From Morinoia aosen (Eukaryota; Arthropoda; Malacostraca; Amphipoda; Talitridae): 64,000 nucleotides of DNA. The notes beneath the pieces are model-generated. The model did no database searches. It was not told the origin of the DNA and saw only the letters and a program-made list of their open reading frames with translations. Position numbers and translations under genes: made by a program. Below are positions 1 to 64,000 of this stretch, piece by piece; the first letter of the stretch is position 1, and every line of letters starts with the position of its first letter. The DNA lies in the NCBI GenBank assembly GCA_030386875.1, contig CM059567.1:56466020-56530019 (forward strand). The letters run 5' to 3'.

Positions 1-487
1 TCAGGACATTCATTACATTATGTATAGCAAAATCAATTACAATCTTATCAGAACATTCATTACATTATGTATAGCAAAATCAATTACAATCTTATCAGGA
101 CATTCATTACATTATGTATAGCAAAATCAATTACAATCTTATCAGAACATTCATTACATTATGTATAGCAAAATCAATTACAATCTTATCAGGACATTCA
201 TTACATTATGTATAGCAAAATCAATTACAATCTTATCAGGACATTCATTACATTATGTATAGCAAAATCAATTACAATCTTATCAGGACATTCATTACAT
301 TATGTATAGCAAAATCAATTACAATCTTATCAGGACATTCATTACATTATGTATAGCAAAATCAATTACAGTCTTATCAGGACATTCATTACATTATGTA
401 TAGCAAAATCAATTACAATCTTATCAGGACATTCATTACATTATGCATAGCAAAATCAATTACAATCTAGTCAGGACATTCATTACC
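1..487. repeat. 47-bp tandem array at the left window edge
   Basis: About ten head-to-tail copies of a 47-bp unit starting TCAGGACATTCATTACATTA. Copies differ by single substitutions such as GGACATT/GAACATT and TGTATAG/TGCATAG, so the array is young or homogenised. It starts at the window edge, so its full length is unknown. There are no unique spacers between copies, so it is not a CRISPR array. No exon is recognisable next to it inside the window. Confidence 0.97.
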
Positions 488-819
488 CATAGAAAGTGTG
501 TTGTATACATGGTATTGATGCCCTTTACTCATGGAAATTGACGCATTTTCTATAGTAGACGGTGCAAGACAGAACTGAAACTGATGTGCCTTCATCAATA
601 CTATACATTTGATAAAACGTCTGGTGTCCCCTTAAATCTATAAAGAAATAGATTTACATATTTTTTGTGCGTAATTTCTCCTGTGTTAATACGATAGGAG
701 TCTCATTGAACACATTAAATTGGTTGGTCCGTCTCTCTTTCACGCTTAAAGGATGCTCAATGACCGTATCTGTGATAATTGCAGGTAATTTTCTAACTTT
801 TCAGCCTTACGAAATAGTA

Positions 820-940
820 CAATTTCTTCACGTGTAAGTTGGTTTAGAAATGCACCTAGCATTTTCGTACTAAATTTAGTACGAAAATAGTACGAAACTG
901 CTAGGTGCATTTCTAAACCAACTTACACGTGAAGAAATTG
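820..940. repeat. Perfect 42-bp inverted repeat with an inner 26-bp palindrome
   Basis: Bases 820-861 are the exact reverse complement of 899-940. The 37-bp loop contains a second perfect palindrome at 862-887 (TTTTCGTACTAAA and its complement). This would fold into a long cruciform or hairpin. It looks like a small foldback element or the product of a recent inversion-duplication. No coding potential. Confidence 0.93.
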
Positions 941-3900
941 AACTAATTGCAGGTACTATTAGGATGGATATATTTGTTTGTCATCCACATTCCAGAGATT
1001 TGTCTAAGAAAATATCGAATCCCGTCATTTTTGACGGGTCGTCTACACTAGTAATAGAAGAGTTTTAATGTATTTTTTTGTGAGAGAAATTATTGCAATT
1101 ACTATTGCTAAGGTGATATGAACTACTCATATCACCAAAGGCAAAAGGTATTGTATGTTTCCTGCGGTGCGGGTGTATATTTACATGGAGTTATGGTTGA
1201 TGATGCTGATGCTGAAAACGGCCCTCTATGCTTTTTGCAATAATAATTAATTTCAACTCATGCAGTTTGGAATCTTTGAATATTTGCGAATTGAAAAAAT
1301 TATCTCAATAAATTGTAGAGCCCACACCCTAATAAAAAAGTAAATCACTGAATTATGAACTGGTTTGTCTTATTTTTACCGTTGGCTCTCATATTTCCCC
1401 GTTTGTTTCGTTTTAGTGACAGTACAACTATTTCTACTGATCTATTTTGGATAAATACCTTTATCTTTTGGACTTTTCCTGCAACTTGTTGAGAGTGCTT
1501 AGTGCTAAAAAACATTGTTTAAACGTTAATTTTATTATTTTGAAATTTGATTTTCAATCATTTCTCTGATTAGTTTACACTGGATACAGACTGTTCTCAT
1601 AGCAATAATACCAACGTACATGCGTGTATTCGTATTCGTAACTTTGTTATACGCTTCTTACCAAAGACCGAAACATTTGGCACCACAGCTATCGATACCA
1701 TGGACAGCACGTCCCACGAAAACCCGAACCGAGTATTTATTTTCCCGTATCAGTAATACCATCATAATCAGTAATACCTTTTCTATAGGTTAGTTTTGCA
1801 GGGTGATTTTGCTAGAAATTAAATGTTTATGGTATTCTTATGATGGTATTATTGATAGTGGAAAATAAATACTCGATTCGAGTTTTTGTGAGACATACTG
1901 TGTATAAGTACACGACGGCGTACGACGTTTCAACTTGCGTCGTTTTTGAAGTTACGTCGGATTTCGAAAACAATTCATGCATATGTAAACTTCGTGTACT
2001 TATGAAATTTTTCGTTATAAATTAAGCCTCGAAGTTTTCGGCTGTCGGAGCAAAAACTACTCGATGAGCGTATCTGTGATACGGGCTTACTAGTATCATT
2101 CGGAGAGCTATTAGAATTCATGTATTAGCAATGGTGAACACTTTTTGTTGGAAAAACTCAAGCTGAAGTGATGCTTGTGTCACTGATTCGCACACTCAGT
2201 TGTACAAATAATCAGAGAACAATTGTATTTCTATATATTTACTTACAGAACTATAAAATGAACGGGCTTTATCTGAAATTATACGTCTCCATAAGGCTAG
2301 TGCAGGCTAGTGATTATACGTTTCATAAAGGTATTTCCTGGAGGCATTTTTTTCTTACTCCAAACTGTGCATAATTGTGATACACCCAAACCTGCGCATG
2401 AGAATACCAAGCGGTCGAGAAGCTAACCATTTCTGATTTAGGAATAAGTTTCTGATTTGGAGATCAAAGAGATATTTTAATCGCTTCACGGAAGCGGAAG
2501 AGTGACCGTTGTACGGGGCTTCCTGTTCCGCAGTCCGCAAGCTGATGACCACAGCGAACGAGTGCGGTGTGGGCGGGCCCGCTATGCCTAACTGTCCGGT
2601 TTGTAACCATGCAGGTCAACTTCTAACGCTATTCCTACCGGACTTGTGCCTCATAGCATATTACGAAATATTTCTGAACACACCAATTTGATTTTAACCC
2701 GGGAGTCTCATTGGCATGCAAAAAACCTATCAAGTTGGTAGGAATAACATTAAAGAAACGATATTTTGACAGGGTGATGAAGCGCTCCACAGCAGAAAAA
2801 TTAGCGGGATTCTAGAGAAACACGCATTTTATATTCAAAACGAATTTGGCAAAGCTTTTCACGTTTGTGAATACTTTATGACGCTGAGGTTTGAATATTT
2901 GCATCGGTTTGATTTGAGGTATCACTGCTACGCTCACCTCCGTGCGATTGGTTGCTTCCTCTTCCTCACAGCGGCTCTTCATAACATATACACAGTTATG
3001 TACAGCGAAATGTTTTTCTCCGGTGCGTGGGAACCTCAGAAGTTAGAACACCTACCTAAGAAGACGATGAGCATTTTAAAGCTCAGATTTTTTGTACCAC
3101 AACTTCCCAGGCACATGTGGAATTTTTATGATTTTGTTCCTTGTTTTTTGGAAATGCAATTTATAGCCAGGAGGTTAGTATCGGAAGAGATGAATATGTT
3201 CCTGTTCATTGATGTTTACTCATTTATGGTTGAAGGTACAATGATGATTATATTGCGCATTTGTTAATCTATTACGCATATTTTACTCAAGGTAAAAAAG
3301 AAAACTGAGCCAGATTACGAATGAAAGACGAGCTTACATATATATCTTATATATGTAAAGTATTTAGTTATCATTACTGAATACACAAATCTGGGTATCG
3401 ATGACAACATACAAGTATATTTATATTAGTGAACACGGCCCGTGAAAAACGACAGGATTCAAAATTTTCCTTAATTAAATCTTTCAGATGTGGATGACAA
3501 TCAAATACATACATCCTAATAGTACCCAAGATTAAAATATTTTTGTACTTGAGCTTTAGTGAAACTCGTGTCAGAGAAACGGTCATTAGGCATCCTTAGA
3601 GCGTGACAGAGAGGTGGACCAGCCAACATACCAACAAGCTAACCTGTGTGCACGGTGGATTGTATTGAAAATTTAACTGCAGAAATAGAGAGGGTTGCTT
3701 CAGATGCCAACAATAATATAAAAAATCGAAAAAACGCCACAGGTATAAGAAGATATTTACGGTTCTGCATGCGAATAATTGAAATCTGCACGCAGAACAC
3801 ATAAATCGCTTAATAACCTAAGCTTGGGACTTACATTCTAGAATTTAAAGAATACAAAAATGTGAGTAAAGAAATTAGAAATCCTCGTGCAATGCTTAGT

Positions 3901-4929
3901 TTCGTGTGCAACAGGGGAGGTGTAGTGAGAGATTAAAATTATCTTAAGGTAGCAAGCAGTTCATGATGAGCACGGTACAAAAGCATAAAAGTTAGAGGCC
4001 CCGTTTCAGCTGTAAAGACATTTTCACGGAGAGAGAGATAAGACTATTTTGTTAGGACTAAAAAACCGTGGAATCTATGCACAGGGTGTGTTCCCACACA
4101 GGATACTCAACGCATAGCAACAGCAAGTTGGGAAAATGAAGAAAGAAAATACAAAGTAGAGATAGCGAAGAAAGCATGAATATGCTGAAAGAAGCAAAGT
4201 GGGCCCGAAAGATAAAATTCCCGCAGGATTATCTTCAGCTGCGGTAACCTGACAGTGAATCACTGTGTATTGTCAAAGATCTATGCAGGTCATTTGAGTA
4301 AGAGAATGAGTCTACACTTTCTTCATGTTTGTTTTGCAAACGAGCGCAGGTTCGTTCTAGAGTTCAGACACATTAGGAACTTCTCAGCGCCTCCAAAGGT
4401 GCTGACCTGCGGTGTAAAATTGGAAAAACGACTTGAGAAATTATGGTTTAGTGTCTGTGATCTAACAGATTTTTAAAAGAATTTTCTAGGAAACTTATTA
4501 AGTGTTTCCCGTAAATGGGAATGAATTTGTTGTTATTTATTTGTGCGCGCGTATAATATGCGTAATTTAGAGCATTTTACATGAAATCATAACAACTTTT
4601 CAAAAAATAATTGCTAATTACTATGTAAGTATAAATAACAATCCATCTGCAAGAGTTCTTTAAAGCTCTTGTTGAAGCTAAATCTTGCAATATAACATAC
4701 CATTCATAACTTGTCTGTTATAAGTTGTTAATTATCATAACCTGTCATAATTCATCTGTTTGGTTTTATCATCTTTCGTTTCGATCGAATCAAATATTGT
4801 TTCAATAAAATCATAATATACTCTGGTAAGGTAAAACTTCACTTTGATGAAATAAAATTTCCTGTAAATCAAATTTCTCATGTATTAAATAAAACTTCAT
4901 TTTGACGAAATCGCTTCTTGTTTAGATAA
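941..4929. other. Intergenic, no gene recognised
   Basis: AT-rich sequence. The longest open frame, 2878-3267 (129 codons, plus strand), has no recognisable motif, no splice context and ordinary intergenic composition. I see no RNA gene. Confidence 0.6.
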
Positions 4930-5205
4930 AACCAAATTTCGCATTGAACAGATCAAAATTATCTTCACGACACCAAGTTCGACAGAAACATATAGGAGAC
5001 TGTAGGACCAGATTTCACATTGAAAAGATCAAAATTATTTTCATGACACCAAATTAGGTGGATAAAATAGCAGGGTGTAGGACCAAATTTCGCATTGGAC
5101 AGATCAAAATTATTTCCATGACACCAAATTAGACGGATAAAATAGCAGAGTGCAGGACCAAATTTCGCATTAAATAGATCAAAATTATCTTCATTACACC
5201 AAATT
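4930..5205. repeat. About 77-bp degenerate tandem repeat, four copies
   Basis: Four imperfect copies, each containing AAATTTCGCATTGAACAGATC-like and [24 protein letters not shown] blocks. The copies differ by several per cent, so the array is older than most others here. A short GC-richer segment follows at 5240-5420 and is otherwise unexplained. Confidence 0.85.
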
Positions 5206-5574
5206 TTTCGGGAGAAATAGCATAGGCAGAAAGAACGCCCTCCAATCCCACACCGCCAGATAACCCGGCCATAAGCGTGCGATGATGGCTTCCTAGGTTG
5301 AGGCAACCGCATCTACCGGAGGGCTGACCACCGTACCTATGATACGGTACACGTGAGCTGGCCACCGCCAGGCATAATCTCTCCAGTTCTTGGGCGTTTG
5401 CTGCCCTGTTCAACAGGACTGGCAAGGACTGGATTTACAGGAAGCTGCGCAACTCTATGCCAACTTCCTAGAATACCTTAATGGTCACGCGCCGGGCTTT
5501 TTAAACAGCATGACGCCGTCGCTGTGGAGTAGCCTGCATGATAAGTTCTTCTGTGATAAATGGATGCGCTAATA

Positions 5575-5805
5575 AAAATCTTCTGTGATGCGCTAATTAC
5601 AAAGCATGGAGGGAATTTAGGTTCTCTCCTATGAAATGCTTCTATTTCTTTTATGATGAGTGGACTCAGATGCGCTACTTGTTATAGCATCTAGAGTATT
5701 TAAGTTCTCTTATAAAATATTACGCTTCTAGTTTTTATATGATAAGTGGACTTAGATGTGCTACTTGCAATAGCATGTAGAGGATTTGAGTTCTCTTAAA
5801 AAATT
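5575..5805. repeat. About 95-bp degenerate tandem repeat, three copies
   Basis: Three diverged copies share the order 'GATGCGCTA', 'AGCAT..AG..ATTTAGGTTCTC' and 'TTTTATATGAT'. The array has decayed and has no coding content. Confidence 0.7.
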
Positions 5806-6785
5806 TACGCTGCCAGCTATACTCCTACGGGGTAGTAAATTAGCTGAAATTCCGTCCCCTTGCAGAGAACTGGCTGTGGTTCTGTGAAGCAATGTACTAT
5901 TGGATCACGTGTTATGCATCTTCTCGTGCATTAGTGGATTCTGTTCTGTGGCAGTGAACTTTTTAGTTCAGCCAAAGTAAAAAAATGCTTGCAATTTTCT
6001 TGAGTGTGAATTGTTCTACAGACTTGATGAAAATCGAGGCTTGTAAAGCCAACACTGACTCTAACTTCACATTTAGAATCAAGAAAATTTTCTTATCTAT
6101 ACTCAGACTCACTCCAGAATATTTAGGTGAATTTCTGAAAATTTTGTCCTTTTCCAGAAATTAATGAGCTTCTGAAAAACAAAATTTCTGTGCCGGTTCA
6201 TACTTAGTTGCTTAAGAACTGGACAACGTCTCACTAAAAAAAGATTATCATTGGATTAGATTAGATTAAAAAGGTTAGTTTAGTCCTCCACAAGCACAAC
6301 AAAAATGTTCCGAAGGAAAGAAGGAAGAAGGCACGGTGGAGTCAATGAAATGGGGAATCTATGACAGGTGTGTCCCCTTGCACTGCGCATTAAAATGGAA
6401 AGATTGAAAGACGTTTATTGAAAACTATTTTAAATAAAAATCTAACGGGTGAATCGAAAAATTTAGGATGGTAATTTAACAAAAATTTCTACTATAGAAA
6501 AGAGAAGGCCTACCTAATCTTTATATCATGACCTCATATTTTCTTTCGACGAGCGCCTATGCCCGTGAATACAAACAACTGTTGTATCTCACTCAACGCA
6601 CCCGAAGCTTGTGCAGGTTTGGGAACCTAAATATTGTTTCTCAACACAAAACCACTGATAATATTACGTTTTATACCTTTGTTGATACATACCGTGACAT
6701 ACAATCTTGTCTTTTCTGTAGACCATCATAAGTAACGTTGAAATCAATTTCATATTCAGTCGAGCGAATTTAGCACGAGACCCGT

Positions 6786-6936
6786 AAAGCCACTTCACCA
6801 TTTTGAATATTCTTCAATTCCGTATCATCGATACAATATGAAACTTGGATATTTTCTTTTATTTTGTATATTACAACATTTTTGTAGCCGTATTAGTTGG
6901 CGTGTAATAAATATTCAAAACGGTGAAGTGACTTTT
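6786..6936. mobile_element. Short non-autonomous DNA element (MITE-like) with inverted ends
   Basis: The left arm at 6786-6811 (AAAGCCACTTCACC then ATTTTGAATATT) is closely complementary to the right arm at 6910-6936. The right flank continues as GCACCACCCTGTATA, which resembles the ends of mariner-type MITEs. The interior is AT-rich and non-coding. Class is inferred from ends only; I did not find a certain target-site duplication. Confidence 0.6.
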
Positions 6937-7944
6937 GCACCACCCTGTATAACTGAGTGGTTTGGACACGCCGATGTTCGTTCAATCCTAAAGTAGAGCT
7001 GGTAGGCGTTCCAGGACATCCACAAATGTCCTACATGCCCCACCAAATTTAGTACGCCCTCACCTACACGTTAGTTAATGGCTTGAGATGCTTAAAACTG
7101 GCCTTTTCGTACCTTACAGTTTTGAGAACCAACTGATGCCTATATTACGAAAGAAATTACTTTCTCACCTAAATGATGGTTACTGGGGAGTGGTTCTTAA
7201 AATTGGTCGTTGTGTTACGTATTTTATTGGAAAATAAAATATCTATGTTATAAAATTAATTTTGTACAAAATCACAAATCTACTTCGCAACATGGAACCA
7301 GTAGTTTTGAAACATCGATACACGACAAAAAAAAGTTAATACTGCAAGAAACCACCTTGTTAGAGACTATTGTCAGGCCTTTAGAGACCACCGGCCTGTC
7401 CATACCAGTTTTCTAGATCGGCTTCTTACTACTTCTGTAGTACTTCAACTTCTCAAATTTGGGCATTTTAAAATGAAATTTGACCATTAAGAGAACTCAG
7501 CATCTGATTGCGTGGTCAGAAGGAATGGTCAAAATTTCATTTATAATTAACGTAAACTTACGCATTTTGACCATAAAAAAGCCACTCCCAAACTATTAGC
7601 TTCAATTTGACCTTAGCTACAAAATATGGCAACTATGACCACGGCTACCAAATATAGCAACAATTTTGAGCATAAAAAGCCACTCCCAAATCTTAGCCCA
7701 AACTAGGCGCTAATGAGCAGTCGCTCGACCTGAAGGGTGCGTGTGTCCGTGCGCTGTGGGAGACTCTCACGGAGCCGAGACACCGCTGTGGCTGTGTCTT
7801 GTCGGTGTCTCGTGGTGACTTGTCCGCCTCATGTCCAGTACTGGGCTACCGGCACACACGGTACTGCATACCGTACAGTACACATGGTACTGTAAACCGT
7901 GCCGGTACGCCAGGCTTATCACTAACGGTGATGTAGAGTATTGC

Positions 7945-8075
7945 TTGTGTTGTATATTATGATCATTACCAGTGATGATGACCATTGCCAATGATGGATA
8001 TGATGATCATAACCAGTGATGATGACCACTGCCTATGATGGACATGACGATCATCATCGTTGATGATAATGAAGT
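7945..8075. repeat. About 47-bp tandem repeat (GATGATCAT..CCAGTGATGATGACC)
   Basis: Two to three imperfect copies built around CAGTGATGATGACCA and ATGATGGA. Non-coding. Confidence 0.75.
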
Positions 8076-11060
8076 ATCCAATGCACAAGTTTTCATTGAA
8101 GCTACAGTTAAACCCAATACGAATATCAATTTTGCCATGTACAAATAATATTTCGCTCGCCTGCGTTTTCTTTCACATATTCCCGCATCAGAGACTTCTA
8201 CAACAGAAAGAAAAATTTTCCCCTTTTTGCGTCAAATATCCCCTTATAAGGCTACAACTGCTACAACAACAACAAAATTTCAATTTAAGTCGCGACTCCA
8301 GAGATAACTGCAAATTCAGCTGCGATTCCCTGCAAATTGGGGATCTTGAACACAGGTTTGTTCAACGGAAGCCTCGTAGTTGAGATTTAAATAAGAATGA
8401 ATTTTTCAAATCCAATGACTTGAATATATCCTGCATCTAATTTGGCAGACGTTGGCAGTAAAGTTGACACATTTCATGCATCAACGTTATTGGAAATAAA
8501 TTGTTTTTCTTCTTCTTTTCCGTTGCAGTTCTTTTTCCCTCCATTTTTTCATGCGAATTATTTTGAACAAAGTTTGGAACAATTTAAGCAATTATCATTA
8601 ATTTTATCACGGTAGTTACAAAGTCGTGAAGCGCTCTCATGAAAAGGTAAACAGGAAGGTTACAACGGGTAAACAGGGAAAGATAAATTCTCCCTATTAT
8701 GAAGATCCTGCATGGAATGTGTAATTTGATCATTTATTTTGTAAACATGGCTCTATAGCAGAACATCTACTTGTTATGGCATATGCGGCACATCGGAACA
8801 TTTGATCTGAAGTCTTTGAACATATAATTTTATTGAAAACATAAAATTCTTATAAATAAGTCAACATCGAATTTGAATAGCACGATTCCAAATTTAATAA
8901 ATGAGCGCATTTTCAGATAGTGGCGCGAGTTCACAATTAGGATAGTCTAGGTACGAACACTTTTTCTCAATTTCGGAGTCGTTTTCTATGATATATCTAG
9001 CACAATCTCTACTGCTGTTAGTCTCTCCGTCCACTTTTTTCTCTCAAAACTTACCTGGGATTTATTGTGAGTACTCCAACTTGAGTGATAATTTCCCGTT
9101 CTCACATTTATAGAATTCTTCGATTGTGTGAAGAGATAAAAGAAGAGCACATGTGAACGTCAGGGGCAACAGCGAAGGGTCGATGACAAGCGTTCGATAG
9201 AAAATTTCAAAACAGTATTTCGCGATAATATTTTTAGTTATATATAAAGGTCGTCAAAATCAATTTATGAAAATAGCACAAAGTGAAAGAATATGTATTA
9301 TCAAAGAAGGTTACGACCTGCATTAGTCAAGTTTACTAAGCAGTAACCTAAGCTGTTTCCAGGAGATTTTTTTTATAATTCAGAATAATAGTCACGAGAG
9401 TATTGATATTTATGTCACAATGAATAGAAAAATTGTCAAAAATTGAATACTCACCCATTCGTGCAGATTTGGGCAGAAACTTCCGTGTTCCCGAAGAAAA
9501 TGACTTGATGAAAAACACAGCCTGGAATAATTCCAGAACACTCATTTAGCACTTCACTAAAACAAATGAACATTGATATAACTGTTAGCATTCTGAATAT
9601 GATAATTGTTAATCATAAAATGAATTGTTTGAATTAAATTTGAAATCAGTCTGATAAATGTGTAACAACGGCTAGTTGTACAACCATGACGTAATTAGCA
9701 ACAGTACTGCTCTTTACTTCAAAATGCTTTTCCTCGGACGGACAAACATTTTTGTAAAATAATAGACAACTCTTACCCTCATGCATACATTTTTTAGTTC
9801 TTGATGATGTATGATATTCAATAAATAGAAATAGGTACAATTGAAAATTTCATACCATTACCATTTTCAATACCAAGAAATCAAAAAGCTATTACTTTAT
9901 TACTGCTTTAAATGCTTGACACAGTGTTGCCATGGAAATTAGGCATAAAATGAGTCGCTAAAACTATTTCTTTGACGAATTGCATAATCTGATTAATAAA
10001 AATAAAGTTATCAGCTCAGCAAGCGAATAATAACTCTACCAGTTCATTACGCATATCAATACTTCATAAGTGTGTATTAAATTTAATGGACTGTCGTCAT
10101 GATTTGTTTCGTCATAGTTACAACTTGTTGGATGCAATCGAATATAAAAAATTAGGTAAGTTCCGCCTACGGGATATTATTCTGTTTTTAGATTTGTTAT
10201 CTACCAAAAAACTTCGTTTTCTCCTAATAAACTTCAAAAAATGTTTGTATAGGAAACAAATTTAAAAAATTGAATTTTTGAAATTAGATATGGTTTTCCA
10301 AAAATCTTTTTTCACCAAATAGAAATCTATTTCGAAATTTAATTCATTTATACATTGTAAATCTTATTAGTCATTATCTATCATATATTTTTAGTCGTCA
10401 ATTACAACCAAAAACATTTCTAGAGAGACAATGATACATCTGTAGTTGATCTAATACGAATTATTATCAGTTTTACTAGGAAAATTTACTTTACAAGGAT
10501 TTGGATGTGTTGTAAAGCGCGCCTTAATTTCTCATGAAGTATCTGGAAACAATGCCAAGGCAAAATAAAACTACTCAATAAAGTGGGAAGTATGAAGTGT
10601 GAAATATTTGTGGAATAAATTAAACGTATATAACTAAAATTAACAAGTTGTAGTTTGCACAAGAATTGAAACATTCTTGATTAACTTCCGATCGCTTGTG
10701 ATGAACATCCTGTCCATAATTATCGCTTTATTTAAACATCCTCTACCTATGAAGCTTAATTTTGTACTCATATTACCAGCGTAAAAAAAATACTAGTCAA
10801 TTTTACATGGTCTGTTTCGATGCAGAAAGCCGTTGCACAGGCGATCTGCTGTGAATTCGTCTAATTATGCAAAATTTGTCTATATCAGCTTTTTATCGTT
10901 CCACATTTATTTATTCATTCTAGACATGAATAGATTGGAAATACTGTAATTGATACAGACAGAGGATTTAAAAATGTATATAAATATTGTTCATACACAG
11001 TACACACATATATTGCTCATCACTTTGACGTGGGCGAAGACTTGAAAAGTGGTTAAAAAA
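8076..11060. other. Intergenic, no gene recognised
   Basis: AT-rich, with only short frames that have no recognisable motifs or splice context. Nothing supportable seen. Confidence 0.55.
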
Positions 11061-11136
11061 CATTTTTTCCCTTATGCTTCAGGGTCAAATATTTGCTCTC
11101 ATCTTCCTTCATTTAAAACTTCTACTTTTCTTTGTG

Positions 11137-11413
11137 CTCTCCGTGGCACAGCGGTTAAGGGCTCGGACTTGTATGCTGGAAGTCGGGGGTTCGTTCCCAG
11201 CGCTGGCGCGGAGATTTTCCCCGTTGGGTATAAGGGAAAGCTCAAGCACAATACCCCACTCAACCCAGGTGTCGGAAATGGGTACCGGCTTTACGGGGGA
11301 ACCGTCATGGTGTCCTATATATAGGGTTAGTTATAAGAGATTTGAAAAACCAATGCTAAGATCATATGTATCAGGCTTGATTGGAAATAAAGCATCCCAA
11401 AGATGCCGATGTT
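11137..11413 (+). mobile_element. tRNA-derived SINE
   Basis: The head begins CTCCGTGGCACAGCGGTTAA. It has a clear pol III A box (GTGGCACAGCGGTTAAGG, 11143-11160) and B box (GGTTCGTTCCC, 11188-11198), followed by a GC-rich body containing CCCACTCAACCCAGGTGTC. It interrupts one copy of the roughly 130-bp repeat found intact at 11880-12240: repeat sequence stops near 11136 and resumes with CCTTTGATGCAT near 11416. That gives the insertion limits. The 3' limit is accurate to about 10 bp. Confidence 0.85.
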
Positions 11414-11879
11414 AACCTTTGATGCATATTTATGAATCTTCATACTGGGAAACATCCTGGGTCTACTCGTAACCTGAGCACAGCGTCATAGCAGCGCATA
11501 AAAGGTTTATATTCGTTCATACAAATGCCGGCTGGTCCCGCCTGGGTTCAACGCTGATTATGTATCCTTAGGTACCTGTAATTTCCATTTTTTCTAAACA
11601 CTATCCCTGCACCTCTTCAACATCTTAGTTGCAATGGCATTCAAATAAAGTAACTATATTTTTGGAACTTGATGGAAAAAATCTCCTATCGACGTTAGTA
11701 AAAATTTGTAAATAATGTAAAGTGTGTCCTTAGATTCTGTCATTTTTCACAGTTGTGTTTTGTTGTTGTTGTTGATGTTTTGTTACGTGGAACTTTCAAT
11801 AGAGATCATTGCTTTAAATTCAAGCAGCAAAACAATTTTATGAGCCACTGAGATGTTGGAAACTATCCAAATTGAGACG

Positions 11880-12245
11880 AAAAAAGTATTTTCTCTCGTC
11901 ATCTCAATTTAAAACTACTACTTCCAGTTCCTTTGATGCATTTTTATAAATCTTCTTCCCATCCACCGGAACTTTCTCTCCACTCATCAGATGTTGCCAA
12001 TGAACAACTGTGAGACTGAAAGTTTATTTACTCTCATCTTTCTCCATTTAAAACAACCACTTCCCTTTGATGCATTTTCAGGAATGTGTCTTCATCCCAC
12101 CCCCCTGCAGATGTTTGTAATAAACAACAGTGAGAAAGAAAATGTATTTACTCTCATCTTTCTCAATTTAAAACTTCTACCTCCCTGTGAGGCATTTTTG
12201 CAAATGTATCTTCATCCCACTCACCGAAACATTCTCCCCACCTAC
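11880..12245. repeat. About 130-bp tandem repeat, three copies, plus a fourth split by the SINE
   Basis: Each copy runs TTTACTCTCATCTTTCTC, AATTTAAAAC, CTTCC..TTGATGCATTTT, then a variable CTTCATCCCAC block. A fourth copy lies at about 11070-11136 plus 11414-11470, separated by the SINE. The copies are diverged, so the array is older than the SINE insertion. Confidence 0.85.
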
Positions 12246-12789
12246 ACCCACCAGCAAACGGCAACTTCTTTCCCGCAGAAAGACGGACAACACTTGGCAA
12301 GTTTTGAATCAACTGAGACAGGCCCTCAGTGTTGCCATTTGTTGTGCTCAGTGACGGAGCTCACAGCAGCCTCTTTTCTCCTCGGTGGCTCTGCGTGTCA
12401 CTCCAGCGTGCGCCGTTTTGTGGCACAAGTTGGTCACATCGAGCCACGTGGCACAACAGGGATCCTTTATTTCATACAAGTTAACGTTTTATTCAATTAT
12501 TTTAATTATCTTATTAATCTCCTTTTTTCCTATCAAGTTTATCATTTTACAAATGTCCTTTCCTCGAATCAAGTTGATGTTTTATTTCAGTCAAGTTTAT
12601 CATCTTATAAATATCTTCTCTTCCAATCAAGTTGATGCGTACCATCTTATAAATTAGTTTCCAAAAGCCTTTAAGCAAAATCTAGGAGGCAATGCCGGTT
12701 ACTTATTTCACACACCTGTGCAAACAGGGGAATTCTACGAGTAGTTAACTTTCTGTCTTTTTCTCCAACAGAAATTAATATCGAGAGAG

Positions 12790-13305
12790 GCAGTCCAAGC
12801 AAGAGAGGTAGTGCCAGCAAAAAATAGAGGCAGTGCCAGCAAGAGAGGCAGTGCCAGCAAGAGAGGCAGTGACAACAAGAGAGGCAATTCCAGCAAGAGA
12901 GGCAGTGCCAGCAAGAGAGGCAATGGCAGCAAGAGAGGCAGTGCCAGCAAGAGAGACAGTGCCAGCAAGAGAGGCAGTGCCAGCAAGAGAGGCAGTGCCA
13001 GTAAGAGAGGCAGTGCCAGCAATAGAGGCAGTGCCAGCAAGAGAGGCTGTGCCAGCAAGTGAGGCAATGGCAGCAAGAGAGGCAATGCCAGCAAGAGAGG
13101 CTGTGCCAGCAAGAGAGGCAGTGCCAGCAAGAGAGGCAGTGCCAGCAAGAGAGGCAGTGCCAGCAAGAGAGGCAGTGCCAGCAAGAGAGGCAATGGCAGC
13201 AAGAGAGGCAGTACCAGCAATAGAGGCAGGGCCAGCAAGAGAGGCAGTGCCAGCAAGAGAGGCAGTTCCAGCAAGAGAGACAGTGCCAGCAAGAGAGGCA
13301 GATCA
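12790..13305. repeat. 18-bp minisatellite (AGAGGCAGTGCCAGCAAG), about 28 copies
   Basis: A highly regular 18-bp unit. Because 18 is a multiple of 3, all frames stay open and give artefactual Lys-Arg-Gly-Ser or Leu-Pro-Leu-Leu peptides on both strands. There is no start context, splice structure or recognisable flanking exon. Confidence 0.97.
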
Positions 13306-15174
13306 GAGCACCATCAGCCTCATAATCACCCCGCCTCACTACCGGCCCAATCCCAGCCTCGGGATCTCAGAAGGCAAATTATGACCAGCTTGGGAGAGCC
13401 GTAAGCGCGAGAGGCACAGGCTCCTCTTGCTTTCTTGTGGCCCGCTGTGCACAGATGCTCTGAGAAAACACTCACTAATTCTGGTCGTAATGTGAGCTTC
13501 CGTCTGAGACCCTCACTATATGTTGTGGTTAGAATGTTGTTTGTTATAGTTATAGTTAGAACACTATAGTTCTAATTATTCATAATGCGATGGTTAGTCC
13601 GAGACTTTCACTACGTTATATGTAGCTGGAATATAGCTAGTTATAGTTATTGTTAGAACGCTATTGTTATAATTATGGTTAACTGTATTCATTGTTAGAG
13701 CGCAAGTGTACATGCAACGTGTCCTAATGGGCGGGAGGTAGTGAGTTGTATCGTTTTGTCTGACATTGTGTGGGTTTGAATGAAGCAGGTTTTGTTACTT
13801 TAAAGTATCTTGACGTGAGATACAAGGAAAATTTTCAGGTTTCTTTACAGTGCATTCAAATTTCCCCAACATTGTGGTTTTGGGTTCAGGCTTCCTACGA
13901 TTGCCTAGGATTTTAATATGACAACACCAGCAACAAAACCCACCGTAGTCGCCAGCACCACCAGCACCAAAAACACAGCCACACAAGCCCCCGACGTGCT
14001 ACGGTCCCAATCGAGCAGCAGTGAGAAGCGACGGCTTCAGCAGCACAAGCGAGTACAGCACGAGCGCAGCGGAAATAAGAGCAAAGTTAGAGGCGTCGAG
14101 TGATCATTGGCGCCCTTCACTGAACTGGCGCCGTTCATTGCCTCTCGCTCCTTAATTGAAGGCCTGCCTTCGGGAATGTGGTGCCTTTGTGAGGCTGACT
14201 CCAGACCGGGAATTACGTTGGCGAATTGTCCTTTTTCCTATGTATACGTTACTGTTATGCTCTTCGGTTTTTGTGATTTCTTTTATTTTTTTCCTGTTGT
14301 GTTTGACATCTCTTAGCTTATTAGCCTTTTATTGCCGTCATTCTATTACATTTATAATTTTCTTGTTATTCTACTTACTATAGATCCTCTTATTTGTTTC
14401 GCATTTTAAGGTCTTTTACCTGTGCTTTCCATAGGCTAATTTGGCCTACTCTATCCTCATCGCGACTTCCATATAGTTCACTCGACCCACATCTCAGTTC
14501 CCCTTGCCTCTTCTACCTACATCTTAATTCCCTTGCCTTTTCCCATCTCAGAACTCTCACACTACTCTACCAACATGATAGCTCAACTAACATTCAGACA
14601 CATCTTAGCTTTCTGTAGCCTACTCTAGCCTGATTTTAGATCTCTGTACCGACTTGACGCATATCTTAGTCCTAATAGCTTCTTCTACTCTTCTTAGCTA
14701 TCATCTACCACCTCTTGATGTTCTAACAGTAGTTTTATCCTACTTTCCTCAATTTTTCCTCCTCCCCTACTTTCATTTCAACTTCTTCCATCAACTTTCC
14801 CAACTCCCCTACTTCCCTTTCAACTACATACTTCCCTAAACTTATCCCTCCCCCCGCAGTAGTGCTGGTGAGTGCCGACAATTGCGGGCGCTCAGCTACA
14901 AGGCCGTTACTGCAGACTTATGTGCTCACCCGCTCCCAATAGAGGTAGTTTTGCGGTATGTATGTAGTTGAACATTGCTATGAAAGCATCCATTCTCAGA
15001 AACAATCCGTGCTAATTTGTAAATATTAAAAAAAAATCTTGAATCGAAAATAAACACATCAGCTTCAAATAAGCATCTCCTTAGTCTTAAACAAACATTG
15101 AGTTGACAGGTATCGATGTGAAGGTATTAAGGTCACTTATGTGTAGATAGGATGGTTCCGTCAAAAAGTCACTC
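13306..15174. other. Intergenic, no gene recognised
   Basis: Contains degenerate TTATAGTTA-type repetition (13,530-13,690) and a long pyrimidine-rich stretch on the plus strand (14,440-14,850). No coding motif or RNA gene recognised. Confidence 0.55.
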
Positions 15175-15410
15175 TTTGTAGAGTGGTCAAAGTTTTGGGA
15201 TTCTTCAACAATTGGTTAAGGGTTCAAAGTTTTGGGGCTCTTCATCAATTAGTTGAGGGGTCAAAGTTTTGGGATTCTTCAACAATTGGTTAAGGGGTCA
15301 AAGTTTTGGGGTTCTGCATCAATTTGTTGAGGGGTCAAAGTTTTAGGGTTCTGCGTCAGTTTGTTGAGGGGTCAAAGTTTTATGGGCTGCGTCAATTTCG
15401 TTATGCTGAG
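15175..15410. repeat. About 44-bp tandem repeat, five copies
   Basis: Imperfect copies of GGGGTCAAAGTTTTGGG followed by TTCTTCAACAATTGGTTAA. Non-coding. Confidence 0.85.
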
Positions 15411-15904
15411 AATTTTTTCAAAGAGTCATCCGAGACAGAAGAGAGGGCCAAGGACACTTAACAACCTAAAAATCCCATGATAATTAGAATTACAGTTTTA
15501 AATTTTTTCTCGAAGTTTTCGTGGAATAATTTAACTTTTCCATTCTATTAAGAGAAGATTGAACGTTTATCAGAGTTAAAGTGCCTTCAAAATTTTTCTC
15601 GTCTTTTCAATTTCTGATGGAGTTCTAGCTTGCTTAATTTTGTATTCAAAATTAATGAGTGCCACCAAAACACCATTTCCACTGATTTCAATCATTAGGA
15701 ACATGAACAACTTGATTTAACGCAAATCCAAGATAGCACGTCTTTATGGTTAGAAGATGCTGGCTCTCGTATTTTTATTAATTTGCTTTAAATTGTTCCA
15801 GCCTCTGTCACACAACGCCTAACGTCACTTAACCTTCCATATTTATACATAAAAACTTTCATATTGAGAACTTATTGAAAATAAATATGCTGACTTGAAT
15901 TGCC

Positions 15905-16095
15905 CGCATCAACTTTTTGGAATTATAGTTTTGTTTGGAAATATACTGATCTTTTTGTATAAACTTTTTGGAATTAGAGTTCTCTTTGAAAATATACTGA
16001 TCTTTTTGTATCAAATTTTTGTAATTATAGTTCTCTATGGAAATATACTGATTTTTTTTGCATGAACATTTTAGAATTATAGTTCTCTTTAGAAT
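15905..16095. repeat. About 57-bp tandem repeat, four copies
   Basis: Each copy has GGAATTATAGTTCTCTTT, then GGAAATATACTGATC, then TTTTTGTAT. Moderately diverged. Non-coding. Confidence 0.85.
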
Positions 16096-16099
16096 CACA

Positions 16100-18718
16100 C
16101 TCTTAATCCTTTTCTTCTTCCTTCTCAATCTGCCTTTTTCCGTCTGCTGGTCCGTGCCCGACCGACACTAGACACGAGCTGCATTAACGGCCAAGTTAAC
16201 GAGAGCTGCGACGGCCGAGGGATCTGCCCGGACTGGGGGAGTACGGCTGAGGGAACAGAAGCGGCCGTCCAATTTGAACTAACGGCCTCAGTTGGAATAA
16301 GTTGAAGACCGTCGCTTCCTGCACTCGCGTGTTGACTGGTCCTCGAAATGTGTCGGTTATGTGCTCACTACGCCACAAAATGCGTTAACTTTCCGCCTCC
16401 TGCGACGCAAATTACGCCAATCTCGTCATGATTGGGTGGAGTCTGTGATGAGTCGACATGAATAGCTAAGTATATTTTTTCGCGTCACAGCTTATGGAAC
16501 TATTACGGATGTTATCCCACTCTCGATATTTCTACGAGAATTATTGAATTTACAAATCCCAATTTAAAGAATTTTTTAATATGTTGTGTTACGGACATTG
16601 TGGGGTGTGTATTCATTTCACAAATTCTGAAATTCTTAAGAAAATTTTCGTCTTCACTGCTTAAATTTTCAGTAGCTAAGCTGTTGTTTTACAGTCGTAA
16701 ATTGTCCAGTTGAAAAAGACCTCTAAAAATTGTTTCCTGCATAAAAATTTGGCACGTATCGTCACCGTATCACTTGCAGCTTTAGACTCGTCATTTTCTG
16801 TTACATACAATACTTTTTGTTATTCGCAACATTTTATGATGCACTATTACAACTTTAAAGCATTATTTTGTAATTTACACGACATTGTCTGCTCTGAGCA
16901 ACACTGTCTGGTGAACTTACAGTCGTCTGCTGAATGTTATTGGTCCACCACGCACAGCAATGAGAGCAAGCTATGTATGTATACAAGCTCACTAGCTTAT
17001 TCTTCTGTGAACACGCAATAAAGGAAAAGCGCTTCCGTAAAGGTGAGCATACGACTAGGAGTGCCTGTTCACATCTCTTTTTACTTCAGGCCGAGAATAT
17101 ATTGGACCATTAGCCGGCACTGCTCCTCCGTACATTACCCGCCTTATATATATGCCTGGAACTCGCAATAAATATACATGAAGATTTGCTCTCTCTCACT
17201 GCTTCAAGATCCGATCGCATGCCCACCGATCGCATTCGTCAGGGAGGTACTATTTGTACGAGCCTTGTGCATCCCCTCACACAGAACCTACTTGGCTGGG
17301 TAATGCTATTCCTATGGGCTGTTTGCTCCTGACTTCAGCCTCAGATCTTCTGTATCTTTAATAGAGATTTCTCACCATTCCTACCGTGTCCGACCTCGAG
17401 CTTTTTTGTTGGTGCGACAAAAAGTTACGAGGTTCCAGGACGTGTCTTATTTTCTACATCCTTTCTCCATCAATTTTGTAACTTTCAATGACTGCATTAA
17501 TATAAATGAAATGGCGGGGGTAGGGAATTTGACTCCTATAAAAGTTTGCGTCTGAGAGAACTAAGAAACGTTCTTGTGAAATCGTTGACTTTCTTTCTCA
17601 TCAAATAGCAAAACTGAGTCTGCAATACTTAACTGCTGAGTTTTAGTTTTGCGTTCGATGCAGGAAATTAGGTACGTCTTTTGGGCGCCAGTTCTCATTT
17701 TATTAACAACATGGGACGCATTGGCTCACATTTGATGAGTAATTTATTAGAGTAACACTTTACGCTGGAACTTCAAAGAAATAAACTGAGGCCATTAAAA
17801 TATTGGCCATTATGCACACTATAATGACGGAACATTCCATAAACTTATTGAAGAAAAATAGGCCACGCATGCAATACGAGTCTGCTCAGAATAACCATAA
17901 TACAAGCTGTGAGAAATTATTTTTCTTTAATTTAATTATTATTGGTGTCTTGACTCTGCGTGTTCGTACGATATGTTCTTCAATCATTACAGGGAATAAT
18001 TCAAGAACTTAAGGTGTGATAGAGATTTGCTCAAAGTGAAAAAATCGTGCATAAACGAGCGCGTATAATAACTCAAGACAGCTTGCCTATTTTTAGTAAA
18101 TAAATAACAGTAAACGATTCAGTCCTGAGCAACTCAAAGTTGCCCAAGGCTGGATGCGATTTTTAACATTTTACCCTCGTTTTAATACCGTGATATGTAT
18201 CGTGACAAGCGCAATTTGGCAAGCTATTTCCCTTTCATAAAAATGCGACCACGCAAGTAAATAGATAAGAGCAGTGAATTCAAATTGGTTCAACATCGCT
18301 CTAAATCTTTTCGAATACTTAGAGCAGGTATGAAATACAAGACTCTTCGCGCAAAACTCTTCTGTATGATTTCCTTTTCATCACATTGCCGACGTTCGAA
18401 CCGCGAATTAACTTCAAACCATAATTTGTTCTTTTAAAGAATATACACAGAAATATAAATGACGATTGAACAAGCTAACCTGTGGGTTTGAGTAGCTCAA
18501 TTTTTACATTCGTTTTTCTGGGATAGATAGAGAACTGTAGCTTTTGATTATGTCCCATTGCAAAAGGTGTAACACCTGCATAACCACCGGCAAGGAAACT
18601 GAAGTGTAATTAAAATGCCAATTACATTTAAGAATGAACCTTTGTTGATGTACTTCTTGGTATCCACATAGAACAATAAACAGGATTCTGCTTAAAATTG
18701 ATAACTTGAGCTTCCCGT
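16100..18718. other. Region downstream of the RYK stop; no gene recognised
   Basis: It should include the RYK 3' UTR, since that gene runs leftward and stops at 18719. I could not pick a convincing polyadenylation signal. The 16,150-16,400 stretch is GC-rich and may be an old repeat, but it lacks a usable pol III B box. Confidence 0.5.
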
Positions 18719-19603
18719 TCACGGGTCTGCCACCGGAAGACGAGGATGACGCACGCCTTCAGGTAAAGGCTGCTGAGGCCTCTGAAGTTTCTTCAGCCCG
18801 GGAAAAGGCGCGGAGGGGTTGGCAGGCGGGAGATGAGAATGTACCTCTTTTGCTGCTGTGCTCGGTCTGGGTGGAACCTTGTCCTCCCTCCTAGATTTCT
18901 CTAGGGTTAAACTACTAGAAGGTGGAGGATTGGCAGGAGGTAGAGGAGGAGGAATCTCTTTGGTGACGACTTCTTTTCGCTTGTGAACATCGTTGTCTTT
19001 CCTCGACTGGGTGAGAACTTCTCCTCGAAAGGTTCTTTTTTCTGGTAACTTCCAAGGCAAATCTCCTGCTAGAGAAGTAGGTGTGCTGTACACAGTCGAC
19101 GGGAAGTGGGACAAGCCAGGAGGAGGCTCTTGGACAACAGTATCACTCAAACTGCTATAAGTGCCATCATGATCCAACGGAATTTGAGGGTTCTTCAAAT
19201 TTTTCACTCTAGATACAACCTCATTTTCTGCCGAGCTAACACTGCTGTTACTCGAAGACCCAGAGGATGAATCGGCACCGTTTGGTTGGAGCTCTTTTCT
19301 AGGCCCTGTTATCCCTGTCTCAAACGGGGACAGATGAGCAGACTGCGAGTCGCCAACCCCGGAGAAAACTCCCTCCTGGGTTAGACCTGTCAGGTAGTCG
19401 ACCAGCAGAGCGGCTCTGGGCCTGTGGCTGGGGTTGAGCGCCCAGCAGAATGCCATGAGTTGGTAGAGGACATCAGGGCACGTGGGAGGCTGGGCAAGAC
19501 GGTAGCCGTCACGCAGGTACTCGGCCAGGTGTGAGCAGCTCAGGCCGTCGTACGGCTGCTGTGCCAGGCTGCTCAGCTCCCAGGCCACCACGCCCCACGA
19601 CCA
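18719..19603 (-). CDS. Ryk: RYK exon 11: end of kinase domain and C-terminal tail
   Basis: Acceptor GTTGCAG^TGGTCG, phase 0, joining exon 10 as ADV^[11 protein letters not shown]. Residues 648-718 finish the kinase lobe ([23 protein letters not shown]) and match RYK very closely. The next ~220 residues are Ser- and Pro-rich, with polyproline stretches ([13 protein letters not shown]) that could bind SH3 domains. Family members I know end soon after the kinase fold, so this tail is unusual. TGA stop at 18719-18721. Confidence 0.93.
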   Translation of the reverse strand, partial: WSWGVVAWELSSLAQQPYDGLSCSHLAEYLRDGYRLAQPPTCPDVLYQLMAFCWALNPSHRPRAALLVDYLTGLTQEGVFSGVGDSQSAHLSPFETGITGPRKELQPNGADSSSGSSSNSSVSSAENEVVSRVKNLKNPQIPLDHDGTYSSLSDTVVQEPPPGLSHFPSTVYSTPTSLAGDLPWKLPEKRTFRGEVLTQSRKDNDVHKRKEVVTKEIPPPLPPANPPPSSSLTLEKSRREDKVPPRPSTAAKEVHSHLPPANPSAPFPGLKKLQRPQQPLPEGVRHPRLPVADP

Positions 19604-22600
19604 CTGCAACCGTAAATTGTTAAACATTTAATACCACGCAAAGCTGCGCAATTAAAGCACTCAGTTCCCAGGCCACCACGCCCCACGACCACTGCAACCG
19701 TAAATTGTTAAACATTTAATTCCACGCAAAGCTGCGCAATTAAAGCACTCAGTTCCCAGGCCACCACGCCCCACGACCACTGCAACCGTGAATTGTTAAA
19801 CATTTAATTCCACGCAAAGCTGCACAATTAAAGCACTCAGTTCCCAAGCCGCCGCACCCCACGACCACTGCAACCGTAAATTATTAAATATTTAACTCCA
19901 CGCGAAGCTACGCAAATAAAGCATACCTACAGCTGGGTTCAGCATTCCGAGAACTGGAATTTCGTTGTTTTCAGTTACAGAGAAGCGTAAATTATACTGC
20001 ATAATCATACAACATCCGGCGTTATTTAAGAATAAAAAGCATCATGGAGAAATAAATAACGGTCCATTAGAATTCGATTACTCTTCTTGAATTTAGTAAA
20101 ATCAACATTATTTAGGATGAGAAAGTTCGAAAAGTAATGTTTTAGTGCCACAAAACTTCCATTTGATGCCATTCTGAGTTGAAAAAATTAGGAGATATTT
20201 CGCAACGCAATCCAAAATAAAAGTTCACACTCAACTAAAGGTTGCAACGCGGAGAGCATTTTTCTCGAAAACGAACTGAAATTGGAAGTTAATTTATGAG
20301 AAAAATTTATTTGAAGCGACAGGGTAAAGCGACTTGTATTTATTTCTCTGTGTAAAATTTTTAATCTACGAGTAATTAATACGGCAGAGATGAAGAAACT
20401 TACCACATCAGCAGGCATGGAGACGGAGTCTTCAGTTATTGCCTCTAAAGACATCCAGGCGACGGGCCGCCGGTCGACCGCCGCAGCTGCTGGCGCTGTC
20501 GACGAGCTTGACGTCGAGGCAGACGAGGACGAACTTTCGCTGCTGGTATCAGCATCTTGCTGCTCTGTCAGGAGCTGGTAGTCGTCAGGGAAAAGATCGC
20601 TTGAGAAAGCACCGTCTGTCAGCCTCACAAGGTATTGCGCCGTCACTCTGATATGGACACAAGCACGAGCGGGTGAGTGCTTCCAGGTGGGCCGAAGGAG
20701 AAAAGTTTTATACAGAGTACGCGTGGGAAGATAGCATGAAAGTTTTTGCAGAGTGTTTGGGAAGGTAGCACGAAAGTTTTACGCAGAGTACGCAAGGGAA
20801 CTTAGCACAAAAGTTTTATGTAAAGTACTCATCGGAAGATAGCTCCAAAGTTTTACGCAAAGTACCCAAGGAAACAGCACAAAATTTTTACCAGCTCATC
20901 GGAAGATAGCACGGAAGTTTTATGCAGAGTACGCGTGGGAAGACAGCACGGCTCACGAAGTTGGAAATGAGTCACGACTCACATAGAGCTGCTTTACTCA
21001 CGTGAACTGTTGGCCAAGAAATCCAACGCAAACTGATAAGGCTCCTCAGGCCCTGTACTGACAGGTGGTGAGGTCAGGTTTTTCTCCTCCAATCTTGGCT
21101 TTTATCCTCACTTCTATTTTGGGTGCAAAAGTTAGAGCTGCTTGACTCACGTGAACTATTGGCTAAGAAAACCAGCGTAAACAATATCACTCACAGGCAG
21201 TTGCGAGCAGCGAGAGTTATTTTGCCCACGTAAAAACCAGCGTAAACAATTTCACTCACAGGCAGTTGCGAGCAGCGAGAGTTATTTTGCCCACGTAAAA
21301 ACCAGCGTAAACAATATCACTCACAGGCAGTTGCGAGCAGCGAGAGTTATTTTGCCCACGTAAAAACCAGCGTAAACAATTTCACTCACAGGCAGTTGCG
21401 AGCAGCGAGAGTTATTTTGCCCACGTAAAAACCAGCGTAAACAATATCACTCACAGGCAGTTGCGAGCAGCGAGAGTTATTTTGCCCACGTAAAAACCAG
21501 CGTAAACAATATCACTCACAGGCAGTTGCGAGCAGCGAGAGTTATTTTGCCCACGTAAAAACCAGCGTAAACAATTTCACTCACAGGCAGTTGCGTGCCG
21601 CGAGGTCTGCGTGCGGGATGTTGCAGGAGTGCAGGTGGGCGAGCCCCTGCGCCACCTGCAGCGCCATCTGCTGCAGGTCCTCCGGTGTGAGCGGCATCGT
21701 GCGCTCCTTCAGGAACCTGCAGCGGGTGTGGGGGTCTCATTACTTGCTGGGGAGCTTCTAAAGCCACAACACTTTGGGCTGAGTGGCAGAGGAGACGGCT
21801 CCAGTACGTGCCAATGCCTCACATACATGAAAACGGCTAAAAGACTTGGAAATGCCTCCAAGATATGAAAACGTCTCCGAGACATGAAGACGTGTCCAAT
21901 ACATGAAAACGTCTGCAATACATGAAGATGCAACCCAAACAGGAAAACTGCTTCAATACATTGGAACGTCTCCAATGCATGGAAATGCCTCCTAAACATG
22001 GAAATTCTTCAATACATGGAAACATCTCCAAAACTTGGAAACTTTTCCAATACATGAAAATATCTACAAGGCATGAAAACGTCACCAATGCATATAAATA
22101 TATATAATACAAAACACAACAACGTCCTCAAGGTATAAAACTGCCTCCAGGACATGAAGACTGGAATAAATCCCTGATGATACAGTGGCTAAAGACATTA
22201 AAGAAATACACGAGAATACACGTACATGCAGGTAGCCTTATATTTAGTTTTTAAGAGCATGTAGAAACTTCAACGCATATGCATCAACACTCCAGAGATC
22301 GGATTCAGCAAAATAATTTATAGCAGTGTCCAGGTGCTCATTTTGAAACATTTCCCGTTGTCGTAGCTGTGAAGCGGGCAGCATTTAGTTTTTAGCTCCA
22401 GAAACTTAGGCTGCGACTTGTGATACTACGACAGCGTAATTGTTTGAAGTGTTATCTGTGAGTGCAGACTCAACTTTTGCAGAAGCCTAATATCACTTAC
22501 ACTAATATCACCACTCACACCACCACCACCACCACCACTCATACCTACCACCACTCACACCTACTACCACTCACATTTTAAGGTTGCGATGACCGTGGTC

Positions 22601-25600
22601 GGGATACACCAGTATGAGAGGGGAGGTGGTGCTGACGGCAGACACGGTTAGCACCCCCGGATGCTGCACCGCTGACAGTCGCAACGCTGCGGTGCACCCG
22701 AGGACTGACGTCAGCTCGCTCGGTGCGCTGCGCCGCACCAGCTTCACCAGCACCTTGCACCGCGGCACGCATAATTTACCATAAATTCCGGTTTAGTGGT
22801 TCTGCAGTGGTTCTTAATCATGCTGGAGGTACTGAACCCCATGAGTTCGATGCGTGCATTCATAGAACTTATCGTAGTTGGAAAAATGAAATTTGCATTT
22901 TTTCTGCGAATTTAAAACATGTGTATATGACTATGTACTGTGTTAGAGCACAAACTGTATCATGCATCATTTGCGGTGAGCCCCTGAAACTAACTCACCG
23001 AACCCATGGGGTTCGATCGAATCCAGGTTAAGAACCACTGAGCTAGTTATGAGCATTTCTTTTCGAGAGGTACATACAAAACAATTTGACTTCGTCTACC
23101 ATGGTGTGTAAGTTACACACACTGATTGAAACAATTTGATTTCATATGACTTCATTCATTATTGACTTCAGTTGACTTCATCCGCCACGGTGTGTAAGTT
23201 GCAAACATAAGCTGAAATACTTTCGAAAGCAAATGATATGTTTCATTAAGCGGGTTCTTGTCTGCAGAAGGTAGTGATGAGACGATAATACTGTTGCTCT
23301 GTCACAGTAAGAGCATAGTACTGAGCTGTGTGCCTGCTGGGACATGTGTACATCTTTATTTGCTACTCAAATAGACGAGTGACAGGTTAAGACAGCTGCG
23401 ACAGACAACATACCCAACAAAGACAACAAAGAAGGACAACATTCCCGAGTCATTGTCCATTGAAGGGTCTTTTATGAAACGATCGTTATACTCTCACAAT
23501 ACACACTGTACATTTGTGCTAAATGAACTAAATTCAAATGCGCACAACATAGAATACGATATTGTACACAACATACAATACATGTATGCAACATGCAAAA
23601 CAAGTCCACAACATGCAACACACATACACAACATACAGCTCATGAACACAACATACAGCTCATGTACGCAACATGCAACACATGTACACAACATACAGCA
23701 CATTTACAAAACACGCAACACATATAAAGAACGTAAAGCACATGTACACAACAGAGCACATGTACACAACATAGAGCACATGTACACAAGATAGAATATA
23801 TGTAAACAACATACAACACGTGTAAACAACGTACAACACATGTACACAACATAGAGCACATGTACACAACATACAACACATGTAAGCAACATACAACACG
23901 TGTAAACAACATACAACACATGTGCACAACATAGAGCACATGTACACACAACACCGCACAGTACACACAAACACACACCTTCTCGCGCGGCAGCAGAGTG
24001 GCGGCAGCGAGCTGGCAGAAGTGTCCGCTCATCAGGACTTCGTCTACCCTCACACGCCCTGGCTCGATCTTGGGGAGGGAAACGAGGGAAGTTATTTCTA
24101 ACAGCCTACACACTACAATTTAGGGACTGATGTGTACTAAATTGTGCGCTTACGTAAATTTTAATGGATTTTAATCAAGAAAATTGTGGTCTGTTTAACG
24201 GAGGAGTCAAACTGCTGCAAAGTTACATGTCTAAGAGATTTTTAGAGCCTCTCCTGGCGGACTTTATACCTGGATTTAGCTTCGTCTGAAAGCTTGTAAG
24301 ATATTGAATGTTTTATCAAAGGTATTTATTTATTTTTACCACATTGTTCTCTCAAATATTACTATATCTCTTAGCATCGAAGTATATGTGTTATAAGACA
24401 TGAGTATATTTGTAGCATTCATTTGAGAACAGGTATCTTCTAGCATGTTGATGTATCTTCCTATTTGCAAGTATATATTACGGTATATGAGCGTGTCTTC
24501 TTGAACATAAGTGATTTGTTTCATGTATCATTTATATATGCTTTATATTTTCTTATACTATATAAATATTTGTATTTTAATCCTATACTACAAATGAATT
24601 GGTCGTCCAATATTCGGGTACGCTTTGTACTGAATGAATCTATTTTCAGGTATACGTCCCCTCGGAGCTTCTATGAGCAAAATTAACATCCGCACCTGCA
24701 CAGCATTCAATTTTTTCTCAAAACTGTAGTCCTCGGCAGAAGTTCGAACGTCTTTTTGTAAGACCTACGGAGCGCAGTTGCTTCGCCTGACGTAATACAG
24801 CTTTTTTCCTAACACCTGTACAGCATAATGAAAATTACATAAAATTACAAACAAGATGCATTTGATAGAGGTCATGAAATTGAGTTTGTCAAAGCGGGTA
24901 ATGCAGCTCCAGAGGGGTGGTCAGTGGCGCGGATGGAATTGACCAATAATCTGAGTTCTCTATTTAATGGCGAAGCATTACAGAAATCAATATAGTAGAC
25001 AAGTTGGTGACTGAGTAAGTTCCACCGCATCTGGTCAATGGATCATCAGAAATAATAATTGTTTCTAAGAAATTGGTATTCCGCAATAATAATTACTGCT
25101 GTAGAAACTGGTCTTCAGAAAGAATAGTTATTTCTGACGAAATTGGTATTCCGGTATAATAATTATTTGTGTGTATACTGGTCTTCGAAAATAATCAAAA
25201 CCAGTGTTTTATATTAAAAAATGGCTGCAGAGCCGAACTCCCTCTCGGTAACGCTGAAAACTCCCCTGTACCGCACAGATTGAGTGGCACGCCGCTGGCC
25301 ATAAAAAAGTTACCCTATCCCTGAGGAAAAAGTGCAATTCTGGGAGGTCGTCAAGTTCTCCAGCGCATCCCCTGGTTTCAGGATGATAACACTTTTATTA
25401 AGTGCAAAACTTGTCGTAGAAAAAACTTTCTTGATTATCTGGAAGGCTGGGAAATTTTCCATTAGGACGGCGGCGTCCTAAACCAAAGTTAGGGCATCAC
25501 AAGAAGCTCCTTAATTCGCTGATGAGCCGCGCGCCCGTCCGTGGCCGCAGCGCACACACCTCCACACCTTGTTTCTGCTGACCGATTGTCTAGCTTTCCA

Positions 25601-28600
25601 GTCGTTTGATTAGATGACTTTACAAACAAATTTTATAGAGATATTTAGGATAATTAGCAGTCATGTTGAGTGGTTTTAAGTCACTATACAGTTGTGGAAA
25701 TTGTTGGCAATTTTACGAATGCAAATATTTTCTGAGAGTAAATAAATGTTTTGAGATCCTCATGTTAACTATAAAATTTGCTGTTTTTTTAAGTTTATGC
25801 ATTCGTAAATCATTTAAGTCACGAACATGATAGGTCATACAAATTTAATTTCCAGCTTTTATAGTGGGCTTTAAAAATATCGATGAAAAACCATCAGCAG
25901 CAATGCTGTAAATATTTAACTGCATACATGGCGTTAATGTTCCATCACGCGTGGTTACCAACCTCCAAATGCTTCCATTGCGTGCGCACGTCCGCCATTG
26001 ACACTCCAGGAAACTTTGCACCCTTGAACGTCATCGCCTCCCAGAAAGATGCGGTGGACAACTTCTCCGCAGTCGGCCTCGGGCCGTTCGGATGGTGGGG
26101 TGTAGTTGTTGTTGGTGTGTGATGTGCTGCTACAGGGGCATGAGTGTGGCAAGACGGAGTGTATAAGATGGGCGTGTGGTGAGTAGAACAGCTAAAAGAG
26201 TTGTCCGGCTTGTACATCGGTGTTGGATGGATAGACAGAGCACAGGCAGAATCGAATTTTTCGCTCGTAGCATCTTTAGGGCGTTGTGGAGGGTACACGC
26301 AAGGTGTATTCGGCGCATTAAACGCAGGTGCGCTGGGTGTATGACGATTAGTTTGGGTGTGCGGTGCATCACTGCGGTATATGGAGGCGGTGTGCGGGAA
26401 GTTAGGGGGACCTTGCAAGGCAGAAGGTGATGGAGACAGAAGAGTTGTCCACGTGACTGAACGAATTTTTTGGTCGATGGTGAACACGGTCCTGTGGAGG
26501 AAACAAGGGTCTACGACTGGCTCATGACTCAAAATTCATGGTTCGAAGTTTTTTTGCAAACTGTATGTACCACTTGTGACCCGTTAGGTAAATAATCGTA
26601 TTGATAGATTTGTAACATATCGTACCCACAATACACTTAAGATATCATATTTTTGTTTCTAATTTTTGTTCGATTTATTTTTGAAAGCAGAGCGTAGAGG
26701 GTGATAAAAAAATAAACCAACAGGATGATCAGAGTTCAAGTACACTAGAGACCAGTCAGCCTCCTTCTATGAAAAATATTTCGTTCAAAAAGTTATTGAA
26801 AAAAACAGTGGGAAATATCTTACGTAAAATGAACATATGGGATACATCGTATCGACATAACAACGTATGGGATTTCTGTAAGGTGAATGAAGAAAAATGT
26901 TAATTTTGAAATAAATAAATTCTTCAATTATTTACGATATGAAAACGAATTAAATCTTATTTTGTCGCTTAAAACAGTGTGAACGGAGACCAGCAATAAA
27001 CCACCAAGTTAGCAACCATATAAGCGAACCAAGTTATCACTTTTTTTGTGTATTCACATATCGTTCTAGTCATGAAGAAATTCATGCGTTGCCATGCATC
27101 GATTCTTTATGACTCATTTATGACATCGATAAAGAAATTATTTTTGATGCGATGAGGTGAAGAAACGATCAGCAAACGAGGGCTTCCTTAGCTGCTGTTA
27201 CCTTCAATATATAATCAACACACGTCACGTGGGAAAAGTTATTGAAGAAGCTTAAAAAGCACCCTATATCTTATAAATGAAGTAAATGCTACAGTAGTTT
27301 GCGTACTATGTACGACTAAATGCATTAAGACCATTAATTTAAGTAACTAAGGAGTGTATTTACAACTCTAGAAAACATTCTCATCTGCAAGAAAGTGTGT
27401 ACTCCCTGAGTCGTAACTGCATTCAAATCAATAATTTTAGTAACTAAGGAGTTTATTTATAATTCTAGAAAACATTCTCACCTGCAAGAAAGTGTGTACT
27501 CCTGACAGGTAAGTGCATTAAAGTGAATAATTTTAGTATCTAAGGAGTTTATTTACAACTCTAGTAAACATGCGTGCTTGCAAGAAAGCGGGTACTCACT
27601 GAGCAGGCCCTGGAGGGTTTGGTTGCTTGTTGTGACGGGTACGGGAGCATCTGAAGGCCGCTGCTGCAGCCACCACAGCCACCACAACCACAGCCCCCAC
27701 AGCCACACCCACAGCCACCGCCAGCTGCTCCACCTGCCACAGCCGCCGGTCTTCCGTCGGTCCTTCCTCCGCCACAGCGGTCCCTGGGCTGTGGCCTTCG
27801 GCGGGGACAATATTCTATTTAACCATCATCGTTGTAAGTTTGTAATATCATCACTGAGTAACTATTCTCAGGTTGTGCCAGTCCGTAGTGTCATCACTAA
27901 GAAACTCTGGTCAGATGATCATACGGTTCAAGTCCGTAGTGTCATCTCTAAATGACAATTCTTAGATAGTTGAATGATTTAAGTCTGAAGTGTCTTCACT
28001 AAGTCATTATTCTTAAATGGCTATAAGGTTTAAGTGTGTAGTGTTATCACTAAGTCATTTTTCTGTGATAGTTACACTGTTCAAGTCCGTAGTGTCATTA
28101 CTAAGTCACATTTGTCAGAGAGATACGGCTTAAGTCCGTAGTGTCATCACCAAGTCACTTTTCTTAGATAGTTACACGGTTCAAGTCGTGAGCTTCCCAA
28201 GGAACGGTTTACAGAAACATGAGGAACAAGATTTATACAATAAGCCAAGCCTATCTAAAACTTCCATGTAATGCACAATGAAAACTCCATAACGAAATAA
28301 AAGGTAGGATTAAAATATAACTCTAGGAATACCCATAAAAGGTAGCATTAAAATATAACCCGAGGAATACCCATAAAAGGTAGCGTTAAAATACAACTCG
28401 AGGAATACCCAATAATCAGGAGCTCTAGGAGTTCACCTTCGAGGCAAATTTTGCGCCTCTTGACATAGAGGACGGTGGGGAGCTGTGAGGGCCGTGAGGC
28501 CGTCACGTTGATGTTGAGCGTCACGTGCACCTGCCCGCTGCGTGCGCCCGTGCACGGCAGGTGCAGCGCCAGCGTCTCCGGCGACTTAGGCACTGTGCCT

Positions 28601-31600
28601 GAGGTCACAACAAATGGTCCTCCCTAAATCGGCATAGTATTAAAATACTTAAAATAAAATTCGACTCAATGTGTTAAATAATTCAGAAAGAACGTCCCTG
28701 AGGTCGCATAACAAATGGTCCTCATCATTGTGTTAAAAATTTATAAAAACATAAAACATTTCGAGAGAAAATTTTGCTTGTCTGAGTAAGTAAAATTGTG
28801 CCTAGTAGGAGAAAAAGTTACGGTTTTGCACTCCATCAGTACACAAATGAGTACAGAAATAACAAATGTTCTCCTCAGACTCGGCATAGTGAAAATTGCA
28901 CAGAAATACTAACAAGATGCAACTTACAAGTGAGATAAAAATTTAGCTTGTCTAAGTAAAATTGTGCCTTGTAAAAGAAGAGAAACGGTTTTTTCCTTGA
29001 GTAAAAATTGAAAAAGTACGTCCTTGAAGTCGTTCAGAAATAACCAATGTTGCCCTAAGACTAGTCGTATGAAAAATTGTATTAATTATAAGCACAACGT
29101 ACATACAACAATGAATGAAATTTAATTGTTAATTCATAATTACTTAAATAGAATGATGCTGTTTAAGAGAGAATTTATTTTTCAGCAGAGAAATAGATCA
29201 CTCGCCAGCAGTGGAGACGTTGAGGTACGGGGCGTCCATGAGGGCGAGCGGCGCGGCGGTGGAGGCGACGGACGCGTCTCTGGAGCTGAGGTCCTCGGCC
29301 TTCGAGGGGTCGGGGTGAGGGGCGTCCTGCGGTGGCGAGGGGCTGTGTGTCGTCACCGCCATGTTGTACAGCAGCTGTACAGAGAGGAAGGGTTGTACAT
29401 CAGATGTAAACAGAGGAGGCAAGAATCACCTTAGCTGCAAACAGAGGAGGCAAGCATCATTTCAGCTGCAAAAAGAGGAGGCAAGCATCGCCTTAGCAAC
29501 AAAGAGAGGAGGCAAGCATCACCTCAGCTGCAAAAAGAGGAGGCAAGCATCACCTCAGCTGCAAAGAGAGGAGGCATGCATCACTTCAGCTGCAAAGAGA
29601 GGAGGCATGCATCACATCAGCTGCTGAGAGCGGAGGCAAGCATCACCTCAGCTAGCACTTCAGTTACATCATATGACAATTAAGACAATGGGCAAAAATA
29701 TTGATAATATGTTCTATCTTTATGTGGACAATTTTCATTGACGGATACTACGCAATTCAAACCCGCGTTGGGTAATTTAACAATTACAAATTCTTCGACT
29801 GAAGTTTGCTAAACAAGCGCTGGCGAATGTATACATAGAGCATCTGATTCAAATCAATAAACTGTTACTCTCAGATATGCCGTGAATTCATGCATACGTA
29901 TTTTATGTCTAAGCCTATTTTGTTTAGAATTTGAAATTTCGAATCACGAACTTTCTTCCACAACGAAGATTTACAACCGTGTGATCGAAATTTGCCTGAA
30001 TGTTGTACCAGATCTTTCATGCGTTTATCAGAGAGCATCAGCCAATTTTGTTTAGGAATTGAAATTTCAAATGGTAAACTTTCCCTTGCCATAAAAATTT
30101 ACAACCGCGTGATCGAAATTTACCAGAATGTTGTACCAGATCTTTCATGCGTGCATCAGGAAGCATGAACGCTGGCAAGCAGCTCAGGTACCTGGAACGT
30201 CAGTACAGGAGCTGCGGCACAAAAGCTGGGGGCGGCGAAGGGGGCGGCGAAGGGCTTAATGGCCATCCATCTCTTTTAGTGGCGTCAGAGGGCTTTTTTA
30301 AGCGGGCGACTAAGTGCTCGCCGCCTCGAATTTAATGCAGACTTGCCTAAGAGCGGCGAGGGGGCCGCTATGACACTTTTAAAGGAGCGCGGTCCGTGTT
30401 GCTAATAAAACGCTTAAGCGGAACTCCAGCTTCGTTTCGGCTTGGTTGGCAATAAATGTTTGGCCCGTAGGTTGGATACGGTGTCGCTGGATATTTGGAG
30501 GATTTGTTCACTCACGGTTTGCCTTTAGGCACACTCTGGGTCAGACTCTCTGAATTTCCTATGAGCATCGTTCGTTCGTTCGTATGCCTTCACTAAAAAC
30601 TGAGAAGTAACATAAGTTGTATACCTTTAACAAAGAAGTCGTCAACCATGCCGGAAAAAATGTACAGCTCTGTTCTGCTCGTCTTGTAGGTCATGAGAAA
30701 TATTTTCATTCCCTTTGTTAACGCGGACAACTCGTCATTCTGCGACGGTTTTGTAGTACGAACATATTCATTGAACTAATTTTACATTCCTCAAAAAATT
30801 CTGGTGTTGTTTCTAAGATAGAGCTAAGATTATTTCATCAAAACTGTTTTTAAAAGAACGTATAGAATTGCAGATTATGGATTACCTAGATCTTTTTCAG
30901 AAGAATCTTTACGTTCATAATTATGCTGTTGCCAATATTTGCATTAAAACTGCTTTCCTGTGGCCATTGAGGTTCAAAAAACGCAATAAAATCTTTTTAC
31001 AGCATTAATATTTCATCTAAAAAAATTACTGCAGCTGTTAGAGCATCTAAGCTAGAAATTTGCTTGGAAACTCAATAATGAAACAGGTTAAATAGTTGGA
31101 AGTAAACCTTAGATTCAAAACCTTTCTTTAAGCTATGAAGTAACGGGATTTCACGAACATGATATTTTAAAACCCAAATTTATCTCTGTAAGTTTAATTG
31201 TGTTTTGAACTGGTCTCACTCTAACAATCTCAACATATTGTAATAAAAAGTACACTAATCTATACTCGATAGCACCTTCTCAAAGCTTAATATGTTTTAT
31301 TTTTGCTTTTGAATTTTAGTATGAAAATTCCATGACCGACGGCCAGAATAGTCCACTCAATTGAATAAGATGGATGTATTTTATTGTCTCCTGCCTTCAA
31401 ACTTGAAATAATGCTTCTCAATTATCCACACTACCCTTTTTTTGAAGGCGTCAGTATTCATCTTTATTTCTGACACGTAGCCTGATTATTAAACGTCGAA
31501 TTAAATCTCAACTTATATCACATTTGTGGTACTCTATATCGTGCAGTGTCTTTCCTGCGACCAAATCAAGCGTCTTAAGAGCTCTGGTCTACCCAATGTC

Positions 31601-34600
31601 AAACAGAACATTATTTTATCCATCATTTAATCGCGTATCGTCGTAAATAGCGTTCCTTGCCCATGACCTGAAAATTTTTAATCTAACATGTTCCATCCTA
31701 ACATATTTAATCTGACCTAAGCTACCTATGTTTATCCTAACATAACCGATCCCATACTTACCCAACCTTGTATACGTAGATTAGCGCCCATTTTCAAGAC
31801 TATGGAGACCAGTGTCTCAGACAGGGTGTATGTATTGAGTCATGTTTTGTTGACCAACCCACAAGTATTGGCGACCAATACGATGTATATAAACAGAGCT
31901 AAAGGCTGCCCGACCTTAGCGCTATTCATTGATTTCTGCAGGTCAGTTTCGGTCTTCCTACCTCGACCCCTTACAATATACCATTGGAGGGAGGAGGGTG
32001 TGGCAGGTAACTTCGAAGGCTTGGGGAAACCTTAGGATACCTTACATTTTCCTTCCTAGTGTCCCAAAAGTGACAGTACGGGACGCACATTTTCATATAA
32101 ATATGATTTTCAAATCCTTAACTAGAAAATTTTCGTACTCACTAAAGCTAACGTCAACCCTAATTTCTGGGCTTGAAATAAATTAAACTATCAAGAACCA
32201 GAGTCTCTGGTACCGGTCTCAGGTGCTGGATAAATGTATCCAAGTACGACCATAAATACATAGAAAAAAAATATATATTCTGGAGACGATATGTGCGATA
32301 CTGACCTCCTTCGTGCCCGAGTCCCGCCACGTGAAGTAGAGCGCATGCACGTCGGCCGGCACGGGCACGGTCCAGCTCATGGCGTAGTCGTTAACGACGC
32401 CTTCACGCACGTAGTACAGCTCTGCCTCCAGTCCTGAGACGAAAAGTTTGAAAAATAAACATTCGTTAAAAAAGTATTCGTCATTTGTCGCCGCTTAAAC
32501 ATCTTCAGACAAAACAATGAAGCTCGACGTAAGCAAAGCTTGACAGGGTAAAATGTCGTGGTTGATATTCAAGACATGTAATACTAGAAAAAACTCAACG
32601 TAAAATACTCGTGCACTAAATATCGCTAATTGTAGCAGCAATATTTGATACATTGTATTCTCGAAGTCAAAAGCTCAGGAATTCTGAGATGATGCTTAAA
32701 ATTCCAGGGGCAACAAAACTTCTTCGTTTCAGAAAAGCTGGAACCTCATCGCGTCAAAACTCAACGCCACCAGTTCTGTGGTTTATCGCCGCCCGCAAGC
32801 GCTGCTAAAGACTTTATTACGAGGCGGCAATGAGCCATCGGAAAGCTTTACTGCTCTGCCAGATAACGTGGCTTTGCTACCTTACTGCAATTGGTTCCTG
32901 CCGCCATGAGAGATCTTTAATGCTCACAAGATAAGGAGACTGCGCTGCCTTACTGTAAGTCGTCGCTATTGCCACCGGAGATATCATCTCAAGCTGCGCT
33001 GCCTTACAGTAAGTCGTCGCTATGGAGCTGCACTGCCTTACTGTAAGTCGTCGCAGTTACCACTGTAGATATTACCTGTCATGACGCCCGACACAAACCA
33101 GGGTTCATAGCCCAGAAACAGATAAGGCATGCTGATCGCACCATGCCCCTCAGCAAACCCAATTTCGCCCTGTCTCAAGAACTTCCCTTCAGTTTGTTCC
33201 TGCGCTGGACGACTTCTTCTTCACAACGACGCTTCGATGGCCGCCATTGCCGGCAATGGTGACGTGAGTTTTTCAATTTCGGCCGCCGTCCGCCGCCCCC
33301 ACACCGAACTCTGACCACCGTCCCCACGATTTACCGGACAGAAATTCCATTAGCCGGGATTGCTCTCATGAAACTTTCATGCGACACAATCTGGAAAGTT
33401 TCAAGTACCACACTCTGGTCAAAATGACTCCTCGGTAAAAATCAATTTTTCTCCTTCCAAGTACTCGTGATCTAATCTTTCTCAATACGACGCCTGAAAA
33501 AGTTTTAAAAACTTCTGATGCATGTTGTGCTTAAGGAGTAGAAAACTTAAAATTTGTGTTCGTACAAATTGTAGTCCTTAGAAGATTCAAACCTGCTCGA
33601 AATTAGAAGATGAAATTTATCGGAAAACATTGGGTCTGATTTTCAATAATTGATCTTCGTTCGAAGAAATCAGATCCACACTGAATATTTGTTGCTTCCA
33701 ATCTCCATATACGCTTAATAAACGTCACCAAACACGCTTTGTTTTACGTTACTATACTTTTCTTCCATTCAACGCGCGAACGAATGCTTGCATCCATGGG
33801 TACTAGCGATAAGAAGGTGATTTTATCTCTCAGTGCCGAAATTTAAGTCCGACTAAAGCTCCTCTTAACTTCGTCAGGCATAATTGTTCCTAATTGAGTT
33901 TTTTTCCCTCTCGGTGAAGAACCGCTTAATCTGTCCTTCTCCCTCCTCCCTTCTCCCGGAAAATAGCTCGCCCAGACTTATCGCGCGACTCAGGCAGACT
34001 TTATTCTGAGTTTTATTTTTTGTTTCTTTCTTGAGAAGGAAAGTTCCTCCGGGACTCGCCAGCCGGACGACCCTGGCATACCTGGCAGGCAGAAACAACG
34101 CCACTTCTTGGTTCTTGTGGAAAGTTTTTTTGCAAAGTCATGCGGCCTCTGCAGCAGCTGCGCTCTGAGGCTGCAACAATAGCAACATCATGAAGAAGAA
34201 ACTGCAGCAACGTCCTGAGGAAACTGCAACAATGTCCTGAAGTAACTACAGCAGCAACCTCGTGAAGCCGATTTTAATACAATATTTTTAAGCCTCTACT
34301 ACAGCAAAGTTTTGAGACCACTGTATCGCCAATTTCTTGCAGCCACCGCAACAAAGACGTTTCAGAACCGTTTCAAAGACTTCTTGAGTTAGGTACAACA
34401 ATGACGTCCTGAAGCCGCTGCAACAGCAATGCCGCTGCAACCGTTGCAACAATGAAACTCGAAACATCTATAGGTAGTTGCAACAGATTGTTTTCAAGAA
34501 ACTCCCGCAGCAACGTCAAAAGACCGCAGCAACCACGATATTTTCAGAGTTATTCAACAACAGCATCTTGTAGCAACTTCAGCAACAAAGTCTAGAGGCA

Positions 34601-37600
34601 GCTGCTATAGCAAGAATTTATGACTGACATGACCTCGGCCGCAACATCGTAAGCGAGTTTTACTATAAATTGAAATTATTAATTGAGACAAGTGCACATC
34701 TATGGTTTGCACCGCTAATGAGACACACTATACACAAAATGAACGCGTATGATACGTGTTTCATACTCCCATCAAGGGGTAGAGCTCATTACTGAAGAAT
34801 GCATGTGTTGCTCTATTTTTATTCCGAAAAATAATTCAGGCAGAGAGGGTTGATGCTACTGCAACAGCTGGATGCGTCTTGATCAAGTTGCAGCAACAAC
34901 AGCCAAAGGAGACGGTGACAGCCAAAATTCAAAAGCTATTGCAATAATAACATTAATTTTTATGCAACAACAACAACAGTCAGAAATTCCGAAGCAACAG
35001 CAACAACATCATCAGAGGGTGTCCGCCACGATGAAATCCATTCTAGTAAACAACAATGAATGAAGGATTGGGAACTCAAATTTGTCTTGTGCAAATTTGA
35101 GAACGACCAAACTACCGTTACAGCAGCAACATGGTCAGGGCTGCGGCAACGCGGCGGTGTAGCTGCGCCACTGCGGCCGAGAGGCCAAGAACTCTCGGAG
35201 GCCGCTAGCTGACGTCGTTATCAAGATGTCTTCATTTTAAGGCCAATACCCCCAACACTCCCCCTCAACATCCCCCCTCCTTCCCCCGAACTGGAGAGAG
35301 ACGACTGCTCTTTACTCTACGGCTGCCACGGAGCTTGACTGCTAAAAACGTTGCAGGTGGCAGTTGTACTAGCACAAGCCTGGAACTGCAGCTGATGTTA
35401 CTGCTTGTACTGCTATTTCCCTTCATCTGGTACTGATACTTCAAATTTTTTAGTATTCATGTTTCATTTGTGTTATTTTTTTTTCATTTCAATAGTGGGT
35501 AAAGAAACTCTGCCAGTAATAGGCACAAAAATTGGCACAGCAACTGGCATAACAACTGGCACAGCAACTGGCACAGCAACTGGCACAACAACTGGCACAA
35601 CAAATGGCACAGCAACTGGCACAGCAACTGGCACAGCAACTGGCACAGTAACTTTCACAGCAACTGGTACAACTTACATAGCAACTGGCACAACAACTGG
35701 CACAACAACTGGCACAGTAACTTTCACAGCAACTGGTACAACTTACAAAGCAACTGGCACAACAACTGGCACAATAACGCACAGCAACTGGCACAACAAC
35801 TGGCACAGCAACTGGCACAAATACACTACTGACACAGCAACAGCCCCACAGCCCTGTCCTGACAACGGACCTCAAAAGAGAAGATGTGCCAATTCACGGC
35901 GGCATAAAATCTGCGGGCGAAAAGTACCAACTTTACGACGCTATTTTAGTTCAAGTTCATTCTCATAAAGTATGAAACTTCACCGAAACCTTCATGAAAC
36001 TGGGCGTTTTTCTGAAGACAGTATTAAAAGTTGCTTTTGGTGTGAGACTCTAATAAATATTTGGTGGTGTCTCCAAGACCGTGTGCGTTCGACGCACGTT
36101 TGTTAGTTTTTCTCTTTAGGTTCATTTATTCTACACTAGTACTATACATACAAGAGCCGAGTGCGTATAAGGTTAGATTATCTGGTTTAAGTCTCCCTAA
36201 CCGCAACAAAGGTGTGATAAAGAGAGGAAGGAAGAAGGCTCTATTTAGTCTGAAGTTTAGGGTACGAGAAATCCGTGTACAAGGTGTGTTCCCTCACAAA
36301 ACACCTCGCGTATTAAAAACAGACTTGCGAAAAAAGTTTAGTGGAACTAGATGTTAGTTGATGAAGAAAGTAGCAGGAAAACAGGACATATGTAAACCGA
36401 AAAAAGATGGCCTGTAACAAAACAAAACCCAATTCGATTTCCACAAAGAGAAAGCCTTCATGCTAACTAACATCAGTTGCGGGCCTTACATTTGACAGAA
36501 GTTATCTCTCTCTGAGTTTTCTTTCAGGGTTAAAAGTCTTCCGTAATTTTTTGATGCATTTGTAAACTTATGGCAGAGTAGAAGAGTGAGGGAGTTGTAC
36601 TTGTACGAATACCTGCAGCAACTAGATACCTGCAGCTTCATCCTGAGGAGTTTCAGGTACTTCCAGTGTGGTTTCTGGCACCCTCGGTGTGGTTTCAGGT
36701 ACCTTCAGTGTGGTTTCAGGTGCCTACGGTGTGGTTTCAGGTACCTTCGGTGTGGTTTCAGGTACCTTCGGTGTGGCTTCAGGTACCTTCGGTGTGGCTT
36801 CTGGTACTTTCGGTGTGGTTTCAGGTACCTTCAGTGTAGTTTCAGGTAAATCCATTGTAGTTTCAGGTAGCGATCAACGTTGCACAGCTGCACCTGGATA
36901 TGCTCTACTGGATACTGCTGTATCTCATGATATTCTACCTAAAACTACTGTATATAAGCGTTACAGATGCACTGTGCAACCATGAAATGAACATTAAGGT
37001 GTTGTATGTGTACTTTCCAGCCAAAGCTTTGTAATTAACAACTATTTTCCGTATTACCATAGCGTTAAAATTAAAATAAAGCCAGGGTTTCTTTGCTGCG
37101 AGTTTTGTAATTGTTTCTCTGCTTTTCCATTACGAAAGTGTTCAACCACAACTAAATATACACCAACATTTCGTTCTATACATTTTTTCCAAAAAGTTTC
37201 AATTCAGAGTGATAACCATGAAAACTCAAAAATATTAATTTGGCCCTGAGCTACAGTTCCCTGTTCTCAGGTTATGGCTGCCTGTTACAGCACACTCTTG
37301 TACGGAAAATTTTATTTATACAGCCGCTTTCTTAAATATTCACTTCTATACATGTGTGCTTATCATTTTGAACCAGAATGTTATGCATCACTTCCTGTCA
37401 ATTAAGTTCAACTTAATTGACTAGAGCTTTTTTTTAGTATTATCATTCAAAGAAAAATTTCACGAAGACTTTCCCAAAGCACACCGAACAAATAAACCCA
37501 ATTTAGATTGAAACACATTAGCCTCATAGACTAAATTTCCGAAATAATTCAGTGCAAGCAGCACGCTTGAGCGTGAATACACACATTTCTCGCAAACTTC

Positions 37601-38877
37601 CAAATCCTCCATTCATGTGGCACGCTGAGGTCCACCCAATTATTCATGAAATAAGGCTCGTGCAGCAGACCTGAATTATGTCGAAATTCATGCCACAGAG
37701 GCGGCGTTGGCTGCAGACCTGCTGCCGACTTAATTAAAACGCAGCCACAAAAAGTCGCGTCCGTTCCGCCGAAAATATCTGAGAGATTTTCTCTCCCGGA
37801 CCCACTTAGGAATTTAGGCATTCCGCGCACAAGAGTAATTCTGAAAAGTTTTCAAAACTGGCAGTAAAGTTCTTTTAATGCGCGTTTCTGTGTGGCGCGC
37901 GTGTGGGACTCCTTAAAATTGTGCTCGTGGAAGCTGTGCTAGGGAGCAAGTGCTCTCGCTGGCGTCTTTTGTCTTGCTTGCATCTGGGCAGAGTAGCAAG
38001 ATATCTAGGGGGCTTAGCTAGAGGCTTGCACCTCACCCAGCATGCGCCTCACTCACCCAGTATGCGCCTCACTCACCCAGTATGCGGCTCAATCACCCAG
38101 TATACGCCTCACTCACACATTATGCGCCCCACTCACCCAGTATGCGCCCCACTCACCCAGTATGCGCCCCACTCACCCAGTATGCGCCCCACTCACCCAG
38201 TATGCGCCCTACTTACTCAGTATGCACCCTACTCCCCCAGTATGCGCCCCACTCACCCAGTATGCGCCGCACTCACCCAGTATGCACCCCACTCACCCAG
38301 TATGCTCCGTGCTCTCCCATTATGCACCCCACTCACCCAGTATGCGCCCCACCCAGTATGCGCCCCACTCACCCAGTATGCGCCCCACTCACCCAGTATG
38401 CGCCGAACTCACCCAGTATATGCCCCACTCACCCAGTATGCGCACCACTCACCCAGTATTGCACCCTACTCACCCAGTATGCGCCCCACTCACCCAGTAT
38501 GCGCACCACTCACCCAGTATGCACCCTACTCACCCAGTATGCGCCCCACTCACCCAGTATGCGTACCACTCACCCAGTATGCACCCTACTCACCCATTAT
38601 GCACCCCAATCACCCAGTATGCGCCTCACTCACTCAGTATGCGCCCCACTCACCCAGTATGCGCCCCACTCACCCAGTATATGCCCCACTCACCCAGAAT
38701 GCGCACCACTCACTCAGTATGCACCCCAGTCACCCAGTATGCGCCCCACTCACCCAGTATGCGCCGCACCTCTGTGTTGGTAAGGTAGAGGTTGAGCAGA
38801 GCGGCGGCAGAGGCAGCGTGCACCACCACCAGCAGCAGGGAGCTCAGCAGCCTCCTGGCGAGCTGACCTGTCCTCAT
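18719..38877 (-). CDS. Ryk: RYK/Derailed-family Wnt receptor pseudokinase (complete coding region, 11 exons)
   Basis: The spliced reading has 11 coding exons with mutually consistent phases: 2,826 nt, about 941 residues. Order: signal peptide (1 to about 25); WIF domain (about 28-192) starting [20 protein letters not shown], with a Cys pair C156/C192 and an NVT glycosylation site; tetrabasic KRRK at 187-190, a proteolytic site known in RYK; transmembrane helix about 215-238; juxtamembrane region 239-432; kinase domain about 433-718; proline-rich tail to 941. The kinase lacks a normal Gly loop (SGHFCQ), keeps the VAIK lysine (K466), has HAD at 557-559 and DGA instead of DFG at 577-579, matching the atypical family. 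Known family role: a single-pass Wnt co-receptor in axon guidance and polarity. Vertebrate RYK and fly Derailed are about 600 residues; the excess lies in the juxtamembrane, activation-loop and tail regions. Orthology to derailed, Drl-2 or doughnut is not resolved. No 5' UTR exon or promoter was identified. Confidence 0.94.
19572..19922. repeat. 88-bp array seeded on the exon 11 acceptor (four copies including the real one)
   Basis: The block CTCAG(C/T)TCCCAGGCC starts at 19572 (inside exon 11), 19660, 19748 and 19836, exactly 88 bp apart. Every copy carries the acceptor GTTGCAG^TGG and about 33 nt of exon start. The two nearer decoys encode the same residues ([11 protein letters not shown]), differing from the exon only by GAA for GAG; the farthest has V-to-A changes. 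A decoy read through without a donor meets a stop about 22-24 codons in. The remainder of the unit is intronic. Confidence 0.95.
20404..20647 (-). CDS. Ryk: RYK exon 10: activation segment
   Basis: Acceptor ATATCAG^AGTGACG (phase 2) and donor GATGTG^GTAAGT (phase 0). Encodes residues 567-647: [20 protein letters not shown], where DGA replaces DFG, through [11 protein letters not shown] (APE-equivalent region). A ~27-residue Asp/Ser/Thr/Ala low-complexity insertion (about 597-623) sits inside the activation loop, between TEQQ and DRRPVAW. RYK proteins known to me have only a few residues there. Confidence 0.95.
20690..20950. repeat. About 38-bp degenerate array just upstream of the exon 10 acceptor
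   Basis: Roughly seven diverged copies of GGGAAGATAGCAC followed by AAAGTTTTACGCAGAGTACG. It begins about 45 bp from the exon 10 acceptor but does not include the junction, unlike the arrays at exons 9 and 11. Confidence 0.85.
21170..21590. repeat. 65-bp array seeded on the exon 9 donor (six decoys plus the real site)
   Basis: GGCAGTTGCG recurs with spacing of exactly 65 bp: GCAG at 21197, 21262, 21327, 21392, 21457, 21522, and at 21587 in the real exon. On the minus strand each unit reads CTCGCTGCTCGCAACTGCCT^GTGAGTG, encoding LAARNCL with an intact donor. The exon has GCG GCA where the decoys have GCT GCT, both Ala-Ala. Copies alternate CAATATCAC and CAATTTCAC in a partly dimeric order, implying multi-unit duplication. 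Confidence 0.96.
21585..21716 (-). CDS. Ryk: RYK exon 9: kinase hinge to catalytic loop
   Basis: Acceptor GCTGCAG^GTTCCTG (phase 2); donor TGCCT^GTGAGTG (phase 2). Residues 522-566: [20 protein letters not shown], then [18 protein letters not shown]. The catalytic loop has HAD (557-559) for HRD but keeps the catalytic Asp and Asn564. It joins exon 8 as NLK-M-FLKER, matching NLKLFL of human RYK. Confidence 0.95.
21790..22150. repeat. Degenerate 17-18-bp array (ACATGAAAACGTCTCCAAT)
   Basis: About 20 diverged copies in the intron upstream of exon 9, starting about 75 bp from its acceptor. The splice junction is not part of the unit. Confidence 0.8.
22500..22574. repeat. Donor-like direct repeats at the exon 8 donor
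   Basis: On the minus strand the intron begins GTGAGTGGTAGTAG, and within 75 nt repeats GTGTGAGTGGTGGTAG, GTATGAGTGGTGG (with a GGT run) and GTGTGAGTGGTG. Four GTGAGTGG-like motifs follow the exon. Copies are short and mixed with a GGT microsatellite, so seeding from the donor is likely but less certain than at exons 1, 9 and 11. Confidence 0.8.
22575..22753 (-). CDS. Ryk: RYK exon 8: kinase N-lobe with VAIK-type lysine
   Basis: Acceptor GTGCAAG^GTGCTGG (phase 0); donor AAAAT^GTGAGTGG (phase 2). Residues 463-522: [20 protein letters not shown], then [18 protein letters not shown] and [15 protein letters not shown]466 is the ATP-anchoring lysine position and E475 a candidate alpha-C Glu. The acceptor has a poor pyrimidine tract; a hAT-type element starts only about 50 nt upstream. 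Confidence 0.9.
22805..23040. mobile_element. Non-autonomous hAT-type element inside RYK intron 7
   Basis: The ends are inverted copies: CAGTGGTTCTTAATCATG on the left and its near-complement AGGTTAAGAACCACTG on the right. CAGTGGTTCTTAA is a common hAT terminus. Inner sub-terminal ..GAACCCCATG.. blocks are also inverted. No transposase. The 8-bp flanks (TGGTTCTG and AGCTAGTT) do not match, so no target-site duplication survives or limits are slightly off. Confidence 0.8.
23560..23965. repeat. 20-bp array beginning next to the exon 7 donor
   Basis: About 20 copies of ACAACATAGAGCACATGTAC and variants. On the minus strand the array starts within about 20-40 nt of the exon 7 donor, whose intron opens GTGTGTGTTTGTGTGTAC. 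The exon sequence is not in the unit, so this is array adjacency, perhaps seeded from the TG-rich intron start. Confidence 0.9.
23979..24068 (-). CDS. Ryk: RYK exon 7: degenerate glycine loop
   Basis: Acceptor CCCTCCCCAAG^ATCGAG and donor GAGAAG^GTGTGTG, both phase 0, exactly 30 codons (433-462): [20 protein letters not shown], then [10 protein letters not shown]. It aligns with the RYK segment RITLKDVLQEGTFGRIFHG, but the GxGxxG loop is reduced to a single Gly (SGHFCQ). Confidence 0.9.
24080..25962. other. RYK intron 6; nothing recognised
   Basis: AT-rich. I see short [16 protein letters not shown] repetition near 25,050-25,200 and no coding or RNA feature. Confidence 0.6.
25963..26491 (-). 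CDS. Ryk: RYK exon 6: long cytoplasmic juxtamembrane region
   Basis: Acceptor TTTCCTCCACAG^GACCGTG (strong pyrimidine tract, phase 2). Donor TTGGAG^GTTGGT (phase 0, weak consensus). 529 nt, residues 256-432. Rich in His, Thr and Pro ([22 protein letters not shown]), so probably disordered. It is supported by an open frame, matching phases at both ends and its position between the membrane and kinase exons, more than by similarity. It is much longer than the equivalent linker in human RYK. Confidence 0.8.
26492..27324. other. RYK intron 5, left part; nothing recognised
   Basis: AT-rich intronic sequence without a recognisable element. Confidence 0.6.
27325..27607. repeat. 96-97-bp array seeded on the exon 5 donor (three copies, two decayed)
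   Basis: GCAAGAAAG recurs at 27387, 27484 and 27580. On the minus strand the real site reads CCTGCTCA^GTGAGTACC. The decoys read CCTGTCAGGAGTACAC and ACTCAGGGAGTACAC, in which the donor GT is lost. Each copy then continues CTTTCTTGCA and a shared AT-rich body ending ATAAACTCCTTAG. Confidence 0.85.
27600..27783 (-). CDS. Ryk: RYK exon 5: transmembrane helix
   Basis: Acceptor CAGCCCAG^GGACCG (phase 1); donor CTGCTCA^GTGAGTACC (phase 2). Residues 195-255: [20 protein letters not shown], then a hydrophobic run ([18 protein letters not shown] then five Ala, about 215-237), then the basic stop-transfer FRCSRTRH. The other frames of this GTG/GCT-rich stretch are also open (one is Trp/Leu-rich) but do not satisfy the phases of exons 4 and 6. 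Confidence 0.9.
27830..28200. repeat. About 57-bp degenerate array (AAGTCCGTAGTGTCATCACTAAG)
   Basis: Six or so diverged copies of AAGTCCGTAGTGTCATCA followed by CTAAGTCA and a GATAGTTACACGGTTC block, in RYK intron 4 just upstream of the exon 5 acceptor. The junction is not in the unit. Confidence 0.85.
28285..28425. repeat. 38-bp array next to the exon 4 donor
   Basis: Three to four copies of AGGAATACCCATAAAAGGTA followed by GCATTAAAATATAACTCG, spaced 38 bp (28325, 28363, 28401). On the minus strand the real intron starts GTGAACTCCTAGAG and the units contain GGTATTCCTAGAG, so the array may derive from the first 14 intronic bases. Adjacency is certain; derivation is only suggestive. Confidence 0.85.
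28437..28598 (-). CDS. Ryk: RYK exon 4: end of WIF domain and tetrabasic site
   Basis: Acceptor GACCTCAG^GCACAG (phase 1); donor CTCGAAG^GTGAAC (phase 1). Residues 141-195: [20 protein letters not shown], then [11 protein letters not shown] and [13 protein letters not shown]156 and C192 correspond to the conserved WIF cysteine pair. KRRK at 187-190 matches the tetrabasic cleavage motif of RYK and Derailed. Confidence 0.95.
29206..29374 (-). CDS. Ryk: RYK exon 3: central WIF domain, ending at an apparent GC donor
   Basis: Acceptor CTCTCTGTACAG^CTGCTG (phase 0). Residues 85-141: [20 protein letters not shown] to [14 protein letters not shown] Ser/Pro/Ala stretch of about 40 residues lengthens this part of the domain. 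The only donor that keeps phase with exon 4 is GCTG^GCGAGT, giving NVSTAGTVP against NISVQGEVP in human RYK. The nearby GT (GCGA^GTGATC) would put exon 4 out of frame. Confidence 0.9.
29400..29655. repeat. 31-bp array seeded on the exon 3 acceptor, about eight copies
   Basis: Units of CAGCTGCAAAAAGAGGAGG and GCAAGCATCACCT recur every 31 bp (29463, 29494, 29525, 29556, 29587). On the minus strand each reads CCTCCTCTTTTTGCAG^CTG, a strong pyrimidine tract, AG and CTG, like the real CCTTCCTCTCTGTACAG^CTG. The array begins about 30 nt upstream of the real acceptor. Confidence 0.9.
29920..30170. repeat. About 125-bp duplication
   Basis: Two copies share ATTTTGTTTAG, ATTTACAACCG(T/C)GTGATC and TGTTGTACCAGATCTTTC. 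Located in RYK intron 2. Confidence 0.85.
30171..32305. other. RYK intron 2, right part; nothing recognised
   Basis: A CpG- and GC-rich patch at about 30,180-30,420 (GGGGGCGGCGAAGG motifs) stands out against AT-rich surroundings and may be an old repeat or a regulatory island. Nothing else is supportable. Confidence 0.5.
32306..32433 (-). CDS. Ryk: RYK exon 2: N-terminal WIF domain
   Basis: Acceptor TCGTCTCAG^GACTGG (phase 1); donor ACGAAGGAG^GTCAGT (phase 0). Residues 42-84: [20 protein letters not shown], then [18 protein letters not shown]. This matches the RYK WIF segment AELYYVRNDLINHYALSF..LHFTW closely. No tandem array touches either edge of this exon. Confidence 0.96.
32930..33075. 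repeat. Degenerate repeat, three copies, in RYK intron 1
   Basis: Copies of CTGCGCTGCCTTACTGTAAG followed by TCGTCGCTAT. Contains GTAAGT-like strings but is about 500 bp from exon 2. Confidence 0.75.
34180..34650. repeat. CAGCAA/CAACA-rich degenerate repeat in RYK intron 1
   Basis: Irregular 30-40-bp units such as CTGCAGCAACGTCCTGAGG. Further CAA-rich sequence follows near 34,860-35,020. Non-coding. Confidence 0.7.
35515..35835. repeat. 12-bp minisatellite (CAACTGGCACAG) in RYK intron 1
   Basis: About 26 copies. Being a multiple of 3, it keeps both strands open as Gly-Thr, Val-Pro or Cys-Ala-Ser repeats; these are artefacts. Confidence 0.96.
36640..36870. repeat. 21-bp minisatellite (GGTTTCAGGTACCTTCGGTGT) in RYK intron 1
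   Basis: About ten copies of a 21-bp unit. Open frames through it are artefacts of the length. The plus strand contains repeated TTTCAG/GTACC, which looks splice-like, but no exon is recognised beside it on either strand. Confidence 0.95.
36871..38030. other. RYK intron 1, right part; nothing recognised
   Basis: AT-rich to about 37,540, then mixed composition to 37,900. No element or coding segment identified. Confidence 0.55.
38035..38753. repeat. 20-bp array seeded on the exon 1 donor, about 35 copies
   Basis: On the minus strand the exon ends GCGCATACTGG^GTGAGTGGG, and this same 20-bp string (GCGCATACTGGGTGAGTGGG) then repeats about 35 times with small changes. Nearly every unit keeps CTGG^GTGAGT, a near-perfect donor with its exon bases. 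The plus strand reads as long open Thr-His-Pro-Val-Cys-Ala frames, which are artefacts. Confidence 0.98.
38754..38877 (-). CDS. Ryk: RYK exon 1: start codon, signal peptide, start of WIF domain
   Basis: ATG at 38875-38877 gives [20 protein letters not shown] followed by [22 protein letters not shown]. The hydrophobic core plus Ala-rich cleavage region make a typical secretory signal, and [14 protein letters not shown] matches the RYK WIF start (LYLSEDEVRRLIG). Donor ATACTGG^GTGAGT, phase 1, fits exon 2. The first ATG after an upstream in-frame stretch that enters the minisatellite was chosen. Confidence 0.94.
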
Positions 38878-38889
38878 CGTGCGGCCCGG

Positions 38890-40120
38890 CTGCTGTGGAC
38901 TGGTGGACTGGCTCGTTGACAAGACTGTCCTGGGGACTGAGTGGACTGGCTGGTTCTTACGAAGGTCCAGTAGACTGGATGGACTGGCTCGTTGACACAG
39001 GTATCCTTGTGACTGGTGGACTGGCTTGTTCTGACGTGTATCCTGGGGACTGGATGAACTGGCTTGTTCTGACGTGTGTCCTGGGGACTGGATGGACTGG
39101 CTCGTTCACACGGGTATCCTAGGGACTGGTGGACTGGCTGGTTCTCACGTGTATCCTGTTTACTGGTGGACTGGCTTGTTCTTACGGTATCCTAGGGACT
39201 GGTGGACTGGCTGGTTCTCACGTGTATCCTGTGGACTGGTGGACTGGCTTGTTCTTACGGGTATCCTAGGGACTGGTGGACTGGCTGGTTCTCACGTGTA
39301 TCCTGCGGACTGGTGGACTGGCTTGTTCTTACGGGTATCCTAGGGACTGGTGGACTGGGTGGTTCTCACGTGTATCCTGTGGACGTGTGGACTGGCTGGT
39401 TCTCACGTGTATTCTGTGGACTGGTGGACTGGCTTGTTCTTACGGGTATCCTAGGGACTGGATGGACTGGCTGGTTCTCACGTGTATCCTGTGGACTGGT
39501 GGACTGGCTGGTTCTCACGTGTATCCTGTGGACTGGTGGACTGGCTTGTTCTTACGGGTATCCAAGGGACTGGATGGACTGGCTGGTTCTCACGTGTATC
39601 CTGTGGACTGGTGGATTGGCTGGTTCTCACGTGTATCCTGTGGACTGGTGGACTGGCTGGTTCTCACGTGTATCCTGTGGACTGGTGGACTGGCTGGTTC
39701 TCACGTGTATCCTGTGGACTGGTGGACTGGCTTGTTCTTACGGGTATCCTAGGGACTGGATGGACTGGTTGGTTCTCAAGTGCATCCTGTGGACTGGTGG
39801 ACTGGCTTGTTCTTACGGGTATCCTAGGGACTGGATGGACTGGCTGGTTCTCACGTGTATCCTGTGGACTGGTGGACTGTCTTGTTCTTACGGGTATCCA
39901 AGGGACTGGATGGACTGGCTGGTTCTCACGTGGATCCTGTGGGCTGGTGGACTGGCTTGTTCTTACGGGTATCCAAGGGATTGGATGGACTGGCTGGTTC
40001 TCACGTGGATCCTGTGGACTGGTGGACTGGCTGGTTCTCACAAGTATCCTGTGGACTGGTGGACTGGCTGGTTCTCACGTGTATCTTGTGGACTGGGGGA
40101 CTATACTGGTTCACTCGTGT
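38890..40120. repeat. 37-bp array seeded on the 5' edge of RYK exon 1, about 33 copies
   Basis: The plus-strand unit is GGTGGACTGGCTGGTTCTCA then CGTGTATCCTGTGGACT, with occasional GGACTGGATGGACTGG variants. The last copy abuts the RYK start codon: AGCCAGTCCACCAGTCCACAG lies 11 nt 5' of the ATG on the minus strand and is also inside every unit. It may include a 5' UTR splice acceptor (GTCCACAG^CAGCC), which is inference. Open frames through it are artefacts. Confidence 0.95.
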
Positions 40121-43100
40121 TGGAGAGTGAAGAGTTGACTCGTTCAGATAGGGTGCGGGACGGAATTTAACTTTCGTCACCCAGCAGGCCTCATAAATAT
40201 CAAAGAAAGAGAAGTAAACACATTATTTGAAAAACGATTGTGAAAAGTAACGAATCCTGCCCCTTTTTTTCCTTTAGCATTTTGTATTTACGGGTAAATA
40301 ATTCTGATTACAAGCACTGCGTTAACATTTGCTATCCGTCAGTTCTGTCGATATTGAAACGAAAACTCAAATTCAGGAATGATGGAGAATAACGAGACCG
40401 AATGCTAAATTTGGAAGAGAAAAATAATGAGCACACAAAGTGTCAAGATTCAATTGGTTGTTTTAATCACACTTCGATAAATTAAGAAACGATAAGAAAT
40501 TGTGGTCGAGTACTTACTGAAGTATTAAGATGATTCATTGACTTTTTCAATACGTCTTTTCCCTCGCAGATAAGGTAGTTTTTATGGTGTAAACACGCCT
40601 GATGTAAGCCGATTGGTGAGCTTGAACTTCAACGCCTGAATTCCTTCTTCAAATTAATCGACTGCATCCTTTGTTCGGAAATTTTCTCTGAAATAGACTT
40701 TACAATCTTTTGACATTGAATGAATAGGACAAGCGAGGAACTTTACAGTGAAAGTAACACCATTTTGGTAGCTTTACATCAGTTTGATTTATTGATCCTT
40801 CACCTTAACTGTTACAGCACTCCCCAGCACTGTTTGGTCATTGACGACCCCCTAGGAATGGACACGCACACCGCCACCCATCCTCGACCGCGTCCAGGCC
40901 AGCACTGGTGTCGGCAGTATGGCACAGCGGAATAAATTCGCAGGACGGCACCCGTGGGCATAAAGCGTCCAAATTGCAGGGGTGCGCAGTGCCGGGCCTC
41001 AGGGCCGCTCTCAGGCGTCAGTGCAGTTTCCCAGAGGTCTGGGGGAATGTGGTAATTAAAGAGCTCTCGTATTGTAAAGGTTAATAATATTTATATTAGG
41101 GGTAATTTGTCTTCAATATTTCATCAATATTATGGTAATATTGTAATATAATTATTACAGTAATCATAACTGAAATTACTGTTGAAATTTCAGCAATTAT
41201 TAGTTATATGATCACCTTTTTAACTATTACTATTATTGCTAATATTATTATTATTTTTATAACAAACCTCCCCCCCCCTCTCCGTTAGCCTTCCAACGCG
41301 TTCCTTCCTTTATGTAGTACTTTTCATCCATGTACACTTCCACAAATATTTATATTAATATTAATACTATTATTTTTTACTATTAATATTAATAATTGGA
41401 TATTATTCCGAAGTGGTAACCGAATGAATCATTGTGTCGGGCTTGCGAAGGACCAAGCATTAAATAGAATTTTCATCTGCGCATTGTAAGGTCAGTTGTG
41501 TTAATTACGTAGCTTTGAAGTTATATGGAACAGAAAAGCATGCACGACATTTTTTCGGCAGGAATATTGAGGTATTTATGTGTCTTTCCATCAAGTTGTG
41601 CAGCATATGAATGATAATCTTGAAATTTTATATGCAATTGGAATATCACAAATTCAATGCCATTTAAATTAGTGATATATTTATTAGCTTTTTTAAAATA
41701 CATCAGAGTGCCTCTTAACAAAGAAGTTCGCTCGAAAATATTTGATATGTTTAGTCTACGGTAAATGCTCCCAGTATTTAACTTGCTTTCTATTTATATA
41801 TGACGATGAAAATTGGCCGATTATATATGACGAATGTAATTTTGCAATAAATCAATTATTGCAAATCGTGCGCATACTGGGTTATTGCAGGAAGCATAAC
41901 CTGAGCTGCTTCAAAAATGTTTCATGGATTTAGTCTACGGTAATTTCTCCCAGTATTTAACTTACTTCTGTTCTTCCATATACTAAGAAACTTGTCTTAT
42001 TCTTAAAAATTAAACAACAAGGCTTGCTTGAATACATCTCGAAGATTATGTAGTAAGAAAACTAATATTTCAGATACAAGAAGCATAACCTGATCTCTAT
42101 AATGGCATGAAATACAGCGGGGCTTGTGCACGAAGTGTAGACTGAGCTCTAGAATTGCAGGAAATGCAGGATGGCTGGAGCCGAAAACGCTAAAGGAGCA
42201 CTTAAAAAGGTGTTACGAAATGTATGAAATTTAGGACATTTATTCTTCAAGATCTCTGATATAGGGACGTCTTGATAAGTATGACCAGTCTGGCGACAGC
42301 AAAACGGAGCAGTGCCGCAACTGGTAAATTGATTGCTTTCCATTTGTCTCTTCTAAATAGGGCGATGCTTCCATTACATCCGCTGTACATTTACGTTCAC
42401 AGTACATTAAGATTTACGTAGCATATTTACATTGATGCACGATGCCATCGCATGCAAGGCTAGACATATGATAGTTGGGCTGGCCTTCAACGATGTTGTT
42501 AGACTTTCAGTTATTAATGTCACTAGTTTTATCATATTTGAGAAGCAACGTGCCACGCATGTTTAAAATTCGTACTGAAAGGGAAAAATTACTTACTTGA
42601 AATATCATAATTACAGAAATTTTCCCAAAGTCAATGTCAACAGTCCTGACTGCTTTGTCATCGTTTGGTAACATGCAGGTGTTCAGATTATTTTCGTGAT
42701 CTTATATTTTCATTCATCGATGACAAATATTTACAACCATGGTCCCATATTCTAAGGATAACATATAACTTTGTGTATTTCACCGACTTCCCTTTTGATT
42801 ACGATTTTACCCATTTGAAAATTCTACAGAATATACACATTTCTTTCCCCATGCTTGAAAATCAGTGCGCTACTCAACAAACATACACACCTGGAACATA
42901 GTCTTGAGACTTCTTAACGGGAACATCATGAAAAATAAAGGATGTTTTTTATTATAGGCAAGCCTTATACATATCATCTTGTACACTGGTTTTTCAAATG
43001 CCTTATAACTTGCATCAGCACACAATGACTGATAATCTAGGTTAAAGGAACGTTTAAACAGTAACACCAATTCTACACGGTATTCAATAACGGCGCAATA

Positions 43101-43769
43101 AATCTGTACGGCCTAATACAAAGAAGTTTGAACTTCACTAACAAAAAAAAAAAAGATTTCAAATAAAGATTTGTCGATCGCTCAAGAAGCGGCCGCAAAG
43201 CGGAGTTCAGTTGTCGTGGCAACTGGAGAAAATTTGAAGGAGAATCACGATATGATGGAACGAAAGCTGATATGAAACTGTTCTCGAGTTGAGTGTGTTG
43301 CTTATTGCGATCTTCTCAGCCTCTAGAGGTTAATCTCAGATTTTAGCAGTATGTGCAACTACCACGACATGAATCAGTGACTGTTGCTCTAGAGCGCAGT
43401 GACTGCTGTGATACAGTGCAGTGACTGTTTTGACACAATGCATGAACTTATGATACAGCGCTGCGAAAAGTATGATGCAGCTAGTGACAATTATGATATG
43501 ACGCTGTGACCTGTGATGTAGTGCGGTGAATGTTGTTCTAAACAATCAATAAGCGCAATATTTTATTTCAATCATCTTGCAATGTGATAATTGTTTCCAT
43601 ATTTTTTCCGATCTTAGTTAAAATTTCTCCGAATACTACAAAGAGGCGCTGCAGAAACTGTTTTTCATGGATCGAATTCAGCATTCGTAAGGCTTCTAAG
43701 AAATCGAATTCCACTTTGAGCATCTCAACTGGACAGAACCTCCACACAGCCCTCAAATTTACCCCTCAA
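40121..43769. other. Intergenic, upstream of RYK; no gene recognised
   Basis: AT-rich, with ATTATTATT runs at 41,100-41,410. It should include the RYK promoter, which I could not locate. A GC-richer patch at 40,840-41,050 is unexplained. Confidence 0.5.
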
Positions 43770-45150
43770 AACCGTGCCATCTTCCCTACTTCTCCCCTCC
43801 TACGTGCCCTTTTTTCCTACGTCCCTCCGTCCTACATGCCCTTTTTTCCTACGTCCCTCCCTCCTACGTGCCCTTTTTTCCTACGTCCCTACCTCCTACA
43901 TGGCCTTTTTTCCTACGTCCCTCCCTCCTACGTGCCCTTTTTTCCTACTCCCTCCCTCATACGTACCCTTTTTTCCTACGTCACTCCCTCCTACGTGCCC
44001 TTTTTTCTTACGTCCCTCCCTCCTACGTGCCCTTTTTTCCTACTCCCTCCCTCCTACGAGCCCTTTTTTCTTAAGTCCCTCCCTCCTAAGTGGCCTTTTT
44101 TCCTACTCCCTCCCTCCTACGTACCCCCTTTTCCTACGTCATTCCCTCCTACGTTCCCTTTTTTCTTACATCCCTCCCTCCTAAGTGGCCTTTTTTCCTA
44201 CTCCCTCCCTCCTACGAGCCCTTTTTTCTTACATCCCTCCCTCCTACGTGCCCTTTTTCCTACTCCCTCCCTCCGACGGGCCCTTTTTCCTACGTCCCTC
44301 CCTCCTACGTGCCCTTTTTTCCTACGCCCTCCCTCCTACGTGTCATTCCTCCTACGTGTCATTCCTCCTACATGTCATTCCTCTTACGTGTCATTCCTCC
44401 TACGTGTCATTCCTCCTACGTGTCGTTCCTCCTACGTGTCATTCCTCCTGCACATCATTCCTCCTACGTGTCATTCCTCCTACGTGTCATTCCACCTACG
44501 TGTTATTCCTCCTACATGTCATTCCTCTTACGTGTCATTCCTCCTACGTGTCGTTCCTCCTACGTGTCATTCCTCCTACGTGTCATTCCTCCTACGTGTC
44601 ATTCCTCCTACGAGTCATTCCTCCTACGTGTCATTCCTCCTACGTGTCATTCCTCCTACGTGTTATTTCTCCTACATGTCATTCCTCTTACGTGTCATTC
44701 CTCCTACGTGTCGTTCCTCCTACGTGTCATTCCTCCTACGTGTCATTCCTCCTACGTGTCATTCCTCCTACGTGTCATTCCTCCTACGTGTCATTCCTCC
44801 TACGTGTTATTCCTCCTACATGTCATTCCTCTTACGTGTCATTCCTCCTACGTGTCGTTCCTCCTACGTGTCATTCCTCCTACGTGGCATTTCTCCTACG
44901 TGTCATTCCTCCTACGTGTCATTCCTCCTACGTGTCATTTCTCCTCCGTGCTTCCTTTTACGTGTCATTCCTCCTACGTGTCATTCCTCCTACGTGTCAT
45001 TCCTCCTACGTGTTATTCCTCCTACATGTCATTCCTCTTACGTGTCATTCCTCCTACGTGTCATTCCTCCTACGTGTCATTCCTCCTACGTGTCATTCCT
45101 CCTACGTGTCATTTCTCCTACGTGCTTCCTTTTACGTGCCCCCTGCTTTT
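43770..45150. repeat. Compound minisatellite: 31-32-bp then 16-bp units
   Basis: Left part (to about 44,340): CCCTCCCTCCTACGTGCCCT plus TTTTTCCTACGT. Right part: about 50 copies of CATTCCTCCTACGTGT with variants. The two families share CTCCTACGTG, so the shorter unit likely grew out of the longer. Open frames up to 623 codons are repeat artefacts (Ser-Ser-Tyr-Val-Ser-Phe-Leu-Leu periodicity in every frame). Confidence 0.97.
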
Positions 45151-45457
45151 GCGCTCCCTCATACGTACTCCTTCTCGTGCATGCCTGTGTCCCTACGTGC
45201 CCCCTCTTACGTGCCCCTTCCATTCCGTGCCCCATCCTCTTTGGCTCCTTCCCGTATGTACCCCCCTCTGTTCCCCCTCCAAAGTATTCTTTCTTTTATG
45301 TAGTACTGTCCCAGCATGTGCTCTTCTACCAACGTACTCCTCCCAAAGTGCCTTTTTCATGTGCTTCTTCTCCCTATTTGTGCTCTTTTTCCCGCACGTG
45401 GTTCCTTCACGTGCCTCTCCTCCTACGCACCTGTGGCCTCCCGCCGGTCCCCTAGAG

Positions 45458-45660
45458 CAGGAATCTCCGAACCACGGCCCGCGGGCCAAATCCGGCTCGC
45501 CAGTGTGATCAATCCGGCCCTCGACAGCTAATCCGACCGCGTACTCGGTGACTGCTCTAGAAATTTTAGGTAACGGCAGGAAAATTAAAACGGTTTTGGC
45601 ACTTGAGACTTACTGGAGTAATCAGTATGGCCCTAAGTCTGGCAAGTTTGGAGACCTCTG
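45458..45660. mobile_element. Non-autonomous hAT-type element with 8-bp target duplication
   Basis: The ends are inverted: CAGGAATCTCCGAACCACGG on the left and TTTGGAGACCTCTG on the right. A sub-terminal GGCCCGCGGGCC palindrome is typical of one widespread hAT family. Flanks CCCTAGAG (45450-45457) and CTCTAGAG (45661-45668) match at 7 of 8 bases, the hAT duplication length. No transposase. Confidence 0.88.
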
Positions 45661-46059
45661 CTCTAGAGTCTATTTAGGTTTAAAAATGCAGCCTCATCAG
45701 CCGCGCTGATGAGTGCGTCCAACATCGCCGTTTCATATTTTGAGGAGTTCATTGAATAATATACTCGAGCTTTCGGGTTTCCGTTCTAAGAGTATTTCTT
45801 AAAGGTTATGCTTTTATTACTTTACAAGGTTACTTTACAGAGCAGAGGACCTTTGAATGTTCAGGAGGCCTTCAAAAGCAGGTCAAATACGAGTATTAAC
45901 ATTGAACTTAACAATCAGTCGCTGTAGGGGCTCCCGTTCTCTGTAATCGTCAAGGCATTGACGTATTCCATTGATTCGCCTCATGAGACCTACTCTTTCT
46001 ATTTGTGCCATTGTAGCTGCAGTCGATTGGATAGTCGATGGGATATGTCAGTAAGCTGC

Positions 46060-46265
46060 CGCTACTTCAATGTTTGATACAAGTTTCAGGTTATTCGCCG
46101 ATAGCTACTTCAATGTTTGATACAAGTTTCAGGTTATTCGCCGATAGCTACTTCAATATTTGATACAAGTTTTAGGTTATTCGCCGATAGCTATTTCAAT
46201 ATTTGATACAAGTTTCAGATTATTCGCCGATAGCTACTTCAATATTTGATACAAGTTTCGCTGCC
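46060..46265. repeat. 43-bp tandem repeat, about five copies
   Basis: AAGTTTCAGGTTATTCGCCG plus ATAGCTACTTCAATATTTG units, spaced 43 bp, with a diverged tail to 46,390. Confidence 0.93.
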
Positions 46266-46529
46266 AAGTTTAGTTTATCCGTCGTTTGCTACTTCATTGT
46301 CCACTGTCAGTTTCAGTTTATCATCCGGGCAACTTCAATATTCGCTGTTGGTTTCTGTTTATGAGCTGTCATCTACTTCAATATCCGCTGTTACAATTAT
46401 TCATCTCAGCCTTAACCTATTAGGAAACCAAGTGATAACAACTGCAGCCTCCAGCCCTAGTTTGCACAAAATCCATCCACCTCTTACGAACTAATTCTTG
46501 AATCTGCTTTTCTCACATTTGAGGGACAC

Positions 46530-46745
46530 AGTACATCTGTATATGGTCAGCACATCTGTACATGGGCAGTACATCCGCACATAGGTAGTGCATCTGTGCA
46601 AGGACAGTACATCTGTACAAGCTTGGGCAGTACATCTGGACACGGGCAGTACATCTGTACACAAGCAGTACATTTGTACACGGGCAGAACATCTGGACAC
46701 GGGCAGAACATCTGCACACGGGTAGTATATCTGTACAGGGCAGTG
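46530..46745. repeat. 19-20-bp minisatellite (GTACATCTGTACACGGGCA)
   Basis: About eleven copies with small indels. Non-coding. Confidence 0.93.
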
Positions 46746-47694
46746 CACAGGAAATAGCACATAATATCAGACGTGTTCGGCGTCAGCGAAGACGCCAGTG
46801 ACACGGAGGAAATGGAACGGAAATGGAGTAACTCTTGAGTTGATGGGAAACGTTTTACTTCAAGCGGCACAGCTGCGAGGGATGAGGAGACTTCATTTGG
46901 ACTTTAATTTTAAAAGTTGCATTTAAAGAGAGTCCAGTGCAGTTATGTTTTAGGTCTTGATATGGGCTTAGGATATGATTGAAATTTATAAATGTTATGA
47001 GGAGAATCCCCCGTCAAAATTGTCTAGTAATTTGTTCCCTCCTAAGTGTTTGCTCACAAGAGTTGATCACCATAATCGTGGCATTCTTGCGAAGCTGACA
47101 CCTCAACATTTAAATTAACTTCCAATGTATTCAGTAGCCTTCGATGCAATCAATACGAGAGCTTAACTCAAGGCCAAGTAACTCAATTAGATTCGAGGGA
47201 TGTAGAGAGTGTGCATACGAAGCCCTCTTGCCTTGGAGGTAGCAGTGTTGCACTCTGTTCGGGGAAGGTGATGAATGAAGGAAGCGATGAAAGAAGGAGG
47301 TGGTAAATACGATATACAAAATAACGAAGAGATTCGCTTATTTTGTGTGACCACGATTCTGAATTAGAGAAATTGCTTCCTAGAGGGGATATGGGAAGAG
47401 ATAAAGAGTATCTTATTAATGTATCTTAAAGACATTCAAAGACAGAGAGAAACAAGGAACTTACTGAACCTCATGAAAGCTAAAAAACTAAAAATTTAAA
47501 TTGCTCTGCGACACAGGAATAAAAACTGCAGAACGGCAGCAGCACTGGACAGGGAGCGCCGAGTTCGAGCGATGGTGCAAGAGATCTCCTAATTCGATGG
47601 GTCGAGGGATGGGGCGAGAGATCACCTAATTAGAGAACTTAGCCCATCCGTTGTCAGTTGCGTCGCCGCCAAAGGTGCCTCTTTCCTGAGGGAG

Positions 47695-48200
47695 GGCTGG
47701 TAACAGCGTGGGGAGAACAAGAGGAAGGCAAATGGTAGCACGGGGGAAGCATAACATGGCGAAAGTAAGAGAGAACATGGGTGAGAGCGTGGGGAAAACA
47801 TGGTGAAGTCATGTGGAAGGCAAATGGTATCACAGGGGAAGAATAACATGGCGAAGGTAAGAGAGAACATGGGTGAGAGCGTGAGGAAAACATGGTGAAG
47901 CCATGTGGAAGGCAAATGGTATCACAGGGGAAGAATAACATGGCGAAAGTAAGAGAGAACATGGGTGAGAGCGTGAGGAAAACATGGTGAAGTCATGTGG
48001 AAGGCAAATGGTATCACAGGGGAAGAATAACATGGCGAAAGTCAGAGAGAACATGGGTGAGAGCGTGAGGAAAACATGGTGAAGTCATGTGGAAGGCAAA
48101 TGGTATCACAGGGGAAGCATAACATGGCGAAAGTAAGAGAGAACATGGGTGAGAGCGTGGGAAAACATGTTGAAGGTATGGGGAGGGCAAAAGGAAGTAA
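47695..48200. repeat. About 92-bp tandem repeat, five to six copies
   Basis: Unit contains GAAGAATAACATGGCGAAAG, GAGAACATGGGTGAGAGCGT and GTCATGTGGAAGGCAAATGG. Plus-strand GGGTGAGAGCG is donor-like, but no flanking exon was recognised. A diverged purine-rich continuation runs to about 48,600. Confidence 0.94.
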
Positions 48201-48599
48201 GGGAGAAGCATAGGGAGAGTACTTTGGAAGCGAGGGCCAACTAAGACGAGAGTATGAAAGAGTAAAAGGCATGGGAAAAGCAAAGGGGAACTTGGGGAAG
48301 CACTGGGAAGCTATAATGAGAGCATTGGGAAAGAAGTTGAAAATATGAGAAAGCGAGAGGACAAAGGGAGTAAATGGTGGGGAGAGCACAAAGAGAGTAT
48401 GGAAAAACGTAAAATCATAAGCATAGCGTGAAGCGAGCGTGGGGAGATTACGGAGAAGGCATGGGAAAACACTAAAAACAACGGAGTTAAAGAGTGTGAG
48501 ATTATGGAAAGAATATGTGCAAAGCATAGGGAGAGCGTTTGGAAAACATGATAAGAGCGGAGAAAGAGCATTATTGGTGTGTGGAAAGATTATGGAGAG

Positions 48600-51500
48600 G
48601 ACTTAAAAATTAGCGAAAGGGAGGGAGAGGCTGCGAGCGCTGGAGTATGACATTTGGGGAAGATGGGAATTAAGGGAAAAACTGGGTGAGAGTCTAGAAA
48701 ATCAAAGATCCAGGAACACCACCCTAGTTTGTCCTATGGAACTCTCTTATCTAACCGGGGATCAGTGGTAGAATTGCGGATCCTCATTATAGGTTACAGT
48801 ATAAATAAAAGAAAATATATAAATGATGGGTGAAGGATTTTGCATTAATACTTGAGGGAAAATGAATTCATGTATTCATGTTAGGCACTTAAAAATGAGT
48901 TGAATATGAGCGGGTAGGGCCTGAAACCTGGATGTAAGGATAGGGTAAAGACACACAGGCAAATATGAAAGTCAGTTCAATAAATGAAAAAAAGTACTTT
49001 TGGAAAACTACGTTTTCTTATGCATTATTTTCGTTTCTAAACAAACGGGAACATATTCATTCCTGATTCAAGCATCAGAGTAATACCAATTATATATCTT
49101 AGAAGAAAAAAGCTGCTGATATTTATGAACTTGAAACAATTGTCTCAATTTGGAAATGCTGGTTTGTGATCATTTCGGAGCTTGCCTTCCTATTGCTAAA
49201 TCAATATTTGTGAGACAGTTTCGCTCTGCAGATTACGTTGAGCTCGTTCTGACATGTCTTGAAAATGAAAATCATACCAATATATCTCGGTGCTCTCATC
49301 TCCTGAATAAAACTGTCTCAAATAAATAAACAAAACAGTCTGAAATCCATAAAATAAAACTGTCTGATATGAATAAAGTAAAACTGTCTCTGAAATAAAT
49401 AAAATAAATTTATCTGAAATTAGTGAAATAAATTATTCTGAAATCAATAAAATAAAACTCTCTGAAATAAATAAAATCAAACTATCCTAAAATAAAAAGT
49501 TACAGTCTAAAGGAGACATTATTTTACTCACTGAAGAAAAGAAGTATTTTACTCACTCCTTCATTCTCTTTCTGGCGAGGTCTTAATGAATGTTTTTTGC
49601 GTTTGCTCAGCTTAACTCATTCTGACCAGTTAATCTTTAACGCTTTATTTATTATTCTCTTTTATACTCTCAAGTGATTGTTGTCTGGCTGGATTGTTGA
49701 GTTCGTGCAGTCTCTGTACTGCGTGTCAAGTTCAACTGCGTAGTTTAGAGTTGCTGAACATGTCAAATCTAAACGGCAAAATATCAGAGCATGAACAGAA
49801 AGAATAACAAAGAACGATGTTCAAGAGGAATAGTATTAATGCTCATTAAAAATTATTATTAAATAATGTCTCATTATGTTTCATTAAACATTATTATTAA
49901 ATAATGTTTAACGTTCACAGGCCGGAATGAGTTCAGTTCCACATAAAATTTGTTTTGTTCGTTGCTCCGGATAATTTTCGGTTTCATTTAACGTTTAGTC
50001 AAAGTGACTGTTTATTCCCCAGCAAGGCGGGATTCAAGTTTAATACATCTTAAAAAAAACTTAAATCCATTGAAATACGGCATACAACATCTCTTAAGGA
50101 ATTGTTACGTCCCCATACTGTGCACGAAAGAAGTAAGAGGAAGTGCGATTTGTTCATGTCAGTGATTTGACTTTGCCTTCCCTCCACATCGGCATATACC
50201 CTTTTTGTGGTCCTGTTGAATAACAGAGATAACGAGGCAAGCTTACTCGTCTTTATCTATGTTCTAAACACTCTGGAGACTTGAAATCTTGATTTTTGAA
50301 AATAATCTTATAGAAGGTAGCTTAAAATAACAGTGCTGCACGAACGCTCATTATTGTGAACATGAAACGTTCAGAAAAACAAGCCTCACTGCAGCAGATC
50401 ATCTGAACTTTTTCGATAATTTCAATCTCTTTCATATAATTAGGATTGTAAGATAAATTTTTGGCTTTTACCTCTCGTTCACAGGAGATTCTACATTCAT
50501 TTAATAACTCTCCTTAAAATCGTAGGTTGTCAGTAGACAATGAAGGAAGTCACACTCGATCTATATTCATGAAAACTTAAGTTCCCTTCGTTTCTATTAC
50601 TTCAGGATCTATCTGCTCTACATCTCATGCATGGCACTCGAAACAAAGATCCTCATTCCTTCAAATGAGTTTGATCAACCTTGAGCAGCATTTTAATGGG
50701 TAGATTTTAAATGAGATTTACTGCACAAAAGACGAATGACATTGCACAATTTAACGCGGAAGAATTGTGCTGCTTCCTGTTATCGAGGTCTCATTCTTAC
50801 TAAAGAAAGTGTATTACTCGTAAGACAATGTAGCAACGTTGGGATACATTTTAGCATTATTTTCTGGGCGAGAAAACCAGCAAACATGTTTTCAATTGCT
50901 CCTCTGGGTCTGTAGAATATTCAAAAACTGCAGTCTACCCAAGGTGACATTTCCAGTCACCTGATGAAGCGCCAAAATATGTTTCAATTCAAACCATGAG
51001 ATTGGTATTCTAAAACCGTTAACTAGTGAATCCAGTGGTCTATCCAAACCCATCGAAAATAACTAGTAGCTTTAAACAGTTAAATGCTATATTTAAGCTG
51101 CTCTAAGGCGTCTAAAGATTTCACGAACATCGATCAAAAACCAACCGGACACCAAATTTCTGACCTGCGAAATGTAGATACAAATCATTCATGGCTTTGT
51201 CTTTGATGTAGTCTGCTTCATTTAGGTCTTTGTGTTCTGCTTGATCAAACTAGAATCTTTTATGGAAACTAACGACGAGACCTAAATTCTGTATCGATCA
51301 AATGAACCTTGCATGCAGAGGGATGGCGTATCTGCCACAAAGACAATGATTACACTTTAACAATACGTTACCGATGAAAACGCAGCCACTCGGACCTCCT
51401 GAATACAGACCGAATTATCAGTTTACGCAAATCGCTTTGATAATTTCATGGAAGTAATTCGCACGCACGCATAAATGTGTACATTCTAAGCTCATCAAAG

Positions 51501-53349
51501 TCACAAATTACGAATTTTTCTTGAACTAAATTCGATGATCCGTAATATTTGAACTCAGTTCGAAAATTCATCAAAGCAGCGGTTGTACCAAAAATTTCAA
51601 GCTATCTAGTACTTTACTTATACCCATGTTTCTCTTCGTTTCTGGCACGCTGCATTAGCTTTACACAGTCACTCCAATCATGCCAACAAAGATCAAATTG
51701 ATGTATCACCTCCACTGTGAAATTATCTTGACTCGCGGTGTCTTGCTACAAAACAAGTGAATCTAATGATGAGTGAGTTCTTGAGCAAACACTACTTTTT
51801 CATGCTGGTATGTCATTGTCTCTCGAGTAGTGGAGTTGCATTTTTAAACTGTTAACTTCTCCTTAAAACGAATGGTTTTGCTCGAACTTCTTATTGTTGA
51901 GGGCTGGGTCTGGTGAAGGTGGGATGCAGTCGTATTTCGTACGCGAAAGTTAATCTTGGTTTCAAATTACGTCGGCTTGTAACAATTTCAGCTTCACGAA
52001 GGGTTTCATTTTAGGACCATGAGTCTTGTTCATACGTTATGTTGCTGCGAGTACATTGAAATCAAATAGAATTCTCGACATACATCGTCAGTGACCGAGT
52101 TGCGCCGAAAAGATCGATCAGGACCACTTTTGCGTCTCTTAAGATAGCTCTCAGAGGGCGACAGCAGAGAAATACGGAGCTTGAATAGCTTAGTTCATAA
52201 ACCATTTATTTTTTTCTAATTTGCTCTGAAGCTTACGGAACTTTATAATTATCCACAGCAGCAATGAACTCAGAATTGGTTGCTGGGTATGTCGAAATGA
52301 ACAGATTTGTGACCTCCATCGATATCCATCGCTTCCGCAAAAATCCAGGTTTTCCTACCTTCTATAGTGTTAGGCGGTGTCCGTACAGCATTCAAGAAAT
52401 ATTTTAAGTGTTTTTGATCCATTCGAAAAATTTTATTTGCGATCTATTAAATCTCTTTGAATTTTAACGTCAACGTGTCAGCCTCTATTGTAACTGTAAG
52501 GTGCTCTTAAAGATGCATGATGAGAAACCATGAGCGAACGTTGATGAGAAATCATGTACGATTTCCTCATATTTTGTCCCAATGTGGGACTACTTTGCTC
52601 AGATTCGTGCTCACATCAATTCACTAATATTTCCTTATTGTTTAATTTTCTTCCTACATAGCTAAATTTTTGAAACTTTCCTTAAATTTTTCTATTCGTG
52701 ACGGTTTACTGGAGTTAGATGATTACAGAAAGTAATTTAAGCCTAGTTTGGTGCAGGCGTTATGTACTTGTGCATCAGGCCTACGTGTTCACTCTAGTTT
52801 TTACAGCAAAATTATCATCATACAATATTTTTTAATCAATTTTTCCTAATAATGACTTTTAAATTTTAGATAAATTTGAAATGTGCCTTATTTCTCATCA
52901 GTATAACTCCGATCTACGGTAATACAATTTCATTTCATCATGTAGGAATTTCAATCGTAACTACCAGCTCTGTCTCAGGGGATATCTTGCTCTCAGATGA
53001 CTTATTGTTATTTCCCAGGAAATTTTCATATAATTTAACAAATTGAGCTTGAATTTACTATTTTTCGATTCCCCGAACCTCGAAGTTTTGACCTTTTCGT
53101 CCCTCAAAGTTTCCAAATTTTCTAATTCAAAAGCAAAAACTCGATTTATTTGTGCTTTCCTCTGAGATAGCTCATTCGTAGAATTTAGACGTTTACTGCA
53201 CATTCGAATCTTTATTCATCACCTTTACTGTTGAAGTTGAAATATCCAACTTTTTCACCCAAAGTTCCAGCAGCTTTCAATCACAAAGGGCACGACGTAT
53301 TTAAGTTTGCGTTCGAAGTTAGCCCCTTCAGTGAGACGGTGGCGCGGAG
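48600..53349. other. Intergenic, no gene recognised
   Basis: AT-rich with one low-complexity array (49,308-49,500) and a 40-bp duplicated AT-rich block near 49,830-49,910 (AAAATTATTATTAAATAATG). The promoter of the rightmost gene should be near its end but was not identified. Confidence 0.55.
49308..49500. repeat. AATAAAATAAAACTGTCTGA-type tandem repeat
   Basis: About seven degenerate 26-bp copies. Non-coding. Confidence 0.85.
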
Positions 53350-53428
53350 ATGCGCTGGAAAGAACCCGTCCGCTACTGGCTGCCTGTGGCGGTGGCGGCA
53401 TGTCTTATCAGGCTCACACTGCAACAGG
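53350..53428 (+). CDS. Gene 2 exon A: signal peptide
   Basis: ATG at 53350 with a purine upstream (GCGCGGAGATGC). Encodes [20 protein letters not shown] then RLTLQQ. Donor CAACAGG^GTGAGT, phase 1. Confidence 0.82.
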
Positions 53429-56400
53429 GTGAGTTGGAATACTATTTTTCAAGTTAAACTTTCTAGAATTTTTCAACGTCAATTGGTGTCGAAATATTCA
53501 AGAAAAGTTTAGTGCGTGTTATTTTGCAAAGAAGCCAGTAGAGAAATTATTGAACTGCGGCTCGTCAAAATCGCTCGTTTCCATCCGTTATGTGTGAAGC
53601 ATTAGATTTCATTTAATGATGTTTCTTAATTTACATCAAGCCGGATCGAAATATCAGAGGTCAATATCTTTCAAACATATCATATTACTTATTCTGAATG
53701 TTCGTAGCAGAATCCTACCAAGGGCCAGAATGTCCTAGGCAAAGCTAACTGACCAGTTAAAAAAAGACTAATTCGAATATTTTTTGTCTGTGAGGCAGGC
53801 CTAGTCGGCTTCTCTCTCGGGGAGGAGAGGCCTATGAAGCCCCGCCAAAATTCTTCTCACTTGTCAACCTTAATCAGCCTGCCGCAAAACACCTCCAGTT
53901 TCTCCTTTTGTTTCCACTTAAAATTGATCTTCAGGAAGGATGACCCAGCCAACATCTTGAGTTTGGATCCATCATGGTTTCTTTCAAGTGAGTTTAAATC
54001 CTGTCATTCCACGCGGAATTTATTCACGATAACCGTTTGTCGTGATCGATACGCTTGCCTAAATAACATCGCACAGTATCAACAGATACTGGCATGTAAT
54101 TGTAAGAAGGACACAAGGTACGCCACGAAGATAAAAATTTGGCAACAAAATTGTGAAAATGTCATAGCAGGAAACAATTCCTTTCGCTTACCGTATTGTT
54201 TAAGAATATTTATTCCCTATTGTATCGAGAGTTCACAGTCTAGTAACCCCCAGAAACAGTTAATGAATCTGGTACGGGAAGCTGCTGCTTCCACAAGTTC
54301 AAATGAAATAAATGTACAAGGAGCTCGCGAGACTCAAACTCAGGACTATAAATTACCGTGCCAGCACGCTATCGACCGCGCTATCGATCACCCTAAAAGA
54401 TGATCGAAGCCCAACGAAAGCAATGCTTGGCACAGTGCAGGCGCGTGCTGTCCCGACATATATTTATTCCCTATTGTATCGAGAGTTCACAGTCTAGTAA
54501 CCCCCAGAAACAGTTAATGAATCTGGTACGGGAAGCTGCTGCTTCCACAAGTTCAAATGAAATAAATGTACAACGAGCATTGCTTTCGTTGGGCTTCGAT
54601 CATCTTTTAGGGTGATCGATAGCGCGGTCGATAGCGTGCTGGCACGGTTATTTATAGTCCTGAGTTCGAGTCTCGCGAGCTCCTTGTACATTTATTTCAT
54701 TTGAACTTGTGGAAGCATCAACTTCCCGTACCAGATTCATTAACTGTTTCTGGGGGTTACTAGACTGTGAACTCTCGATACAATAGGGAATAAATATATG
54801 TCGGGACAGCACGCGCCTGCACTGTGCCAAGCATTGCTTTCGTTGGGCTTCGATCATCTTTTAAGGTGATCGATAGCGCGGTCGATAGCGTGCTGGCAGG
54901 GTAATTTATAGTCCTGAGTTCGAGTCTCGCGAGCTCCTTGTATATTTGTTTTTAGAATAGTAACAAGACACAGGGGAGGAGTAAAAAAACGAGTCAATCA
55001 TGGTTGCCTAATGCGTGTATGAAGGATCTTTTGTACAAAATTATCAGACTCCTCGCGTCAAGTAACACAAACGAACATGTAGATCGATTCATGACGAATT
55101 GAAGACACCGACTTGTATTTATTTACTCACTCGTACGCTCCTAACACTCGGGCGCATTCGCGCAGTATTTTCTGAAGTGAGTGTTTGCAAAAATATCTCC
55201 AATTCGCAATACGAGCGAAGATCGATTCATGAACTACGTCAACCATTTTAGTTTTAAATTGTTTTGTACACCCAGAAATTTATCCTGCGAAAAGTGCTTT
55301 TCAGTGATAAACTTTTCTTCTTCCATTGGAAAAGAGTTAACGAATTTGATATATGGAACAATTTCAAAAATGCGGGATTAGGCAACAGGTTGCTGGTGCA
55401 AAACAAGGAGCGTTACTACAGCGTTCAGTTATACATCACATCCGACGACTACACATTTTAAGTTTCCATCAAAAATTATTTTCGTGCATTTTATTTGGCT
55501 AAGATGTTGTAGATTTTTTTCAAATCGTCAAATTTTTTCCCCTTCATTGACATCAACTGCCGCCTAAGCTTACTGTGATGTTCATTGAACAGTGGCCAAA
55601 ACCGACCTGTTCATCTCGGAGGGCTTTTCCAAAAATTACATCGTGAACGACTTCAAGATGCCAATGCGTCAGTGGGTGCATTTCTGCGTATCATTCTTCG
55701 CTGGAACTCGGATTTTCATAAATGGAGACCAAAGACGAATCAATAGCGTTACAGATGCGTCTTTTGATCCACTTGATGTAAGTATAAGAACAATTAGGAT
55801 TGTCAAAGGCCGATCTTGTCATCCAAACTGGCTCTTCAAGCCCCTTCCAGTAAGTATGTCAATATGAAAAATGAAAAAAATTAGAAATTAAATAAAAAAA
55901 ATTAAAAATGAAAAGTAAAGATATGAAAAATAATACTAACAACAAAATAATAATAATACACAATGATAAATATCCCAACCTAACCTACCTATCTTGTCCT
56001 ATCCAGCATATTGGATGTGGAGCGTTACCCACGAACTTAGTTTTAAGCGTATTAATACGAGTGTATAGATGGTATACAACTCTCTCAGGTACAGACGAGA
56101 GAACAACACTTGGTGGTGGGTCCATTATTCAACTTCAGTCCGAATTTGGACATGGACATCGGCCTACGAATTTCTCGCCCAGTTTTCATACCTCGGAAAA
56201 TTACCGAGGAAGAGGTGAGTTTTAACTCAATATAACGTAAACAGCCATTAAAAAGGACGCACAGAAAAAACTCTTACAAATATGAGAATCGTCATAGTTA
56301 AAGATGAGTAATCTATTGCGTACAATAGATCGCTAACACAAGATTTTATGGCGTGGAAAATAATATTCTTTCGCCATTCTCTTTCCTCAGGTCAGTCGCC

Positions 56401-59400
56401 AGCAAGAATGCAACCCAGCTATAGAGGGAAATCTCGTCGCTGACAGCTGGCAAGAAATACTCTTTATGCGTAAACAAAACTCTATCATATACCGAGATTT
56501 GCCTTTGACTGGAGCGGAAGATGAGTCTCCGCAGGATTGGAAGCCATACAACTCCTCGAACAAGTTACCTGACGCTGGCATGCTGCCTCAACCTAAGTAA
56601 GTGGTATTTTAGATGGCTCTGAGGGAACTTTTCATTTTACCATTGGGACCTAACGTTACCAGTTAAACTCTTTGTGACCTCTGTATCATTTGAGTTCTGA
56701 TTTTATTACTAGAAAATCGCAGTCGAGATGCTGTGGTATGCTGTGTTTGAAAGAACGGAACTGTAGATATGTTTGACTTCAAAGCCATTAAGTTCAATTT
56801 TGAGAATTTTTCCATTCATTCATTTGGTATTGTATCATTTATAATTATTTTCATTTTATTACTTTATTTCCTGAGAATTGTCATAAGTAGCCTTACATTA
56901 CGTAATCATTAAATATCCAGTGATAAAATAAAAACCGTAACCCTTCTAATAATGGTACAAATTATGTGAGTACAATTATTCATTTCCTTAAACTGTTCAA
57001 CATGATGGCGAGGGTTACGCCAGGTACAAATATGTCCGGCTACCCTTTCATCTGTTATGAGGATACCCTTGTTGTACCAGGAATAAAAATACGAAGTTAA
57101 ATTGAGGTACTCACTCATTTTGCATGAAAAGTATCTCTTCTTATCTCCTAAGATTTACGAAAGCTTGGTCAGCACTGCTCCAAATGAAATTAACTATATT
57201 TCAAGGTTAACATAATTTTACACCTTCATCAGTCATCGAAATCTGTTACCAATCATTTGATGCTACGATTTTTATGAATAGGTTTGGAAATGCAGAAGGA
57301 ATTCACTCAGCTCTCTTGCACAACAAGCCACGATAACGTGAAGTACAGGTTTGGAAAATATGGTGAAAATGTAACGTTCGATGCTCGAATAAAATAATAA
57401 TCGTATGAGTCACTTGAGTGTGGTTATGCTTTAGAAAATTTAGCATCACTCAGATATCTTGCGCAAACTATTTACAGCATGAGGCTTTAACATGAAAATG
57501 GGTGTCATTTACGACACTTCTAGAATCGAATCATGGACCAAAGTTATAGAATTAGCTCATTTTGCTAAAACTTTAAAATAAAAACCTGATAAAGTCTGTC
57601 CCATTCCACTGCCGCTACCCTCACCCGTACAGGGGTCACGTGATCACCGTCACGCCGTGCAGTGACCTAGAGTCCGACCTGATCCTAGTGGCCAGAAATG
57701 CCTTCAACTTCGACGACGCGGAGGCTGCGTGTCGCAAGCTGAACGGCAGCTTGCCCTCCCGGGACCACCCTTCCTACGAGCTCATGAAAGACGAGGTGCG
57801 AGGGTGACGTCAATACAATAAGTCAGCAGACATATGCGTCTCATCTATTGGGGGCTATTTTGTATTTTTATTTAGGAGGTGCGAGGGTGACGTTAATACA
57901 ATAAGTCAGCAGACATATGCCTCTCATCTACTGGGGACTATTTTGTATTTTTATCTGCGAGTTACGAGGGTAAAAATGCTTTTCGTAATAAGTCCTCAGA
58001 CGTATGTGTCTCTACTACTTTGGATTATTTTTTATTTTTATTTGCATTGCTTAGGGAGTGACTATTAAAATTTCCATTGCCTCTATCTAATGGTATGGTA
58101 TGTTAATGGTATGTTAAGTATTTTAAATAACAAAGCTCATCACAAATAAGGGTTCGCTCGTGTATCTGGAAGCGCCCTCGGTATGATACTAGAATAATAT
58201 CGCTCTACTCTTTCTTTTATATTGTTGTTGGAAGCCTTGTAAGGCGGCTGCATGAAGTCATTTTATGTAAGTTTGAATGACAAAAAACTATCGTTGACAG
58301 TCTCTTCTAGTGCTTGCTCTCCCAGTTGATTTAGAATTGGTTGCTTCTAGCATTCGCTTGAGTGTGACACCGAGTTGTACCGTTGGATGTATGTCGTTCA
58401 ATTTAGATTAAATCATTTCAGCGCCATGCAATGTTTCGTTCTATTCATGAACTGGAGTTCTCAATACTGAGGTGATGCCATCAAAATATTGCATAGAAAA
58501 ATTTAACCTGAAATACAGAACAAGTTTATCCGTGATACCACACACCTCTTTACAGTCTGAATTTTTCTCTGTACCGTTATTACAACCTTCATTGATGGAC
58601 TGGTGCTGGTAAAAAAAATGGCACCGACGGAAAAATGAGAATGGAACTTCCTCTCGGCAGTAAACTTTAAAAAACACAAAAAGATACAAATTCGACAAGA
58701 AATAAAGCATAATAGAGTCATTCAAACAAAATCAAAATCCACGAGAAGCTTGGGCTTAGAAAATGCTCTTTTTTGAACAATATATAATCCTATTGAAAAT
58801 GCCACATCTGTTAGGGCTGTTAAACAATTTTGTCCTCCTGAATTCAGGTCACTCAGATGAGAAACACGAGAGTAGAAATGAGTTAAAAAAAAGAAGCTGA
58901 GGACGGTGCCCTTTATCTTGACGTTGAGCAAGTGCTGTACAACAGTTGGTGGGGAGATGGAAAATTTGTTGCTGATCTACTTCCCATTGAAATTCAACCG
59001 CTTCTTTATGATGCTACAGTTCTCAGAGACTATTTACTGTAAGAATCTTGCTTTTAAGCTTTCGGTATTATCGATTACGACAGGATTATGTAATACATCA
59101 CGTTTTTCCGTGCAGTTTGTGTTTTTCAAGCTTTCGGTAGTATAAACCATGACAGGATTATGTACTATAAGAAGTTTTGGCCTGCAGCTGTATCGCCAAG
59201 AGTCACAAGTTTTGTTTTGGATCAACGAGCGCTTCGAGAACGACACCTGCATGCTGACCGTCTACAGTGGCTCATCATACCTGGCGATGTCAATGATTTG
59301 TTCTGCAGAAGTAGCTCAGCAGCTTGTGTGTGACGTAAGTCTTTTTCCTTTTCACTCGTCTCCATGTTTGTCATGTGACCCACCAACGACGTCTACTGCT

Positions 59401-62400
59401 TGCATGCTCGATGGTGGATTATTAAGAATACTGCATTTGCAAGAACTAACCGACGTTCTCGTCGAATAGCGTACGATTGATCTTTTGACTACAAGGTTCA
59501 AACTTCTTAACTGTGCATTGCGAAATCTATAGCCAGTCGAAATCGGAGGTGAATTGATATAGTTGAACAACGTCCGAATACTCGATCGAATCACGCAAGC
59601 AGTTTCATAGGGACGTTACTTCTAGAGCATAGTTTTCCATGAGTCCTGGCTAGTCTGGCTTGTTTGTTATCGAAAGTATTTGTAAAATTAGTGTATCGAG
59701 TCTTTCAAACATGGCCGTAAAAGCTCATGCCTGGTTCAATTTTTTTTAAATTGTGATGGTAATTTGTCTGATTGGGTAGGTAAATATACATCATTAATTA
59801 CTCTGTAATTAGTTGAACTGGAAGTGTGAGGTGAGCTCATCAGAGGCTCATACAGATGAGCTCACCTCACACTTCCAGTTCAACTAATTAAAGAGTAATT
59901 AATGATGTGTATTTACCTACCCAATCAGACAAATTACCATCACAATTTAAAAAAAATTGAACCAGGCATGAGCTTTTGCGGCCATTTTCGAAGGACTCGA
60001 TACACGCTTTGCTATCCCACAAATATTCATGAATTACGGACAAAATAAATAACGGGTAGTATTGTATTAGTTTGAAACTTGCCTCTTTAATATAAAAGCT
60101 TTTGTTCACAGACAAATTTTCATTGAATTTTTCAATAAAAAGTTTTTAACAGAATTCCACTCTACTAAAAAATACTACCAGTAATACATCTGATGTGTGC
60201 TAATCCCTGGAATGGTTCGGCAACCCGTGTATTTAGAAGAAAGTTGATATTTGAAAATGTATTACAATATTTTTTTTTAAAATCTTACTACGAACATCCT
60301 TAATTTATAAACAAACCCTACGAGGTGTACAATAGCCGTCTCAGTGGTCAATTACGTTACTCAGATAAACAATCAAACTATTTTCTCTGGGATATTTCAT
60401 GCAAGAAAGAGGACTGAGGACTGAGGACTGAGTCCACATTTCTAGACCACGTACAATTACGAAAATTGAATTACAAATAAACAATATTATAAAAAGATTA
60501 GTAATATTCCTAAAATCCATAAATATTTAGTACAAAAATATATAGGAACACGTATAATAAATATGTGAACAAAAGTTTGCAACTCATTTCAAGATATAAA
60601 TACATAAATGCTTCGTTGCATGGCCGTTATTATTAATTATGGTTTCGAGACGTTTAGAGAAATTCACTACCAGCCTTTTACAAGTTTCGGGTGTAATTTT
60701 ATTCCATTCTTCAATGCAAATTTCTCTGAGATCAGTGATGTTATTGGGACCTTTCTACTGAATCTTCAATTTCAATTCCCTCCACAAGTTTTCGATCGGA
60801 TTCATGTCCGGGGATTGACTTGGCCATTCTAAAATGTTTATCTTCTTCATCCTCAACCATTCCTTGGTTTCGTCTGCAGTATGCTTTGGATCGTTGTCTT
60901 GTTGGAAGGTTCCTCCACGTTACAATTTTAACGAACGAGCGGAAGGTAGGAGCTGCTCATCCATTATTTCACGATATTTCCTGCCATTCATGGTTCCTTC
61001 AATGATGTGAAGTTTACCTATCCCTAATTAGCTGAAATAGTCCCACGCCATGATTGAGCCACCTCCAAACTTAACAGTGCATGGGTATGGTGCACTTTGG
61101 TTTATACTCTTCGTTTTGTTGCCTCCAAACATGGTTTGTGCTGTTTCTTCCGAATAGTTCGATTTTAGTTTCATCTGACCATAGTACTGATTTCCAAATC
61201 GCTGCTGGCTCGTTCAAATGGTCGTTGGCATACTTCATTCAGCCTGGCCTTGACGGGACGTTTCTGGATAAGAGGTGTCCTACGAGGGGTGCGGGAGCGA
61301 AGACCTTCACCACGTAGTGCCCTGCTGATCGTGTGCTTACTGGCTTCGATCCCAGATGCCTTGAGATCATCCTTCAATTTTTCACGAGTAGTTTGAGGCC
61401 TATGCGCTACTGTTCGGGCTAATTTTCAGGCAGCACGGTCGTTAAACTTCCGTGGACGGCGAGTTTGAGGCCTGTTGAGAGTATTATTCAGGCATTTCCA
61501 CTTACGGATTATGGGTCCAGCCGAGGCTATAGGAACCCACAATTGTGTACATATCTTTCGATACCTCAAACCTTCATTATAGAGCTCCACAAAGCGTTCT
61601 CGATAGTCTTGGCTGATGTCCTTATTCTTACCCTTGCTTACGACCTTTCAGAACGAGGGCTGCTGTACCAATGACATGTTATTGGAGATGAAAACTGACG
61701 AAAGCTCGGTTGCCAAATAACAAAATTTATTAGAACATTTTGGAATAATCCTATAATAATTTTAATGTATAATATCGAGTATGACAAGTAATCCTGAAAA
61801 GCCCATGAACGAACTCGAAAAGTCGATTAATGTGAGCTTATGTTCAAGTTTATATTATGCAAGCTCTTATGTATTTTTCTATTAAATATTTGTCGGTTCT
61901 AGATATAATATTTCATTAGTACATTATATATATGTATATATATACACTATTGTTTATAAATAGTCCAATTTTCTTAATTCTACATGTTTTAGAAATTTGG
62001 AATCTGTTGCTTTAATCAACGTGTCATATTATTTTGCCCCCCACTTAAATACTTTAAATTCAAATATTGAGCCCGGATCAGAAATCAGCACCACATGGTT
62101 GGCAGCACGTTCACAGGAACGCATTTTGTCTATCAACTAATTTTTGCCACCACAACTTCAAACTACATGACATTGTTTGTTCCAGATCCCTAAGGGAACC
62201 TTTTTCCACGCCCTGGGGGAAAGTCTCGAGAGCTTCACTCCACTCTACCTGGACAACTGCGGCAGTTCGAGATGCTTGCAGACGATTTATAGAGACCAGA
62301 TAAAGCTGAGCGACGATGGCACCGCCTACACATTCATTTCTAGAAGCCAAGAAGAAATCGGGCGAGCTCCAGCTGGGCGACTCGATGTACCCATTGGAAG

Positions 62401-63189
62401 ATTTACTCTTCTTCGTCAGGGATTCAAAACTGAGGTTGCTATCTCCATCTGTTCTGAGGTAATAAAAATTGTATCTTGGGCTTGTTTACTGTTCTAGAAA
62501 CGTGAACATTGAACATGGAATTTTGACCACTAAGGTGAGTAAAGATAGTTTTCCTTAGCATGAAACTCAATTTTTCTCTTGCTCATAAAACATGAGATGA
62601 TTTCCGAATAACTCATGGATTACTCTTTGTGAAAGTTCTAATCACAGAATGAGCACAGGGTGAGTGAGTGAAGTAGCAAGTATGAATTTCAGTTCCTGAA
62701 TGCGAGGAGAAACGGCATGCTAAAATTCTAACTAGTTTTTAATTCAAATTCTCCCAAATTTTGTATTTTTCTTACTTTTTGATTCATAGATTATAGAAAG
62801 ACAGAAGTAGCCACATCTGAAAATGATACCAAGCTATTTGTAAAAGTAGCTTAGATAGGGATTGGTGCTGCCAATGTCTCTACTGTGTTGACAGGACGAG
62901 TGTTGACACAGCAGGTGTTAACAGGACGTAGGCACAGCTGAAGCGAGTGTGTTGACAGGACGAGTTCACCTGCTCGGACGGGTCCTGCCTGCCCGTGACG
63001 CACCACTGCGACGGTGTGGAGCAGTGCTCAGAGGCTGAGGACGAGGACTGCCCCCAGAACGCACTCCTGCCGGATGGCTACAACCCCGCCAGGGCGCCCC
63101 AGCTGAAACTGCCCGTGCAGCTCCGGGTCCGCATTGGAAAAATATCTGACATCGACATTTCCAACGGACACCTCAAAGTCAAAATGGAG
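53350..63189 (+). CDS. Secreted or membrane multidomain protein: LamG/pentraxin-like + C-type-lectin-like + LDLa + probable Cys-loop ligand-binding domain (5' part)
   Basis: Ten exons give a phased reading of about 543 residues and continue past the window edge. Order: signal peptide ([20 protein letters not shown]); a LamG/pentraxin-like domain ([50 protein letters not shown]); a lectin-like stretch ([18 protein letters not shown], then a Cys-rich end); a linker domain; one LDL-receptor class A repeat ([26 protein letters not shown]); and [20 protein letters not shown], which resembles the first strands of a Cys-loop channel ligand-binding domain. The channel call is the least certain, because the pore region lies outside the window. 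I do not recognise a named orthologue. The C exon has no clean donor (see its entry), so pseudogene status cannot be fully excluded. Confidence 0.75.
53799..53987 (+). CDS. Gene 2 exon B: start of LamG/pentraxin-like domain
   Basis: Acceptor TGTGAGGCAG^GCCTAG (phase 1, TTTTTTGTCTG tract upstream). Donor TTTCAA^GTGAGT (phase 1). Encodes [20 protein letters not shown] then [26 protein letters not shown] is typical of the first strand of such domains. Confidence 0.75.
54208..54945. mobile_element. Cluster of four copies of a tRNA-related SINE, two in each orientation
   Basis: Minus-oriented copies lie at about 54208-54463 and 54463-54574 (truncated). Plus-oriented copies lie at about 54576-54797 and 54798-54945. 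The plus consensus contains an A-box-like TAGCGCGGTCGATAGCG and a B-box-like GAGTTCGAGTCTC (54662-54674 in the third copy), then CGCGAGCTCCTTG and an AT-rich body. The head-to-head pair forms a large inverted repeat inside intron B-C. Open frames here are artefacts. Confidence 0.82.
55382..55411 (+). CDS. Gene 2 exon C (uncertain donor)
   Basis: Acceptor GCGGGATTAG^GCAACAGG (phase 1) gives [10 protein letters not shown] after exon B. The open frame continues ([16 protein letters not shown]) to a TAA at 55459. The GT after that stop has the wrong phase and would include the stop. The only GT in phase with exon D is AAGGAGC^GTTACT at 55412, a weak donor. Either that site is used, or the donor is non-canonical, or the gene or assembly is damaged here. 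Confidence 0.5.
55593..55777 (+). CDS. Gene 2 exon D: core of LamG/pentraxin-like domain
   Basis: Acceptor CATTGAACAG^TGGCC (phase 1). Encodes [20 protein letters not shown] then [17 protein letters not shown] and [11 protein letters not shown]. 'W(V/H)HFC..F' followed by '(I/F)FINGD' is characteristic. Donor CTTGAT^GTAAGT, phase 0. A second GTAAGT donor 72 nt downstream (CTTCCA^GTAAGT, 55850) is also in phase and could give a 24-residue longer form. Confidence 0.82.
56089..56214 (+). CDS. Gene 2 exon E: LamG/pentraxin-like domain, late strands
   Basis: Acceptor AACTCTCTCAG^GTACAG and donor GAAGAG^GTGAGT, both phase 0, 42 codons. Encodes [20 protein letters not shown] and [15 protein letters not shown]. 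An alternative open frame through the same bases ([12 protein letters not shown]) fits exon F less well: ITEEE^VSRQQEC matches the usual 'L(S/T)EEE....C' end of the fold. Confidence 0.75.
56391..56596 (+). CDS. Gene 2 exon F: end of LamG/pentraxin-like domain and linker
   Basis: Acceptor TCTCTTTCCTCAG^GTCAGT (strong, phase 0); donor CCTAA^GTAAGT (phase 2). Encodes [20 protein letters not shown] then QEILF and a polar linker to PDAGMLPQP. The 'C....GN(L/V)V..W' pattern closes the domain. Confidence 0.82.
57633..57795 (+). CDS. Gene 2 exon G: first half of C-type-lectin-like domain
   Basis: Acceptor CTCACCCGTACAG^GGGTCA (phase 2); donor AAAGACGAG^GTGCGAGG (phase 0). Encodes [20 protein letters not shown] and [20 protein letters not shown]. 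'A...C..L.G.LP' is the classical lectin-like helix-2 signature. Confidence 0.88.
57793..58060. repeat. 83-bp array seeded on the exon G donor (three copies including the real one)
   Basis: GAG^GTGCGAGGGTGACG occurs at the exon end (57793) and again at 57876. A decayed copy, GAGTTACGAGGGTAAAA, starts at 57959. Spacing is exactly 83 bp both times. The first decoy keeps GAG^GTGCGAGG intact; the third has lost the GTG. The body includes AATAAGTCAGCAGACATATG. Confidence 0.95.
59056..59190. repeat. 72-73-bp duplication including the exon H acceptor
   Basis: AAGCTTTCGGTA starts at 59056 and 59128, and ACAGGATTATGTA follows in both. The first copy ends TTTTTCCGTGCAG^TTTGTG; the second is the real acceptor, TTTTGGCCTGCAG^CTGTAT. 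The pyrimidine tract and AG are thus duplicated, but exon bases are not conserved in the upstream copy. Confidence 0.8.
59188..59334 (+). CDS. Gene 2 exon H: second half of lectin-like domain
   Basis: Acceptor GGCCTGCAG^CTGTAT and donor TGTGAC^GTAAGT, both phase 0, 49 codons. Encodes [20 protein letters not shown] then [12 protein letters not shown] and [12 protein letters not shown]. The Cys spacing fits the end of a lectin-like fold, but the usual WLG block is missing, so this is a divergent or shortened domain. Confidence 0.82.
59691..60005. mobile_element. 315-bp foldback element (151-bp arms, 13-bp loop)
   Basis: Bases 59691-59841 are nearly the reverse complement of 59855-60005, starting GTGTATCGAG and ending CTCGATACAC. 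The loop is AGAGGCTCATACA. The transcript of this intron would form a very long stem. No coding content. I did not find a clear target-site duplication. Confidence 0.92.
60600..61685 (-). pseudogene. Tc1-like transposase remnant
   Basis: On the minus strand it starts about 61,640 with [20 protein letters not shown] (Tc1 helix-turn-helix region), then [18 protein letters not shown]. Shifted frames follow with pieces typical of the DDE domain: [44 protein letters not shown] and [18 protein letters not shown]. Several stops and frameshifts make it inactive. Inverted terminal repeats were not found. It lies in intron H-I of gene 2. Confidence 0.92.
62186..62458 (+). CDS. Gene 2 exon I: linker domain of unknown type
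   Basis: Acceptor TTTGTTCCAG^ATCCCT and donor TCTGAG^GTAATA, both phase 0, 91 codons. Encodes [20 protein letters not shown], then [15 protein letters not shown] and [14 protein letters not shown] do not recognise the fold. Position and phase place it between the lectin-like and LDLa modules. Confidence 0.78.
62884..62965. repeat. 30-34-bp repeats seeded on the exon J acceptor (three copies including the real one)
   Basis: TGTTGACAG^GACGAG occurs at about 62886-62900 and again at the real acceptor (62952-62964). A third copy, TGTTAACAG^GACGTAG, lies between (62916-62928). Spacing is 30 and 34 bp. Each carries the AG and the first exon bases GACG. The two intronic copies would be usable decoys. 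Confidence 0.88.
62959..63189 (+). CDS. Gene 2 exon J: LDL-receptor class A repeat and start of a Cys-loop-like domain
   Basis: Acceptor TGTTGACAG^GACGAG and donor ATGGAG^GTAATC, both phase 0, 77 codons. [20 protein letters not shown] followed by [11 protein letters not shown] has all six cysteines and the acidic calcium cluster of an LDLa repeat. [20 protein letters not shown] then HLKVKME resembles the first beta strands of pentameric ligand-gated channel ectodomains. The exon is GC-rich compared with its introns. Confidence 0.9.
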
Positions 63190-63687
63190 GTAATCATTGT
63201 TTGGGGAAGTGTACAAAATATGTGATATTCTTTCAGTCGTACACGTTACTTCATATTTTTTCAATATTTATGTTAAATCCTTCCTAAATTTGAATGTACG
63301 ATCGTCATTCAGTTGATAAAACCGTGTTACAAAGTTTCTATTCTTGAGTTGAAACTGTTATTTCGTATTTGCGTGTGTCTAGAAAACATGAAAAAATACT
63401 TGCATGCATTTTTAATTTTACTCTCGTCTCCAGGATAATGATATTCTTTTAATTTACCTATTTTTATAGGGAGAAAATGGAAAATTTGAAGTTTGACTTG
63501 AAAAAAGTAGACACAAATCAACATATAATGCAATAACCGCATTTATTTATTTAGAATTACTCCAGTGAGACAACAGACACATTAGAAATGAGTAGTTCTT
63601 CTAGATTATACTGTAGATAACTTTCACAAATCAGCCCCTAAATTTAGTCTCCCATCATGTTTTCATTTTAAGACCTCTGTAGTGGAG

Positions 63688-63950
63688 TTAAAAGTTCATC
63701 ATATCCTGGTGGAAGCGCGCGCCTTGCTCTTCGGAGTACGCTCCCATGTTTACCTTGAATTTATGAAGATTGGCGTCAAGGGATGGACCTCTGTAACCTA
63801 TCTTGCCGTAGTTTGTCACCAAGTTCTCAACAATCTCCACAAAGGCGTAGGCCTTATGATGCCCCAAGAAGCCAAAAACTACTGCGACAAAACTGTCCTG
63901 TGCTGCTCTTTCTGTCCGTAGTTTTTTGGGGACTCCTTACATTTATTTGT
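63688..63950 (-). pseudogene. Fragment of a repetitive arthropod ORF family (HQD motif)
   Basis: The minus frame reads QDSFVAVVFGFLGHHKAYAF, NLVTNYGKIGYRG, then KVNMGAYSEEQGARFHQDMM and stops at 63688-63690. The series 'FLG(N/H)...A..Y..(L/I)VE', 'S.E(Q/H)G.RFHQD' is a widespread, poorly characterised family in arthropod genomes whose members usually continue (ERRYQG). This copy is cut off just after the HQD motif and has no start. The plus frame over the same bases is a shadow. Confidence 0.7.
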
Positions 63951-64000
63951 GGACCAATAAAGACACCGGCTTTAACTTTCGCTGTAGACGACTTGGGGAA

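What the first reader, a model, noticed from the sequence alone, without database searches (positions are those of the whole stretch)
18719..63189. Minisatellites repeatedly seeded at splice junctions in two unrelated genes
At least eight splice boundaries in this window (RYK donors of exons 1, 5, 8, 9; RYK acceptors of exons 3, 11; gene 2 donor G and acceptor J), probably also acceptor H and the 5' edge of RYK exon 1, lie at the end of an intronic tandem array whose unit contains the splice site plus adjacent exon bases. Units share no sequence and have different lengths (20 to 97 bp), so each arose separately, yet all start at the exon edge and extend into the intron. Random array birth would rarely hit the exact junction this often. 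Possible causes: slippage between the exon edge and splice-like intron sequence, repair events directed to spliceosomal R-loops, or selection for arrays that only tolerably copy working splice sites. I know of no description of such a phenomenon, but I cannot search.
Basis: partly seen in the sequence, partly recalled or inferred. Interest (0 to 1): 0.93.

Follow-up and report, generated by a model that had tools for sequence, protein, structure and literature searches.

The report
Splice-junction-copying minisatellites in a crustacean
In this crustacean genome, short DNA repeats at the ends of introns often contain copies of the neighbouring exon edge and its splice site, a pattern already known from lancelets as "mirages", and in the genes sampled here it is more common near exons than chance would give.

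Summary
In a RYK receptor gene (11 exons) and a neighbouring gene, six of the eight named junctions recur in their own introns as tandem copies with splice site and exon bases. Two others only touch an array; the two "probable" ones fail. The arrays are unrelated to each other.

The phenomenon is described already: arrays spanning exon-intron boundaries are the "mirages" of amphioxus, and boundary repeats are reported in human duplicated genes.

New here is a control test outside the window. Of 167 splice junctions in kinase, chaperonin and kinesin genes, 14 recur on the intron side, against about 3% of intronic positions (P=0.001; most of the signal is in the first 118). Array outer ends are two to three times commoner from 40 bp inside the exon to 80 bp into the intron than elsewhere. 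Arrays gather around exon edges rather than exactly at the junction. Units carry 0 to 38 bp of exon; most decoy sites stay intact. Two young kinase paralogs carry different arrays in one intron, so turnover is fast.

I read this as ordinary short tandem duplication, tolerated because the outermost copy still splices. The cause of the excess near exons is unresolved.

The parts
38032..38769 (-). RYK exon 1 donor array: 20-bp unit, 12 exon bases plus GTGAGTGG; first intron base 38753
   Evidence: TRF 37 copies; junction 24-mer recurs 24/24; 34 of 36 units keep GT and 28 of 36 keep GTGAGT
29362..29653 (-). RYK exon 3 acceptor array: 31-bp unit, about 12 exon bases; first exon base 29374
   Evidence: TRF 8.2 copies at 29400-29653; 20/24 recurrence at -29
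21168..21604 (-). RYK exon 9 donor array: 65-bp unit, 20 exon bases; first intron base 21584
   Evidence: TRF 6.7 copies; 23/24 recurrence; within the copied 20 bp the exon differs from the copies at two synonymous sites
19572..19923 (-). RYK exon 11 acceptor array: 88-bp unit, about 32 exon bases; first exon base 19603
   Evidence: TRF 4 copies; 24/24 recurrence at -88; the same intron in the second RYK copy has no array
57791..57971 (+). Gene-2 exon G donor array: 83-bp unit, about 3 exon bases; last exon base 57795
   Evidence: TRF 2.2 copies; 18/24 recurrence at +83; boundary from reading frame only
62893..62966 (+). Gene-2 LDLa-exon acceptor repeat: offset 64 bp, about 7 exon bases; boundary 62958|62959
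   Evidence: 18/24 recurrence at -64; LDLa domain
27317..27603 (-). RYK exon 5 donor array: 97-bp unit touching the donor, few exon bases, donor motif lost in the copies
   Evidence: best 16/24
22494..22575 (-). RYK exon 8 donor: 16-19-bp GTGAGTGG-type array starting at the donor, no exon bases copied
   Evidence: best 13/24
38893..40102 (-). 37-bp array ending 15 bp upstream of the RYK start codon
   Evidence: TRF 32 copies; sequence; no splice site demonstrated
59052..59187 (+). 72-bp duplication filling most of the 149-bp intron before the gene-2 exon at 59188
   Evidence: junction itself does not recur (13/24)

Best explanation
These are mirage-type minisatellites. A short tandem duplication (about 20 to 110 bp) straddled an exon-intron boundary and then grew into the intron by unequal exchange or slippage. 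It is tolerated because the copy next to the exon (first donor or last acceptor) still provides the normal junction, while the intronic copies are ignored decoys. Such duplications are not placed exactly at junctions; they cluster in a zone from about 40 bp inside the exon to 80 bp into the intron, at two to three times the density elsewhere. Shown: the arrays, the excess in that zone in the sampled genes, mostly intact decoys, unrelated units, and differences between paralogs. Inferred: that the outermost copy is the one used, growth by unequal exchange, and near-neutrality.
For: The six window arrays. Outside the window, one-sided recurrence at >=18/24 at 12 of 118 paired-call junctions, 1 of 22 in kinesins and 1 of 27 one-sided calls. 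Outer ends in [-40,0): 12 of 118 against 3.7%, within-locus resampling 11 of 110 against 3.1 expected, P=4e-4; in [0,80): 17 of 118 against 6.6%, resampling P<2e-4; no excess at 100-340 bp. With kinesins added, 15 of 140 in [-40,0) and 33 of 140 in [-40,80). Intronic copies keep GT/AG in 138 of 152 cases in 22 arrays (copies were picked by similarity to the junction, which favours intact ones). Among 10 arrays with enough copies, splice dinucleotides are less mutated than the unit average in 7 and more in 3, P=0.16. No array end between -200 and -40 in exons. Paralogous kinases L015/L016 show 1 against 6 extra donor copies, with acceptor copies in only one of them. Two of 18 units are multiples of 3, so there is no frame-keeping. 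Passages of PMC3087553 report RT-PCR with normal splicing at such arrays in amphioxus.
Against: No transcripts were available, so use of the outermost copy is not shown. The kinesin and one-sided sets alone show no significant excess on the 24-mer metric (1 of 22, 1 of 27). With the window's own 4.3% background the pooled P rises to 0.014. At >=20/24 the pooled count is 9 of 167, P=0.009; at 24/24 the first set has 3 of 118, ratio 2.0, P=0.19. Four of the 12 hits are weak (18-19/24), and one (L031 donor) copies no exon and keeps no GT. Intronic pseudo-acceptors also show raised one-sided recurrence (4.9% at >=18, 5.9% at >=22, n=185, against 2.8% and 1.4%), so on the acceptor side the sequence itself may be part of the cause. 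Exon parts are shorter than uniform placement predicts (maximum 38 bp, P=6e-4), so something beyond random placement, probably selection, shapes them. In human duplicated genes such repeats do change splicing, so neutrality is not general.
Confidence: 0.72

Rival explanations
1. History of introns: introns were once short, so any duplication fell near a junction; arrays then lengthened the introns and still sit at their ends, while other insertions and deletions clear arrays from the interior.
For: The L015 intron (334 bp) consists almost only of copies of its own two ends, where its paralog L016 has about 270 bp of other sequence. The 149-bp gene-2 intron is about two copies of a 72-bp unit.
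Against: The excess holds among near-identical copies in unconstrained intron windows, 3-4x at >=22/24 from 20 to 40 bp in, though only 1.8x at 60 bp. It also holds in introns under 700 bp: 1.9 against 0.5 array ends per kb.
Confidence: 0.3
2. The exon flank is a real hot spot of tandem-duplication birth, through transcription- or splicing-linked damage or repair, or through the local sequence itself.
For: Enrichment confined to about -40..+80 bp, not explained by GC content (GC-rich intronic 24-mers recur less), and present for near-identical copies. Intronic pseudo-acceptors show 4.9% one-sided recurrence against 2.8%.
Against: No breakpoint signature was tested. Strong intronic pseudo-donors show no one-sided excess (3.1% against 2.8%, n=129), so the donor motif alone is not the cause.
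Confidence: 0.2
3. Chance only: a repeat-rich genome in which some arrays must hit junctions.
For: Arrays are dense everywhere: 5.9 per 10 kb and 17% of the window. The two later junction sets are not significant on their own.
Against: Expected 3.1, observed 11 of 110 in within-locus resampling, P=4e-4. Locus bootstrap 95% interval of the paired-call recurrence rate (13 of 140) 4.7-14.1%, against 3.2% background.
Confidence: 0.08
4. Selection for redundant splice sites or for decoys that regulate splicing.
For: Decoys mostly stay intact: 138 of 152.
Against: Splice dinucleotides are not significantly better kept than the rest of the unit (P=0.16). Array presence differs between close paralogs.
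Confidence: 0.04

Closest known systems
Mirage minisatellites of amphioxus (Adh3, BflGb6/BflGb9 globins, TnC, PGBD5)
   Same: Tandem units (10-160 bp) spanning donor or acceptor boundaries, extending into the intron, both boundary types, intact AG/GT in many copies, copy-number differences between haplotypes (PMC3087553 and PMC3902484, passages read; original Adh3 paper not held)
   Different: Here in a crustacean, in other genes. Frequency and positional excess are measured against controls; the passages I read give no such test. Transcripts and haplotypes were not examined here.
Variable internal tandem repeats at exon-intron boundaries of human segmentally duplicated genes (PMC2812944, passages read)
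   Same: Minisatellites (about 30-bp units) at exon-intron boundaries that differ between paralogs
   Different: There they are reported to create novel introns and alternative splicing, with RNA support; here no transcript evidence exists and the existing junction seems kept.
Intron gain by tandem duplication of AGGT-containing exon segments (Rogers 1989 as cited in PMC3087553; potato RdRp case PMC4974935, search listing only)
   Same: Short tandem duplication that multiplies splice signals
   Different: Here the introns exist already and are lengthened; no new intron is shown.
Intronic VNTRs and minisatellites in general
   Same: Unit lengths and copy numbers
   Different: Ordinary intronic VNTRs do not contain the exon edge.

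Membership tests
Mirage minisatellites | Tandem array whose unit spans an exon-intron boundary | tested here: met
   Six of 38 window junctions and 14 of 167 outside
Mirage minisatellites | Both 5' and 3' boundaries affected | tested here: met
   Window 3 donors and 3 acceptors; outside 8 donors and 4 acceptors in the first set
Mirage minisatellites | Copies may retain AG/GT signals | tested here: met
   138 of 152 copies in 22 arrays
Mirage minisatellites | Normal mRNA despite the duplicated sites | not testable with these tools
   No transcripts held; homologous proteins fit use of the outermost copy
Mirage minisatellites | Length instability between haplotypes or in soma | tested here: inconclusive
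   Differences between paralogs, not between alleles
Intron gain by tandem duplication | A new intron bounded by duplicated copies | not tested
   No related species' genome was available

The most novel reading that the evidence does not exclude
The 100 bp or so around exon edges is a mutational hot spot for short tandem duplication in this genome, linked to transcription or splicing, and mirage growth is a routine way in which introns lengthen and are renewed, roughly one splice junction in eleven carrying such an array at present.
Probability: 0.25. Interest if true: 0.78.

Novelty: new member of a known kind. Interest (0 to 1): 0.48.

Why it matters
Mirages were described gene by gene in lancelets. 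Finding them at several per cent of sampled junctions in a crustacean, with a measured excess near exons, suggests they recur across animals. It makes two old questions testable: how introns grow, and how spliceosomes ignore dozens of good decoy sites (34 GT-bearing tandem units at RYK exon 1).

Tried and rejected
Constraint artefact (an exon copy decays more slowly, so its arrays stay visible longer): rejected, since windows lying wholly in free intron sequence show the same 3-4x excess.

GC content: rejected. Donor motif as the trigger: strong intronic pseudo-donors show no one-sided excess; 38% of them do lie inside arrays, because arrays multiply decoys. Acceptor-like sequence as a trigger is not rejected: pseudo-acceptors are raised, and sites in one array are not independent.

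Turnover of the intron interior: weakened by the short-intron result, not excluded.

Gene-2 homologue search: none at E<=0.001; a Laminin_G_3 hit below cut-off and an LDLa domain only. Calling gene 2 a ligand-gated channel would be recall, so I do not.

Literature: nine searches were answered; I saw titles and abstract starts, and passages of six papers. Besides the lancelet papers, PMC2812944 reports minisatellites at exon-intron boundaries in human duplicated genes. The "mirage" of PMC7960049 is a transposon name. In PMC3152781 (Daphnia tandem repeats) the term 'splice' does not occur.

Full report
What the window is. It holds a RYK/Derailed-type receptor gene on the minus strand (WIF domain E=4e-28, kinase domain E=8e-46). 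After one unnamed record, the best named relatives are decapods (Scylla, Macrobrachium, Penaeus, Procambarus), so I take the organism to be a decapod or close malacostracan crustacean (inference). A second gene on the plus strand carries an LDLa domain but found no homologue at E<=0.001. Tandem repeats with period >=10 cover 17% of the window at 5.9 arrays per 10 kb. Twenty gene stretches of about 9-10 kb elsewhere (L009-L028) range from 0 to 13.7 arrays per 10 kb, so the window is not unusual.

The observation. I fixed 38 splice junctions (20 RYK, 18 gene 2). RYK boundaries 1/2, 2/3, 3/4, 8/9, 9/10 and 10/11 fit homologues P0001, P0002 and P0005 by eye. About two are expected from the background of 4.3-5.3%. 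The array unit of exon 1 is 12 exon bases plus eight intron bases, 36 units found, of which 34 keep GT. In the copied parts of exons 9 and 11 the exon differs from the copies at synonymous sites only (read), as expected if the exon copy alone is under protein selection; for the other arrays I did not check synonymy throughout. The 11 arrays compared do not resemble one another.

The control test. Exon matches of tyrosine-kinase, chaperonin and kinesin families gave anchors; donor and acceptor were called from reading phase, profile continuity and splice consensus. Of 82 adjacent exon pairs in the fetched loci, 3 were skipped by the gap rule, 79 examined, 70 called (59, then 11) and 9 not called. 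In the first 118 junctions, 12 recur on the intron side only (>=18/24), against 2.8% of intronic positions, or 3.2% after correcting for array expansion; P=4e-4. The ratio is 3.0 to 4.0 for thresholds 18-23 and 2.0 (P=0.19) at 24/24. The kinesin set gives 1 of 22 (two of its 11 introns are copies of two others). A further 55 one-sided calls left 27 with at least 300 bp of intron held, and these give 1. Pooled: 14 of 167, P=0.001, or 0.014 if the window's own higher background is used; at >=20/24, 9 of 167, P=0.009. The later sets are too small to confirm the first alone, and they were chosen for short introns because of a limit on letters.

Where the arrays lie. In the first set the share of junctions with intron-side-only recurrence is zero from 36 bp inside the exon outwards, is about 9-11% from -6 to +30, and about 1% at 140-240 bp. 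Array outer ends occur at about 2.5 per kb from -40 to +80 and about 0.9 per kb in general. In within-locus resampling, [-40,0) has 11 of 110 against 3.1 expected (P=4e-4) and [0,80) has 16 against 5.4 (P<2e-4), with no excess at 100-340 bp. The kinesin set agrees: 3 of 22 and 6 of 22. In the window itself the counts are 7 of 38 in [-40,0) against 1.5 expected and 5 of 38 in [0,80) against 2.8. So arrays gather around exon edges and stop inside the exon; they are not pinned to the junction base.

Nature of the excess. It is not slow decay of a constrained copy: windows wholly in free intron, 20 to 40 bp in, show the same excess at >=22/24, fading to 1.8x at 60 bp. It is not GC content, and strong intronic pseudo-donors show no excess. 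Intronic pseudo-acceptors do show one (4.9% against 2.8% at >=18; 5.9% against 1.4% at >=22), which leaves local sequence as a possible cause on the acceptor side. In introns under 700 bp the zone still has 1.9 ends per kb against 0.5 inside. Exon parts reach 38 bp at most and are shorter than uniform placement within the unit predicts (18 of the 22 arrays; P=6e-4). I infer that longer exon copies are removed because they could be spliced as exons. Two of 18 units are multiples of three, so copies are not kept in frame.

Turnover. Two inverted kinase paralogs (L015, L016; 93-94% identity around this intron) share an intron that holds seven donor copies in one, and two donor copies plus four acceptor copies in the other (true sites included), where the intron is almost nothing but such copies. 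The second RYK copy on the same chromosome has the same intron 10 at 245 bp without any array. Arrays thus come and go on the time scale of gene duplicates.

Comparison with what is known. Passages of PMC3087553 describe "mirages": minisatellite-like duplications of intron-exon boundaries in amphioxus globins, first named at Adh3 (Canestro et al. 2002, not held). Their units are 10-160 bp, RT-PCR suggests normal splicing, and the authors say the mechanism is unclear. PMC3902484 adds troponin C and PGBD5. Passages of PMC2812944 report variable minisatellites at exon-intron boundaries in human duplicated genes, where they can form novel introns. The arrays here meet the defining features of mirages that I could test.

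Mechanism. I favour ordinary short tandem duplication across or beside the boundary, kept because the outermost copy preserves the junction, followed by copy-number growth into the intron. Why exon flanks carry two to three times more such arrays remains open between a mutational or sequence-driven hot spot and a legacy of once-short introns. Transcripts and population data would settle it.

Noticed in passing
G000:C12:66720080-66720640 (L062): A second RYK-like gene copy about 10 Mb away on the same chromosome, exon 11 about 82% identical, intron 10 (245 bp) without the array.
   Followed up: partly
G000:C27, 55-73 Mb: Many long-open-frame bacterial-type genes (tRNA synthetases, GroEL): looks like contaminant or unplaced bacterial sequence appended to the assembly.
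   Followed up: no
L015 4162-4496, oriented (C20:79.17 Mb): A 334-bp kinase intron made almost wholly of tandem copies of its own donor and acceptor ends.
   Followed up: partly
window 29205: RYK exon 3 appears to use a GC donor (GCGAGT), judged from phase and homologues.
   Followed up: partly
window 23979-24068: The RYK glycine-loop exon is degenerate (no GxGxxG), as expected of a pseudokinase (interpretation recalled).
   Followed up: no
window 54206-54951 and 61171-61425: Long inverted repeats and an open frame resembling a Tc1/mariner transposase by eye (family recalled, not searched).
   Followed up: no
window 38893-40102: The 37-bp array before RYK exon 1 has donor-like (CGTGAG) and acceptor-like (CCACAG) motifs in many of its units.
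   Followed up: no
L020 and L045: Two receptor-kinase genes carry unrelated donor arrays (43-bp and 65-bp units) at what looks like the same intron position.
   Followed up: no
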